Shown one piece after another: positions 1 through 64,000 of a stretch of DNA of 64,000 nt. The notes under the pieces were generated by a model. It was not told where the DNA came from. It saw nothing but the letters and a program-made list of their open reading frames with translations, and searched no databases. Each line of letters begins with the position of its first letter. Within the stretch, counting starts at the first letter, position 1. The translations under genes and the position numbers were made by a program. The DNA lies in contig JARWMV010000046.1 of assembly GCA_030998015.1 (NCBI GenBank), positions 48,264 to 112,263 of the forward strand, written 5' to 3'. Source of the DNA: Ceratorhiza oryzae-sativae (taxonomy: Eukaryota; Basidiomycota; Agaricomycetes; Cantharellales; Ceratobasidiaceae).

Positions 1-152
1 TTATCAATTTTTCTATTTATTTTTGCGCTTGTACTCTGCAGTAGTATAGATCGCATTCGCACTAATGTATGTACACGAATCGCAATCGTTAGAGACGCAG
101 CAGCGAAATGTCACTTTTTCGTCACGTGGGTCAATCATTTTGGATGGCAGTG

Positions 153-195
153 TATGCGCATACATACACGCATATGATTGTAAATTCAACACGTT
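153..195 (+). repeat. Short dispersed repeat, inverted copy at 51003-51045
   Basis: The stretch containing TATGCGCATACATACACGC is found as a near-exact reverse complement at 51003-51045. A second pair, 585-635 and 50333-50380 (same strand, sharing TTTCACCTAACCACC), lies close to each end of this pairing. This suggests fragments of an old dispersed element. Its borders are not visible. Confidence 0.5.
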
Positions 196-584
196 TCCCC
201 TGCGAGGGCTTTATAGATGAATTACGGGAGGCTCTATCATGTGTGTACATCAGCGAAAGGATGCGGAAACTGCAGCTCCATGAAATGATCTGCCAGAATC
301 CCGAATCGATTGCAAGCGATTACAATCCTGCTACAAGCTACCGTAATCACCTTGTGAGGGTATTACAAGCTCTAATTACCGCTTGAGGAATTCAGCAGAT
401 CATTCCATGGGATTGTAGCCTTTGGTCCCTTTTACCTATGTAGATGTATATACGTTACCAGCTGGATTCGATTGTCAGGTACAACCAGGATCCCATACAC
501 GAGTTTTGGAAGTCACGACGTAGTTTAGCGCATGTAGTCATGTGATTCGTATCATTGTATTTACATATCGCAGCAGCAAACTTT

Positions 585-635
585 ACCAAGAGAGTTTTCA
601 CCTAACCACCATGTAGCCTGCCCGCTACCTCGACC
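585..635 (+). repeat. Short dispersed repeat, direct copy at 50333-50380
   Basis: About 48 bases match 50333-50380 with only a few differences, including the core TTTCACCTAACCACC. No coding potential is seen. Together with the 153-195 repeat it indicates that the window's left end and the 50-51 kb region carry pieces of one repeat family. Confidence 0.5.
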
Positions 636-2603
636 TTGGCAACGAGAACTACAGCGCTCGGGTCCGAAGCAAACCAGGGAGTTGGAGAAACGAATAAAAC
701 ACATAGGGGGATAAGTTGGAGCTCGATGAGTGAGCTGACTCCATGTTTTTAATCCCAGAAAGGCTTTTGATCATTTCTATGTATATAACCTTCGGAATTG
801 TGACAGTTAGAAAAAGATCAGCAGGAAAAGGCCACTCGTTGACTAAGGTTCAACGGAAACACTGGAATCCTCGACCGTGTTGAAATGAAAACCCAGATAG
901 AGTAAGTTTGCAAGCACTCGTGGACCTTCAACCCGATCGGATGTTACGACCAGCCACACGGCCGTGACACCGAACCGCCCGGCGCTTAGCCACCTCCACC
1001 TCGTACACCCGCGCTCTCGCTCGTTCCGCTCTGCCCTCTGCCCTCTTGCCTATCTACCGGTCCGACACCACTCCCGAGTATCGTACGAGGTCCCGCACAC
1101 ATGTCGCATTCGCCCCTGGCGGATGTATGCGCGACTCCGACGACTACGCGGCTCGCCCCGCTTCATTCTCGTCGACCATTGGCTCTCGGCTTATCTTCCA
1201 TGTTTCTTTCACCATTTACAGTTCTCTTTTATTGTTCCTGACGTTCCTTTTCGTGTTTTCACTCCGCTGGTCCACGCTCGCTTGTACATTTATGGCCCGA
1301 CTATTTGATACACTATTTGTCTTACGGTCTATCTTATATAGTCGCCTTATGCGACGCTGTGTATCTCCATCGTATTCAACGCCAGTTATTTCTCATCTAT
1401 TCGTCTGCCCGTCTCAGGCCTTGCCCGCCGTCCATCCGACTGTCCGCGCCGTCTCAATCCCTCTCAACATCACCAAGTCCCTCGCCGCTTATCGCCTACC
1501 GACCCGAGTCTAACATCGGACTTCGTAACCGCAGTATTCCAGGTGCTTCAGCGCTATCGTTCTCCCTTCCGCATGCCCGTGTCTAAGTAACAAATATGGC
1601 GCATACACAAGACATAGATAGGGATGCTGTTTTTTGCTTCGTTGACTAGTGCTAGGGAAATCATAGTAACACCGAGCGTCAACGAGGAATAATGGCGATG
1701 AACTGCATTATTCGCATTGGAAGTCTGTTCACAGCGTCCGGTCGGATTGAACGCCAACGAACGTTCTCAAACCCATTCTATCTGAGTTTTCATTTCGACA
1801 CGTTCGACGAATTCAGTTTGTCTGTTGAACCTCTGTCAACGGGTGGTCGTTTCCCTGCTGAGCTTTTTTTAACTGTCACATTTCCGAACGATATATCCAT
1901 AGAACTATTCAAAAAAAATTTGGGATTAAAAGCATGGATTAAGCTCTCTCAGGCTTCAATTTATTCTCCTGTGTGTGCTTTTCGCTTTCCGAGCTCCCTA
2001 GGTTCGCTTCTGACTCGAGCGCTTGAAATCCCGATCAGGAGGCACTGTTGCAAAGAGCTATTTTCTATCGCAGGTAATCTAAATCACAACCAGCGATGAC
2101 CACGGAAGCGGACTACTCTGCAGATTGGGAATGTCCAAATCTTTTGGACAATTCCATTTAAAATAGACGTTTTGTCCACTTTTAGATTTTAGGTGGCCTT
2201 TGGACTGTGGCATATTCAACAAAATCTTTACTAGTCTGGAATTCATGTTGTTGGGATTGTCCCTATCCCAACAAACGCATTTAGAAAATGGCCAAAACAC
2301 CCAAATTTAAATATCTTGCGTCACAATATAGATGCTTTGCCGACATAAACTGGCCCTAACATCCACTTTCAGCATCCGAAAAATTTGGAAGCTCTGCTTG
2401 TGTAGAGCTAAAAGACCTGACCCATCTGGTAATCCAAGTCTCATATTGGCAGCTCCCAGTGGAGTAGCGTGTACATCGTTAACGAGTGTAAGGGGATTTA
2501 GATTAAACAAGAGTAACGAAGTGTCCTTTGTGAACGAGAGTGGGCAACATAAGCATTGCCCTCAATCGTGATGGGTGAGTACATTTGCGGAGCTCTGGCT
2601 AAA

Positions 2604-2743
2604 TTACTGCGGTTCTGGATGACCCCCATATGCTGAGGGAGCTGTATAAATATGATGAGTACAGTCGGCTTCTTTACGACGTTCAGAAAACTCACCGTCT
2701 GGAGGCGAAAGCGCTTCGTTCTGAGGAGCTAATTAGCCATTAA
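2604..2743 (+). pseudogene. C-terminal exon-like fragment, unknown protein
   Basis: An open stretch ending in TAA at 2741-2743 reads as a charged, helix-prone tail containing ELYKYDEYSRLLYDVQKTHR. That composition looks like real protein rather than chance. A TAA lies in frame just upstream, and no acceptor AG joins it cleanly to earlier sequence. A possible donor, GTGAGT, sits near 2574. It is therefore best read as the surviving 3' part of an old gene converging on the membrane-protein gene that ends 6 bases further on. No function can be assigned. Confidence 0.3.
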
Positions 2744-2748
2744 TATAT

Positions 2749-4354
2749 TTAAAGTTGATCGTAGATACGTACAAGATTGCCATACGAGCTGTTACGCTGA
2801 GAGCCAGAAGTCGAGGTAGGCTTGCTTTCACCATCGCCTGGGTGAAGTCGCATTTTTGAATGGATGGGACTCCCGCCCTTTACCTCCTGCTGTAGTTTAT
2901 CAACCGGCTCACGCGAAAACCTCTTTCTCCTTTGCCAATACAGCAAAGCGATAAATAGAGCCAAAAGAGTTGCCCCTCCAATTGCCCCTCCGGCGATGAC
3001 CGCAGCCGGAATTGAACGCGACCTCGAAGGGACTGGCGGAGCGGGCAAAGGCAATGATGTGTTTGCCGAGCTAAATTCTAATTTGTTATCCATTGTTAAC
3101 CAGCTTCGATGAAGTTTAGGCTCACCTAGGCAAATACATGAAAAAGTCGAGGCATGCAAAACTCATATCAGCCCCGGCATGAGTAAGAGTAACGGTATGA
3201 GGTTCTGGTGTTAAGGCTGTGGTACTCCAGACTAAATTCTGGCTGACCTGATGTTTTAAGTCATTCACCCTCGTAAAGCTCCAAGCCAGCAATGATACAT
3301 ACAATAGCCGCCCCTATGTTGCTAGGACCCACGGTTTTCACCTCCTTTCCATCAATGGCAATTTTGATGTGAGCGTTATTGGAGGTGTCATCAGCGAAAT
3401 ACCAAAGTGCGGTGCCGTTGAACTTGAAAGTGGCCGTGCTACCACGGTTCCAGGTGCAGTGCTCCGTGTGGTTGAAGTATTCTACGAGAGTGGTACCTTC
3501 GATGCCCAGTGGATCCGTAAAGGGGCGCTAATATTGTATCTGTGTAAGCGGGAGGTTTTGTGTCTGTGGCATACAGCTCTTACTATACTCTCCCATCCAT
3601 CTCCAGTGTAGACTATTTCGCTGCTCTGATCATCCACCAGCACGGCCTCTTGAGGTATGGTGGAAGCGCCCCTGCAATCCAAATTAGCTATGAAATGCAA
3701 TCAATTGATGAATGTTCACATACGGCCCCAAGGTTCGCGGAGTAATCTCAGTATTATTCCAAGGAACTATTCTAGAACAATTTTAGGTGTGAATTACAAA
3801 GAAACAAGATGTGCGATGGACAAACTTACCCGAAGGAATCCAGGCCGACCGTTCCATTCTTATTGCTGGGGTTGTATAGCATCACAGTGTGATCGCCCTC
3901 GCCCAACCAGTCAAATGTTCATATAGGCTGTTGGTATAGCACACTAGTCTGATTGTTCGTCCAGGTGACATTTTCATACTTTCCACCATCCAATGAGATC
4001 AGCACCATACCAAAACCTGGATTTTGGTCCGCATAGTAGGTGATTGAGCTACCTATGGATTGCATATGTCTTTGAACAGTTGCGAAGACAAAAACCAATA
4101 GACTCACCCTGGAATGCGAACCATAACTGAGAGCCAGCAACCTGGCTTTGGGTGTACGTCCGATTATATCTCCGATTCATATCACCGGCAGCGACATTCG
4201 TCCATTCTGACTGACTGTATTGAATACCAGCTCGGTTGGCAGGGCTGTAGACGTTCGAATCGTCGACTCGAATGGCGTCTGACTGTTGTCCGGTCGCCAG
4301 CAGCGAATAGTAAAGCAGAAAGAATGTGAGAAGTTGAAAAGGGGGCGGGGTCAT
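2749..4354 (-). CDS. Single-pass membrane protein with secreted ectodomain, in-frame TGA
   Basis: Six exons are predicted: 4354-4108, 4052-3830, 3671-3584, 3527-3303, 3247-3126 and 3070-2749. All five introns are GT-AG, 55-158 nt, and the phases agree, giving 408 codons. The start is followed by a hydrophobic signal peptide (about residues 6-22). A long ectodomain with several N-glycosylation sequons follows, in two similar halves (for example GSSITYYADQ and FNGTALWYFADD). Next come a Pro/Ser-rich stalk, one Gly/Ala-rich membrane helix near residues 323-346, a QRRKRF stop-transfer, and a short cytoplasmic tail. This plan is common among uncharacterised basidiomycete surface proteins. Codon 127 (3921-3919) is TGA although frame and splicing continue, so the gene is either broken by one point change or carries a sequence error. 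The function is unknown. Confidence 0.7.
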
Positions 4355-4359
4355 GTTAG

Positions 4360-5600
4360 GGAATGTGAGGGCGCAAACAGGCAGAGGTTGTCAGAACACT
4401 GGCGCATCCACCTCCCAAAGAATGCCTCGTTTTATACTCGACCGAGCCAACAGATGCTAATCCTCAATAGGAACAAAAAGCTTCATTCCCACATATCCCC
4501 GTCTTTGCTGCCCAAACAAGTAAACTCACAGGCGAGAGGGACTTCCAAGGCGAGCTGTACCTGGCATCCGCTGTGCTAAAAATAAAAACCAGGCATTTCG
4601 AGACACTTAGACGCTTGTTCTGACTCAGAATTCAACAGATAACCGGCATATTGGCATCCCCGATTGCTTGCCTGAACACTGTGTATTGTGAATGCTAGGC
4701 ACAGGACGTTATCAAGCCCCGACTAGATGGCGCGCCAAGAAATTCGTATATACGACGCCATAGTTGACCAGAATAAGTCTGGTCTATTGCAAGTGTTTCT
4801 TGGACCAAGAGTTAAAGGGCATTGCAGGGGACGAATCGGCCTGCGAATGCTGCTAATCGCAACAGCTAGAACGGGGCTCAACCATTCCGAAGTGTAATCC
4901 CAAGGAATGTGCGATAAGCTATCTGTGTAATAAATCCAGTCGTTGATATAGTCGGAGTCAAGCCCCAGACTTTCGCAGAGCTGACATTTGTAATTTGCCT
5001 TGGTCTGTCCACCACCCCGAGATAAGCACCGCCATTGAATGAGCGCCGCGTTTTTCGGAACAAGTTCGCGATGTATCAGGCCCAAATAGTAGCACTTTTG
5101 CAAACATATCTCGAGTAGCGACTATACACATCCCCCTCTTATGGAGGGACGTCAAGCCACTAGATGGGTATCATCATTCCTTTCTTTGTGCCCATGATTT
5201 GTAGCCACTGGGGCACCCGGCCATCGTAAAGCTTTTGGGCACCTCCTTGTCGATTGACTGAGTCGCACAGGCACTCATGTCGCACGTGGGCACCCAAACG
5301 CGATGAGGCAGAATTCTAGATTGGCCCAATGGTTTACGAAAGTCATTATTGGACGACCATGTGGGCAATGAGTGGGTCATGGGAGAAGGGAGACCTAACT
5401 TGTAGCCAAAGGATCAAAAACCGTTCTCTACCATTGGGTAGGTCTCATATCACGTGCACTTGCGGCAGTCAAGACACTGGAGCGCAAACGACATATGCAC
5501 CTCGATGCTGTGCAATGCGGTCGCCAGGCGCGTGTACTGATCTTTCCTTCCTCCTTAAGCTCTGGGGCCGTCTATATTTCCAAGCCTAATCTTCCAACGA
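4360..5600. other. Intergenic, weak minus-strand coding-like fragments
   Basis: The minus-strand frames at 5380-5174 and 5155-4723 look faintly protein-like, but the likely sense shifts between frames and no consistent introns join them. They may be relics of a decayed gene. Nothing is called with confidence. Confidence 0.35.
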
Positions 5601-5607
5601 CTCCGAT

Positions 5608-6345
5608 ATGACCGGTGTGCTTGCTGCAACACCCCCCGCATCGCTCCGCCGTCGCATAGTCCAGGGTGGCTCTCGCTTACTCACAAAGGAAGCAGCGAAC
5701 CTGGTGAATATTCCAGCCACCGCAAACCTATCTCGTGCACTTTGACAGTGGGTGGATTCGCTCAAGGTAAGCAAGTTTATATCAATGTAGTCCTGGGCTG
5801 AGTGGGGAACGCAGCCTCGAATCCTGCAGGCTCCTGCGGCCAACAGTCACGATGCTGAACAACAAGCGAGTGGCGCTGAAAAATACGCTCGGATTACAAA
5901 CGAAATCGCGATGAGGCTTGGCGAGATAGGCTCTGAGGGATTGAATGAATCTGCTGAATACATTATCCTGCTCATGGGAGAGTTCAACGAGCGAGACCAG
6001 GAGCCTCTAGCCTCAATCTCGGGTTGTACTGATCGTCGCAAACAGAGTTTTCTCTTTGAAGCGGATCGTGAACTTCAGATTTTACGAGACCAGTCGCGGG
6101 CGGTAAAGTTTGCATACCAAGACGAAATCAAGCGTCAGCTCGAGAATCGAAAGGAAGATAGGCTGAACCGGATAATCATGTTTTGTGCAAGTCTCCACAC
6201 GATTCACTTCCTTGGAATTTACTAATCACCCTGTTTACAATTCAAGAACGGTCTACTCTCCAACTTGGCTATCGTTTAAGCGCAGGCGGATGTTCAACGG
6301 CTCGCGGACATTGTTGAGCAATACACAGAACTGGCCAATCGCTAG
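5608..6345 (+). pseudogene. Small helical/coiled-coil protein gene, interrupted by TGA
   Basis: Exon 1 (5608-5766) is followed by a GTAAGC donor. The next exon begins at 5815 or 5830 (both acceptors keep frame) and runs to about 6184. A last exon from about 6281 ends at TAG 6343-6345 after LADIVEQYTELANR. The product, roughly 190-200 residues, is rich in Glu, Arg and Leu and should form long amphipathic helices. It faintly recalls the helical N-terminal adaptor domains of fungal kinases, but that is only an impression. Codon 46 (5743-5745) is TGA inside an otherwise good exon, which fits a CGA to TGA change. The last intron is uncertain. Confidence 0.4.
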
Positions 6346-7710
6346 TTGTCACTCCTCATCGACGAACACTGTGGCACCTTATTGCAAGTGAGGTTAATGC
6401 TATACTACAAGCTAAGCAAAGTGACGGGCAGCGATTGGCGGTGTATGTGATGATTGGGGCTCAACCTTTTTTAGTAACCTTTTAGATCTTCGACCATCGA
6501 TTAACATAAACGGTAAATGCGGTTGTGTGATGACACCTCCTCTTTTCCGATTTTTTTGAGCGCATCATCTTAGCGTGCTGTAACGACTACTTCATCTTCT
6601 ACCTCATCTGAGGTGAAATATTCGAGAGCGGATCAGGCCACGAACAGCTGAATTGAGTACCTGTGTATTTCGACGTTTAGGAATGAGTACAACGCATTAC
6701 GAACAATGACCTTTGGGGCCTAGCTTGTAACCACTCTTAAAGGCGGCCTCGACTGCACGAGCTCTCCAGGCCAAGCGACTGCCTGAAGGTTACTTTCGAT
6801 TTCATATGGTTATTTTGACCGAATAGCATTCCTCCCCAAAACAAGATTCCTAAAGTGGAACATTTGATGTCGAGCCAATCACCACTCGACCATTGCATCG
6901 AAGACTACATCCATTCATTTTGCGACACTGGGCAAACGGTTCGCGCAAAATGATGGGTTCCCTTCAAAGTCTATGCTATGGGCGCACCACAGATGGGTCG
7001 AGTGATAAAGGTGAGACATGGCCGCGCTTCTGATGATGCCGACTCCAGCCCCTATTCATTTATTCGCAGTGCGAGTGGCCATAGGGCTTCGTATTTGGAC
7101 AATCAGCACCCTTGAATAGGCGCAGTCTATGGTTATGGACAAGGGACGCTCACATGTGCCCAAGGCTGTGCACGCGCATACATGAAAAGATTCAAGTTTG
7201 ACAGCGCATTGTTTCCTCGTGGCTGGCTCGATAGGTGCACGTTCGGCGACGTGGCTGGGGAGGGATATCGCGTTGCGCCTCGAGCTGAGAGAAAGGGCAC
7301 GGCAAGGACTGGGTTAATGCCGCGGCTCGCTTAGGGTGGCTGGACACGGAATTATCGGGCAATGTGGGGTCGGGCGCTGTGTGTTTGCGATGGCGGAAAT
7401 CGAGTGTTAGTCAAGTTGTAAAAGTAAACGGAACGCCTGACATGAGACTGGCTATATGCACACCGCATCGACGGGGGCTTGCATCCCGGCCAGAACACAT
7501 GCTGGGTCGGGAAGCGGATCACACCGGACACGAGGCAGGTCACGTGCGGCCGGGACGGGATCATTTGTGTGGGATGCTCAGACGGGCACTTGCGTCTGTC
7601 CACGATCCCCCCTCCCCTGACTGGTAGAAGTAATCTCGTCGATTTTTCTGTTTATTAACGCCTGGTTGGCCTGTGCCACCGCCTGAATTGATTGTAACGA
7701 ATATCTGAAC
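6346..7710. other. Intergenic region upstream of FZO1
   Basis: No gene, RNA or repeat is supported. The last ~400 bases become GC-rich and probably hold the FZO1 promoter, but no TATA element stands out. Confidence 0.5.
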
Positions 7711-10245
7711 ATGGCTCAGTCGTATTTCCCCACCACCCCCATCTCGCCCATGTGCGACACCGTCCCCCCGACGCCGATCGACACCGTCAGCGTCCTCTCC
7801 AGCGGCCAGGACGCCCAGAACGCCTATGTCAACCAGCGTGACCGGTGGGTGAAAATTTTCAGTCCGATGACGTGTGGCTGATGGAGCAACAGTCTCACGA
7901 CGGCTGCCGGCGAGGCCGAGGCGATCCTGGGCGACCTCCGCAACTTTAGCCGCAAGGAATGGGTCACCCGCTATCCCAAGCTCGACAAGGCCGGGCACAA
8001 GGGCATGAGCCGATCCATGTCGTTTATCGACGACCCGTCGAATGCGACCGACGTCGTCTATGGCGGTGCCAAGCCCGGCATGCGTCGTGCGGTCACGCTG
8101 GTCTCTGAGCTGCCCGAGGTCCCTGCCGAGGTCGCCCAGCCCGACTCGTCCGACGATTTCCATGTGCTCCGGCTCGATCTCTCCCTCGGCCCCAACGGCG
8201 TCAACACCCCCTCGGCCCTCGTCTCCAACCTCGAAAAGGCGAGCATCGCTCACTTGCTCGATGGAAGACTCGAGGCCGCCCTTGCCCACGTCAACAAGCT
8301 CAAGGTCCGCATCGCCGACACCCGCTCCAAGGTGCTTGTCACCGGTGACCTCAACGCGGGCAAGTCCACCCTCGTCAACGCCCTGCTCCACCGCGATGTC
8401 CTGCCGATCGATCAGCAGCCGCTCACGTCGGTGTTTTGCGAAGTCCACGATGCGCTGGAGAATGACGGCGTCGAGGAGGTCCATGTCATCAATCTCGACA
8501 AGGTTGCATCGTACGACCGCACCAACCCGGCCACCTTTACCCGAGCCCGCGTTGAAGACATCGAGACGCTCCAGGGCGATCCGGATGCCGAGACTCCACC
8601 CGATTACGCACTTAAGCTCTACGTTTCCGACCCTCGTTCCCACGGCGTGTCGCTCCTCAACAACGGCATCGCTGACATCACCCTGATCGATGCCCCCGGC
8701 CTGAATCGTGATTCCGTCAAGACCACTAGCTTGTTTGCCCGCCAGGAGGAAATCGACGTTGTCGTCTTTTGCGTCAACGCCGAGAACCATTTCACCCTGT
8801 CGGCGCAAGAGTTCCTCACTAGCGCGTCCAAGGAAAAGGCCTATGTTTTCATCGTCGTCAACCGATACGATCAGATCCGCGACAAGACCCGCTGCAAGCG
8901 TCGCGTACTTGAGCAGATCAAGGCCCTCAGCCCTCAGACCTACGAGGACCGCGACGAGCTCGTGCATTTCGTCGACTCGCGCTCGGCGCTCGGCGCTAGC
9001 CTCATCTCCAATTCGGACGAGCAGGGCGTCCTCGATGCTGCCTTTGTCTCGCTCGAGACTGCTCTCCGCTCGTTTGTCTTGCTCAAGCGCTCCAAGTCCA
9101 AGCTCATGCCCGCCCAGACCTATCTCACCAAGCTCCTTTCGGATCTCGAGCTTCTCGGTGCGGCCAATGCACTCCTCGCCAAGTCCGAGTGCGACGCCGC
9201 TCGCTCGGTCCTCGAAAAGACCCGCCCAATTCTCGAGCAGCTCAAGGCTCACCGGGCTGCGATGGAGACTGAGCTCGAGGCGCTCGAGGAGAATACCGTT
9301 CGGGCCGTCGAAGCCGATGTGAAGAAGACGCTCGGCGGTGCTCTATCGGACGTTTCCGAGGGCAAGATGGATGCTGGATTCGAACTTCCTCCTTGGCGCG
9401 GATTCCTCAATGCTTTCGACTATGCCCAGGATGTCCGTGTCGCCTTGCTCGAGAGTCTCGATCGTGCCGTGGAGCGCGTCGAGGCTAATGCCCGTGTGGC
9501 AACGACCGAGGCTGTCAAGAAAGTTTCCGAGGTTGGCGAACGTGTTCTCGCTGCTGCTCCTCCCTCGACTGCTGCCGCTCGTCAACCCCGCGTCTTTGTT
9601 CCTTCGGCCATGTTCAGCCGCCGTGGTCGCGGTGCGGCCGCTGCCGGCGCTGGTATCGGCCTCTCCAAGACTCCTGAGCTCCGTCAATCTACCGCTGCAG
9701 ATGTCTTTGATTTCGAGCACTTCTTGGAGATGTATGTCGTTATGCCATCGGGTGAAAAGGCTGTCGATGACAAGACGACTGCGCTCTCGCTCGCGTCTCT
9801 CGGTCTCGGCGCTGTCACCGTCGTCGGTGGCAAGACGTTTGGTCTCCGAAGCGTCGTACAAGCCGTCGATCTCCTCGGCAACAAGACGGTCAGGGCATGG
9901 GCTGCGCCTGTGCTCATCCTGGCCGTTGTGGGAGGCGCAGCCTGGTTTGTTGTTGATCTCCCGTACTCGATCCCACGCACTGTCGGCCGAAGGATCGCGG
10001 CTGGTCAGCAAAAGGCGGGATTGATCGATAACCATGCGGCCCGGGTCGGACGCGAGACGCGCAAGGTTCTGCGCCTGGCCGCTTGGGATGTGCGGGAGAG
10101 GTATCGTGCGGCTGGCGAGGAGACTGGACGGGCTGTCAAGGAAGCCGAGAGCGTGCAGATGCGTGCAGAGGTTGCGTGGAACTTCTTTGTCAAGATGGGC
10201 GAACGTGTAGCTGGTGTGCGAGTTGTCGGAGGATTGATGGTGTAG
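7711..10245 (+). CDS. FZO1: Mitofusin, transmembrane GTPase Fzo1
   Basis: Two exons (7711-7844 and 7893-10245) give 828 residues, close to yeast Fzo1 (about 855). The single intron, 7845-7892, is GT-AG, and the reading frame joins cleanly. A dynamin-like GTPase domain is evident. The P-loop TGDLNAGKST is at residues 195-204, the G3 motif DAPG at 311-314, and the G4-type NRYD at 368-371. Coiled-coil helices follow. Two closely spaced hydrophobic segments near the C-terminus (the second about 717-736) precede a final helical region, as expected for a protein that spans the mitochondrial outer membrane twice with both ends in the cytosol. The family tethers and fuses outer membranes. Codon bias is strong, which creates a long antisense frame. 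The gene appears intact. Confidence 0.95.
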
Positions 10246-11153
10246 AGTAGTAGTATGGCGAAGGAAAGCAAATCTGTTCTTGTGTGTGTAGTTTTTTTTT
10301 CCCACCTTGAGAAACGAATCATTCGTTGACTATATGCCCCTCAATTTTATTGTTGTTTTGTTTCTGTCGTTTTGATGCGCGAATGGACTGCTGCGTGTGC
10401 GTGTTTTGATAGCAAGCGTGTACATACAAAGGGCTTTGGGCAGTTCTTCGGACAAATGTGAACTGCTTGGCCTGTTAATTGAATGTGCTTGAATGAAATG
10501 CGAGTGATGCGCGATGCAAGTGTCCGAATATACAGCGATTCGTTTGGGCGATGTTTCCGATGCGAGTGTTTCAGATACAACTGTATCGCAATGTATCCGG
10601 GATACAGCTTGGTGAACATTTGAGAGCCATGTCAGCGGGATTGTGTGCTCGATGGGGAAGTATGTAGCAGGAGGGAAATTGCATATAGCCCATATCCATT
10701 TTTCTATCGAAAAGGCATGCCAACTGATATCCTTTCCCCAATACACACCTCGTCGACCCTGTGCTTGTTCTATGAACAGTCAATACATACGGCCGAATCA
10801 ACGATACTTTGAGGTCGGAATTTCGTCATCCGGGCCCATACCGGCTTTGGTCCGATTGGACGAGGTGGCCAAGTCGGACTCACGTGCTGTAATGGGACCG
10901 GAATAAAAGCGACGATGATCCTAGCGAGGACTTGGTTTTTGCCCTCTGTTGAGAGGTGGTCTTTTTAGTCCTTTGAGAGGTGATTTTAGCTTTCCCTGAG
11001 ATTCCGTATTATTCGACTTGAGGTTGGTCTTTTGCTGGTGAGTTTCCGCCTGGAGGGAAGGAAAAGGTGTTGATGGCTGGTGTGATAGCATAGGAATCGA
11101 GGATGACTCAGGGTACCGATGATAGTGTTGGTTTTGCGTCGGGAGGGCCAAAG
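10246..11153. other. Intergenic between FZO1 and gluconokinase
   Basis: This is AT-richer than the flanking genes. It holds the FZO1 3' flank and the presumed gluconokinase promoter. Several short frames on the minus strand overlap one another and lack support. Confidence 0.5.
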
Positions 11154-11979
11154 ATGATTATTGTTATGGTGAGTGTCTGTATTATTTTTTTCGTCTAGAG
11201 GAATGGTGTGCGAAGGAATGGGCCATATTGTTGGATAGGAACAAATCCTCGCGTTGAGAGATTCATCTCCAGTTACGCCACGTCGATCTCCCGCCCTGAT
11301 CTACCAGACCCACCGAACACCTCCCAATTTGCTCCAAACACATGACTCACTGAACCTTCCCTCAGGGTGTATCCGGCGCAGGCAAATCCACCACAGCCCA
11401 AAACCTCGCCCGAGCTCTGGGCGTTCCGTTTGAAGACGGAGACGACCTCCACCCAGCGGAAAACGTCGCCAAAATGTCTCGGGGCGAACCCCTCACCGAT
11501 GCGGATCGCGCGCCATGGCTTCGCCAGATCAGGGAACACGGCACCAAGTTGACCGAGCGACCAGGCGCGGGTACGGTCGTGATTGCGTGTTCGGCTCTAC
11601 GACGCGCCTATCGAGACTTGTTGAGAGGGAAACCGGTGGATCTTGTCACACCTGCTCCGGTCCCGGCTACGACGGTCTTGCATCATCCGGACGAGCATTC
11701 TGGGCGGGAGGAAGCGTCGACGCACGTCGAGCCATACGTGGCGAATACGGTACCGCCTCTCAAGACGTATTTCGTGTTTATCAAAGGACGACCCGAGGTG
11801 ATTCTGGGTCGGATGCAGAAGCGAAAGGGGCACTTTATGAAGGCGAGCATGTTGGAAAGTCAACTTGCGACGTTGGAGGATCCGACGGGCGAGGATGGGT
11901 GGTGGTTGTGGACTTGGAGGCAGATCCGGAAGAACAGTGTCGACAGGCGGTGGAGGGGTTGAAGAGCTTGGAATGTTGA
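11154..11979 (+). CDS. Gluconokinase (thermoresistant GntK type), late frameshift
   Basis: Exon 1 (11154-11168) encodes MIIVM. A 197-nt GT-AG intron follows, and exon 2 starts at 11366. The joined N-terminus is the classic P-loop MIIVMGVSGAGKST at residues 1-14. DDLHPAENVAKM and the CSALRRAYRDLLR segment are both diagnostic of the small P-loop gluconokinases (EC 2.7.1.12), which phosphorylate gluconate to 6-phosphogluconate for the pentose phosphate pathway. Around 11898-11903 the frame must shift by one base. Before it reads TLEDPTGEDG; after it, in another frame, comes a normal C-terminal helix ending at TGA 11977-11979. One missing G in a G/T run would explain this, as a real mutation or a sequencing error. 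A decayed duplicate lies at 18566-19110. Confidence 0.85.
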
Positions 11980-12243
11980 GTTGTCTTCGTGTGGTGGTGG
12001 GTTTGATTGGGGTGGGTTTTTGAATATAGAGTGCCATTGTATCATCCGATTTAGAGTTTACGAAAAACGCCACGTTCGTGATTAAATATTCCATTTATGC
12101 TGTGCCTAAGCCTCAGTCCGGCGGAACGAGTTCAACTACATCTTGAAGGCCCAACATTCTGGTAAATGAGAGATTTTGGAAGGATCACATCCACGTGAGT
12201 CAGTGATTCGATTACAAGAGAGAAGACATACGCCTTGACGGCG

Positions 12244-12900
12244 TCAGTATGGGCAGTTACAGAACGAGGATAAGGTGCAAAGAACAGTGTTTAGAGGTGC
12301 TCCTTTGAGCATTTTCATCGTCTGGAGTTTGGAGCCCTCTTCATTTTTGCACAACGGTGCATGTTTCCTGGACGCATACAAGCAGAGGGGGGCAGCAGTG
12401 GCGAAGCAGCCGAGCAATCCCAGTATGGAACCCCTTGGACCTCGCTTATCTACCCTAAAATATCTCAGAAATGCCTCACTTCGCCAAGGCGGGATCATTC
12501 ATGCCTAGAGCGCGGCAGAGCCAGCCCGGCGCAGGCAGAATAGGAGCGCAAGTCCTTGCGTAGGGTCAAGCCGACCAAACAGACCTGCTCTCAACCTCAC
12601 GTGATGGGTTGGTTGGCTTCCACCGCGCCGAGTCGAGTTTAATTCATCATTCGGGCTATATCAGAGTGTGCTCCTCGATTCCCGAATGCATCACCGAAGT
12701 ATTGAACCATTAAAAATGTGCCATAAAACGACTATCCCGAGCCTGGCTCGATGTCACTTGACTAGCGACGGACCCAAATCTTATGGCGGCACCCAGACTC
12801 GCGCCGACGGTCCAGCTAGATTAAATGCCAAGCAACGGCCAGCACATACGCCCGGAGTAGCAGTGAGCGGGGGACTATTCTGCTAGGCTATAAGACCACC
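12244..12900 (+). promoter_or_regulatory. Conserved upstream module of family copy A
   Basis: This region is homologous to the sequences upstream of copies B, C and D. It includes a CACGTG motif near 12600 and ends in the core element GGCTATAAGACC (TATA near 12889), about 45 bases before the ATG. A minus-strand open stretch (12498-12244) also has counterparts in the other three modules; it contains a short hydrophobic segment and is either a relic or part of a divergent transcript. Confidence 0.65.
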
Positions 12901-12936
12901 GGGGGAGAGACATGAATCTGTCGCAGCGAGCTCAAG

Positions 12937-14944
12937 ATGTACCTCCCCCGTCCTCTTGCGCTCGCTTCTGGCTGCCTCAAGTCGCTCCTGTTCGCTGCCA
13001 TGTCCAGCGATAACCTGCCTTCTGCAATCACGCTTGCCTCTGTTGACGTTGGGATCCGTGGGGCCCACTTGGCGACGTAAGTAGATGGCCGCTGACTGGC
13101 CGACATCCTGCCTCTGACGGATTCCTTCTTCAGATATGTGGGTCTGAGCCGGGCCGGTCTGCAGCTACCGGTGGGCCTGTTCTTGCCACCGCCGGCGCCA
13201 ATTACAGACACGGAGCTGGCGCTGTACGCGACGCCAGTGGCCGCCGCCGTCTGGAGTCCGAGCGTCGATGCCATAGACGCCCTCGTCAAAACTTGGACCA
13301 AGGCTGCGTCGACTATTATTCCCATCCACAGGGCGGTTTTCCGCCGTACTGTCGAAAATATGACGCGGTCGTATGGCCGTTATACCCAACCCTTGCGTCA
13401 TGCACCACCCCTGCTTGGTCTGATGACTTTGCAGGACGACTATTCCTATACCCATAACTATAGCCAATCGGCCATTCAACATACTCCCCTTCACTCTCCT
13501 CTCTCCTCTCCTCTCTCCTCTCCTATCCTCCTCCCTATCAACTCTCCCTCTGGCTGGCCCATACATCCTACCTCGTCGTTCGCTGATCCATTCCAGTCCC
13601 AACCATCCCTCTCGACCACTGGAACTACCTCTGCTCCCCCTCTGTCGCCGACGTCGGCCACGGTTGTTCTCGGGCAATGCACGCCCTATCGTGTGCTTCG
13701 CTCTCTGGGAGACACAGTGCTCGAGATTGACCTCGAAGACCACCCATCGCAGGCGATGATTGATTACAAGCGCATACTGGATGAGCTAATCTTGGACGAA
13801 CTCGAAGAACCGAAGGAGAAGACCAAGGTGTTTGTGGAGTATCGGCCACCCCCGTGCACCGAGGACAGCTGTGCACTGGTCGTCTATGTCGAACCATCGC
13901 AGGTGATCTATGACTATATTATCGACGGCTGGGTTCTTTTATGGTGCTGTCATATTTGCATCGGTACGTTATGGCACCCTTCTTATCAGTGTTCGAGGTA
14001 TACTGAGCGTAACTCTAGTTGTCTTCTTCATAGTGCGCGCCTGCTCTATGCTCTATCAAATGATTCGACGGGTTCTTCGTTTATTGTACAGTCCGTGGTT
14101 CAGTCTAACGAATGTTGGAGCTTTTACTGATTCGTTGTCCCATTAGGCACGCTCACATATATCTTGGAATTAATCAGGTCGATGTTGGAAGCATTGGTAC
14201 GAATCATAATGGTTATATGCGGTATGTAAATGTGCATTCCAGAGTCTACATGAGAATAATTCAGCGTTAGGTTGGCGTTTTATCCCTTATCCAGCTGAGA
14301 TACAAGGCGGCGCTCCGGTCGTCGAATCCCCCTCCCTCACTAGATCCCTTCAACTCCCCGTGCTAGCCTCACCTGCAGTCCACCACAATCCAAATACCAC
14401 CCCGATCCCGATTCCAGCCGCAGATGGACCGCACCGGGTGACGGGCTCCAAGCCTGGGTTGAAGAAAAAGAATGAGAAGCGCCACAAGAAAAAGGCGAAG
14501 GGGACCGAAACCCGCGAGGGGGATGCTCCTGGTCCAGCCAATATCCCACTTCCCAGGGATGACGGTGAGTGGGGCCTAGTACTAGACTCCAACCCGGTGG
14601 TGCAACCCACATCTGTTGCTCCACCCCTCGTGCTCACCCTGGGCGCCCATGATTACCCTTCGACAATCGACCCAGCCACCATCCCCACTTCCCCAGACGA
14701 CATGACGTCTTCACCGCTGCCTCCCACGCCGATGATCGATGCATCACCACCCACCCCAATCGTCGATCAAACAAACATCCCCCCACCCGAAGAAGACATA
14801 GGAGGTCGATGGGAAACAGTGGTAAAACGAAAGCCCTGGCGCCGCGTTGTTCCGGCTCCAGAAGCAGAGCCCACTATAGAGCTGAAGGGGGTCAAAGGGA
14901 AGAAGGCTAGGAGGGGAAAGGATACGGGAAAGAAGAAGGCGTAG
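12937..14944 (+). CDS. Cluster family protein, copy A (putative membrane protein, unknown)
   Basis: Five exons (12937-13076, 13134-13963, 14019-14090, 14147-14221, 14265-14944) join in phase to 598 residues; introns are 43-57 nt. The family is not recognised. Block 1 (about 1-107) includes YVGLSRAGLQLPVG and VWSPSVDAIDALVKTWT. A variable Ser/Pro-rich part follows, with CTCTCCTCTCC minirepeats in the DNA. Block 2 (about 226-302) has LGQCTPYRVL, an acidic LDELILDELEEP stretch and YRPPPCTEDSCALVVY. Hydrophobic segments lie at about 309-340 and 350-375. The tail is Pro/Thr-rich, with a basic patch KKKNEKRHKKKAKG at 439-452 and a conserved WETVVKRKP motif starting at 555. Exon 3 ends at the unusual donor GTCCGT. 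Membrane insertion is inferred from hydropathy only. Confidence 0.8.
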
Positions 14945-15123
14945 GCATGCTGGAAAGAGCAGCGAGGTGTAGGAGAGGAAGGACAATCCAACAATTCAGC
15001 ATCAAAGAGACGACCCCACTCCACGACGCCCATCACGTCCATCACACCCGATCGAATCCGAGCATGACGCCGATGTCACCCACCTCCGGACGAGACCTGG
15101 TATGCGTGCCGACATTGATTTGA

Positions 15124-15175
15124 CCGTCCAGGGCCACCCATGCTAGCTGCTGGCCCCAGCCAGTGTGGGGGACGG
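15124..15175 (+). repeat. Imperfect palindrome downstream of copy A
   Basis: A GC-rich imperfect inverted repeat runs from CCGTCCAGGGCCACCC to GTGTGGGGGACGG with a short loop. Recognisable copies follow each of the six family members (17201, 22469, 23633, 25605 and 31030). It is one of the best-conserved non-coding parts of the unit and could form a hairpin in the 3' part of the transcript. Confidence 0.7.
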
Positions 15176-15739
15176 TTAGTGCGATTGTAGGCAGGCGGTA
15201 CTAGGGATCGGAAGGAGCGGCGACTGGATCCCCCGTCTGCTTGGTCGAACTTATCATCCGACCCCCAATCCGACTTGATTTCGTCGTCTCGAATGCACTT
15301 CAACCCCCTTCCGCGTGCAACTCCTCGTTGCCAGCTTGCTCTCACTCCTAGACTACCAATTGTCCCTTCAGCACATGAAATTCCCAGCCGAGGCGATGAA
15401 CTCATTCTGCCACAGTTGCAAAGGAGCAAATCAACGTGCCTTTGGCACAATTTTAAGTTATTTCGTCCTCATCTCTTCTCTCTCTTGTTTTTGATCTCGT
15501 TCTCATGCTTTGTCTCTTTTCAGTATTTCAGTTGGTCTATGCTTCGTTCTTGTCTTTTCGGCCCGTGTCTCCTTTTCTTTTTCTCTTTTTTCCTTTCGCT
15601 TTCTCATCTTGTTTGCCACCTCGTGATCGTTTGCTAATTTGCTTTGGTCTTTCCCCGACTCAAAATATAGTATCCTGTTTCAATTATTTCCTTCTCCGTA
15701 TCTGGTGCTATGCCGGGCTACTGGTCGACACTCGGCTCG

Positions 15740-17021
15740 CTCTGACTTCGATGAGTCTGCAGGGAGAGTCTTCCTGTCACACCCACCATAACCGAACCTG
15801 CCATAACCATCACCTGCTCTACTCCTCCACACCTCCAATTCCGCCTGATAACCCCCCCCCCCGCTCAAACTGGCTCATACACTCCATCCCCGGTCCTCTT
15901 GCCAGTTATCAAATCACTTCGGTCTCCCCGGTTTCGTGATCGACTGAAGAGTCCTATTCGGGAATCGCCGCACCGGCATCAGTAAGCTATTGTTCCTATC
16001 TGTGTTGTGTCGAGCGTCTACTAAAACACAACTCAAGTCTGTCTTTTTTTCGAAACATGCGCTTGCTCTCCAGTTTATCAGATAGTCAAGTAGACTGTCT
16101 AGGTACTGCAGTGGGTGGTTTATCGTGCCCTCAGTTGAACCCTGTACTAATTTCTTGCGTAGGTGCGCTCGTGTGCAATTTCGGCCTCATGAATAACAAA
16201 TTAGGAGTGTCGGCTGGGATTTCCATGGCTATATGCGGTATGTCGATTAACATATTCAATTATCCAGTTGGGTTGATTGCGTTCTCGTGTCGTTTCTAGC
16301 CTGACTGCCGGTGCCGTATTGGGCCTCAATATTCCCTCCCACTTTCTCTGGCCGTTCTGCACTCTCCGCCCCTGCCGCTTCCATTATTCACCTTAACCCC
16401 GACTCAACTTCGATCAATAAACCTGATGGACTGGTTCATATACTCCCCTCGGAGTCTACATCCAAGATCAACAAGAAACAGCGCAACAAGACAATGAAGC
16501 CGACGGCCAGCAAGCGTGGGAATTGCGGTTGGCCATGCGACAATCTCGCCCCCCAAGGGCAATGGGCTTCGGGGTCCGGTAGTAGATTTCAACCTACTCG
16601 TACCTCCAACAATATCTATTCCACCACTCTTCCCCCCCTGCCCCTCCCCCTCCACCAAATGACATGACCACCCCTCGACTTCCGACTCGGCGAAAGTCCC
16701 TTTACCCATAGGCGATGACCCGGCTACGTGTATACGGACCTGTGCAACCGTATTCCATCATAGTCCTTGATTCGACGGACATTCCACCAATCGGGCGTCG
16801 GCGGGGTGTTGGCCGGCGATGCCAATATCTCGTCTCCATCCACGCCAGGACTGCTGTGCTCTGGGCCTACTGAGGATGACGGGGGCGGCTGAGAAATGGT
16901 AGTCAAACGAAAGCCCTCGTGTCTGTTCGTCAAGTTCCAGGGAGGTGGGGATGATGAAGCCAATGGATGGACTGTCGTCAAGATCGGGAGGAGAGCGAGC
17001 AAAACAAAGAAGAGCGGGTAG
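15740..17021 (+). pseudogene. Truncated cluster family copy E
   Basis: The 5' half, including block 1, is missing. The relic begins within the exon-2 variable region near 15750 (ATGAGTCTGCAGGGAGAG corresponds to the segment before the Tyr/His/Ser-rich stretch). Exon 4 is preserved exactly at 75 nt (16163-16237) with both splice sites. The exon-5 equivalent opens with a stop (G|CC TGA). Near the end a decayed WETVV-like motif, followed by WTVVKIGRRASK, marks the tail up to TAG 17019-17021. A pyrimidine-rich tract (about 15440-15640) separates it from copy A. The same arrangement occurs on the other strand with copies C and F. Confidence 0.7.
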
Positions 17022-17200
17022 GCAAGCCAGAGAATTCAACGAGGCGCAAGGCAGGAAGTTCTACCGAGCAGACAACATCTACAAGACGATGGCACCCTTA
17101 CGACAATAACAACCCTCCATACCCGGCCCAGCGGGATCACAGCGCCGAAGCCTACTTGCTCTGGATGAGTGCTGTTATGCTGTACCTTCATGGCGCCGAT

Positions 17201-17251
17201 CGTCCAGGGCCACCCATGCTGGATGTTGGCCCCAACCAGCGTGGGGGATGG
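17201..17251 (+). repeat. Imperfect palindrome downstream of copy E
   Basis: This is the same GC-rich inverted repeat as at 15124, here with a few substitutions (GTCCAGGGCCACCCATGC at its left end). It is followed by a pyrimidine-rich tract at about 17540-17760. Confidence 0.65.
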
Positions 17252-17838
17252 CCGATGCCGTTGTAGGGAGGCCATACGGGTCATTCGAAGGAGCGGTGGC
17301 TCGACTCCCCGTCTGTTCGCTCAACCCCATCGACACTTCCAGCCCAACCCGATTCCGTTGTCGTATCCATATACATCCTGATGCCCTCCCTTCCTTGTCC
17401 TCGCCGCCAGCTAGTTGCCATTCCGCTCACGTCACCCGTTCTCCCGGACTACGAAAACATCGGACATGAGCGATGCTTACACCCCGCCACAAATGCAAAA
17501 GAGCCAATCGAGGTGTATATGGCACCAACCTAACTAATTTTATCTTCGCCCCTGGTCTTGGTCTCTCGATATCCCCCCTTTTCGCTGGCTGCTTCATTTA
17601 GTTGCTCCCTCGTTTGTGCCTTTCGGGCTCTCCATCCCTCCCCTTTTTATTTTCTGTTTCCACTCGTTTATTGTATCCCTGATGTCTCGCTGATTGGGTT
17701 TATTATTTTCCTAAATAAAACCATAATACCAGGTTTTGCTCATGCGGATACCTTTTTTTAGCTTCACGTATACCTCTCGTTTATTAGAGGCTTCCTTATT
17801 CTTAATGCTTGTACGCCGCATTTTCGTTGTATATTTAA

Positions 17839-17854
17839 TGCCCCCTGGAGGGGC
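17839..17854 (+). repeat. Terminal hairpin GCCCCCTGGAGGGGC of the repeat unit
   Basis: A short GC hairpin is followed by TTTTCAGCC. Homologous hairpins end two other units on the minus strand (23077-23090 and 30402-30417), each preceded by a related sequence containing CTTAATGCTTGTA or TTTAATA. Similarity between units fades beyond it, so it probably marks the 3' edge of the duplicated unit or its transcript end. Confidence 0.5.
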
Positions 17855-17869
17855 TTTTCAGCCGGCCCA

Positions 17870-18560
17870 TGTCTGAGATTCCGACAGTGCTCCGGGCCTC
17901 AAAGTTCTAGGATAGGGTCAACTCAATGGTGCCATTCAAAAGCTTCACCTAAATGATCGCATATAGGCGGCGAGCCCACATCGAGAGTTTGACGGGCTAA
18001 GATGGCAACAAAGCATTGGGCGAGCATGTAGCCTGAGAGGCATTCATTTCATTCAATCCTTGGGACTGTGCAAACGAGTCGCATATAAAAGTGGGTTGTT
18101 TCTGCAAAGGGATGACTATTACATGGGAAACCCCCCATCTAAGGGGAGTAGAGAGGATTTTATCGTAGGCTTTAAACCAGGAATATGATCGGCGGATTGG
18201 CGACCGGCTATCCAAAAGCATTAGGGTTCCGTTAGGGTACCACACTAGGTAGTTCGGCGTATGGTTAACGTTTGATCGGGAAAGGACGTTGAGTAGGTTC
18301 TGCTGATCCTCGGAAAGCGGCCAAGCCCAAATGCTGAATCGAGCATCACACATTTGCGTTCAATGCGCACCCATATTAGCTCGGTTAATGATTACTACCA
18401 CGGCAAGTATCTCAGTTCTCAATCGGAGAAGCATGATGCTGTTGGTTGGAAGAAATCCCCGCGTTAACGAGCAGGGTGGCGGGCCAGTTACTCACTAACC
18501 TGATATGCCATATCCATCAACCACCTTGCGCTTCGCTCGTAACGGTCTTACCAGCCCGTT
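17870..18560. other. Spacer between unit A/E and gluconokinase relic
   Basis: A minus-strand open frame of 118 codons (18353-17997) is the only notable feature. It begins with ATG and has a mixed, plausible composition, but no recognised motif and no homologous copy in the other units. It is not called as a gene. Confidence 0.4.
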
Positions 18561-18565
18561 CTCAG

Positions 18566-19110
18566 GGCGTATCCAGCCCCTGAAAATCCACCATTGCTGA
18601 CAGCCTCGCTCCAGCACTCGACGTCCCATTCAAAGCCAGCAACGACTTTCGTCCAGCCGAAAGCGTTGCCAAAACGCCACGCAGCGAGCCTCTCATTGCC
18701 ACACATCGCGCTGTGGCTCTACAAAATCAAGGAAAATGGATCCGATGTGACGCAAAGCCAAGGTATGAGCACATTCGCCATCACTGATCAATAGTCTGAG
18801 GGCACATTGAGACCCGCTGAGACAAACCGATGGATCTCGTGCCACCCAGTCCAGGACAGGACGGTTTATGTGATCTAGATGAACATTCTACGCCTGGAGG
18901 TGAGTTGAATAATGATGAGACATATGTGGCGAATACAGATTTGCATTAGAGGCATATTTTGTTTTCATTAAAGGACAAGCCGAAGTCGCTTTGGATCGGA
19001 TGCGGAAGCGGACGCGAAGTCCGGGAATAAGAGTATTCTGGAGAGCCAGCTTGCGACATCGGAGGGTGTGACCGGCGATGATTGGGTGGTGGGATGTTGG
19101 GTTCTGGTCC
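18566..19110 (+). pseudogene. Decayed gluconokinase duplicate
   Basis: The sequence parallels exon 2 of the gluconokinase at 11366. It begins right after CTCAG with GGCGTATCCAGC in place of GGTGTATCCGGC and keeps the order of recognisable segments: AAATCCACC of the P-loop, the GTTGCCAAAACG stretch, GAACATTCT (matching GAGCATTCT), GTGGCGAATACAG, and CATTAAAGGACAAGCCGAAGTC. The end, near GGCGATGATTGGGTGGTGG, matches the region before the frameshift of the parent. Multiple indels and stops make it non-functional. It sits just upstream of copy B as the parent sits upstream of copy A. Confidence 0.8.
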
Positions 19111-19559
19111 ATCCTCTGTTTTGATTCGCTGGAGCCTCGAACATAGAGTTTTAGGTTGTCGTCAGGCTCGGGGCTGTTTAACGGCCGCTGTTGCGGTTGG
19201 TGTTACCCTGTATCCCATGCCCAGGTCTGTTGTATCGTAAAATAATTTTAAATAAAAAAGAAATAATATATAGTATACTCGCGAAAAGTCGAGGCCTTTT
19301 GGTTTGGCTTCTAATTACGGCGCAGCGGAAAGAGCCGAAAGGACACTAGACGACGAGTGCTGTACGGTGTGAAAACAAACTGTATGAATGTGTTAGGAGA
19401 TATATCTACGGCAGGAAACGAAGGGGAAGCTACAGATCAACGTAAATAGATAGCGATTCGAGACGCACGCCGAACAGATTCTAGGAGCACATTAAGGTAG
19501 GAACAAGATTACAACATATCAAACAGGATATTATTACAAACCCAAAATTCTAGTATACG

Positions 19560-20238
19560 CGAGGCATGTATAGATCGTGATTCGAGTGGCTGAAGGGGGC
19601 ATGCATATTGGATAATTATTTGAAGTTTGAGCCTTTCTGTTCTTTCACACAACGTTACATATTTCTGCGACGCATACAAGAAGGTTATAAACCACAGCGA
19701 GGCAACCAAGGCATCCCAGTATGGTAGTCCTTGGGCCTCCCTTATCAGTCCAAAATATCTCATAAATCCCTCATCGTTGCCAAGCCGGGTCCACTCTTGC
19801 CGAGAGACTGTGGAGCGTCGGCGGAGGACCACCCAGCGCAGGTAAAACAGGAGTGCAAGTCCTCACGTGAGCTCGAGCCAACCAAACACACCCACTCTCA
19901 TCCTCACGTGACGGTCTGGTTGTCTTCCACCACGTCCAGTCCAGTCCAATGCATCGTCTGTGCTATGTTAGAGTGTGTCCACGACCTCCAGAAGGTACCA
20001 CAAGTGCTAAACCGTTAAAAATCGCCATACAACGACTGTCGCCAGTCCAACTTGGTGTCACCTGACTGGCGACGGACCCAAACCTTACGGCGGCACCCAG
20101 ACTCGCGCCGATGGTCCAGCTAGATTAAATGCCAAGCAACGGCCAGCACATACGCCCGGAGTAGCAGTGAGCGGGGGACTACTCTGCTGGACTATAAGAC
20201 TAGGGGGAGAGACATGAATCCGTCGCAGCGAGCTCAAG
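19560..20238 (+). promoter_or_regulatory. Conserved upstream module of family copy B
   Basis: This matches the modules of C and D closely and that of A less closely. It contains two CACGTG motifs (about 19875 and 19914) and a TATAAG element at 20193-20198, 41 bases before the ATG. The divergent open stretch on the minus strand (19832-19509) includes DEGFMRYF, which is shared with the modules at 28237 and 33790. Confidence 0.65.
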
Positions 20239-22283
20239 ATGTACCTCCCCCGTCCTCTTGCGCTCGCTTCTGGCTGCCTCAAGTCGCTTCTGTTCGCTGC
20301 CATGTCCAGCGATAACCTGCCTTCTGCAATCACTCTTGCCTCTGTTGACGTCGGGATCCGTGGGGCCCACTTGGCGACGTGAGTAGATGGACGCTGACTG
20401 GCCGATATCCCGCCTCTGATGTTTTCCTTTTTCAGATATGTGGGTCTGAGCCGGGCCGGTCTGCAGCTACCGGTGGGCCTGTTCTTGCCGCCGCCGGCGC
20501 CAATCACGGACACGGAGCTGGCGCTATACGTGACGCCAGTCGCCGCTGCCGTCTGGAGCCCGAGCGTCGACGCCATAGACGCCCTTGTCAAAACTTGGAC
20601 CACGGCCGCGGCGACTATCCTTCCTGTCGACAGGCGGTTTCCGCCGTACTATCGACAAAATGACGTGGTCGTATGGCCACAGTAACAAAACCCTCGCTCG
20701 TCAACCCGTGCTGAGTCCCATTACTCTGCAGGCGATGATGTCTATATCCCCGTTATAACCAGTCCCATCATATCCGTTCTCACTCCCACTCCTCTTCTCT
20801 CTCTCCTATCCTCCCCGGTACAGTACCTCCTCTCCACCAGCTCATGCGCCCTGTCCCCGCGCCACTCGTCCAACTACCCCGGTCCCGACAACCCCTCCCA
20901 CCCTCCGTGTCGCCGTCCGATAGGCCCCGACCGCCGGTTTCAGCAGCTATTCGTCTCGGGCAATGCAGTCCTTATCGCGTGCTTCCTGTCCGAGGAGACG
21001 CCGTGCTCGAGACGGATTTGGAGGACGACTCGGCCCCAGCAATGCTCGATTACGGGAGCATACTGGACGACATTATCCTAGACGAACTTGAGGAGCCGAA
21101 GCGGATGACCAACATGTTCGTGATGTACCGACCCCCTCCGTGCACCGAGGAGAGCTGTGCGCTGGTGGTGTACACCAAGCCGTCAACAGCGACCTACGAC
21201 TATGATCTGGACTGCTGGGTCCTGTTCTGGTACTGTCATGTCTGGACTGGTATGTTGTGACGCTGCTGCAGGCTTGTGTGACACGTGCTAAGCGAAATTC
21301 TAGTTGGCTTTTTCGTAGCGTACGTGTGTTGCATGATGTATCGAATAGTTCGTTGGATCGCTCGAGTCTCTTTCAGTGAGTAGTACAGGATGCCCAGGAT
21401 CAAGCATTTGTCTGATTGGTCCCTTAGGTGTGCTCATGTGTACTTTCAACTTGCCCAAGATAATGCTAGAAATTTTGGTGCAAATTTTGCTGGATATATG
21501 CGGTATGTAGTCGAGCACACCAGGGTGTTCGTCACACTGAATCATCGTTTAGCCTGGTTTGACAGCCCTTCCCCAACTCCGTCACTCGAATTCCCCTCTC
21601 TCGGCGGATCCCTCCCAGTCTCCGTCTCATCGACCCCCACCGCCAACCTCGACCCGCACCCCAGTTCTCCCTCAATCACACTCCCCGATGCTACAGCTCA
21701 TACTATTCGCTTCGAGTCTGCATCAAAGAAAAAGAAGAAAAGGCGGGACCGGAAAAAGAAGAAAACGGCTGAAATGCGCGAAGGACTTGCACTCGATCCA
21801 GCGAGTCTCCCCCTCCCCGATGATGACCCGGAGAAGGTCCTAGAAAAAGAATCCAACCTGGCGGAGGCACCATCGACCGTTGTTCCATCGACTATGGTCT
21901 CCCCCGGCGCACTCGACCGTCCCTCAGTCATTCACCCACCAAGCGCCCTCCACTCCTTAGACGACGAAACAACCGCGCCGCTCCCTCCCTCGCTGCCTGT
22001 CAACGCACCAACACATACCTCTGCTGTCGATCTCAAAACTACTACCTGCTCGGAAAATGCAATAGACTTGGCTGTCAGTGCCAATGTCAATCCCTCTCTG
22101 GCCCCAGCACGTCCAGGCTCACCACCCATTGAGGAGGATGAAGGTGGATGGGAAACGGTGGTGAGGCGAAAGCCCCGGCGCACTTTCATGGCAGCTGCAG
22201 AGGCCTTGCTAATGACCGGGCCAAAGGAGGCGACGAGGATGAAGGTTGGGAGGAGAAAGGGGAGAGGCGGGAAGAATGTTTAG
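20239..22283 (+). pseudogene. Cluster family copy B, frameshifted
   Basis: The exon layout equals that of the intact copies: 20239-20378, 20436-21249, 21304-21375, 21428-21502 and 21553-22283, with the same phases at introns 1, 3 and 4. Exon 2 is 814 nt instead of the 815 of its closest relative, copy D. Compared with D it lacks 2-3 bases around 20632-20641 and single bases near 20731 and 20752, and gains 3 near 20822. The middle of exon 2 is therefore out of frame. Block 2 and the membrane segments recover, and exon 5 is open to TAG 22281-22283, with a KKKKKRRDRKKKK patch and WETVVRRKP. Several changes lie in homopolymers, so sequencing error is an alternative. Confidence 0.75.
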
Positions 22284-22468
22284 GCGAGATGGAAATAGCG
22301 GCCAGGTGCACGAAAGGACGAAACATCAATTGCATGGCATCAGTGAGACGACCTTTACCCTTACGACGACAACCACTTCCCCACTATCGTACCCGACCCT
22401 ACCCAAGCATGACGCCGAAGTCACCCACCTCCAGATGAAAACCGGTATGCGCACCCAGGTGTCTCCAC

Positions 22469-22520
22469 CCGTCCAGGGCCACCCATACTGGCTGTTGGCC
22501 CCAGCCAGTGTGGGGGACGG
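22469..22520 (+). repeat. Imperfect palindrome downstream of copy B
   Basis: This is the same 3' palindrome as at 15124 and is very similar to it, ending GTGTGGGGGACGG. The pyrimidine-rich tract and terminal hairpin seen after other copies are not found here, so the unit appears truncated near 22700. Confidence 0.65.
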
Positions 22521-22689
22521 TTGGTGCCATTTTAGGGAGGCGGTACTGGGAATCAGAAGGAGCGGTGACTGGATCCCCCGTCTGCTCAGGTCAAATCCAC
22601 CATTACTCTCTATCCATCCCAATCAAGTCACCGTGTCTGTGCACGCCCCGATCCCGTTGTCCTACCTCCTGAGCCACTATGCGTTGAAT

Positions 22690-23060
22690 GTCCTCATGCC
22701 CCAAAGTGTTACTTTGACTTGTGTTGTGTGAAGTAACACTTTTGTTCGTACACCAATCTCTTGTACTCTCTTCTTACTGTCGAATACTCGATTGCATTTA
22801 ATCTTACATACGAGCCTAACTGCTCTAGTTAAGAAGCTTTACTTATATTAGATATCGTTCTATAGGTTCGATTTCTACACTCTTGAACAATTTCATCTTT
22901 GCAATCGACAATTGTATTGCTTAACGTTAAACCTTCCCAGCACTGCTTGAACCAGCCACTCAGGCTCCGTCGAGGATCAACAGAACCCACTACGTTTCGG
23001 TAGAATTTTTCAATTGTACTCGCTATCTGTACTTAGAAACAAGACACTGGGATGTTAGAC
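22690..23060. other. Spacer at the plus/minus junction of the cluster
   Basis: This AT-rich sequence separates the plus-strand copies from the minus-strand copies. A small dyad, AGTGTTACTTTGAC...GTGAAGTAACACTT (22706-22741), is visible. No gene is seen. Confidence 0.5.
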
Positions 23061-23076
23061 AAGGGCTGGTTGCGAA

Positions 23077-23090
23077 GCCCCTCCAGGGGT
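23077..23090 (-). repeat. Terminal hairpin of the C/F unit
   Basis: GCCCCTCCAGGGGT, the counterpart of the hairpin at 17839, lies at the far 3' edge of the minus-strand unit carrying copies C and F. The preceding ~350 bases (in minus-strand sense) match those before 17839. Confidence 0.5.
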
Positions 23091-23632
23091 TATTAAATAT
23101 ACAACAAAAACGCATTACAAACGTATATAAGAAGTCAGAGGTAGCCGCATGGACGAAACCTGTTATGACGGTTTTAGTTGGGAAAATAACAAACCCAATC
23201 ATCAAGACATCACGGATACAATAAACAAGCAGAAACTGAAAATAAAGAGGGGGAGGCACGGGGATCTCAACAGGCGCAAATGAAGTACGAGGAGATGAGG
23301 AGATAGTAAAAAGGAGGACGTTGAGGGGTTGGGGCCAGGGACGAAGATAAAGTAAGTTATGTTGGTGCTATGTTCACCTCGATTGACCCTTTTGCATCTG
23401 TGGCAGGGTGTAAGCATCGCTCATGCCCGATATTTTCGTAGTCCGGGGGAACGGGTGACATGAGTGGAATGACAACCAGCTGGCGGCGAGGACAAGGGAG
23501 GGCATCAGGATGTATGCGGTTACAACTGCTGAATCGGGTTAGGCTAGAAGTCGCAACGGGGTTGAGCGAACAGCCGGGGAGTCGAGCCAACGCTCCTTCG
23601 GATCACCCGTATAGCCTTCCTACAATGGCATC

Positions 23633-23690
23633 GACCATCCCCCATGCTGGCTGGGGCCAGCAGCCGGCATGGGTGGCCCTGGACGATCGG
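23633..23690 (-). repeat. Imperfect palindrome downstream of copy F
   Basis: The same 3' palindrome, here CCCATGCTGGCTGGGGCC with its partner GGCATGGGTGGCC. It follows relic copy F in the minus-strand direction. Confidence 0.65.
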
Positions 23691-23869
23691 CGCCATGAAG
23701 GTACAGCATCACAGGACTCGTCAGGAGCAATTTGGCTTTGGTGCTATAATGTAGCCGGGTCGGATATGGAGGGTTGTTATCGATAGGGCGATCTTGTGTT
23801 GCCGATCTCGGTAGCCCTGCCTGCCTTGCAGCTCATCGCTTTCTCTGTCTCGCTTGCGCCCTCTTCTTT

Positions 23870-25060
23870 CTTTCCTCCAGTCCGCTAGCCTTCATCCACA
23901 GTGCGTCCTTTGGCTTTGTCACTTCCTGGAGCTCCAACAAACGGACGCCAAGACTTTCGTTTGATCATGGTTTCCCAACCACCCAGTCGTCCCCAGTAGG
24001 CCGAAAGCATGGCAATGTCGATGTGGAGGGGAACGTGGTGTCTGCATTTATGTTCAAGCCGCAGTCGACAGCCAGCGGTAAAGTATGTATCAAATTAGGG
24101 GCTAATTGGAGAGGTCTGTAGAGGTGCGGTGGCTCATGGCGATGGGTGGGGGTTGTGTGCATTTTTGGAGAAGGGGGGGGGGGGACGGTGGGGTATTAAT
24201 TGTCGTAGGTACCACCAGGTTGAATTCTACTACCGGATCCCAAAATCCGCTGTCTTAGGGGAGGGGTCCCCCAGGGTCAATAATGACTCCTGCATGCTTG
24301 CCAGCCATCTGCTTCCTTTTTTTTTTTGCAGTTTCTTGCTGATTGTTGGTGCAGACTCCGAGGGAATAATATGAGCCACTGAATCGGGTATATTGATTGA
24401 AGATGGGTGGGGTTAAGGTGGCAAGGGCGGGGAGTCGGGAACGGTCGAGGAGGGAGGGAAGATTTAGGGCCACAATGGCACTGCGACTTTCGGCTAGAAA
24501 CCACATGAGAACCCAATCAGTCCAATCAGATAATCCGAGATATTAATCAGCATACCGCATATAACCAAGGAACTTCTGACTGATACTCATAAGGTATGTT
24601 TTATGCCGAAACTGCACATGAGTGCACCTACGCAAAGAATCAGTACAGGATTCGACTGTGGACACAGTAAACTACCACCCACCCTACAATAATCGGATAG
24701 TCCACCTAATCATTCGATAAACTAGAGAACAAGCACATGTTTTAGAGAAAAAAAAGATAGACTAGAGTTGTGGTTTAGTAGGCGCTCGACACAGCACAGA
24801 GAGGAACAGTAACGTACCAATGCCGACATGACAACTCTCAAATAGGATCCAAGAGTCGATTACGAAACCGTAGAGACCGAGGTGGGTTGATAAGCAGCGA
24901 GGGGACACGGGGTAAAGGTCATGAGCCGTTCGAGAGGGACGGGTTTCAAGAGAAATTGGAGGAAGTGCAGGAGAGTAGGGAAGGGGATGGATATGGCAGG
25001 CTTGGTTGTGGTGGGTGTGGCAGGAAGAGTACCCTGTAGATTCATTGAGGTCAGAGTGGG
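23870..25060 (-). pseudogene. Truncated cluster family copy F
   Basis: The minus-strand mirror of copy E. It starts within the exon-2 variable region near 25060 (TCTACAGGGTACTCTTCCTG) and lacks block 1. The exon-4 equivalent at 24627-24556 keeps both splice borders but is 72 rather than 75 nt. The tail degenerates, and a WETVV-like remnant is just visible near 23985. It lies downstream of copy C exactly as E lies downstream of A, with the same pyrimidine-rich tract between (purine-rich on plus, about 25140-25330). Confidence 0.65.
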
Positions 25061-25604
25061 TTGAGTATTGACCAGCAGCCCGGCATAGCGCCTGATGAAG
25101 GTAAGCGTACAAGTGAAACATGATACTATAGTTCGAGTCGGGAAAATACCAAAACAAATTAACAAGACGTAACGAGACAGCAAACGAGACGGGAAATAAA
25201 TAAAAAAGAAGAAACTCAAACCAAAAAGACACGAACAAGGCATGAATAAAGCGAACTATTTAAGAGCGACAACACACGAGACCCAAATCAAGAACAAGAG
25301 AGGAGAGATAATGAAAAAGAATAACTTGGAATCGTGCCAAAGGCAAATGTATTTGTTTCTTTGCAGCCGTAGCGGAATGTGTTCATCGCCCGCAGCTGGG
25401 TATTTCGTATTTTGAAGGGATAATCGGCAATGCAGGAGGAGCGAGAGCAAGCTGGCGGGGCGGAAGACGAAGGAAATTCGAGTGCCTTCAGAGAAGACGA
25501 AATCGAGGCGGACCGGGAGATTGATGATGAGTTAAATGAAGCAGATGGGGATCCAGTCACCGCTCCTTCCGATCCCTAGTACCGCCTGCCTACGATCACA
25601 CTAA

Positions 25605-25657
25605 CCGTCCCCCATGCTGGCTGGGGCCAGCAACCAGCATGGGTGGCCCTGGGCGGT
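25605..25657 (-). repeat. Imperfect palindrome downstream of copy C
   Basis: The same GC-rich inverted repeat, between copy C and relic F, with CCGTCCCCCATGCTGGCTGG at its plus-strand left end. Confidence 0.65.
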
Positions 25658-25830
25658 CGAAGTGATGCAAGCACGCATACCAGGTCACGTCTAGAGGCTG
25701 GCAACATTGGCACCATGCTCGGGTTTGGTCGGATATGATGTGATGGGGTCGTGGAGTGGGGTCGTCTCTTTGGTGCTGAACCCCCAGATAGTCCTTCTTC
25801 TCCTATGACTCACTGCTCTTTCCGGCTTGC

Positions 25831-27825
25831 CTAAACGTTTTTCTTGCCCATTTCCTTTCCTCTTCTACCACTCTTCCCTTCAACCCCGCTCGGCTCTCTT
25901 TTGGGCTCTGCTTTTGGGGCCGGAACAACACGGCACCAGCGCTTTCGTTTTACTACTGTTTCCCACCCCCCTCCATGGTCTTCTTCGGGCGGGGGGGCGC
26001 TTGTTGAATCGACAATTGCGGTCGGTGAGGATGCGTCGATCAAAGGAGTGGGGGATAGCAGTGTAGGCGTTGTCTTGTTGTCTTGGGGGGCCAGGATATT
26101 GGCTGGGTTGATTGTAGAAGGGCAGTCGCGTGCATCCAAGGTGGGCACAAGGGGTGGAGCAACGGCCGCGGATTGTACCACCGGCTTGGAGTCTGGTACT
26201 ACACAGCACTCCCCGTTGTCCCTGGGGGGAGCGATGTTTGCTTGGTCAAACACATCCCCCTTGCGCGTTTTGGTCCCCTTCTTTTTCTTATGGCGCTTCT
26301 CGTTCTTTTTCTTCAGCCCGGAGTTAGAGTGCGTCTGCTGATGTGGTGCGTCTGGGGCTGGCGACGGGGTGGCGACGGGATTGGGGTTATTGCTGGTGGC
26401 GGGGACGGCTGGTACGGGGAGTTGGAGGGATATAGGCAGGGAGGGGGATTCGACTGACGGAGCGCTGCCTTGTGCCCCAGCTGGAGAAGGCATGAAACCC
26501 CAAGCTGATGTTTAATTAGTCAAACGGACACTCTGAAAATGCACATCTGCATACCGCATATAACCAGTATGATTCGCACCAACCCTTCCAACATCGACCT
26601 GATCAAGCCTAAGCCACGTACGAGCATACCTAAGGGATCAATCTATCAGTCGAAGTTCTGATTTCTGGCACGTTAAACACTAACTGTATAATACTCGAAG
26701 AATCTGCCTGACCACTCGATAGACCATAGAGCAGGCGCGCACAATGTAGAATGTGGCTAGAGTTCCGCTTAGTACAAGTCGAACATGGACCAGGAAGTAC
26801 CATAACGTACTGATGCAAATATGACAGCACAATAGAAGAACCCAGCAGTCGAGGCTGTAGTTGTAGATCACGCTCGACGGCTCGACATACACGACCAGTG
26901 CACAGCTGTCCTCGGTGCACGAGGGTGGCCGATACTCCACAAACATCTTCGTCTTCTCCTTCGGTTCTTCGAGTTCGTCCAAGATTAGCTCGTCCAGTAT
27001 GTGCTTGTAATCAATCATCGCCGGCGATGGGTCGCCTCCGAGGTCGATCTTGAGCACTGTGTCTCCCAGAGAGCGAAGCACACGATAGGGCGTGCATTGC
27101 CCGAGAACAACCGCGGCCAACGTCGGCGATAGAGGGGGAGCAGAGGTAGTTCCAGTGGCTGAGAGGGATGGTTGGGACTGGAATGGATCAGCGAACGACG
27201 AGGTAGGATGTATGGGCCAGCCAGAGGGAGAGTTGATAGGGAGGAGGATAGGAGAATCGAAAGGAGAGTGAGGGGGAGTATGTTGAATGGCCGATTGGCT
27301 ATAGTTATGGGTATAGGAATAGTCGTCCTGCAAAGTCATCAGACCAAGCAGGGGTGGTGCATGACGCAAGGGTTGGGTATAACGGCCATACGACCGCGTC
27401 ACATTTTCGACAGTACGGCGGAAACCCGCCGTGTCAATGGTGATGATATTTGACGCAGCCGCGGTCCAAGATCTGACGAGGGCGTCTATGGCATCGACGC
27501 TCGGACTCCAGACGGCGGCGGCCACTGGCGTCACGTACAGTGCAAGCTCCGTGTCTGTGATTGGCGTCGGCGGCGGCAAGAACAGGCCCGCCGGTAGCTG
27601 CAGACCGGCCCGGCTCAGACCCACATATCTGAAAAAGGAAAACATCAGAGGCGGGATGTCGGCCAGTCAGCGTCCATCTACTCACGTCGCCAAGTGGGCC
27701 CCACGGATCCCGACGTCAACAGAGGCAAGCGTGATTGCAGAAGGCAGGTTATCGCTGGACATGGCAGCGAACAGGAGCGACTTGAGACAGCCAGAAGCGA
27801 GCGCAAGAGGACGGGAGAGGTACAT
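25831..27825 (-). CDS. Cluster family protein, copy C (putative membrane protein, unknown)
   Basis: Five exons (27825-27686, 27628-26811, 26756-26685, 26629-26555, 26504-25831) join in phase to 592 residues without stops. Exons 1, 3 and 4 have the same lengths as in copies A and D (140, 72, 75 nt). It is closest to copy A through the variable region and tail (SGLKKKNEKRHKKKKG, then WETVVKRKRW). Block 1 has one change in the helix, DALVRSWT for DALVKTWT. The hydrophobic core reads CWVLLLCCHICIS then TFYIVRACSMVYRVV. Its conserved upstream module and TATA (CTTATA at 27868-27873 on plus) suggest it is transcribed. The function is unknown. Confidence 0.8.
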
Positions 27826-28430
27826 CTTGAGCTCGCTGCGACGGATTCACGTCTCTCCCCCCGTAGTCTTATAGTCCAGCAGAGTAGTCCCCCGCTCACT
27901 GCTACTCCGGGCGTATGTGCTGGCCGTTGCTTGGCATTTAATCTAGCTGGACCATCGGCGCGAGTCTGGGTGCCGCCATAAGGTTTGGGTCCGTCGCCAG
28001 TCAGGTGACACCAAGTTGGACTGACGACAGTCGTTGTGTGGCGATTCTTTAACGGTTTAGCACTTGGGTGGTACCTTCTGGAGGTCGTGGGTACACTCTA
28101 ACATAGCACAGACGATACATTGGACTGGACTGGACGTGGTGGAAGACAACCAGACCGTCACGTGAGGATGAGAGTGGGTGTGTTTGGTTGGCTCGAGCTC
28201 ACGTGAGGACTTGCACTCCTGTTTTACCTGCGCCGGGTGGTCCTCCGCCGACGCTCCACAGTCTCTCGGCGCGAGTGGACCCGGCTTGGCAACGATGAGG
28301 GATTTATGAGATATTTTTGGACTGATAAGGGAGGTCCAAGGACTTCCGTACTGGGATGCCTTGGTTGCCTGACTGTGGTCTATGACCTTCTTGTATGCAT
28401 GAATCAACATACCAAACCACACGGGCCCAA
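27826..28430 (-). promoter_or_regulatory. Conserved upstream module of family copy C
   Basis: Nearly identical to the module of copy D over about 550 bases, better conserved than the coding variable regions. It contains the TATA element at 27868-27873 and CACGTGAG motifs near 28160 and 28200 (read from plus: CACGTGAGG). Similarity stops near 28390-28430. Confidence 0.65.
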
Positions 28431-28957
28431 TCCCAAATGACTAAATGGCTCAAAATACTTACTAAAACTGTTTCCCCGTGTCTACCCTGTATATAACGAA
28501 TACTTACTTACCCAGACAGGCAAGACGCACCCCGTCTTGCAGGCAGTATAAATCGTATGAATGCGGTTTATGCGGGCTCTGGTCCAGAAAAATGGGCTGG
28601 CAATCTCTTGTTCAGCCTGTTATGTTACACAGAAACTCGGGTCTAACCTACCCAATAACCCTAACAACCACGGTTACGGTTTTGGTAAGTTTGAAACACA
28701 CCACAGAGGAGGATATCCCTCGATCAACGGCCCATTCTATGAATACTACGTACTAAACATAGCTCAACTCTCGCGCTTCCTCAATTCTTCAACGACATGT
28801 CGACGCCTCTCCTACCAATCTGCCTCCACATTTACAACCACAACGGCCTCCCCATTCCTACCGGTTGGATCCTGCAACGCCTCTAGCTGACAACACCCGC
28901 CGTCACAAAGCACCCACTTCACCCACTTCTCCTCAGCATCTGATCCAAAATAACCTC
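28431..28957. other. Spacer, nothing supported
   Basis: Low-quality open frames only. One internal CCCTAAC is isolated and not a telomere tract. Confidence 0.45.
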
Positions 28958-28962
28958 GAGGT

Positions 28963-29234
28963 TGTAGAATACAAATATACATATTACATAAATATATACA
29001 TATCGAATATGCCAGAATGAACTAGCAATTGCATGACTCGTGTAGTACGATTCTTGTACTTACTGTAACGTTCTACAATGTACTAGAACGTCTCCTTTTC
29101 GTGTATATAAGGAGCTCGCTCTGCAGGTAGCCATTCGTACACTCGAATATAATATACTTTTATTCATCTTAAGCACACGGCGCTCCGCGCATATAGCGTG
29201 ATATACATATCTATACGTAGTATAGATATCAACA
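28963..29234 (+). mobile_element. Solo LTR with 5-bp target duplication GAGGT
   Basis: A 272-bp segment begins TGTAGAATAC and ends ATATCAACA. GAGGT lies directly on both sides (28958-28962 and 29235-29239), the mark of an LTR-retrotransposon insertion reduced by LTR recombination. A TATATAAGG promoter sits at 29103-29111. An older copy of exactly the same length is at 47981-48252. It is not related in sequence to the copia LTR at 34300. Confidence 0.85.
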
Positions 29235-29239
29235 GAGGT

Positions 29240-30395
29240 GGCTTCTCAAAGGCAATATATCCTTTGAACGGAGGCCCTGCATTCGCTGCACACAGTTTAA
29301 AAGTGCTAACTCGCCTCCCTCCCCCTAATGCTCGCTCAGAAGCGCAAGCTGGTCCTGGCCAAGAGCCGAGTGTCCTCTAATTTGGCGAAGTCACACCAGA
29401 GATTGGTGACAAGTTCGCCGTGTGACATTTTGGCAACGTTTTCGGCCATGAGAGGCCATCCTGGTCTTCACGTTGGTCTCCAAGCGTTTGGATGAAATTT
29501 CCGCCTCGAGACGTCTTTCCGAGTCAGATGTGCCACAGGGAAGGTTCGGCTGAGCCGTGTAATTGGAGCGAAGCAGGGGTTGTTGGTAGATCAAGGGATG
29601 ATCGACATATGACGTATGTTGCTTGGAATGAATGCCATGACGCGAAAATAACAACACAGTCTCTCCTCCCTTGGGTCCCATTTTAACCATGCACAATGAA
29701 GAAGCTCACCATCATAATAGTTATTCAAGAGCTCTGTCTAGGTGAACATCGAATACAAATGTACACAGATCACCAAGTTGGGTGACAAAAATTAGCTAGA
29801 AGCGTAAAACCAATTTGCTGAAGACAAGGAGACTTCATGAAACACAGGAGTCAAAGTGTCAATCATGATGTCAGTGTTAGCTTGTGGCGAGCTCTAAGCC
29901 ACGGTATCGTCAATGACCTCGAGGATCGACAGAGCTCAAGTTCCTTCCCGATCAAACATGAGCCGTATGCGGAACTATTCTAGACGATAGCCCAACAAAT
30001 AGCTTACCCACAAATGAACTAGCCAGAACTAACTCTAGCTTTTAGTCGCTTGGTCCAGAGTCCATCGCTGGCGCTGTATCCGAGGGCATGATATGTTGCG
30101 CTGTGCTACACTGAGTTAGGATGTAGGGAATGCACTAAATCCTGTTTATTCTCGAACAAACCTCCATATATCATACCATTTGATTTTTTGCATGAATTGG
30201 ATAGGCTGTGTGTATTTCTGTCCAGATCTACATAGCGCGGCTGGAACTTGTTCCCACCATTTCACATTTCTCGATGTGGGCCGCGTCTGCTGCCTGCGAT
30301 ACAAGTCAGATCCTCTCCCTTTTGCCACCATTGGGGTCGCAACAGTCTCGCCCCCATAGCACAGCGTTAGATTGACAGCTCAAGCGTGGGCCATA
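29240..30395. other. Spacer, nothing supported
   Basis: A minus-strand frame (29696-29391) and others are short and lack motifs. No repeats shared with the cluster were seen before the hairpin at 30402. Confidence 0.45.
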
Positions 30396-30401
30396 TGAAA
30401 A

Positions 30402-30417
30402 AGCCCCACCAGGGGGT
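30402..30417 (-). repeat. Terminal hairpin of the D unit
   Basis: Read on minus, ACCCCCTGGTGGGGCTT follows CTAATAAATCC, so a poly(A)-type AATAAA lies just before the hairpin. It is homologous to the elements at 17839 and 23077 and is the best hint that the hairpin lies near the end of the family transcript. Confidence 0.5.
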
Positions 30418-31029
30418 AAGGATTTATTAGAAAGAGGAAGACTACAAGCATTAAGAATACAAACACATCACCTCTTAGAACACGGTATACAGGAAGCGGG
30501 AGGAACATCCAAACAGTTAGTGATACACGATCTTTCAGTTTCAGTCCGGAAGACACCAAACCTCATTAGCAAGACAATAGTGAGATCGAAAACGAAATTA
30601 GAGAACAGGAAAATAAAACGGAAACAGAAACAAAAACAAGAACAAAAACTCGAAAGATACAAGAAAACAAAATCCAAGCGAGGAAACCAAATCAAGAGGG
30701 AAAGAGATTGAGAAATGAAAAAGAAACAGAATAGGAAACGGCAGGATGAAAAGAAAATAACTTGGACCGGCGACAGGAGTGCCTCGGTTTGTTTTTGTAG
30801 AGCCGTGATAGGGTGTGGTTGTCGCACACGGCCAAGATTTCGATATTCGATGATTTGGGCGGAATGGGAGGGAGGTGGCAGAGAGAATGAGGGACGGGAT
30901 GGGGATGCGCTCAGAGACGACGACTTGATTGGGATGGATAGAGGGTAATGTCGGATTTGACCTGAGCAGACAGGGGATCCAGTCACCGCTCCTTCTGATC
31001 CCCAGTACCGCCTCCCTAAAATGGCACCA

Positions 31030-31082
31030 TCCGTCCCCCACACTGGCTGGGGCCAACAGCCAGCGTAGGTGGCCCTGGACGG
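31030..31082 (-). repeat. Imperfect palindrome downstream of copy D
   Basis: The same GC-rich inverted repeat as after the other five copies. Between it and the hairpin at 30402 lies a purine-rich (plus strand) tract at about 30500-30740, matching those after A and C. Confidence 0.65.
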
Positions 31083-31320
31083 ATGAAACCACCTAGGTGC
31101 GCATACCGGTTCTCATCCGGAGGTAGGCAACCTCGGCGTCACGCTCGGTCGGGTCGGGTCGGATATCACGGGGGGGGGGGGTTGTCGTCGTAAGGGTAGG
31201 GTTCGTCTCTCTGATACCGTTCGCTGGATATTCCGCCCTTTCCTACAGCTCGCTGCTACTTCCATCCCACCTACCCTTTCCCCTCCCATCCGTCATTCCT
31301 GTCGCCTCCTTTGGTCTAGT

Positions 31321-33312
31321 CTACACCAAGGCCTCTGCAGCCGCAACGAAACGGCGCCGAGGCTTTCGCCTCACCACTGTTTCCCATCCGCCTCCATCGT
31401 CTTCAATGAGTAGCGAGCCTAGACATCCCAAGGCCGGAGTGGGATTGAACTTGGCACCGACAACCAAGCCCCTGTCGTCTTCCAAGCGGGGAGCAGTTGT
31501 GGGATCGACGACAACGGCGGGTGTGGATGCGTCGATAGGGAGCGAGGGAGGCAGCGCCGCGGTTTGGTCGTCATGGGGGGAGAGAGGAGTGGTGGATGGG
31601 TGGACAGTTGAAGGACGGTCGGGTGTGGTAGGGGAGACCATGGACGATGGAGCAGTGGCTGGTATCGTCGCAGACTTGCGTTCTGGTACTGGATCCAGTT
31701 CCCCGTCATCATCGAGCACCGGGATATTCGCTGGATCGAGTGCAACCCCCTCCCGTATTGCAGCATTTTTCTTCTTGTTCCGGTCCCGCCTCTTTTTGTT
31801 TTTCTTCGATACAGGCTCGGAGCGAATAGTGTGAGTCGCTGCGTCGGCGAATAGGATCTGGGTGGTGGTGGGGTTCGCATCTGGGTTGAGAGCGGGGATA
31901 GGTGAGGCGGGCACCGGGAGGAATTTGGCGAGGGAGGGAGAATCGAGTGCTGGAACTGCGCTTTGCGCCGGAGTTGGGGAAGTCATATCAAAACAGCCTA
32001 ACGATAAATTAATCTAACGAACGCCCTGGTATGGTTGAATACATACCGCATATAGCCAGCGCAACATGCACCAACATTTCTAATACGATTTTGAGCAAGT
32101 CGAAAGTACACACGAGCGCACCTAAGGGAGTAATCAGCCAAAACTTTGATCCTGGGCATCTTATACTACTTACTGAATGACACTCGAACCATCCAACAAA
32201 CCATTCGATACACCATGGAGCAGAGGCAAGCTACGAAAAAGCAAACTAGGGCTCCGCTTAGCACACATCATAGATAGAATATAGTAGCGCCATAACGTAC
32301 CGGTCCAGACATGACAGTACCAGAACAGGACCCAGCAGTCCAGATCGTAGTCGTAGGTTGCTGTTGACGGCTTGGTGTACACCACCAGCGCACAGCTCTC
32401 CTCGGTGCACGGAGGGGGTCGGTACATCACGAACATGTTGGTTATCCGCTTCGGCTCCTCAAGTTCGTCTAGAATAATGTCGTCCAGTATGCTCCCGTAA
32501 TCGAGCATTGCTGGAGCCGAGTCGTCCTCCGAATCCGTCTCGAGCACAGTGTCTCCTCGAACAGGAAGCACGCGATAAGGGGTGCACTGCCCTAGACGAA
32601 TAGCCGCTGACACCGGCGGTCGGGGCCTATCAGAGGGCGACGCGGAGGGTGGGAGGGATTGTTGGGACCGGGGTAGTTGGATGAGCGGCGCGGGGACAGG
32701 GCCCATGAGCTGGTGGAGAGGTGTGATACCGGGGAGGATAGGGGAAAGAGAAGAGGAGTGGGGGTGAGAACGGATATGATGGGACTGGTTATAACGGGGG
32801 ATATAGACATCATCGCCCTGCAGAGTAATGGGACTCAGCACGGGTTGACGAGCGAGGGTTTTGTTACTGTGGCCATACGACCACGTCATTTTGTTGATAG
32901 TACGGCGGAAACCCGCCGTGTCGATAGGAAGGATAGTTGCCGCAGCCGTGGTCCAAGTTTTGACAAGGGCGTCTATGGCGTCGACGCTCGGGCTCCAGAC
33001 GGCAGCGGCGACTGGCGTCACGTATAGCGCCAGCTCCGTGTCCGTGATTGGCGCCGGCGGCGGCAAGAACAGGCCCACCGGTAGCTGCAGACCGGCCCGG
33101 CTCAGACCCACATATCTGAAAAAGGAAAACATCAGAGGCGGGATATCGGCCAGTCAGCGTCCATCTACTCACGTCGCCAAGTGGGCCCCACGGATCCCGA
33201 CGTCAACAGAGGCAAGAGTGATTGCAGAAGGCAGGTTATCGCTGGACATGGCAGCGAACAGAAGCGACTTGAGGCAGCCAGAAGCGAGCGCAAGAGGACG
33301 GGAGAGGTACAT
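31321..33312 (-). CDS. Cluster family protein, copy D (putative membrane protein, unknown)
   Basis: Five exons (33312-33173, 33115-32301, 32245-32174, 32121-32047, 31997-31321) join in phase to 592 residues. Block 1 and block 2 are conserved. The variable middle and the tail resemble copy B rather than A or C, including SKKNKKRRDRNKKK and WETVVRRKPRRRF. Membrane-type segments are DCWVLFWYCHVW, CFFVACLCSMVYRMV and LEMLVHVALAIC. This is the simplest unit: upstream module, gene, palindrome, purine/pyrimidine tract and hairpin, with no relic copy behind it, so it may represent the ancestral arrangement. The function is unknown. Confidence 0.8.
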
Positions 33313-33930
33313 CTTGAGCTCGCTGCGACGGATTCATGTCTCTCCCCCTGCAGTCTTATAGTCCAGCAGAGTAGTCCCCCGCTCACTGCTACTCCGGGCG
33401 TATGTGCTGGCCGTTGCTTGGCATTTAATCTAGCTGGACCATCGGCGCGAGTCTGGGTGCCGCCATAAGGTTTGGGTCCGTCGCCAGTCAGGTGACACCA
33501 AGTTGGACTGGCGACAGTCGTTGTGTGGCGATTCTTTAACGGTTTAGCACTTGGGTGGTACCTTCTGGAGGTCGTGGGTACACTCTAACATAGCACAGAT
33601 GATGCATTGGACTGGACTAGACGTGGTGGAAGACAACCAGACCGTCACGTGAGGATGAGAGTGGGTGTGTTTGGTTGGCTCGAGCTCACGTGAGGACTTG
33701 CACTCCTGTTTTACCTGCGCCGGGTGGACCTCCGCCGACGCTCCACAGTCTCTCGGCAAGAGTGGACCCGGCTTGGCAACGATGAGGGATTTATGAGATA
33801 TTTTTGGACTGATAAGGGAGGTCCAAGGACTTCCGTACTGGGATACCTTGGTTGCCTCGCTGTGGTCTATGACCTGCTTGTATGCGCGGAGAAATTGTGA
33901 CATGGCATGTACAACTACAGCAGACGGCAA
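33313..33930 (-). promoter_or_regulatory. Conserved upstream module of family copy D
   Basis: It carries TATA as CTTATA at 33355-33360 on plus and CACGTG motifs near 33647 and 33687. Over hundreds of bases it differs from the C module by only scattered changes. The divergent DEGFMRYF-containing open stretch lies at about 33720-33900 on plus. Confidence 0.65.
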
Positions 33931-34299
33931 ACGTTAACTCACTGACCAGCTTAAAATGCTAGTCTAATTCTCTTTTTCTTCCTCAGATCGTCCTCAATCG
34001 ATGCACCCGCACCAAGTGGGCCCGAGTCGCATGAATGTGGTCCGTACAAGTGTTGTATGCATTGGAACATTCAACATAAGGAACTAGGTGACCAAACGAA
34101 TCTGCATTCAAGAACCAAACCCAGTTAAGCCATCTGACGACAGAAGCTCAACCCCCCAATTCCGTTCAATGAGCGAGTCGAAAGTCTCTAGATAGTGCCA
34201 TTCGGACTCGAACATCCAGTATGTCGCTCCCTCCTACGTTTAGGCATAGCATGCCCAATGCCCTGAAGATTATTTCCCCGAAACTAATCGTTCATGTAT

Positions 34300-34579
34300 T
34301 GTTGAACGATTCCGTGCATATATCGAGCATATATCGATATTTTACCTTTCCTTTGTCTCGCGTCCGACATTATGTGTTTTATCTCCGTTTGTACTTTCTT
34401 TCTCTCGTATACACGCCGATGTACCGCCTGGATTTATCCGTTGTATTCTATATAAACGAATGTACAAGTCGCTCGATCGACAGCGACGTTCTCCCCACTC
34501 ATCTCTAGCGGGCTCAATCCGCTTCGTCTCACTGCGCTAAGTCATACATTGGAGCGCATTTACTCACTGCGCTTCAACA
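34300..34579 (+). repeat. 5' LTR of copia element
   Basis: It has TG...CA termini and a TATATAAACG promoter-like element near 34450, and it matches the 3' LTR over its whole length. Confidence 0.95.
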
Positions 34580-34594
34580 GGTTATGAGCCCCGC
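34580..34594 (+). promoter_or_regulatory. Primer binding site, half-tRNA-iMet type
   Basis: GGTTATGAGCCCCGC directly follows the LTR. Its complement contains GGGCTCATAACC, the anticodon-arm sequence of initiator tRNA-Met with its CAU anticodon, not the tRNA 3' end. Drosophila copia and yeast Ty5 are known to prime from such an internally cleaved tRNA-iMet. Confidence 0.75.
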
Positions 34595-34613
34595 TCGTTA
34601 TTGAGCTCACCGG

Positions 34614-35738
34614 TTGCCCACCCTGTCGAATCCTCAGTTATCTACGCCTGCTCAATCGCCGCGTCTATCGCCTCACTCGTCGCCAACTCCATCGGATCGC
34701 CAAGTACAAGATTTCCTCAACGCTACGGGCGTTACAGACGAATTCGCCGACTTCACACTCAATCCAGCGCCCTTCGACGTTGCGCTACCGCCATCGCCCT
34801 CAAACGCGTCCACCCTCGATACTGTCGAACGCAATCTCCACGATCAGCTTTACTCGTTACAACTCGGCACCACAGAATACCAATTCACTAGCGATCAACT
34901 CAGCCTATACGAAGCACTACTAGGGGTGCATACACAGACAGGCGTCGAACGTCTATCTCTTGACGACCGCCTATACCTATTGTTGTTTGCCCAGATCGGC
35001 TTACCGTCGCCCACCGAACCCATCGCCCCCGCGCTACCTATCGCGCCTGCTCCTTCATCTACTGTCACTGCCGCTGCCGCTACTGCTCAGCCTGCTACTA
35101 TGGCGTCATCATCCAAAGGCACGCCCAACGCCCCCATGCTAGTCATTGCCAACAAGAACTATGCGATTGCCAAGCTCCAAGGCCAGGACGACTATCAAGT
35201 CTGGCGCATACAAATGCAAGATATGTTTCAAGAGGTCGATGTATGGGACATTGTCAGCGGCTCTACCCCTCGACCTAGCGATCCGAACGACCAACCTGCT
35301 TGGGACAAAAAGAACACTACTGCACTAGGTGCTTTACGTCGCCGTGTTGACACCGGCCCTATGATCCATGTTGCCCGCGAAACCTCTGTTGCCAACGCTT
35401 GGGCCATACTTAGGAACCAATACCAGTCCCTAGGTGTTGCTGCAATGACTATGCTCCGAAACCACTTTACTTCGCTACGCATGAACGAAGGGGACAACTT
35501 AGAGGTGCATATAAAGGAGTTACGCAAGATATTTAACGATCTCAACATTGCGCTCCTCGCCGAATCATCGGATCAACTCAAAGAAATCGAATTCGTTTGG
35601 CAACTCTTAGTCTCGCTGCCTGAATCCTGGCAGGTACTTGTCTCAGTCATCCCTCAACGCCCTGAATCTGGTGATACCGACGGTTCCAAGCTATCTATCA
35701 ACATTCAATCCTGTCTACTCACCGAATATCATTGCTGA
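34614..35738 (+). CDS. gag: Gag of copia element, stop at 35736
   Basis: The frame opens at 34614 and codes 374 residues. An N-terminal low-complexity part is followed by a Gag domain (DYQVWRIQMQDMFQEVDVW, then LRMNEGDNLEVHIKEL), as in copia-type UBN2 Gag proteins. TGA at 35736-35738 stops it before the zinc knuckle CHNCGIPSHKKADC (C-X2-C-X4-H-X4-C), which lies downstream in the same frame near 35845-35890. A second TGA is at 35949-35951. Because gag and pol share one frame, the element was once a single polyprotein. Confidence 0.85.
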   Translation: MPTLSNPQLSTPAQSPRLSPHSSPTPSDRQVQDFLNATGVTDEFADFTLNPAPFDVALPPSPSNASTLDTVERNLHDQLYSLQLGTTEYQFTSDQLSLYEALLGVHTQTGVERLSLDDRLYLLLFAQIGLPSPTEPIAPALPIAPAPSSTVTAAAATAQPATMASSSKGTPNAPMLVIANKNYAIAKLQGQDDYQVWRIQMQDMFQEVDVWDIVSGSTPRPSDPNDQPAWDKKNTTALGALRRRVDTGPMIHVARETSVANAWAILRNQYQSLGVAAMTMLRNHFTSLRMNEGDNLEVHIKELRKIFNDLNIALLAESSDQLKEIEFVWQLLVSLPESWQVLVSVIPQRPESGDTDGSKLSINIQSCLLTEYHC

Positions 35739-36125
35739 AAGTCAGTCGCCAACGAAAAATCCTTCTTCGCGCGTAATCGCCAAGTCCCCGGGAATCGCCA
35801 AGGCACCCCAAATCGCCATGTTTCCGCCATAATCGAGATTATATGCCATAATTGTGGCATCCCCAGTCACAAGAAGGCCGACTGCCATAAACCCGGGGGA
35901 GGAGGACATAGAGGCAGTCATACCGCAAACAGCCGCCAAGGATCTGGCTGAGGCTGCGGTACCGGGCACGCTAATACCAGCAGACGCAACAATCGCCGCA
36001 ACAACACGCATAACAATAGCAACAACGGTGATAACAGCCAGCGTCGCAACGGCCAAGACAACGGCAACAATGGTGAGCACGCAAATTTTATATCGTCTTC
36101 AGACTTTGCCTATGCTTTTCGTTTC

Positions 36126-39100
36126 ATGCACGCTACTACAACGCATACACCCAGCTCAAACCAACGATCTTCTCGTGTGCTGATTACCCAAGAACTCCTT
36201 ACTACTCCGAATCCACCTGCATTCGAAGATCTACCGACATGCATTCAGCGATATTTTGCTGAAAACTTCAAACATTTCTCCTTCTCTTTTCAGAACGACA
36301 CCCAATTCGGCATCGGTCTAGACAACGCCTGGATCATCGACTCCGGCACATCCTGCCACGTTACCAACTGGCGCAAGCATTTAACCAATTTTATTCCGAT
36401 GTCATTGACAATCCAGGGCGTTGGTGGCACAGCCACCATCTTGGGTTTCGGCGAAATCACTTTGCACACGTACGCACGCGTGCCTCGGGTCATTAACAAC
36501 AAGCCTCAGTACGGATCACCTGACAGCCGCATATACTTTACAAACGTTGCCCTCATCGAAAACTTGCCGGTCAACCTTTTATCCCTATCCTCTTGGACCG
36601 ACGAATATCCTTGTCACTCTGCTCATGTGACCCGCGACACAATCGCTTTCTTCGACGAAATCAGCCCCAACAATCAATGGCTCTTCGTGCTAGCCAAGAA
36701 GATTGGTGAACACCAAACCGGAAACTCCTGGTACCTCATGGCTACTACAGACCCGCGTCAACACGCATACATTGCGCGCCCTCTATGCGATTGGCACATA
36801 ATACTCGCGCATACAGACCCACGAAACATTATTCGCCTCAAGAACAGCAACCTCGCTTGCAGTCTCGAAATTGCTAAATCAGTCCCGCTCGACCCAAATT
36901 TTGATTGCCTAGGGTGTGTACAAGGCAAATCTCACACACGTCCTTTCGGTACTATCGCCATTGAAACCCCTCGCAAGATCGCCGATCTCATTTACTCGGA
37001 TGTCTGGGGCCCGGCATTGATAAACTCAATCCAAGGTAACCGCTACTACATAGTATTCGTCGACGCAGCCACCCAATTTACATTTGTCAACTTCATGTGC
37101 GACAAAAGCAAAGCCGTCAATCGCTACATTGCGCTTGCGAATTTCATTCGCACTCAGAAAGGCTGCGAAATCAAGCGCATACATTTCGATAACAGCAAAG
37201 AGCTCATCAACCGCCGCTTACGCGAGTTCTGCAACAAAACCGGGACTGAAATTACTACCACAGCGCCCTATTCGTCTGCACAAAATGGTCCTGCTGAATG
37301 CGCCCATCGTACCTTAGCTGAACACTCTCGCGCCATGATACATGGTCATTCGAATACTCACGGAAAACTCTTTCTTTGGCAAGAAGCAGTTGCCTACGCA
37401 AACCTTATAGGCAACAATATGCCACACAAAATCCGAGGAGAATGGCACATCCCCCAAATTGAAATGTTCAACAAGCCTATCGACATGTCGTACTTTCAAC
37501 TGTTCGGCACAACATGCCATGTCCTCATTCAAAACAAAGGCCACTCAAAGCTCGAGGCCAAGACCCGCCGTGCGATTTTCACAGGGATCGACAGGAACTC
37601 TGGCGGGGTTTGGCGCTACCTCGCGTGGCCCGATCGCGCGATCCGCACATCGCGCAACGTCTATTTCCCGCGCCACCTCCCTGATCCAATCTCATTCGAA
37701 TCACCAGCCCCTATCGCGTCATCCGAAGAACCCAACAGCCTATCGGACGAAAAATGGATTCAAGTCTTCACGCCGAGTGAGGGGGAGATGGGCATTGGCC
37801 CTGAAGCACCGCAACCGGCGCATACAACCACTCAGCCCCAAGACTCGACCAACCAGGCTCAGGGGGAGCCCTCCATATCGTCGCAACCTGATCCCACGCC
37901 TACCGCGCACATTCCTACTGCTACTGTCGAGCCCACTGAGCATTCGCATCGACCCGCTGCTGCGCCTACCACATCCGAACCCTCCAATCGCACTATCCCC
38001 GGCATAACTTGCCGTACCACAAGAACACAGGCGCGCACTGGCGAAAATCCTTACTATCATGAACAGCTCAACGAGAAATCCAAACCCGAACATGTACTCT
38101 GGCTCCAGGCACTCGACGATATGCATACACACTCCGGTTCTTACATACGCGACCCTGACGAAGTCTATTGCGTCAATACAACTACTATTGGGGACCATGT
38201 GTATCGCTCACAGCTACCCGAGCGCATACATGACTGTTTTCTTGCGCTAGGCTCTAATCGCGACGATGACATGCCATGCTACAACGCCTGGGCCGCCAAA
38301 CATTTCACCTCGCTCGCCCAACCTGACCTAGTTGACTCCGACTCTCCTAGATGGTTGGATGCTCTTCGATCTGACTGCCGTGAAGACTGGATCGCTGCCC
38401 TAGACGCCGAATTCAAACAGCTGCAGAAACAAAACGTTTACAAGGTCATCGATCGTCGCAAAGTACCGCGTGGCCAACAGATACTCACCTCAGGCCCAGT
38501 ACTGAAAATCAAACGAGACGCCGACGGTAACGAGGTTCATCTAAAAGCTAGGCTAGTAATCCACGGGAATCGACAAATCGCTGGCCTCACGTACAATGAA
38601 ACCTTCTCGAACACCCCCGACCTTGCATACATCCGCACTATATTCGCTCTCGTCGCTCACGCTGATTTTGACTGCCATATGGTCGACGTTACCGGCGCAT
38701 ACACTCACGCACCGATGGACATTCCTCTCTACGTCGAGTTCCCCGAAGGTTATGGCAAAGGCGGACCGAACCTTATGCTTGTCACTCAGGCCCTCTACGG
38801 CTCGCATCAAGCTGGCCACCTATGGGAAGTTTTCAGGAACGGCAAGTTTACTGCCATTGGCTATCGTCCGTCAGCCAAGGACGCGTCTATTTTTACTCAC
38901 ACGAAGGACGGTGTCTACTCGATCATCATATGCTATGTCGATGATTTTGTTATCTGCTGCACCGCCGGACACATCGAAACGATCAAGCGGGAAATCCTAG
39001 ATTTATTCGACTGTAAAGATCTTGGCGAGACTCGTCTCTTTCTCGGTATCGCTATCACTCGCGATCGTGCCCGCCGTACGCTCTCATTGACCATGCAGTC

Positions 39101-40229
39101 ATACATCAAGTCTATCATAAAGCTCGCCGACCTCGAAAACGCCGCTCCCGCGACCACCCCTATGTCCAATACTATGCCCGTACTCGAGCCTTCGACCGAG
39201 AAAATCGACTACCCATACATTACTCAACTTGGTCGCCTTTTCTGGATCTCTCGCTGCATCCGTCCCGACATCGCCTTCGCCGTAGGCATGCTCGCTCGTC
39301 ACTCCACCTGCTATGGTGCCGCGCATATAAACGTCTTAAAGCGCATTCACCGCTACCTCGCGACAACGGCCAAAATCGGACTCACTTACGACGGCAATAA
39401 ACCGTTCTACGAAGTCGCTTACGCTGACTCGGACTTTGCTACTCAACACGACCGCAAGTCGATCTCGGGATCCGTAGTTATCCTAGCTGGCGCTGCTATA
39501 TGCTGGCTTAGCAAACGTCACTCGTCCGTCGCACTGTCTACTATGGAGGCCGAAACCGTCGCCTGCTGCCACACCGCGAAAGAACTCAAGGCCATCGCGC
39601 AGTTTCTTGATGACATCGGCGTTAAATATTCATCGACGACGCCATCACCGATTCTATGCGACAATCAATCGGCGATCGAATCCGCGCACAACCCAACGAA
39701 CAAAATGCGTACGAAACACATCGACATACCGTACAATTTTGTCCGAGACGAAATCCACAAGAAAAATCTTACGGTATCGTTCATTCCGTCCAAACAAAAC
39801 CTCGCCGATGCACTCACCAAGCCATTCAACTACGATCAACACTGGTATCTCGCAAATTCTTTCCTGGGTATCCACGAACGACGCCATGCTGACGCGCTTG
39901 GCAAATTTTTTCCTCACGCTCTTAGCGCAGGACTTCGAGTCCTTTTTCTTTTCTCTTTAAGTCTCATCGTTGCTCGTTTTAGGGGGAGTGTTGAACGATT
40001 CCGTGCATATATCGAGCATATATCGATATTTTACCTTTCCTTTGTCTCGCGTCCGACATTATGTGTTTTATCTCCGTTTGTACTTTCTTTCTCTCGTATA
40101 CACGCCGATGTACCGCCTGGATTTATCCGTTGTATTCTATATAAACGAATGTACAAGTCGCTCGATCGACAGCGACGTTCTCCCCACTCATCTCTAGCGG
40201 GCTCAATCCGCTTCGTCTCACTGCGCTAA
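36126..40229 (+). CDS. pol: Pol polyprotein of copia element
   Basis: Residues are numbered from the ATG at 36126; the frame is actually open from 35952 and is continuous with gag. The protease motif WIIDSGTSCH is at 69-78. A pre-integrase Cys/His region ends in LGCVQGK near 262. The integrase triad is D292, D355 and E391, the last two 35 residues apart as in DD35E. The reverse transcriptase has KARLVIHG and the catalytic YVDD at 937-940. RNase H begins near YADSDFA (about 1099). The common ALYGLKQ motif is ALYGSHQ here. The frame runs through the purine tract and deep into the 3' LTR before a stop, adding a hydrophobic non-homologous tail. No stop was seen inside pol. Confidence 0.9.
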   Translation: MHATTTHTPSSNQRSSRVLITQELLTTPNPPAFEDLPTCIQRYFAENFKHFSFSFQNDTQFGIGLDNAWIIDSGTSCHVTNWRKHLTNFIPMSLTIQGVGGTATILGFGEITLHTYARVPRVINNKPQYGSPDSRIYFTNVALIENLPVNLLSLSSWTDEYPCHSAHVTRDTIAFFDEISPNNQWLFVLAKKIGEHQTGNSWYLMATTDPRQHAYIARPLCDWHIILAHTDPRNIIRLKNSNLACSLEIAKSVPLDPNFDCLGCVQGKSHTRPFGTIAIETPRKIADLIYSDVWGPALINSIQGNRYYIVFVDAATQFTFVNFMCDKSKAVNRYIALANFIRTQKGCEIKRIHFDNSKELINRRLREFCNKTGTEITTTAPYSSAQNGPAECAHRTLAEHSRAMIHGHSNTHGKLFLWQEAVAYANLIGNNMPHKIRGEWHIPQIEMFNKPIDMSYFQLFGTTCHVLIQNKGHSKLEAKTRRAIFTGIDRNSGGVWRYLAWPDRAIRTSRNVYFPRHLPDPISFESPAPIASSEEPNSLSDEKWIQVFTPSEGEMGIGPEAPQPAHTTTQPQDSTNQAQGEPSISSQPDPTPTAHIPTATVEPTEHSHRPAAAPTTSEPSNRTIPGITCRTTRTQARTGENPYYHEQLNEKSKPEHVLWLQALDDMHTHSGSYIRDPDEVYCVNTTTIGDHVYRSQLPERIHDCFLALGSNRDDDMPCYNAWAAKHFTSLAQPDLVDSDSPRWLDALRSDCREDWIAALDAEFKQLQKQNVYKVIDRRKVPRGQQILTSGPVLKIKRDADGNEVHLKARLVIHGNRQIAGLTYNETFSNTPDLAYIRTIFALVAHADFDCHMVDVTGAYTHAPMDIPLYVEFPEGYGKGGPNLMLVTQALYGSHQAGHLWEVFRNGKFTAIGYRPSAKDASIFTHTKDGVYSIIICYVDDFVICCTAGHIETIKREILDLFDCKDLGETRLFLGIAITRDRARRTLSLTMQSYIKSIIKLADLENAAPATTPMSNTMPVLEPSTEKIDYPYITQLGRLFWISRCIRPDIAFAVGMLARHSTCYGAAHINVLKRIHRYLATTAKIGLTYDGNKPFYEVAYADSDFATQHDRKSISGSVVILAGAAICWLSKRHSSVALSTMEAETVACCHTAKELKAIAQFLDDIGVKYSSTTPSPILCDNQSAIESAHNPTNKMRTKHIDIPYNFVRDEIHKKNLTVSFIPSKQNLADALTKPFNYDQHWYLANSFLGIHERRHADALGKFFPHALSAGLRVLFLFSLSLIVARFRGSVERFRAYIEHISIFYLSFVSRPTLCVLSPFVLSFSRIHADVPPGFIRCILYKRMYKSLDRQRRSPHSSLAGSIRFVSLR
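39981..39988 (+). promoter_or_regulatory. Polypurine tract
   Basis: AGGGGGAG lies immediately before the 3' LTR, the expected plus-strand DNA priming site. Confidence 0.85.
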
Positions 40230-40268
40230 GTCATACATTGGAGCGCATTTACTCACTGCGCTTCAACA
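39989..40268 (+). repeat. 3' LTR of copia element
   Basis: 280 bp, the same sequence as 34300-34579. It is followed by the TGTAT target duplication. Confidence 0.95.
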
Positions 40269-40273
40269 TGTAT

Positions 40274-41091
40274 ACTACTCTTGAACCTGAGCCTCCGATG
40301 AGTGGCGTGACATAATTGCGTTTCCTTATAGATATAACTCGGCCATGTCTATTCCTTTTACTGTCTCAACCTTTTCGATCTCATCGCGTCTTTTGCGCGA
40401 ATGCGTTCGTCGCCTCCTATTCTTTAGGCTTTGCTGGCAGGAAATGTAGAAGAATCCAACTCGGATATTCGATAGAATACCAAATTTACCCTTTTCGGGC
40501 GCATGCCAGGACTGAATATTTGGTTACAGCCGGAAAGTCATCACGTCTGTTGGTTCACTACAATGAAGGCCCGAACTCGCGGCTGCCGATATTGTTACCT
40601 GGTAGGGTGAGTTGCTATTTTGGCGACTGAAAAAAGCCAAGGATATGTGTCACAAAATCATACCCCACACTAATACTTCCTTTTCTCACTAGCCAGCGCG
40701 TTCTAAGCTGTCGACAACGGAAGATTCACACGTGCTGTAGCACATTGACTTGGACGCTGGGAAGCGGACGCCACATTTGTGTTGGGCTATTTGAGACCAT
40801 TTGAGCTTCTATAGAGTCGTGCTCAAAGCGTGCTGTCACAAGCAGAGAGCTGGATCCGGGTTTCGTCATTACCGAATAAAGGACATGCGCTGGCGGCTTT
40901 GTATTCAGTTAGCGCTGGGGTGACATAATGAGATGGGCACTGCCTGCGGGTGATCCACCACGACTACTCCTCAAGGCTAGCCTGCGACTGCACCCGTTCA
41001 CACCCAGTTCTGCTTTCGGCCACCGCTGCATGGTCTTCTGTGTTCTCAGCACCAAATCCGAAGCCCATTTGTATATCTAGTCGAATCTAAT
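40274..41091. other. Intergenic upstream of RPAP1
   Basis: It holds the resumed target-site sequence and the presumed RPAP1 promoter. The frame 40316-40630 has no supporting motif and is not called. Confidence 0.5.
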
Positions 41092-44000
41092 ATGACACTC
41101 ATCGGCGCCGTTGTCGAGCGCACTCCCGGCGCCCACGACACCTCCCAGACGCCATTTCCCGTCTCGGCCGACCCTAGGACCGGCTTTCCAGCCGCCACAC
41201 ACAGGCAAGTTGATTCTTTCCCTCAGCCTCCCAGGATCCGTGCTCCACATGTTTGCCATGCTCATTTTCAATCGATGACGACCACAGGTCACAGCGTCAG
41301 CGCAAGAGCGCATTCCACCGGGACAGGGAGGCGGCCCGCTCGCTTCCGCCCAAGGACGCGCCCATCCCGGTCGTCCAGCTCGCCACCGTCGCACCAGACG
41401 CCACATGGCACTCGATGATGGAGGCCCAGAATGCGCGCCAGGTGGCGAACATGTCTGCCCAAGAGCGCGACGAAGACTTGCGAATGCTCCAGTCCAAGTT
41501 TGGCGACATGGCTGAACTGGCCGAGGTCCTGAAGCGCGCCAAAGATCTCAGGCTCAAGGCTGGTGCGTTCCATTTTACGTCTGATCCTGGGGATATATTA
41601 TGTACTCATGTGTGATTAGACAAGCGACCGACGTCACCCACCATCGAAGAAGTCTCGGATGAAGATGCAAAGACCCCAGCCCGTGCGCTCGCCCTGTCGT
41701 CTCCCTCTCAACCCAACCCAGCCCCAACCCATCGCGTCGCATCCCCCGCTCGCCCGATCCTCTCGCGTCGTTCGTCCGTGTCTGGCCCGGGTGGATCACG
41801 CGCTGGCACTCCGGGCGTTCGCTTTGCCGAGGTTACACCCCGAGACGTATTCACGTATCCGTCGGCGCCGGCGTCGCCCAAACGTGCAGCGCTCATGATC
41901 GAGGCACCCCCTGCCGAGTCCAGCGGCGAAAACATCCCCAAGGTCCAGTGGACGGGCAAGGTCCCCGAGGTCGAGTCCAAGGCCGGGCCAGCAGTCGAGA
42001 CCAAGGACCAAGTCGAAGACATGCCGGCCCTCGTGCCCGCCAGCACGGCTGATCTTGCATCCGAACCTCGACCGGAGCCCGAGTCCGCGCCGGAACCAAA
42101 GGCACATCCTCTCGCCCAAGTCGTGTCCGCCTCGCCGCCTCCCTCGCCGCCCCACCGATCTCCCTCTCCGCCCAAGCGGTCCCCCTCTCCGCCCGAGCTC
42201 AAAGTCACCGTCCCCACTCCTACCTCTTCCACCTTCCCATCCATGAACCAGGTGGCCTTCCCCTCTTCCAACCAGGTTGCTTTCCCTTCTTCCGATTCCT
42301 CTTCCAACCTAGTCGCATTCCCCACCATGAGCCCAGCTACCCCAGCCGCAGATTCGTTCGATTCTGCCGCCGCCCGTCTCTCCATCGGATCTCAACTGTC
42401 CACCGATTCAGACGCATCCCACTACACGTCCAGCTCGGACATCTCCATCCCGTGCCTTACGCAATTAGCTGGCAACGTATCTACCGTCTCGCTAATCCCT
42501 CCGGGCTCCCCCATCTCGATTGATCTCGAACCGAGCACACCCGAGGCGATCCGGCTGCAGTACTTCCCAGACGAGCCCGAGCCAAAGGATGTGCCCGCCT
42601 TGCAGTGGATAATGGACGCTGTGGATTTACCGGAGATTCCAGATGCCGATCCAGCTGAGTACGAGGACGAGGACGAGGAGGATCAGACGGTGGGATTGGG
42701 ACTGGACGTGATGCAAGAGGCAAATGCTGTGCATGCGGATGCAGAAGCCAAGCACGCACAGGATGTCGAGATGAAGGAAGCGCATCCAGAAGAGGAGACT
42801 ACGCCCACTCGGGATACGTTTGACAAACCCAAGGACAAGGTTCCAGCCCAGATGGCGAGTGGCGGTGCTCCTTCATCTACCGACCCAGAGAAAGAGGCAC
42901 TCCGACTCCGATATCAGGACCAAGAATTGCCTCGTTCCCGTCCCCAATCCGGCCTATTCGACGAAAAGGACGCGCCGCGATTCAATCTCGCCGGCACACC
43001 CATCCCGTACGACAAGGCCAAAGATCTCCCAGTCCACGATGGACTGCATCATAATGCCCGAACGAGTGCTGGTAAGTCCCGAAGAAACCTTTGGGCGGTG
43101 TGGATGTGTCAAGTCGGAGTCGGTGCGGTGTGTGTGGGCGTGATGGCCGTGGTCAGTTGGAAAGCCGCGGTCTAAAGGCCAGATCTCGATTGTGGGCACG
43201 CACGACTATTTTCATTGGAAGAGGCGCGGGAGGACCCGAGATGAACGGTCAGCTGGTTTGGATTCGGATTTCGTCTGGGGTGTGCGGTTTTCTCTGTGTT
43301 TTTCAATTTCTCTTGCTTTTTTTTTCCCTTTTTCTTTCTTCCTCGCTATTGCTCTCCTCTTTTGGGTGTTCTCCCGTGTTCAAAAAATCCAAACTCAAAA
43401 TTGGACTAGTGAAAAAAGCACCACCTTCTTGCCTCTTCCACCACTATCCCAAACCAAAAACCCTGGAAAATCCGCACACCACTACGATCCCGCATGCACC
43501 AGCCCACGTGTTTACCTCGTGCCCTCGCTTGCCTTGTCTGTTTCGTCCCCCCCTACCTGCCGTTTTGCGCATGTTCGATCATTGCTAATGTTGCTTCTAT
43601 ATTATTTTTGATTGATAGGCTACACGCTGGAAGAGCTTTTGTACCTCGCGAGGAGCACCGCACCGATGCAGCGTGCGATGGCACTTGACGCCCTCGCCAG
43701 GTTGACCGCGCGTGTGGGGTGGGGTGATCGGGAGGTGTGCCAGTGGTTTGCTCGTGCTGGGTCTGGAAAACGGGATGACGTTTTGGTCGATGCTGGGTCT
43801 GCGGGGCGTGGTGGTGTGGATGGGCGGGGGAAGCAGAGGGGCGTTCTTGTGGATGAGCGGGGGAAAGGTGGGACTGCGGCTGAGTCGCCAAAGGGCGTTC
43901 TGGAGGTTGGACAACGCCAGAGTCTCCCCGCGACTGGGCAACAAGCGGGCCTTCCCGCGACTAGGGGACGAAAGCGGGTTCCCGCAGCCAAGTTGCGAAA

Positions 44001-46725
44001 GCGCATTCCCGCGGCTGATCTACGCAAGCGCGTGATCGAATCGGCTAGCGCGGCGCTGGGCGAGCGAGGCGCCGTCGGGACGCGCGCGGTCGATTGCATA
44101 TACGCTGCTCTTGTCGTGTGGGATTGGAAGCTTGCCCGGGTCGGGGACGTGGAGCTTTCGCTCAAGGGAGCCGAGGCCGGGTCGAACGTGCATATCTTGC
44201 CGTCGGATTATGTCGTGCCCAAACGTGTCGAGGCCGGGATGGACGAGATGGACGTTGTGGACGATTTGCCGCTTGCTGGAATCTTGGATAACGTGACAAG
44301 GCAGTTCAAGGCGCGGTGGCTGCCGAAGAGTGTCCTTCGGCGGTTGTTGGAGATTGTCGTACGGCTTGCGCGGCAGTCTCGAGCTCACGCGTCTGCAGTG
44401 ATGGATGCGCACGGACTCGTCCCTGAAATTATACGCGCGTTTATTCTCTCCGGATCGCCTTATCCGGACGCTTCTGCAGACCAAACTAGTCAACCTGACG
44501 TGCTCGCTATTCGCCTTTTGACTATTCTCGTTCGATCCTCTCGACAGAATGCGAGCGTGTTGCTTGACCCGACTGATACCCTCCTTCGTTTTGTCGCTGT
44601 CCTTCCGCCGGTCGATGCCTCGCCTGATCTCTTGATTGCGACACTTGACCTATACACCGCATTTGGACGATATGGGATGTATGCGCACATTGCAACGACC
44701 GCCGCATCTTCCTTTGATGCCCTCGCTCAATACGTTCGAACACGTCGCGATCCGCGGCTCGCGAGGAGCTGGATGCGCCTACGAGCGGTATGGATCGCCT
44801 GTGCGACCGATCCGCATCATACCACCCCTGCACACGAGATTTTGTGGTCTCAGATCGAAGGATGGGGCTGGGGTCCCGATACGCTTGCGTTTTGTCGGGA
44901 TGCGGAAACGCCCGCAGAGGTCGTGTCCGATGTGTGGGGCGCCATCGCGGTTTGGCTCGAGGGTGCGAGTGTGAATGGAGTCAAGAGTGGAGAGGCTGAA
45001 AAGGCCGAGGCGATGGATGCGTTGAAAGTTGGTTTTGCACAGGGCAAGGCTCGAGAGGTGGTTCAAGCTTCGGTTTTCCGGTTGAAGGATCTACTTGCGG
45101 CAGAGACGTTTGAGGTTCAGGCGATGGAGGGTGTAGCTGCGGATGCGGATGTCGTGTGTGCTGTCCTTCGGTTGAACCTTGCCCTCATCCCGGCGACGGG
45201 TAACGGAACGGAACGGCTTGGGTCTCCTCTCGACTTGCCATTCGAAGACATGACTTTGCTCGTGCAAAAGGCGGCCTCGCATCGTATTTGGGATCTCGTC
45301 TATACGGATCACGTCGTATCTCCATACGCATACACCCGGCTTGCGGCACTGGCTCTCTGTTTGGGTTACTACCTGGTTTTAGCTCGGCGCTTGGGGTCTC
45401 TGGATAAGCAAGAGTGGCTGGGGCTCGCGTTTACGGTATTGCAGCGCCTTCCTCCTTCCTGTGCAGAAATTGCGGCTCAAATCGTTCGCGAGATAGGAGC
45501 GGTTGCTGTCGACATCCCAGGGCTGAATGATATATCTCAACATTTGCAACTAACATTATGGGACGCCTTGTTGCCATTCGTTCTCCACGACCTTCAGCCT
45601 GATGCCGAATTCATCACATCGCCTCCACTCGTCTCGTCCACTGCCTTGTCTCGGAGCGCGACCCAGATATCATCCCCGCGACCCAAATTGGACACGAAGC
45701 TATACGGGCTTCCAGTGCGAAACGATTGGACCTTGCAACCGCTCAGTCATCTCCTTCATTCCGGAACGTCTCCGGTATTCAAGGTGTTGCCCAACGAGTG
45801 GAATTCGGACGAAGTGGAGGTTGTTCGTACCATACTTGCGCTCACTTGTGCCCGAGAGCTTGCCCTGTCCAAGGCCCCCGCCCTCCGGCTTTCTGGTGCA
45901 GAAATTGTGTTTGGGTGCATGCGCGTATTTATGCTCGAACATGGGCAGCCGCACGACGATTCGTCGTCCGAGATCTTCCGTGACCCTCAAGTCGAATACA
46001 TGATGCGTAGTCTACTCGCGAGAGTTTCTCTCGGCTCGACCAAGAACTCGAAACAGGTTGAGCCGTCCCCGCTCGAGGTAGCCGCCAGCCGGCATCTATC
46101 TGGTCAACCGTTTTATCAATTCTATACCGATCTCATTGGGCTCTACGATGCCGTCTCGTTTGCCCATCCTATTTTCTCTCGAATTCTGCTCCCGCCTCTA
46201 AGCATGAACTATGCCATCGACTATCGGCGACATTTCTGGGGTGATTATGGACACATTGCTCGCTCGGTACAGACCGAGCTCGCGGACGTGCCAAGCAGCT
46301 CACTCAAAGAATGGCTGTGGCCCCGGGATACAAACGCAGAGATGATTGGCTGGTATCTCAAGGCGCTCATGAAAGGCAGTGTCACGGGTTTCCTGCGATT
46401 CGTTGCCGTGCACCACCTTGCGACTAGTCTATGGCCAGACCTGAATGGTGTTGATGGTTCGAGTTCGCCAGGAAGTCTAGGTTTAAGTTCGGAGGACAGG
46501 GATCGCACGCGTATGATTATTGGTGCGATAGTACATCAGGCGGGGCCTGCACTTTTTGGGGCGATTGCTCTCTATGACCAAGGCCAAGACAATATCGTAA
46601 CTTATCCTGAATGCTGGGAAGGGCGTAATTTAGGCGCGGATAAGCGAAGGAGGAGGCTTGAGTGGGCGGTATCCCTATGCGGAGAGCGTGTGCGGGGGAG
46701 ACTAGAGTATGTTTTTCATAGCTAA
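41092..46725 (+). CDS. RPAP1: RNA polymerase II-associated protein 1 (RPAP1/Rba50)
   Basis: Four exons (41092-41204, 41288-41562, 41620-43071, 43619-46725) give 1648 residues. Intron 1 starts with GCAAGT, a GC-AG intron. Intron 3 is 547 nt and T-rich near its end. The N-terminal RPAP1 region reads RKSAFHRDREAARSL, then NARQVANMSAQERDEDLRML. The RPAP1 C-terminal signature is LRYQDQELPRSRPQSGLFDE, DAPRFNLAGTP, then GYTLEELLYLARS across intron 3. The large C-terminal helical-repeat region follows. The family links RNA polymerase II subunits with GPN GTPases and chaperones during polymerase assembly and nuclear import. The middle of exon 3 is Pro/Ser-rich and disordered. A segment of short degenerate repeats at about 43900-44036 interrupts the conserved region just after the signature. 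Confidence 0.92.
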
Positions 46726-46944
46726 GTCACTGTATCTCTAGTAGTTTTATCCCAAAGCAATACTTCGAATAATGATAATCAAGTTTACATCACTGTTTGT
46801 TTCCTCGTGCGCGTATAATCTGATCATAGGGCTACGCTCGTTTCGCCGATCCATAATAGGTATCGCCACCGAACCCTCGCCCGATAAATCACGCGTACGC
46901 CGAAGGATGGCCGAGTCTCTACCAATCACTACTTGCGGAGTACA

Positions 46945-47646
46945 TTATGGCAGTTTTCATAAGTCGGAGCCGATCGAAAAACAAACGCCCAAGTGTGTAA
47001 ACCGTTGTATGGACAAGAACACCACGATGGATGACGCTATCAAAAACGTAAAGATACCATTCTATTCGCCTCGTTGGCGCGAACAATTCTATATAAAGAT
47101 CATTTTGATAGAGTTGGCTGAGGCTACAGGCTTAGTCAAGGGGTGGTATCCCCCCTGAGTGCATGCCAGCTAAGATACCTGTCAAAGCATGCGAGTGCAA
47201 GTAGGTAGAATAGCATATAAGTAGTGTCTGTGCAAATTCTCTCGTTGGTATAAGCCTTAATGGGTGAGATATACTTCATATACTCCTGAAGTTTAGGCAT
47301 ACCGGCGGCTAGTAGGGCCATATTTCACCCCTTAAGGCTTATATCAACGAGAGAATTTGCACAGACACTACTTATATGCTATTCTATCTACTTGCATTCG
47401 CATGCTTTGACAGGCATCTTAGCTGATGTGCACTCAGGGGGATACCACCCCTTGACTAAGCCTGTAGCCCCAGCCAACTCTATCAAAATGATATGTATGT
47501 AGAATTGTTCGCTCCAACGAGACGAATCGAATGGTATCTTTATATTTTGATATCATCACCCGTTGTGGCGTACTTGTCCATACAACGGTTTACACACTTG
47601 GGCGTTTATTTTTTGATCAGCTCCGACTTATGAAAACCGCCATAAG
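46945..47646. repeat. Long inverted repeat, 327/326-bp arms
   Basis: The left arm (46945-47271) and right arm (47321-47646) are reverse complements, by eye about 90 percent identical, around a 49-base spacer. Shared stretches include GCTTAGTCAAGGGGTGGTATC and TAGTGTCTGTGCAAATTCTC. No transposase lies between. Weak similarity may continue outward, and no clear target duplication was found. It resembles a fold-back or MITE-type element, and a transcript across it would form a long hairpin. Confidence 0.85.
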
Positions 47647-47980
47647 GTGTTTACCTAGGGTGCTAGGTATTAGTAAAGTAGTTATGGCCAGGAGGTAATG
47701 TAGGCTCCGAGAGGTTTATATGAGAGATTTGCCTGAGCCAACCCTATAACATTGGCGACGGGTGGGAGAGCGATTGGAACGTCGACACACCCGGCTGAAC
47801 CAAGATCAAATCTCCACCCTTCAAATGCTTCGGGTAAGCGCATAGTCCTTGCGTCAGGATATACCGAACTTCAGGGGACATAAAAGCCCTTCCTTCATGG
47901 TCACCACTGTATTTTAACCGGCTTCTTTCCCGTCAAAGGCTCAACGGCTGGCGTGGGGTACCCTTCGAGCGGATTTTGTT

Positions 47981-48252
47981 TGTGGAGCCTATAGAAAACA
48001 AATATGGACATCGAATATACCAGAACACTCTAGCGATTGCATGAATCGTGTAGTAAGATTTTTATACTTACTGTAACATCCTACAATGTACAAGAGCGAC
48101 TCTTAACGTGCCTAGAGGGAGCGCATTCCGGCTCTGTAGCTAGCACCCCACACAGTTCATATATCCACGTTTATTCACCTTGTAGACTGTGGGCTACGCA
48201 GATCTATTGCGTGATTTTTAGCATCGATTTCCACAGAGCCCCGATACCAACA
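47981..48252 (+). mobile_element. Old solo LTR, same family as 28963-29234
   Basis: At 272 bp it is exactly as long as the young solo LTR. It aligns with it through ATTGCATGA..CGTGTAGTA, ACTTACTGTAAC and CTACAATGTAC, starts TGTGGAGCC and ends CCAACA. It is much diverged, with no visible target duplication, so it is an older insertion. Confidence 0.7.
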
Positions 48253-48663
48253 GCTATTTCGTGCATGATGTGCCAACACCTTTTAGGATGGCCAACAGAT
48301 TTTGTGTTGGGCCCACAGGTATTTGTTTAACACTAGTGTCCCAGGATGATCTAATGCACCAGAACAAGGCAAACAAAGGCCACTACCCATTTCATCACGC
48401 TTCTAATCGATGCCTTTGATTAAAGAATCACCGAGCGAAGTTTAAACCGGCTGCTAATAGGTGGTATTGAATTTGCAATATCTGATAACCGGTTTCCGCA
48501 TGTACTTTCCGAATGAGCGCCCATGTCATCCTTCTCAGCTAAACCATACATGGCACCTGCCAACCGTTTTTCCATCAACTCCTGAAGGCCTTATCGCGGT
48601 GCAGCACATCATTGTATTGTTTCCCGACGGGTGGGGGCCTGTACTATAAGTAAAAGGGCTGGG

Positions 48664-49719
48664 ATGGACGTTAACTCCAATCAGGTACCACTATCCCCTC
48701 CTCTTCCCAACCCAGTGTTCATGCTTCCTGTAGAGATTCTAAACCTCATATTTCGCCTTGCATGCAAGGACGATGCTTCGATAACGCGTTTTTTGGCCCT
48801 TGTGTCTCGTATATTTTATTCTATTTCTCTCCCGTTTATTTACAGCAACATTGAGCTCCATAGTTCGGCACAGGCTCAAATCTTTGCTGAGCGTATTCGA
48901 AATAAACCACATTTCGCTACACTCGTTCGCCATCTCTTTGTTGCAGAAACAGCGACCATGATTGACTGCTCAGCATTCTGTCTCACACTCGAATCCATTT
49001 TGGAGCTAGTCTCACCCACACTCATATCATTAAGTTTGCTGATTTCGACCTACGACAAATGCGCGACGGCCGTATTTCAGACGGTACTAGATGCTTCGTT
49101 TCCGTGTCTTATAGACCTCACACTTTGCGGTGATCACCCCATTCCCCCTGGCTTGAATATGCCAGTCTTGCGGCGATTCCATTCTGCTGGTCTCACCAAG
49201 CGTAACCCTGCAAACTCCTTTATCCCCTTAACACGATCTTGTCCACAACTCTCATACATTCGCATCTCAATGAGCTCGCAGCATAACTTGACGAATGCTA
49301 TATCCGTAGCTTGGGGCCTAGCTGGTGCCACTAAAAGCCTGGAGGGGACGGATCCAGCGCCTGCCTTGGTTTCAGCAGAAGATCTGAGCCATATTTTTTC
49401 TTGCCTCCCAAAAGGCTTGAACTTGTTGCTCATTAAACCAGCGGCTCCACCAGTGATATCGTTTCCCGGATGCGCAGCGGTCCTTTATCATCATTATCTG
49501 AAGCAGTTGGAGGACCTTGTTTCGGCATGCCCGGACAGCAAATTACGTCTACTACCAGCTTTCAAGCGGGAGATGTGGGAGGCAGAAACTTACGATGTAG
49601 AGCAAGCCAAACGTGACTGGGTTGATTCGATATATGGAGGAATGGGCGCGTGGAGTGATTGTCAAGGAAGTTCATTGAAGTATCCGAAATGGATTTCACG
49701 CAGTGATGAATGGCGTTGA
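48664..49719 (+). CDS. F-box-like domain protein
   Basis: An uninterrupted single exon of 351 codons. The ATG at 48664 is preferred; the frame extends upstream only to a non-ATG codon. Residues 18-60 read FMLPVEILNLIFRLACK, then FLALVSRIFYSISLPFIYSN, the usual pattern of basidiomycete F-box-like proteins. These present substrates to SCF ubiquitin ligases through Skp1, or have unknown roles in large lineage-specific families. The rest has Leu-rich segments without clear repeats. Lack of introns is common in this family. A solo LTR starts 10 bases after the stop codon, so the gene may use its polyadenylation signal. The substrate is unknown. Confidence 0.75.
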   Translation: MDVNSNQVPLSPPLPNPVFMLPVEILNLIFRLACKDDASITRFLALVSRIFYSISLPFIYSNIELHSSAQAQIFAERIRNKPHFATLVRHLFVAETATMIDCSAFCLTLESILELVSPTLISLSLLISTYDKCATAVFQTVLDASFPCLIDLTLCGDHPIPPGLNMPVLRRFHSAGLTKRNPANSFIPLTRSCPQLSYIRISMSSQHNLTNAISVAWGLAGATKSLEGTDPAPALVSAEDLSHIFSCLPKGLNLLLIKPAAPPVISFPGCAAVLYHHYLKQLEDLVSACPDSKLRLLPAFKREMWEAETYDVEQAKRDWVDSIYGGMGAWSDCQGSSLKYPKWISRSDEWR

Positions 49720-49728
49720 TATGATGTC

Positions 49729-50022
49729 TGTTGAACGAACCCGCACTCATATCGACGTAACATTGATGTTCTGCCTCTTTTCTCTCCGCCTGTACTCCGA
49801 TATTCATGTCTTAACTCCATTCGTAGATAAATCTCTTGTATACATGCCGACGTTTCATCTGTACTTTCTCCGTTGTGTCGTATATGAACCAATAGACGAG
49901 TCGCCTTGAACTACAGCGACATTCTCCCCACTCTCTTGAGTGTGCTCTCACAGCGAGCTCAATCGCTTCTATCACTTCGTTAAGTACCTCTTGGAGCGTC
50001 TCTAACCCGATACGCTTCAACA
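49729..50022 (+). mobile_element. Diverged solo LTR of the 34300 copia family
   Basis: It begins TGTTGAACGA and ends ACGCTTCAACA, matching the copia LTR through CGTATATGAAC (for TATATAAACG), GACGAGTCGC and ACATTCTCCCCACTC. At 294 bp it is slightly longer than the 280-bp LTR. Flanks are ATGTC and CTGTC, so 4 of 5 bases of a target duplication survive. It lies 10 bases behind the F-box gene. Confidence 0.85.
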
Positions 50023-50029
50023 CTGTCGC

Positions 50030-51420
50030 CGATTCAATTAATTGTTGATATACAAATTCGTGTCTGTGACTCTTGAATTAGCTGTATGATTAACTCCGCG
50101 CGCCACTGATCAGTGTCTCTCCCTCTCCTGGTATGTTTGCTCCGTTTGTGTGTAACGGTACGAAGGATAACTTGATTAAAAAAATCAGTCCAACCTAACT
50201 AAGTAGTCAGGATGAGGGCGAATTGAATGAAAAGTCTTGTACCTGAGCGCCTATGTGTTGAATGTCCTACGTCGCTCTGTGCACCTAGTCGCGTGATCCG
50301 TGCTGAAGTGTTTACACGTAGTGGCAGGAATTTTAAGAGAGGTTTCACCTAACCACCCTGCAGCCTGCCCGCAACCTCGATTTTCACACCATGAGCGGCT
50401 GTGAGGTACTGATGCCATAGTGCCACAAAATCACAGCCACGCCTTAGTGATTAGGTCTCTGATACTGTTCAACACTGAAGTGGAGCTCCTTGGCGCTTCA
50501 GGAAGCGGTCGCCGGGCTCGACTATTGGTCCACATACCCGTGTGAGAATATGCGAAGTTGCTGTGTAATTTCAATTTATGTAGAACAGCTTATATACAAC
50601 GATGCGGTCAAATATATGAGAAACGTCTGGAATACAAACAGCATAGCACGCCTGAGATACCTCGAAATTTAGAAGCAAATCCTTAAATTACTACATCTAC
50701 GCTCATATTTTAGTCATTCCGAAGTCTATTTGCTACATAAATTTAATCCTCTGGGCATTGGGTGACTTCCTGTAAGAACTGAAACTAAAGCTGAGCTATT
50801 CTAAAGGCGGAGTGATTACAACGTGGAGTAATTAGACATTAGTAACTTATGACGTCATCCAGACTTTAGCTTAGATTAGTTTAGATTTGGCCCTTACGGG
50901 AAGTCATCAATTGAACGAGGCACATCTTCTGGCTCTATAGGTATTGCAGAAATTCCAAATCCTCAGCAGTGGTTCGTGTTCTGATGTTCTCATGCCACTA
51001 AGTGTTGAATTTACAATCATATGCGTGTATGTATGCGCATATTTGTTTCTGTTTCATATCCCCCCTCCCTGATATCATGCACAAGTTCACAGGAACCCCC
51101 TTTCTTCTTCCTTAGTTCTCTACCTTCATAGTTGAGCTAAGGTATTGTATTTTCTTTCTTTTCTCATGTATTCTATTCACACTGTACTCTGTAGTACAAT
51201 TTGTATCTTAGGTACAGTATATACACAAGTTCTCTACCTTCATAGTTGAGCTAAGTACAATTTGTATCTTAGCCACAAATTACCTCCCTGTGTGAGACTA
51301 AGTACAAAGTCCACTCTGACTACACAAATGAACAAGCATCAGCCAATCTGTGGTAGTGAAAATTTCCCAGCTGAGGACAGATAGAGGAAAACAAATACAC
51401 ATATATGTGGCTTGGCAATC
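50030..51420. other. AT-rich spacer with old repeat fragments
   Basis: It contains the matches to 585-635 and 153-195 and, at 51113-51275, two copies of a motif with TTCTCTACCTTCATAGTTGAGC about 110 bases apart. No gene is seen. CpG becomes rare from about 51050. Confidence 0.5.
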
Positions 51421-51423
51421 TTG

Positions 51424-54162
51424 TACACTTGCTGACAAAAGTCTTGCAGCATGTGATGGATTTTTCACTGAACCTGGTCTGGCCAGCAGTGGTCTGGTCT
51501 TCCAATTTCAATGTACTATTAGAGGTTGTGTAATAGCTATATGTCTATTGCTGTACCAAGTCTCAAAGAAATCAAAACAGAGGCCAAAGAGATACAGCCA
51601 AATAAGTTGTCGATTGTGCTGCAAGACTTCTGAAATTCAAAGCACCATAAAGTTGAGCCTTGGACAATCCATGAATCTCAGCACCTAGCTGGCTGATTTT
51701 GATCAAACAAAATGCACGCAGATAGCTATCACTATCTTTGGTATAGATCTGCACCATTTGAGAGCAATTTTATCAGTAGATGTACATGCATATAATCGAT
51801 CATATATAGGGCACATTTCCCCCTATTACAGCTTGCCTATAAACAAAAAAGGAGGCTAGAAAGTTCTCTTTGTGCTCAAACTATCAGATATGATTAGTAG
51901 ATCTCAGGAGAGTGTAAATTCTAAGGTATACTAAGTGGATGTAGACCAGACCCAAATGCTGCACAATACCCCCTGGTTTCAGAAACCTGAAAGTGACAGC
52001 TGTATAGGATTCAACCAGCCTGGTAATAGATGTAGGCATGCTTCATATGTACATGCATCTTATGTATCACACTCAAGACACAGAGCCAGCCATAATTCTA
52101 GCTACAGACTGTGCATTGCTCAAATCAACAATTTTACTATCAGAAACTGTCAAAAGTTCAATGCACAGTCTGTAGCTAGAATTATGGCTGGCTCTGTGTC
52201 TTGAGTGTGATACATAAGATGCATGTACATATGAAGCATGCCTACATCTATTACCAGGCTGGTTGAATCCTATACAGCTGTCACTTTCAGGTTTCTGAAA
52301 CCAGGGGGTATTGTGCAGCATTTGGGTCTGGTCTACATCCACTTAGTATACCTTAGAATTTACACTCTCCTGAGATCTACTAATCATATCTGATAGTTTG
52401 AGCACAAAGAGAACTTTCTAGCCTCCTTTTTTGTTTATAGGCAAGCTGTAATAGGGGGAAATGTGCCCTATATATGATCGATTATATGCATGTACATCTA
52501 CTGATAAAATTGCTCTCAAATGGTGCACATCTATACCAAAGATAGTGATAGCTATCTGCACGCACTTTGTTTGATCAAAATCAGCCAGTGTTATGGATCA
52601 CTAACATTTTTCTATTATTTTAGTCTGCTCTACCAACCTCAAGCGATGCCTCTGTAATTTTTCTTGAAATTAAATGAATTTGTATGTGTCTGAAATTGTA
52701 CTATTTGTGTTCCATTAAATAGTAAAAAATATCCTCTTTCCAACGCATATTTTATCGTGATTTTATCTTAAGAACTCAGAGAGATATAGAGGTTGCAATA
52801 TTTCCTCTTATCAGGAGATATTGATTACAACATCGCACTGCTCATATCTCGGCAACCGCTTACGCTATCAAAGCGATCTTATGCTCTATTGATAGCTAAT
52901 CTTCGGCAGCATCTGCTGCCCGAAGATCATCGCAATCCACCAGATCCTCGTGTCGGAATGGCCCGAAGATCATTAGAATCTTACTGGACCATCAATCAAG
53001 ATCTAATGACTCCAGTGAGCCAGGAGAGCTTCCCAAATTGATCCAGAAGCTTCTCTGACTCACCTTATGACTCACTGAGATGTAGCCTTCATTCATTACA
53101 TGTATATACTATGATAATATGATCTACAAGCCAATAGCAGGTCTCAGATGCATCAATGCCTTCAATCCACACCCTGTCTTTACTCTCATATCCTATACTG
53201 GGCTAGGGTGTACCCCAAGTATAGCAGTACTCTCTTTTGATGATTGCACTGGCATGCATGCATCTATTTGGCTCTGGAATGCCCTCCTCAGGGTATAAAA
53301 GGACCTCCTCTGAGGCCCTTCCAGACCACCCTCCTCTACTCAACCCAGACTGGTTATTGGTTTCTTTTCTCTTTCTATTTCTCTTGTCTGTGTGTGATTT
53401 CTTATATAACTAGTACTGAGGAATAAAGTACCATATTAGTTATATACTGTCTGAGTCATTGTATCTTATATACAGAGATATATAAGGATACAATATTGCC
53501 TGATTGAGTGTGACATTAAGTACCAGCTATTAGAGGAAATCTAAGTACCTGTAGCTGAGGAAGTACACACATTAGGCAGCCCACCATCTATCCTATAAGC
53601 TATCACTTAAGTCTAGTATTAAGATTAGTATCAGTTAGTCCAAGCAACTAGGGCTGAACTACATTTAAGATATCTAAGGGAACCTGACCATTGTAGTCTT
53701 GCTCTTTATACCTATAAATTAGTCAGTTTACACTGTGAAATATTAAGACTACCTTGAGTGTTACTTGATTGCATTGCAACTATTTTGAGCCTTCTTACTC
53801 TAGTCTAAGAAGTATTGAGTACAATTAGTGTATACTAACATATCTACATTTTCTTAAGCTCTAGATATTTAAGTGTACCCTGACCTGTAACAGCCAGCTA
53901 GGTGCTGAGATTCATGGATTGTCCAAGGCTCAACTTTATGGTGCTTTGAATTTCAGAAGTCTTGCAGCACAATCAACGACTTATTTGGCTGTATCTCTTT
54001 GGCCTCTGTTTTGATTTCTTTGAGACTTGGTACAGCGATAGACGTATAGCTATTACACAACCTCTAATAGTACATTGAAATCGGAAGACCAGACCACTGC
54101 TGGCCAGACCAGGTTCAGTGAAAAATCCATCACATGCTGCAAGACTTTTGTCAGCAAGTGTA
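51424..54162. mobile_element. Fold-back element with 695-bp arms, split by a solo LTR
   Basis: The left arm is 51424-52118. The right arm is 52159-52588 plus 53898-54162, which adds up to exactly 695 bases once the inserted LTR and one copy of its target duplication are removed. The loop is 40 bases. The arms differ by only scattered substitutions. Ends read TACACTTGCTGAC on both sides, so a TA target duplication (mariner style) with CACTTGC termini is possible. No transposase frame is present. The same 89-codon frame appears on both strands at 51935-52204 and 52342-52073 purely because of the inverted symmetry. Confidence 0.9.
52589..53892 (+). mobile_element. 1.3-kb solo LTR inserted in fold-back element
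   Basis: It starts TGTTATGG, ends CTGTAACA, and is flanked by GCCAG on both sides (52584-52588 and 53893-53897). GGTATAAAAGGACC near 53297 and GAATAAAGTA near 53410 fit LTR promoter and poly(A) signals. Removing it restores continuity of the fold-back arm. The length suggests a Ty3/gypsy-type element, but no internal region remains to test that. Confidence 0.88.
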
Positions 54163-57100
54163 GTTTGTGGAACCTGGCTCAACAAAATATGTTGACCATA
54201 CACTCGCATGACCATTGAATACAAATGAGTGAAGCAGACTCAAGATCTCGACGAAGCGCATAAATATGCCAAGCAAGCTGAGAGACATGAAGTTTAAACA
54301 TACGGTCTCGGATGATGCAGAAGACGATTTTGATCAAGGTTTGAATGGGTATACTGAATGAATGAGCAATCCTCCAACAAACATTCGGGAACAGCGCTCG
54401 GCCGTTGCAAACGCCAACCAATCAGTGTAGGGAAACATATGCGGAAGACACTCGGCCAAAAGCAAATTTGCTAGTTAGGGCAAGTTACAGCCTAGTTCTA
54501 CCTAAGCCGAATTGACGCCCGGGTAGCTCAGGTTAGCACGCGCTACTGGCGTTTATTCTGCTTAGTGTAGAACCAGCGCTCTGACTGGCCCCCAGTAGCG
54601 AATTGGATTTTGGCCGAGCAGAAGAATGTTAGATGTGCGGAAACGAGCAATGCTCCACATGTGACACATGAGAAGCAGCGGCTATGATGAACCACTTTGA
54701 CTGATGTTACTATGAAGTCAGGCCCAATCGTAGGAGGTGTTGGCTAAGCACGTCTCGGCATTTTCGCTCAGGCCGAAGCGCATACAAGCATAGATTTGTA
54801 GATAATAACAACCAAGTCAACTTGCGTCAAACGGAAAGTACGCCTATTTGCCTTTACGCTCCCCGTACATCAATCTAGACGAGCTAGCAAATTTGGCACT
54901 GATAACTGGGGTGAAAAGGTGAGGTAGGCCAAGCGGATGCACGTTGCGTGATTATCCCCTCCGAGGGGGAGGGTGTCAAAATAGTGTTTTAGGCACCCTA
55001 TAGCCTTTTAGCTGACCGCAACTCGTGAAAATCGCCACACCTGCTGGGCTAGGTCTTCAATCTTTTTGTCTCCCAAAAGGCTCCCTTCTTTAAGACACAA
55101 TGTTTACAACCATTCTATAATTCGGGCTGTATTTTAGGTTAGTATAGCACAGTAGAGGACGCTCGAAGCGTCGAGCTGTCCCCTCCTCCATTTAATTCCC
55201 CATCCGATGAAGAGGAAATCTAACGAAATAGGCTAGCGTTCGCAGGAAGTGTATCCATCCTCCTTTGTTGGGAATTACGCGATTAGGTAACCATTGACCG
55301 TTCGCCACTCAATGAATGTGAATCTTTAAAGCGCTTAGGAAGTAGGTATACGAGTGAATAGGAGTAGATTGACAGGTTTCAGAGCGAGCGACAAAGTACA
55401 GGCGTATTTATACTATGTACATGCAATAGGAGAACAGGCGGCGCGAGAGACAAACACATTAGTGGTTCAGAGAGTATAGAGATACAGGTTAAAGCGGAAG
55501 AGCAAAGGCGAGAATTACGAGTTGATGGTACACATCATTGAGGTGTTGATATCATCAGCGAGGCCACATCAACGCTCATCAGATCGAAGCAATCGGTGGA
55601 TCACACCGTTTCGGGAGGTCTCAATAGATGCCCTGAACAGCCTACATAGCAATAGCTAAAGGTGTTGAATCGCCTCCCAGTGGGAGAGGCATCTCCATTT
55701 CTTCGTCCTTATGCAGTGTAGTCTCGCTCCGCGATCGCCTGGGATAGAGGGAATTGAGAAAGACAAGTAATGTAACTGCTGGGCCGACTGCTTAGGGCCG
55801 AGGTTTTGGTGATTGCATCTGTCACTAGGTCATGGCCGGCGATCGGGCATTTGGAGATTCGTGGCCTGTCGGTTGGTACCGAACCGTCACGCAACTTTGT
55901 CACAGTAGAGACATCAAACCAGAAACGCCCTCATTCGATGAGATCCCCCTACTGGTTGATCGTAGATCATTTGATCCGATCCGATCTTCGTGTGAGTGCA
56001 TGAATTGCTGCGCATCCGAACAGAACCGATAAATTTCATCAGCTGATCGTGGTAAGCTCCGAGTCTACAAAGTTTATTGGGGCTGGCCAAGAAGGCCCGA
56101 TGGCCCAACGCGATGGATGTTCACAATACCTACCGAAATTATACCCTATGTATTCAGTAGGTCATACAAGGTTTGGATCTCGGGTCCTGCCGCCCTGATG
56201 CACCTTCTCGGAGGAGAGTAGCCGGCATCGGCACGCTGAGAATGGGCTCTGGATCTGTCAAAACTGTACCTTAACCCGGACGCACGTGTACAATGCAACA
56301 CCCTATATATCAGTAGAATCTACGCACTATGTGAGGCGTAATAGCCATTCTATAATCAGAGGATGGATTCGGGGACACCACAGATCCGGCGGTTCAGATA
56401 TGCCTGAGCAACGTGCATCTTACGAGAATGTCGTTTCGCGTGGATTCCAGAATGAATAAAAATTAAAGCCATACCTGACAAAAAAAATAACGCTCTTTTG
56501 AGTTGGAGATGGTCAGCCCATGGGAGGATCCTGTTGACGCACGTAAACTTCGAGTACAGCTCTCTCTTTGCGTCAATCATCCTGGATCTAAAACATGCAC
56601 AAAGCTCATTATTGGTTGACATTAGATGCATAGCTATGTTGGGCCAATATTACGCGGGAGCTTCAAACACCTACCTCGGAGCTGCACCAAACGTTGCCCA
56701 CACGATGACGTTTGGGGTGAATACGCGCAGGCAACCGCCCGATGTGTCCAACACGATCCAGAGAACATTGAGCGATTCTTATTTGTAAGGGTGCATGTGA
56801 AGATTCTAGAAAGCATAGGAATGCCCACCAGACATTCTGAGCGGCCCATGAATAGGGTCCTTCCAAATGACAAAATAACAGCTTGCCCTATTCTCGGGAT
56901 TAGCGCTCTACCAATAGTTGTTGGTTGGCACCCCATTGATCTGGATAAACGTCCACGCATTCGGAGAGGTTTACTTGCACCCCCGGTCAAGGAACGCTGA
57001 AAGAGCGCCTAGCATACAGCTACGGCAACGCCCACCGAATGTCGGATCTCATCCTTTGGTAACCCGTGAAGTCATGCACTCCACTTGTGTTTACCTTTAA

Positions 57101-57236
57101 GCATATACCACCCCAAAATGCTATTCCATTGTTCACGGGATACACGTTCGATACTTCTGTTCACCTTGGTAGCAAAAATAGTAAGAGCGATTGCACCCAC
57201 CACAAAGTCTGCAAGCGGCGAGACCCACGCATACGA
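54163..57236. other. Long intergenic region, no supported gene
   Basis: Minus-strand pieces at 57302-57072 and 56990-56356 have some hydrophobic, protein-like stretches but cannot be joined with good introns. They may be a decayed membrane protein gene divergent from the lectin-like gene. A tRNA-like start, GGGTAGCTCAGGTTAGC near 54523, lacks a B box. Confidence 0.45.
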
Positions 57237-57238
57237 GG

Positions 57239-57247
57239 TATATAAGG
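57239..57247 (+). promoter_or_regulatory. TATA element of the lectin-like gene
   Basis: TATATAAGG lies about 80 bases before the ATG at 57323, a typical distance for a fungal TATA-driven gene. Confidence 0.55.
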
Positions 57248-57322
57248 AGCCTGAACCACTTGCGACTGCATCACCAACAGGACTCTCATTCCCACATCTC
57301 ACTTATATCTGACTTGTAAAAC

Positions 57323-58712
57323 ATGGCACCAATCAGCGTCGACGACCGCCTCAAGTTCCTCACCAACGCCGGCTGCAAGGTCCTCGAGCACACGACCGAG
57401 CTCACCGCTGCGGAATCGACGCGCACTGGCTCTGACCCGCTCGACGAACCGATCGATGATGGTTTCTACCGCATTGTTCAACTCGACATGAACAACCAAC
57501 CGACCGATGCGGCCTATGGTAGCACCTCGGGAGTCGTCGGCCAGACAGAATTCCCGGTCTTGATGAGCAGCACGCCCCAGTTTACGTCTCAATTCGTGGG
57601 TTCATGATTTGCAAGTGTACAAGTCTAACTACTGACGTATCGTTTAGTGGAAGCTGACTCGTCAATACGGAGTTAAAAATGGTTATACCATTGTCCCCGT
57701 CGTGACTCCTGGCACGACTACCCCCGGTCTGGGTGGAACTGCAGTGGACAAGGTGTGTAATGCGATGACAGTGACTGATGCTCGTGAGCTTGACGAAAGT
57801 ATACATAGGATGGTGCCGTCAACGTGAAGCGAGCGAGTTCCTACCCTATTTGGCAAGTCAAGGGCTCTGAAAAGGTTACTTATGAGTAAGTAGACCCAGG
57901 GAACTCAGTCATGGTCAATTCTAACATGTGGTTATCGTTAGGCAAAATGGCAAATACGTCTCCATTGTCTTGTACCGGTAGGGTAATAGTCACCCGTGTG
58001 TCTAGCTTTGAATGACCGGGTTTACAATAGCATTTACGAGGTCGCCTCTGACCGCTGCTGGAGGACCAACGCTCAACAGGCGGTGAGCACACTGTTCGCC
58101 TGCTTCAGCATGCAGCACTATCATTCATGCCGCTTCACTATATAGGTAACGGTCGCCGCGGCCTCTCCATCGTCCCAGCGGCCAGCACCTGCGGAACTCT
58201 ACCAGTTTGTGGTCGCCGTCCCTCAACAGACCGTCACTATTTCAAACGTCGAAACCGTCGCGGTCCGCGCCTCGAACGCCGAAGTTGTCAAGCGCTACTA
58301 CTTTGGCAACGCACCTACCGCCGAACAGCTCAAGCGTATGATCTCACTGCAACTCACCACAGACTCTCACGACCAAGGCTGGGCATCCCAGCCAGACCGC
58401 GGTCTCTGGAGCTGGTTCGAGATCGCCGTGTTTTCCAAGGCGCCCGCCAAGAACGCGCTCGTCAAGCCGGACGATATCAAGAAGGGCTCTGACGGAAAGC
58501 CACTCACGTGGATCTCGCATCGAGTTCCGTTGCAGTCGTCGTACGCTGAGCAGAGTGGCATCCTCTTCACCCGGGATCACGATATTTGGAAGAATGTGAG
58601 CAACGGGGACACTATTGGCGTTCTCGCGTGCGCGCAGTATGCTGCGTGGTGCTTGGATGCTCGTAGTGGCAGCTTGAAGTTTGAGGAGTTGATTGTCGAG
58701 AACAACTATTGA
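57323..58712 (+). CDS. Lectin-like cytosolic protein with C-terminal beta-rich domain
   Basis: Six exons (57323-57595, 57648-57752, 57809-57885, 57942-57977, 58031-58082, 58146-58712) join in phase to 369 residues; all introns are GT-AG, 52-63 nt. There is no signal peptide. The N-terminal part (about 45-180) has the spacing of a ricin-B/beta-trefoil type fold, with DGFYRIVQLD, WKLTRQYG and KYVSIVLYRIYEVAS. The C-terminal part has RMISLQLTTDSHDQGW and GLWSWFEIAVF, then a run of short beta-type segments ending in FEELIVENNY. That half resembles a domain of uncharacterised fungal proteins. Sugar binding is only inferred and the biological role is unknown. A TATA element and compact introns suggest a well-expressed gene. 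The model is complete. Confidence 0.7.
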
Positions 58713-59647
58713 AAAAGCCGAGGCTAAGCATGCTGGTATGCGGCTGATGTATGTCTGAAATTGAAATCAAAACTGCGCAAGGTGTAGCTTGTAAATGAAA
58801 TTGATTGCTTGAACAATTGTGGGTCCGATGAGCTGCATAAAATGCCGACTCGGGTTGATTGTGATCCACCTGGATGCCGACGCTCAGATGTATGCAGGCG
58901 ATGTACTTGGGGACCATAGGGCCTAACGCAGGCGGGTCAACGTAATGGCCTGGCGGCCTAGACTGTGACCGCGGAGATCGCCGAGCTCTGCCAGTCGATC
59001 ATCTACAGTGAATTCTTTGGGTAATACATCCTAGTGCACCATTCCCGAAGTTAGGAAAGAGTCTCGCCCCCTCAGGCCAATAATATTTCACGGGCTGACC
59101 CGTTCGCGAAAAGGAAGCTTAGCACCAGAGTGACACGATGAGCCTCTATGATGCCATAGATATTGCAAGATATCCTCGGCACTTGAACGTTGAAATCGGG
59201 TGCGGGTACGGGGCGACATTGAGGCAACCAGGACAGCGCCGGCCAATCAGTATCCCAGTCAATTATTCAGGTGAGCTAGGATAGATTCGGAGGAAGCATA
59301 GGGCATCTTCGAAGTCTTAAAGAAGTCACGAAGCTTGGTGTTCATGGGAGCTAGTGCGTATTAATGAATCAAAGCTTGATAGATTACTGAGAGCAAGCAT
59401 GCAGTTTGACCTCATAGCCCGAATCGGCCGATTCGACTATCTCGACGGCATATTGAACCAGTGCAACATCCCAGGCTGGCCAGAGTTCACGAAGCAGAGC
59501 GCCGTGGGACCGCAGTCTCCCATCACAGCACCGGGGCTACGCGCTTAGCTAAGCTGTCCCTGGGGCAATACGCTTAGCAAGTGAGCACAGCCCGCCCTGG
59601 ATCGTTAAAACCGCGACGACGGCGACGACGAGCCCGAGTTTTCTGCA
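58713..59647. other. Intergenic between lectin-like gene and chitin synthase
   Basis: It holds the 3' flank and the chitin synthase promoter. A 64-codon frame at 59354-59548 is not supported. Confidence 0.5.
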
Positions 59648-62600
59648 ATGTCGCGCTATCCCGACGTGAGCAAGTCGTGTTATATTGACCGTTGTGCTGA
59701 TTTGTCGCCAGGACGAACAATACGGACACCCTCTGTCGCCGCCTCCCCCGGCCGACTTGTATCATTATAGTCAATTTAACAACCCAGCACCTGCTCCGTC
59801 GGCGACGCCCACGTCGTACTTGACGTCCTCCACGCCGAATCCCTACCCAGCGCTGGGCACACCGTACCCACCACCACCTCCCCCGATCTTGCAGCAGCAG
59901 CCAACGAGCGGCTACCCGCCACCGCCTCAAAGCTATACACCCCATCCGCAGTCGTCCTACGGCTCGCCCACGCCGAACCCGTTTGATCGCCCACCGAGCA
60001 CACCCTACTCGGTCCAATCGTCCAGCCAGTACCACGATCCATATGGTGCGAGCAACCCCGGGCGAGCCTCGGCCTACCACACAATCCCCGAAGAACACTA
60101 CGAAAATCCCTTCCCGTCCCAATCGAGTGTGGATATTCGACAAAGTGGGAGCACGACGCTTGTACCGTCCACGACGGGGGGCGTGACGCTGCACGATGAA
60201 GGATACGTCGACGTCGGGCGCGAGCTGGAGGATCAAGATCACGGCGCGACGCCACTTTTGGAACGTCCACAGAGAGTACGGATAGACGACGACGAGCACG
60301 AACAGGAGCCGACGTATATCCATTATGGTGCGATCCCTCAGAGGCAACCGAGGCGGTACAAGACGATCAAAAAGATTCCGTATGTCATTTCGGTTTATCA
60401 CGGATTCAATCAACTAGACAACCAATGTGGGATATAGGCTCTATCATGGTAATTTGGTATTCGACAATGCCGTCCCGAGTAAACTGCTCGACATGTGCGC
60501 CCTCAAGAACGATCGAGAGTTTACGCACATGCGGTACACGGCCGCGACGTGTGATCCCAACGACTTTTTGGTTTGTCTATTTCGTGTTTGTTTCGTTTCG
60601 CGTCTAACGCCAATGACAGGAAGAAAATTATACCCTCCGCCAACGCCTCTATGACCCACCGCGTCGAACCGAGTTGTTTATCGTCATGACCATGTACAAC
60701 GAAGACGAGGAGCTTTTCACACGTACAATGCACGGTGTCATGCAAAACATCAAGCACCTTTGTACTCGAGAGCGAAGCAAGACCTGGTCCAAAGAGGGTT
60801 GGAAAAAGGTTCGGCTTGATGATTTTGAACCTGGGGCTGGGCGATTGATTGGCGCGATAGGTGGTCGTATGTGTCGTGTCCGACGGTCGAATGAAGATCA
60901 ACTCGCGCACGCTGAGTACGATTGCGGCCATGGGCGTCTATCAGGATGGTGTCGCAAAGAATGTGGTCGACAAGAAACCTGTCACGGCTCATATTTACGA
61001 GTATACAACCCAAAGTACGTCGCTTTCCCTTGTCTGTGCTCTGGTCCAACCGGAACCTTGGTCGCTTCGACTTTCCTCCCAAAATATGGCATCCATTTTC
61101 GGGCGCTGATCGCCCAAATTTGACAGTTTCCGTCACGCCGTCGATGCGGATCGAAGGAGCTGAACGCGGGATTGTGCCTTGTCAGGTCATATTTTGTCTA
61201 AAGGAAAAGAACCAGAAGAAGATCAACAGCCACCGGTACGCTCCTTATTTCCTTCCCTCTCTGGACCCAATGACTCAAGTGTTGATCCCAGATGGTTCTT
61301 CAACGCCTTTGGCCGAGTCCTCGAACCCAACGTGTGTGTCCTTCTCGACGTCGGCACGCGTCCCGGTCCAACTAGTATCTACCATTTGTGGAAAGCGTTT
61401 GACATCAACTCGAACGTCGGAGGTGCCTGCGGTGAAATCGTTGCCGACCGAGGTCCGTGGGGCAAGAACCTGCTCAATCCGTTGGTGGCCGCGCAAAACT
61501 TTGAATATAAAATGTCGAACATCTTGGATAAACCGTTGGAGAGCGTGTTTGGGTATATCACCGTGTTGCCCGGTGCGTTTTCGGCGTATAGGTGAGTGTT
61601 TGTGGGGTTTGGGAGTGGGATCTGAGGTATGAGATGCTGGAATAGGTATATTGCGCTGCAGAACGATTCGACGGGCGAGGGACCGCTTCAAAAGTACTTC
61701 CTAGGTGAAAAGATGCACGGAGCGGGAGCGGATATCTTTACGGCCAACATGTACTTGGCTGAGGATCGTGTAAGCCTCTTCACTGATGACTTCACGTTAT
61801 TCTAGCTTAACTGGACCTAGATTCTCTGTTGGGAGCTCGTGTCCAAACTCGGGGGCTCGTGGATCCTACACTACGTCAAGAGCGCGTATGCCGTAACAGA
61901 TGTGCCGGACCAAGTGCCTGAGCTGGTTAGTCAACGTCGTCGATGGCTAAACGGTAGTTTCTTTGCTGGTACGTCGGCTCTGAAACTCGAGTCGGATGAA
62001 CGGATGTTGATCTTCCGAGGGCATAGCCGTACACTCGACCGTCAAGTTTAATTACATCTACCGAAGCTCCCATTCGTTTGCACGTAAATTCTGGATCCAC
62101 ATCGAGCTGTTTTATCAGACGTTTAACCTGATCTTCTCGTGGTTTGCTCTGGTAATTCGTTTTTTTTTTCTTCACGGCTGGGATTGGGGATCTCATGCCA
62201 TTTTGGTACAGGGCAACTATTACATTGCGTTTGTCATTCTCACTCAATCGATGGAGCAGCTCGGACCCAAGGCGATCAAATACTTTAATATAATATTGAA
62301 CTATTTCTACCTCGGCATGTTGACGATGTGTTTCTTGCTGGCGTTGGGTAACCGACCACAGGGGTGAGTATTCTAGTTGGGCGGTGGGAGCTAAGAGCTA
62401 AGCAGGCGGACAGGTCGAAGCTTGGGTATACGATGGCGTTTATCGGGTTCGGGTTCATCACTATCTACATGACAGTGAGTATTATCTAATGGCGGCGGCC
62501 CGAATGCAAATTGACATCTGTGGCGCTAGTTTGCGGCCTTCTTCCTCGCTATTCGATCTGTCAATCAAATCGCATCAGAAGGCACGATCACCTTTGGCAG

Positions 62601-63535
62601 CTTCTTCAGCAACTCGATCTTCCGAAACGTCGTGGTGTCGATTGCGGCCACCCTGGGATTGTATATTGTCGCTTCGCTGCTATTCGTGAGTTTTTGTGGG
62701 TGTTTTCATGACACAGTTTTGACAACGTGATGGTAGCTGGAACCATGGCACATGATCACGTCGTTTATCCAGTACCTGCTGATGGCGCCGTCGTATATCA
62801 ACGTGCTCAACGTTTATGCTGTGAGAGCAATTTCATCTTGCCTTTGCTGTACGCTGAGCTATTTTCGAAAGTTTGCCAACGTACATGATGTGTCGTGGGG
62901 TACCAAGGGTGACAACAAGGTCAGCACGGATCTTGGTGTTGTCTCGACGGGCAAGGACAAGGGCACTGTCGAAGCGAGCGTACCGACCGATCAGCGGGAT
63001 ATCAACGCAGCGTACGAGGACGCCATGGCTGTGATCAGTACGTCCTGAATGCTATCCCGGGGGGTGGCTATATGCTGATGCCCATGAATAGATTCCAAGC
63101 CGCCGGTCGTTGAGCAGAAACGCGATGCGGCGACGAAGCAAGAGGATTATTACAGGAGCTTCAGGACAAAGTAAGTTTTCTCACAATCATTCACCCGGTA
63201 CCCAATTGTTGATCTATCGATCCTGATAGCGTGCTGTTGTCTTGGACATTGAGTAATGTGAGTTGTTTACATCATGGGGATTATGGTTGGTTTTTGATCG
63301 GGTGGTTATAGGGCCTTTTGGCTGCCATTGTGAGTTCCGCGACTGGTCCGAGCGCCACAACGAGCGCAAACAAGGCCGTCGGAGGATACATGGCATTTAT
63401 TCTGTTTTCGGTCGCCGCGCTGGCCGGTGAGTATCCCCCTCTAGATGTACTCGGTCCGTGCTAAGATGACAAATAGCGTTCCGGTTCATGGGCTCGACGG
63501 CGTACATGGTTATCCGGTTGTTTGCGGGAGAGTAA
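59648..63535 (+). CDS. CHS: Chitin synthase, division 1 (class I-III type)
   Basis: Nineteen exons were traced, all GT-AG and in phase, giving 955 residues: exon 1 is 59648-59665 (MSRYPD), exon 2 59712-60379, and the last 63477-63535. A Pro/Tyr-rich cytosolic N-terminus (about 1-180) is followed by the chitin synthase core: [31 protein letters not shown] (D344), LLDVGTRP (D443), EDRILC (D564) and QRRRW at 603-607. These cover UDP-GlcNAc binding, catalysis and product extrusion. The C-terminal half has several membrane helices and the division-1 motif [10 protein letters not shown]. The enzyme polymerises N-acetylglucosamine into cell-wall chitin at the plasma membrane. There is no myosin head, so it is not class V/VII. 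The exact class within I-III was not resolved. Confidence 0.93.
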
Positions 63536-64000
63536 AATATCTATGGCTGGTTGATTACGATTGGACAGATGATCTGAGTTTTGGCGGGTTTGGGTTCGGA
63601 TGTATGCAGTGAATCTTAGTTTATTTACGATTTTTTGAAACTGGCTCTGGTTTATGTGCTGCGTTTTGAGCATGGGTGCTGTGGATTCTGGCTTGGAGAG
63701 CCAGTTCACTATTGTGCACTATTTCTGCATGGCATAAGAGTTGTGGTAGAGTTCGTCGCTTTCTATCATGAAAATTGCGACTTGTAGTAAAGAAGACTGG
63801 GTTGTTGACATGGCAGTATTCCCTAAATGATCCGATGAACTGTTACCTATGTAAAAGGGTAAGCTGCAAGCGCTTCTGCCGGAATCTGCGATAAAATGGT
63901 GCTGTCGGGAAATGAAGCATCCTTACGCGGGTCCCTATCCAAACGGAAAGGCTGCGTCACTATTATCTTTTCAAGGGGTAAAAAAAACTCTTGCGACTAA
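63536..64000. other. 3' flank of chitin synthase, no further gene
   Basis: Short frames only; nothing is supported up to the window end. Confidence 0.5.

Follow-up and report, generated by a model that had tools for sequence, protein, structure and literature searches.

We found that a conserved noncoding element of ca. 113 nt follows nearly all genes of an orphan protein family in the fungus Ceratorhiza oryzae-sativae and that, within this genome, the element and the family gene are linked exclusively to each other. The window, i.e., the whole stretch of DNA that was analyzed, comprises 64,000 nt (assembly GCA_030998015.1, contig JARWMV010000046.1, forward strand, 48,264 to 112,263); all coordinates are window positions, and the cluster region spans 12,244 to 33,930. 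An earlier description of this region, made from the letters of the DNA (here, the sequence-only reading), had overlooked the element. The interpretation that we consider best is that the genes form a lineage-restricted multigene family in a fungus of the Ceratobasidium/Rhizoctonia type and that their mRNAs probably, but far from certainly, share a cis-acting structure in the 3' untranslated region (UTR). Among the papers listed by our searches of open-licence PMC, none concerned the family or its 3' element.

The cluster contains six family copies, A to F (Table 1), for which we derived gene models anew from the DNA. Copies A, C, and D are intact and have five exons each, with exons 1, 3, and 4 of 140, 72, and 75 nt and an exon 2 of 830, 818, and 815 nt, respectively. 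Intron phases are 2, 1, 1, and 1 (modeled in A and D and deduced from exon lengths in C), and intron 1 measures 47 to 57 nt at the loci where it was modeled. The encoded proteins have 596 (A), 592 (C), and 592 (D) aa; other acceptors would give 598 (an alternative last acceptor) or 588 aa (a third one) for A and 584 aa for C. These models agree with the sequence-only reading, which had reported the same three exon lengths, common phases, and 592 to 598 residues, and they bear out its view of B as frameshifted and of E and F as truncated, since the alignable parts of the latter two cover only a portion of A and carry frame breaks and stops. The homology of E may start somewhat upstream of the part listed. 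The exon plan cannot be due to chance, because it recurs at the dispersed loci C1 and C3, with exons 3 and 4 again of 72 and 75 nt.

TABLE 1 Positions of family copies, 3' elements, and neighboring features in the window
Feature	Position	Strand	Remarks
Copy A, intact	12937-14944	+	ATG 12937, stop ends 14944
Copy A exons	12937-13076, 13134-13963, 14019-14090, 14147-14221, 14271-14944	+	
RNA element after A	15122-15234	+	
Copy E, truncated	16037-17012	+	Part matching A residues 321-594; frame broken
RNA element after E	17198-17310	+	
Copy B	20239-22283	+	Exon plan shared; exon 2 has two frame breaks
RNA element after B	22467-22579	+	
RNA element after F	23576-23688	-	
Copy F, truncated	23888-25193	-	Part matching A residues 169-588; frame broken
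RNA element after C	25546-25658	-	
Copy C, intact in window	25831-27825	-	ATG 27825, stop ends 25831
Copy C exons	27825-27686, 27628-26811, 26756-26685, 26629-26555, 26504-25831	-	
RNA element after D	30972-31084	-	
Copy D, intact	31321-33312	-	ATG 33312, stop ends 31321
Copy D exons	33312-33173, 33115-32301, 32245-32174, 32121-32047, 31997-31321	-	
5' flank of D	33313-33880	-	94-99% identity shared by B, C, and D; conversion tract including promoter
copia gag/pol	34605-40229		Separate element next to the cluster

Outside the cluster, the family is dispersed over at least 16 loci, in addition to at least 6 in the window, when contig C59 is taken as the second haplotype; the dispersed count is 15 if loci C240 and C7b are divergent alleles. 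C59 was read as the second haplotype of the window cluster: it carries all six copies, their order is unchanged, and stretches of it are 97.4 to 99.1% identical to the cluster. There, B is open in frame and C has one frame break; therefore, either the haplotypes differ in which copy is broken or the assembly contains errors. The copia element is absent from C59. A near-identity check of the dispersed loci showed C240 and C7b to be 88.7% alike over 3,418 nt, and the pairs C245a/C245b (88.7%) and C235a/C235b (88.5%) were alike over shorter stretches. Only C240 and C7b might be alleles, because the members of each of the other pairs share one contig. The C235b protein stops at 522 aa, and no intact gene model was derived for C240, C243, C245a, C245b, C7b, C7, C8, C8b, C244, C241b, and C252; C7 is also atypical in that the next stop is just 39 nt from the element.

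The block after the stop codon surpassed all other DNA of the locus, and also the protein, in conservation. This block was present after 21 of the 22 family loci (6 in the window and 16 dispersed) and lay on the strand of the gene at all six copies of the window, all six of C59, and 15 of the 16 dispersed loci, with a gap of 173 to 243 nt from the stop codon in 11 of the 12 loci read. Its bounds are sharp: mean pairwise identity was 0.82 among 11 clade-1 loci versus 0.51 to 0.61 in the two adjacent blocks, and 0.73 versus 0.41 to 0.54 when 16 loci were compared. A short motif used for a genome-wide census gave 29 matches (a control pattern gave 1), of which 27 were at family loci, both haplotype contigs included, and the other 2 were identical and unrelated. 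Along similar lines, all 28 rows of a DNA search fell at family loci, 24 on the gene strand and 4 corresponding to the reverse strand of elements. Divergence of the element tracked that of the protein (Mantel r, 0.88; P, 0.0001; 16 loci). A hairpin resembling a 3' end was seen 581 to 651 nt past the element in D, E, and F only, the row for C repeating that of F.

In the predicted fold, the main hairpin has an outer and an inner stem separated on the 5' side by a bulge (AGGGCCA) and is capped by the loop UUGGCCC; a second hairpin after it is less certain. The same main hairpin was recovered by RNAalifold from a 21-copy alignment made without the model, with double changes in 12 of 23 predicted pairs. 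Over the 21 sequences, 93.2% of the cells were paired, and double changes occurred in 47 cells, a value reached in none of 500 shuffles (mean, 15.8; standard deviation, 3.9), whereas slid controls had 2 to 8 such cells. These changes affected 11 of 27 pairs (4 of 500 shuffles), and the covariation score was equaled in none of the 500; the shuffle control leaves the kinship among copies in place. Alignment A8 was fitted to the model and leans toward structure, while A6 and A4 were built independently of it: A6 (15 sequences) gave 13 cells versus a shuffled mean of 5.3 (0 of 500), and in A4 the divergent clade is one base out of register. The folding energy of a single copy was not significant (z, -1.04 versus shuffles); the case for structure rests on covariation, with compensatory changes going beyond the control, and argues for a conserved structured RNA. 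Three middle pairs of the inner stem failed in 5, 9, and 6 of the 21 sequences. The invariant GGGCCA of the bulge and UGGCCC of the loop are mutually complementary and could pair in 125 of 126 cells; the two segments never covary, so that covariation speaks neither for nor against their pairing. Nested folding of the 21 copies gave mean unpaired probabilities of 0.21 to 0.99 for the bulge and 0.37 to 1.00 for the loop. A coding exon was rejected as an explanation because some of the alignment gaps measure one or two bases and the changes follow base pairing. Known RNAs were considered in view of SRP-like and ribozyme-like resemblances and set aside: across the 64-kb window, which includes the six copies, Rfam gave no match at the gathering score, and a search with one copy at an E value of ≤5 gave five rows, the best (E, 1) to an miRNA model with 17.3 bits versus a gathering score of 94.

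As for the proteins, the family had been described as unrecognised, and so it proved. A Pfam scan of 16 members gave no credible match: six families matched at least one member at an E value of ≤10, the best being EBNA2_Core (2.8e-4, 1 of 16 members), a match to low-complexity, Pro-rich sequence that we judged spurious, and the next best had an E value of 0.31. The PDB sequence search returned nothing at an E value of ≤1. Transposase, reverse transcriptase, gag, and integrase domains were not found in the family; hence neither a known domain nor a transposon protein was retained as its identity, and the match to a transposon-encoded protein that the sequence-only reading had named as contrary evidence did not appear in Pfam. 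The only relatives found were 14 proteins annotated as hypothetical in Ceratobasidium sp. AG-Ba (RhiJN_/RhiLY_, here P0001 to P0014), with E values from 2.9e-60 to 1.9e-21 and a query coverage of 16 to 99% in the best local alignment; a profile search returned the same 14. The N block, the LGQCTPYRVLP core, the PPCT-SC motif, the hydrophobic helix, DPASIPLP, and the W-TVV tail align between the two fungi, marking the AG-Ba proteins as members of the same family with homology along most of their length. However, they are 30 to 38% identical to D in the alignment, and 7 of the 14 have 486 to 507 aa; in four of these seven (P0004, P0009, P0011, and P0012), the middle linker is largely missing. 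The gene model of P0005 continues into sequence matching the translated element (score of 89 versus a maximum of 54 in 60 shuffles); the other 13 tails, which are protein models that may not reach the element, had no match to it. As a control of taxonomic range, the RPAP1 frame beside the cluster gave 19 matches, 13 of them named Ceratobasidium or Rhizoctonia, where the family protein matched AG-Ba only. We tentatively suggest, from deposited gene predictions and a word-based search, that the family is absent elsewhere.

The proposed membrane nature of the protein is favored by Kyte-Doolittle hydrophobic segments within residues ca. 306 to 389 and by a predicted helix, and it keeps the status of a prediction. 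In the AlphaFold model of P0002, run with 12 AG-Ba rows, only residues ca. 321 to 380 had block means of 53 to 73; the model shows one long helix of moderate confidence. No protein function is supported by the fold, because mean pLDDT was 35.8. The protein probably lacks structure over most of its length, with a single hydrophobic helical region as its anchor. Its N block and core are constrained, its Pro/Ser linker is loose, and its charged tail bears the WETVV-K/R motif.

Selection was measured as the dN/dS ratio by NG86 in 10 pairs, region by region. The core (residues 214 to 325) had values of 0.13 to 0.21 in 9 of the 10 pairs, the exception being A-C (0.48), while the Pro/Ser region (residues 106 to 213) had 0.54 to 1.13, the hydrophobic part 0.33 to 0.82, and the tail 0.35 to 0.73. 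The N block compared with the dispersed loci C1 and C3 gave 0.21 to 0.33 in seven pairs, indicating constraint. The values near 1 over the blocks that the sequence-only reading had named as evidence against selection were not obtained, and its picture of fixed domains with loose linkers holds for the core and the linker. However, the near identity of the N block among A to D is mainly the product of recent gene conversion. The dS in the A-D pair was 0.15 in the N block versus 1.40 in the core. Copies B, C, and D have windows of 94 to 100% identity from ca. -560 through the promoter, exon 1, and intron 1 to ca. +280; past this point, identity falls to 53 to 78% in C-D, while C-A is at 91 to 97% up to ca. 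+970. Copy C is a mosaic of a B/D-like 5' part and an A-like 3' part. Protein selection alone was rejected as the cause of the N-block identity, because the tract takes in the promoter and intron 1. Conversion within the tandem cluster would keep the promoter and N terminus uniform, leaving the 3' two-thirds free to diverge.

The element might instead be an independent small noncoding RNA gene, driven by a separate promoter or released from the 3' UTR by processing, that is co-inherited and acts in trans. Its sharp bounds, its conservation beyond that of the protein, and its persistence downstream of the broken copies E and F are in favor of this, but these two copies belong to the same cluster, and their elements may simply await decay, the distance from the stop codon is steady, the census revealed no orphan element, and the window had no Rfam match, so that we hold this to be unlikely. 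It is still less probable that the block acts as DNA, as an inverted-repeat site for recombination or for a transcription factor: the block is an inverted repeat in a cluster with gene conversion, but the frequent G-U pairs and the pairing-preserving double changes are the mark of RNA, and gene conversion affected the 5' end rather than the element. Equally slim are the chances of a present or past mobile unit in which the RNA would be the end that a reverse transcriptase recognizes, in the manner of LINE/SINE pairs. In its favor, the dispersed copies share a structured 3' element, and D and seven dispersed loci share a 5' limit of homology 573 to 592 nt before the start codon. Nevertheless, the copies retain introns and the element and protein diverge together, which fits duplication at the DNA level; moreover, the family lacks the transposase and reverse transcriptase domains searched for, and the neighboring copia is separate and missing from C59.

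The wtf meiotic drivers of fission yeast kill the spores that do not carry them, the start codon of the poison is in exon 2, and Pfam includes a WTF model. That our family is a selfish system of this type, with poison and antidote membrane proteins, seems very improbable, despite its many dispersed copies with five exons and hydrophobic segments and broken copies that differ between haplotypes. According to the portions of PMC6526906 and PMC9562144 consulted, wtf comprises >20 genes with six exons coding for predicted transmembrane proteins, with gene conversion that includes promoters; the likeness extends to dispersed multi-exon genes, predicted transmembrane proteins, and nonallelic conversion covering the promoter. 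The wtf4 poison promoter is located in intron 1 (PMC9562144, same portions), while here the short intron 1 leaves little room for a promoter. The family also differs in its core under strong purifying selection and in its 3' RNA, a feature that those portions of both papers do not mention, and no wtf match was among the Pfam results for the 16 members.

Returning to the shared 3'-UTR structure, position and strand fit an element that most likely lies within the 3' UTR of the family mRNAs and is transcribed with them. The bulge and loop, both invariant, would lie next to each other or be paired and would be read by a common trans factor, probably an RNA-binding protein, which would jointly control the localization, stability, or translation of all family mRNAs. 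A more speculative version, to which we assign a low probability, is that through the bulge and loop the mRNAs pair mutually or form a pseudoknot, a handle that gathers the messages at one membrane site where the mosaic proteins are coassembled. If true, this would be RNA-guided coassembly of orphan, fast-evolving membrane proteins, found by these searches only in Ceratobasidium-type fungi.

To our knowledge, few structured 3'-UTR elements are common to an entire gene family. The histone mRNA stem-loop is such a family-wide structure, and the likeness lies in a single structured element after the stop codon across the family; the two differ in that Rfam revealed no relation in sequence or structure and that the family described here is orphan and apparently lineage restricted. 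The element provides an RNA motif supported by covariation, with a near-exact census, attached to an otherwise blank gene family. If it is a cis-control signal, it offers direct access to the function of the protein and to the way in which paralogs stay coordinated while conversion diversifies their coding parts. Kissing-loop elements, such as those of the bicoid and oskar 3' UTRs, involve loop with loop rather than bulge with loop, and intermolecular pairing is hypothetical in our case; what they share with the element, as described in the portions of PMC7357161 and PMC11567897 consulted, is a pair of complementary, exposed, G+C-rich hairpin segments.

The genes in the window were rebuilt from the DNA of the source genome (48.8 Mb, 253 contigs), and the models agreed with the sequence-only reading in the coordinates and copy counts of the six copies, A to F. 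Five exons make up each of the intact copies A, C and D (140, 72 and 75 nt for exons 1, 3 and 4; intron phases 2, 1, 1, 1), which code for 596 (or 598), 592 and 592 amino acids; B has two frame breaks, both in exon 2, and E and F lack the 5' side and are frame broken. The family extends beyond this cluster. A whole-genome search with protein D gave at least 58 exon-level matches (a lower bound for large families), grouped into the six window copies, six on contig C59 and 16 dispersed loci, named by contig. C59 keeps the order of the window, with a cluster identity of 97.4 to 99.1%, and was read as the second haplotype; its C has one frame break and the frames of A, B and D stay open, B being the broken one in the window. 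C240 and C7b, 88.7% alike across 3418 nt, might be divergent alleles, making 15 dispersed loci rather than 16. Among the latter, C1 and C3 gave intact five-exon models (exons 3 and 4 of exactly 72 and 75 nt), C235a and C235b showed early stops at 156 and 522 amino acids, and C241a, C244, C7, C8 and C8b appear broken, a tally that leaves out C252, C241b, C240, C243, C245a/b and C7b. Five loci (L031 to L035: C240, C243, two on C245, and C7b) form a divergent second clade, with an exon-2 protein on average 28% identical to clade 1; they retain the 3' element treated below, and promoter similarity to D was not detected.

Every match to the family in a collection of 5.8 billion proteins, 14 in total, was a hypothetical protein from Ceratobasidium sp. 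AG-Ba, 30 to 38% identical to D in the alignment, and a profile search returned the same 14. As a control of taxonomic range, we used the RPAP1 open frame adjoining the cluster, which was 76% identical to its Ceratobasidium sp. AG-Ba match, 69 to 71% to five other Ceratobasidium isolates and 52 to 60% to Rhizoctonia solani, Ceratobasidium sp. AG-I and C. theobromae entries. From these identities the source is probably a fungus of Ceratobasidium/Rhizoctonia type. Since 13 of its 19 matches were named Ceratobasidium or Rhizoctonia entries, the family seems restricted, its absence elsewhere resting on deposited gene predictions and a word-based search. Searches of Pfam families and PDB chains gave no credible match, and no paper naming the family was found among the matches listed for open-licence PMC. 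The AlphaFold model of AG-Ba protein P0002 was poor, a single long hydrophobic helix being the exception; in five window or dispersed proteins tested, hydropathy segments lay within ca. 306 to 389 (for C1, starting only at 344).

No other DNA of the locus is as well conserved as a block of ca. 113 nt after the stop codon, outside the coding parts, which contains repeat families D4 and D5 of the first scan. Mean pairwise identity of this element was 0.82 among 11 clade 1 loci (0.51 to 0.61 for the two adjacent blocks), 0.83 among 5 clade 2 loci (0.56 to 0.66) and 0.73 among all 16 (0.41 to 0.54), and one block further out it was 0.34 to 0.52. In 11 of the 12 loci with a readable W-TV tail motif (C1, C3, C235a, C252, C8, C240, C7b, A, B, C and D), the element motif starts 173 to 243 nt past the next in-frame stop; the spacing is 39 nt in C7 and 203 nt in the truncated F. 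Of the 37 matches listed for a covariance model of 15 elements, 27 were full length and on the strand of the gene, from 23 sources (E at most 8.2e-13); the other 10 were weaker and represented the opposite strand of these elements. The only family locus examined that lacks the element is C241a (L037), a truncated, frame-broken copy.

The element forms a hairpin, and its substitution pattern is that of an RNA. RNAalifold predicted the main hairpin unprompted from a plain alignment of 21 copies. When the hairpin was counted as an outer stem of 8 pairs and an inner stem of 13, together with the bulge-loop pairing, 93.2% of cells were paired in the 21 sequences, with double changes in 47 cells (shuffled mean, 15.8; sd, 3.9; 0/500) and 11 pairs (shuffles, 4/500); sliding the partners left 2 to 8 cells. 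In the middle of the inner stem, three pairs do not form in 5, 9 and 6 of the 21 copies. When the alignment was built independently of the model, there were 13 double-change cells versus 5.3 shuffled, a count that took in a second hairpin. Bulge GGGCCA and loop UGGCCC were paired in 125/126 cells and covaried in none, which is compatible with pairing in cis, pairing between molecules or protein binding; for the duplex on its own, the computed value was -12.0 kcal/mol. None of the Rfam families fits the element.

We calculated dN/dS (NG86) for the 10 pairs among A, C, D, C1 and C3. The proposal of fixed domains with loose linkers holds: the core (214-325) gave 0.13 to 0.21 in 9 pairs (A-C, 0.48) versus 0.54 to 1.13 in the Pro/Ser linker, with 0.33 to 0.82 in the hydrophobic part and 0.35 to 0.73 in the tail. 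For the N block (1-105), constraint stands in the seven pairs involving C1 or C3 (0.21 to 0.33); the pairs inside the cluster gave 0.09 (A-D), 0.15 (C-D) and 0.50 (A-C). But the likeness of the N termini within the cluster reflects gene conversion: A-D dS is 0.15 there versus 1.40 in the core, and the identity tract spans promoter and intron 1. In a sliding comparison, the stretch from ca. -560 to ca. +280, which takes in promoter, exon 1 and intron 1, was 94 to 100% identical among B, C and D; past it, C tracks A (91 to 97% to ca. +970) and not D (53 to 78%), so C is a mosaic.

A Copia LTR retrotransposon lies right beside the cluster, with two 283-nt LTR copies 100% identical. C59 lacks it (34299 joins C59:49259 and 40267 joins C59:49253, overlapping by ca. 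7 bases), which makes it a recent, haplotype-specific insertion.

Features in and around the cluster (window positions unless a contig is named) and dispersed family loci
Feature	Position	Remarks
593-aa open frame	7561-9342	Opposite strand to the GTPase gene; Pfam match absent
Dynamin-type GTPase gene	7882-10245	+ strand; region 7561-10245
Hairpin-like end, E	17832-17864	
Hairpin-like end, F	23072-23105	
Hairpin-like end, D	30420-30450	
Copia element	34300-40271	gag 34605-35738; pol 35952-40229
RPAP1 open frame	43612-46722	
Inverted repeat	47151-47441	122-nt arms, 93% complementary, 47 nt apart
Inverted repeat	51689-52588	430-nt arms, 99% complementary, 40 nt between; A+T-richest part of window
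Further inverted-repeat arms	51424-51695 / 53891-54162	98%
C241a	C241:375000-380000	
Dispersed loci, single		C1, C3, C240, C243, C244, C252
Dispersed loci, two per contig		C7, C8, C235, C241, C245

We lean toward a reading in which the mRNA of each family gene carries a structured 3' UTR peculiar to the family, through which the family's messages would be controlled together, while gene conversion keeps promoter and N terminus homogeneous. The analysis shows the structure of the RNA and its association with the genes; its transcription within the mRNA and any regulation by it are inferred. Divergence of the element tracks that of the protein (Mantel r, 0.88; p, 0.0001; 16 loci), with 64% nucleotide identity between clades versus 28% for the protein. 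The gene model of AG-Ba P0005 extends into a match to the translated element (score, 89, versus at most 54 in 60 shuffles); the other 13 AG-Ba protein tails gave no such match. A hairpin-like CCCCTGG-GGGGCTT, preceded by T/A-rich sequence, lies 581 to 651 nt past the element at D, E and F and is possibly a transcript end; it was not seen at the other loci examined, many of whose sequences end too early to show it.

An independent small RNA is an unlikely account of the element: of the 29 matches in the genome motif census, 27 fell at family loci and the other 2 were identical and unrelated (control, 1), and no lone element without a family gene was found. That gene and 3' RNA together make up a mobile unit is very improbable. 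Selfish genes resembling wtf are also very improbable: no sequence relation between wtf genes and the family was found among the Pfam results; the two are alike in evolutionary habit as described for wtf (PMC9562144, PMC6526906).
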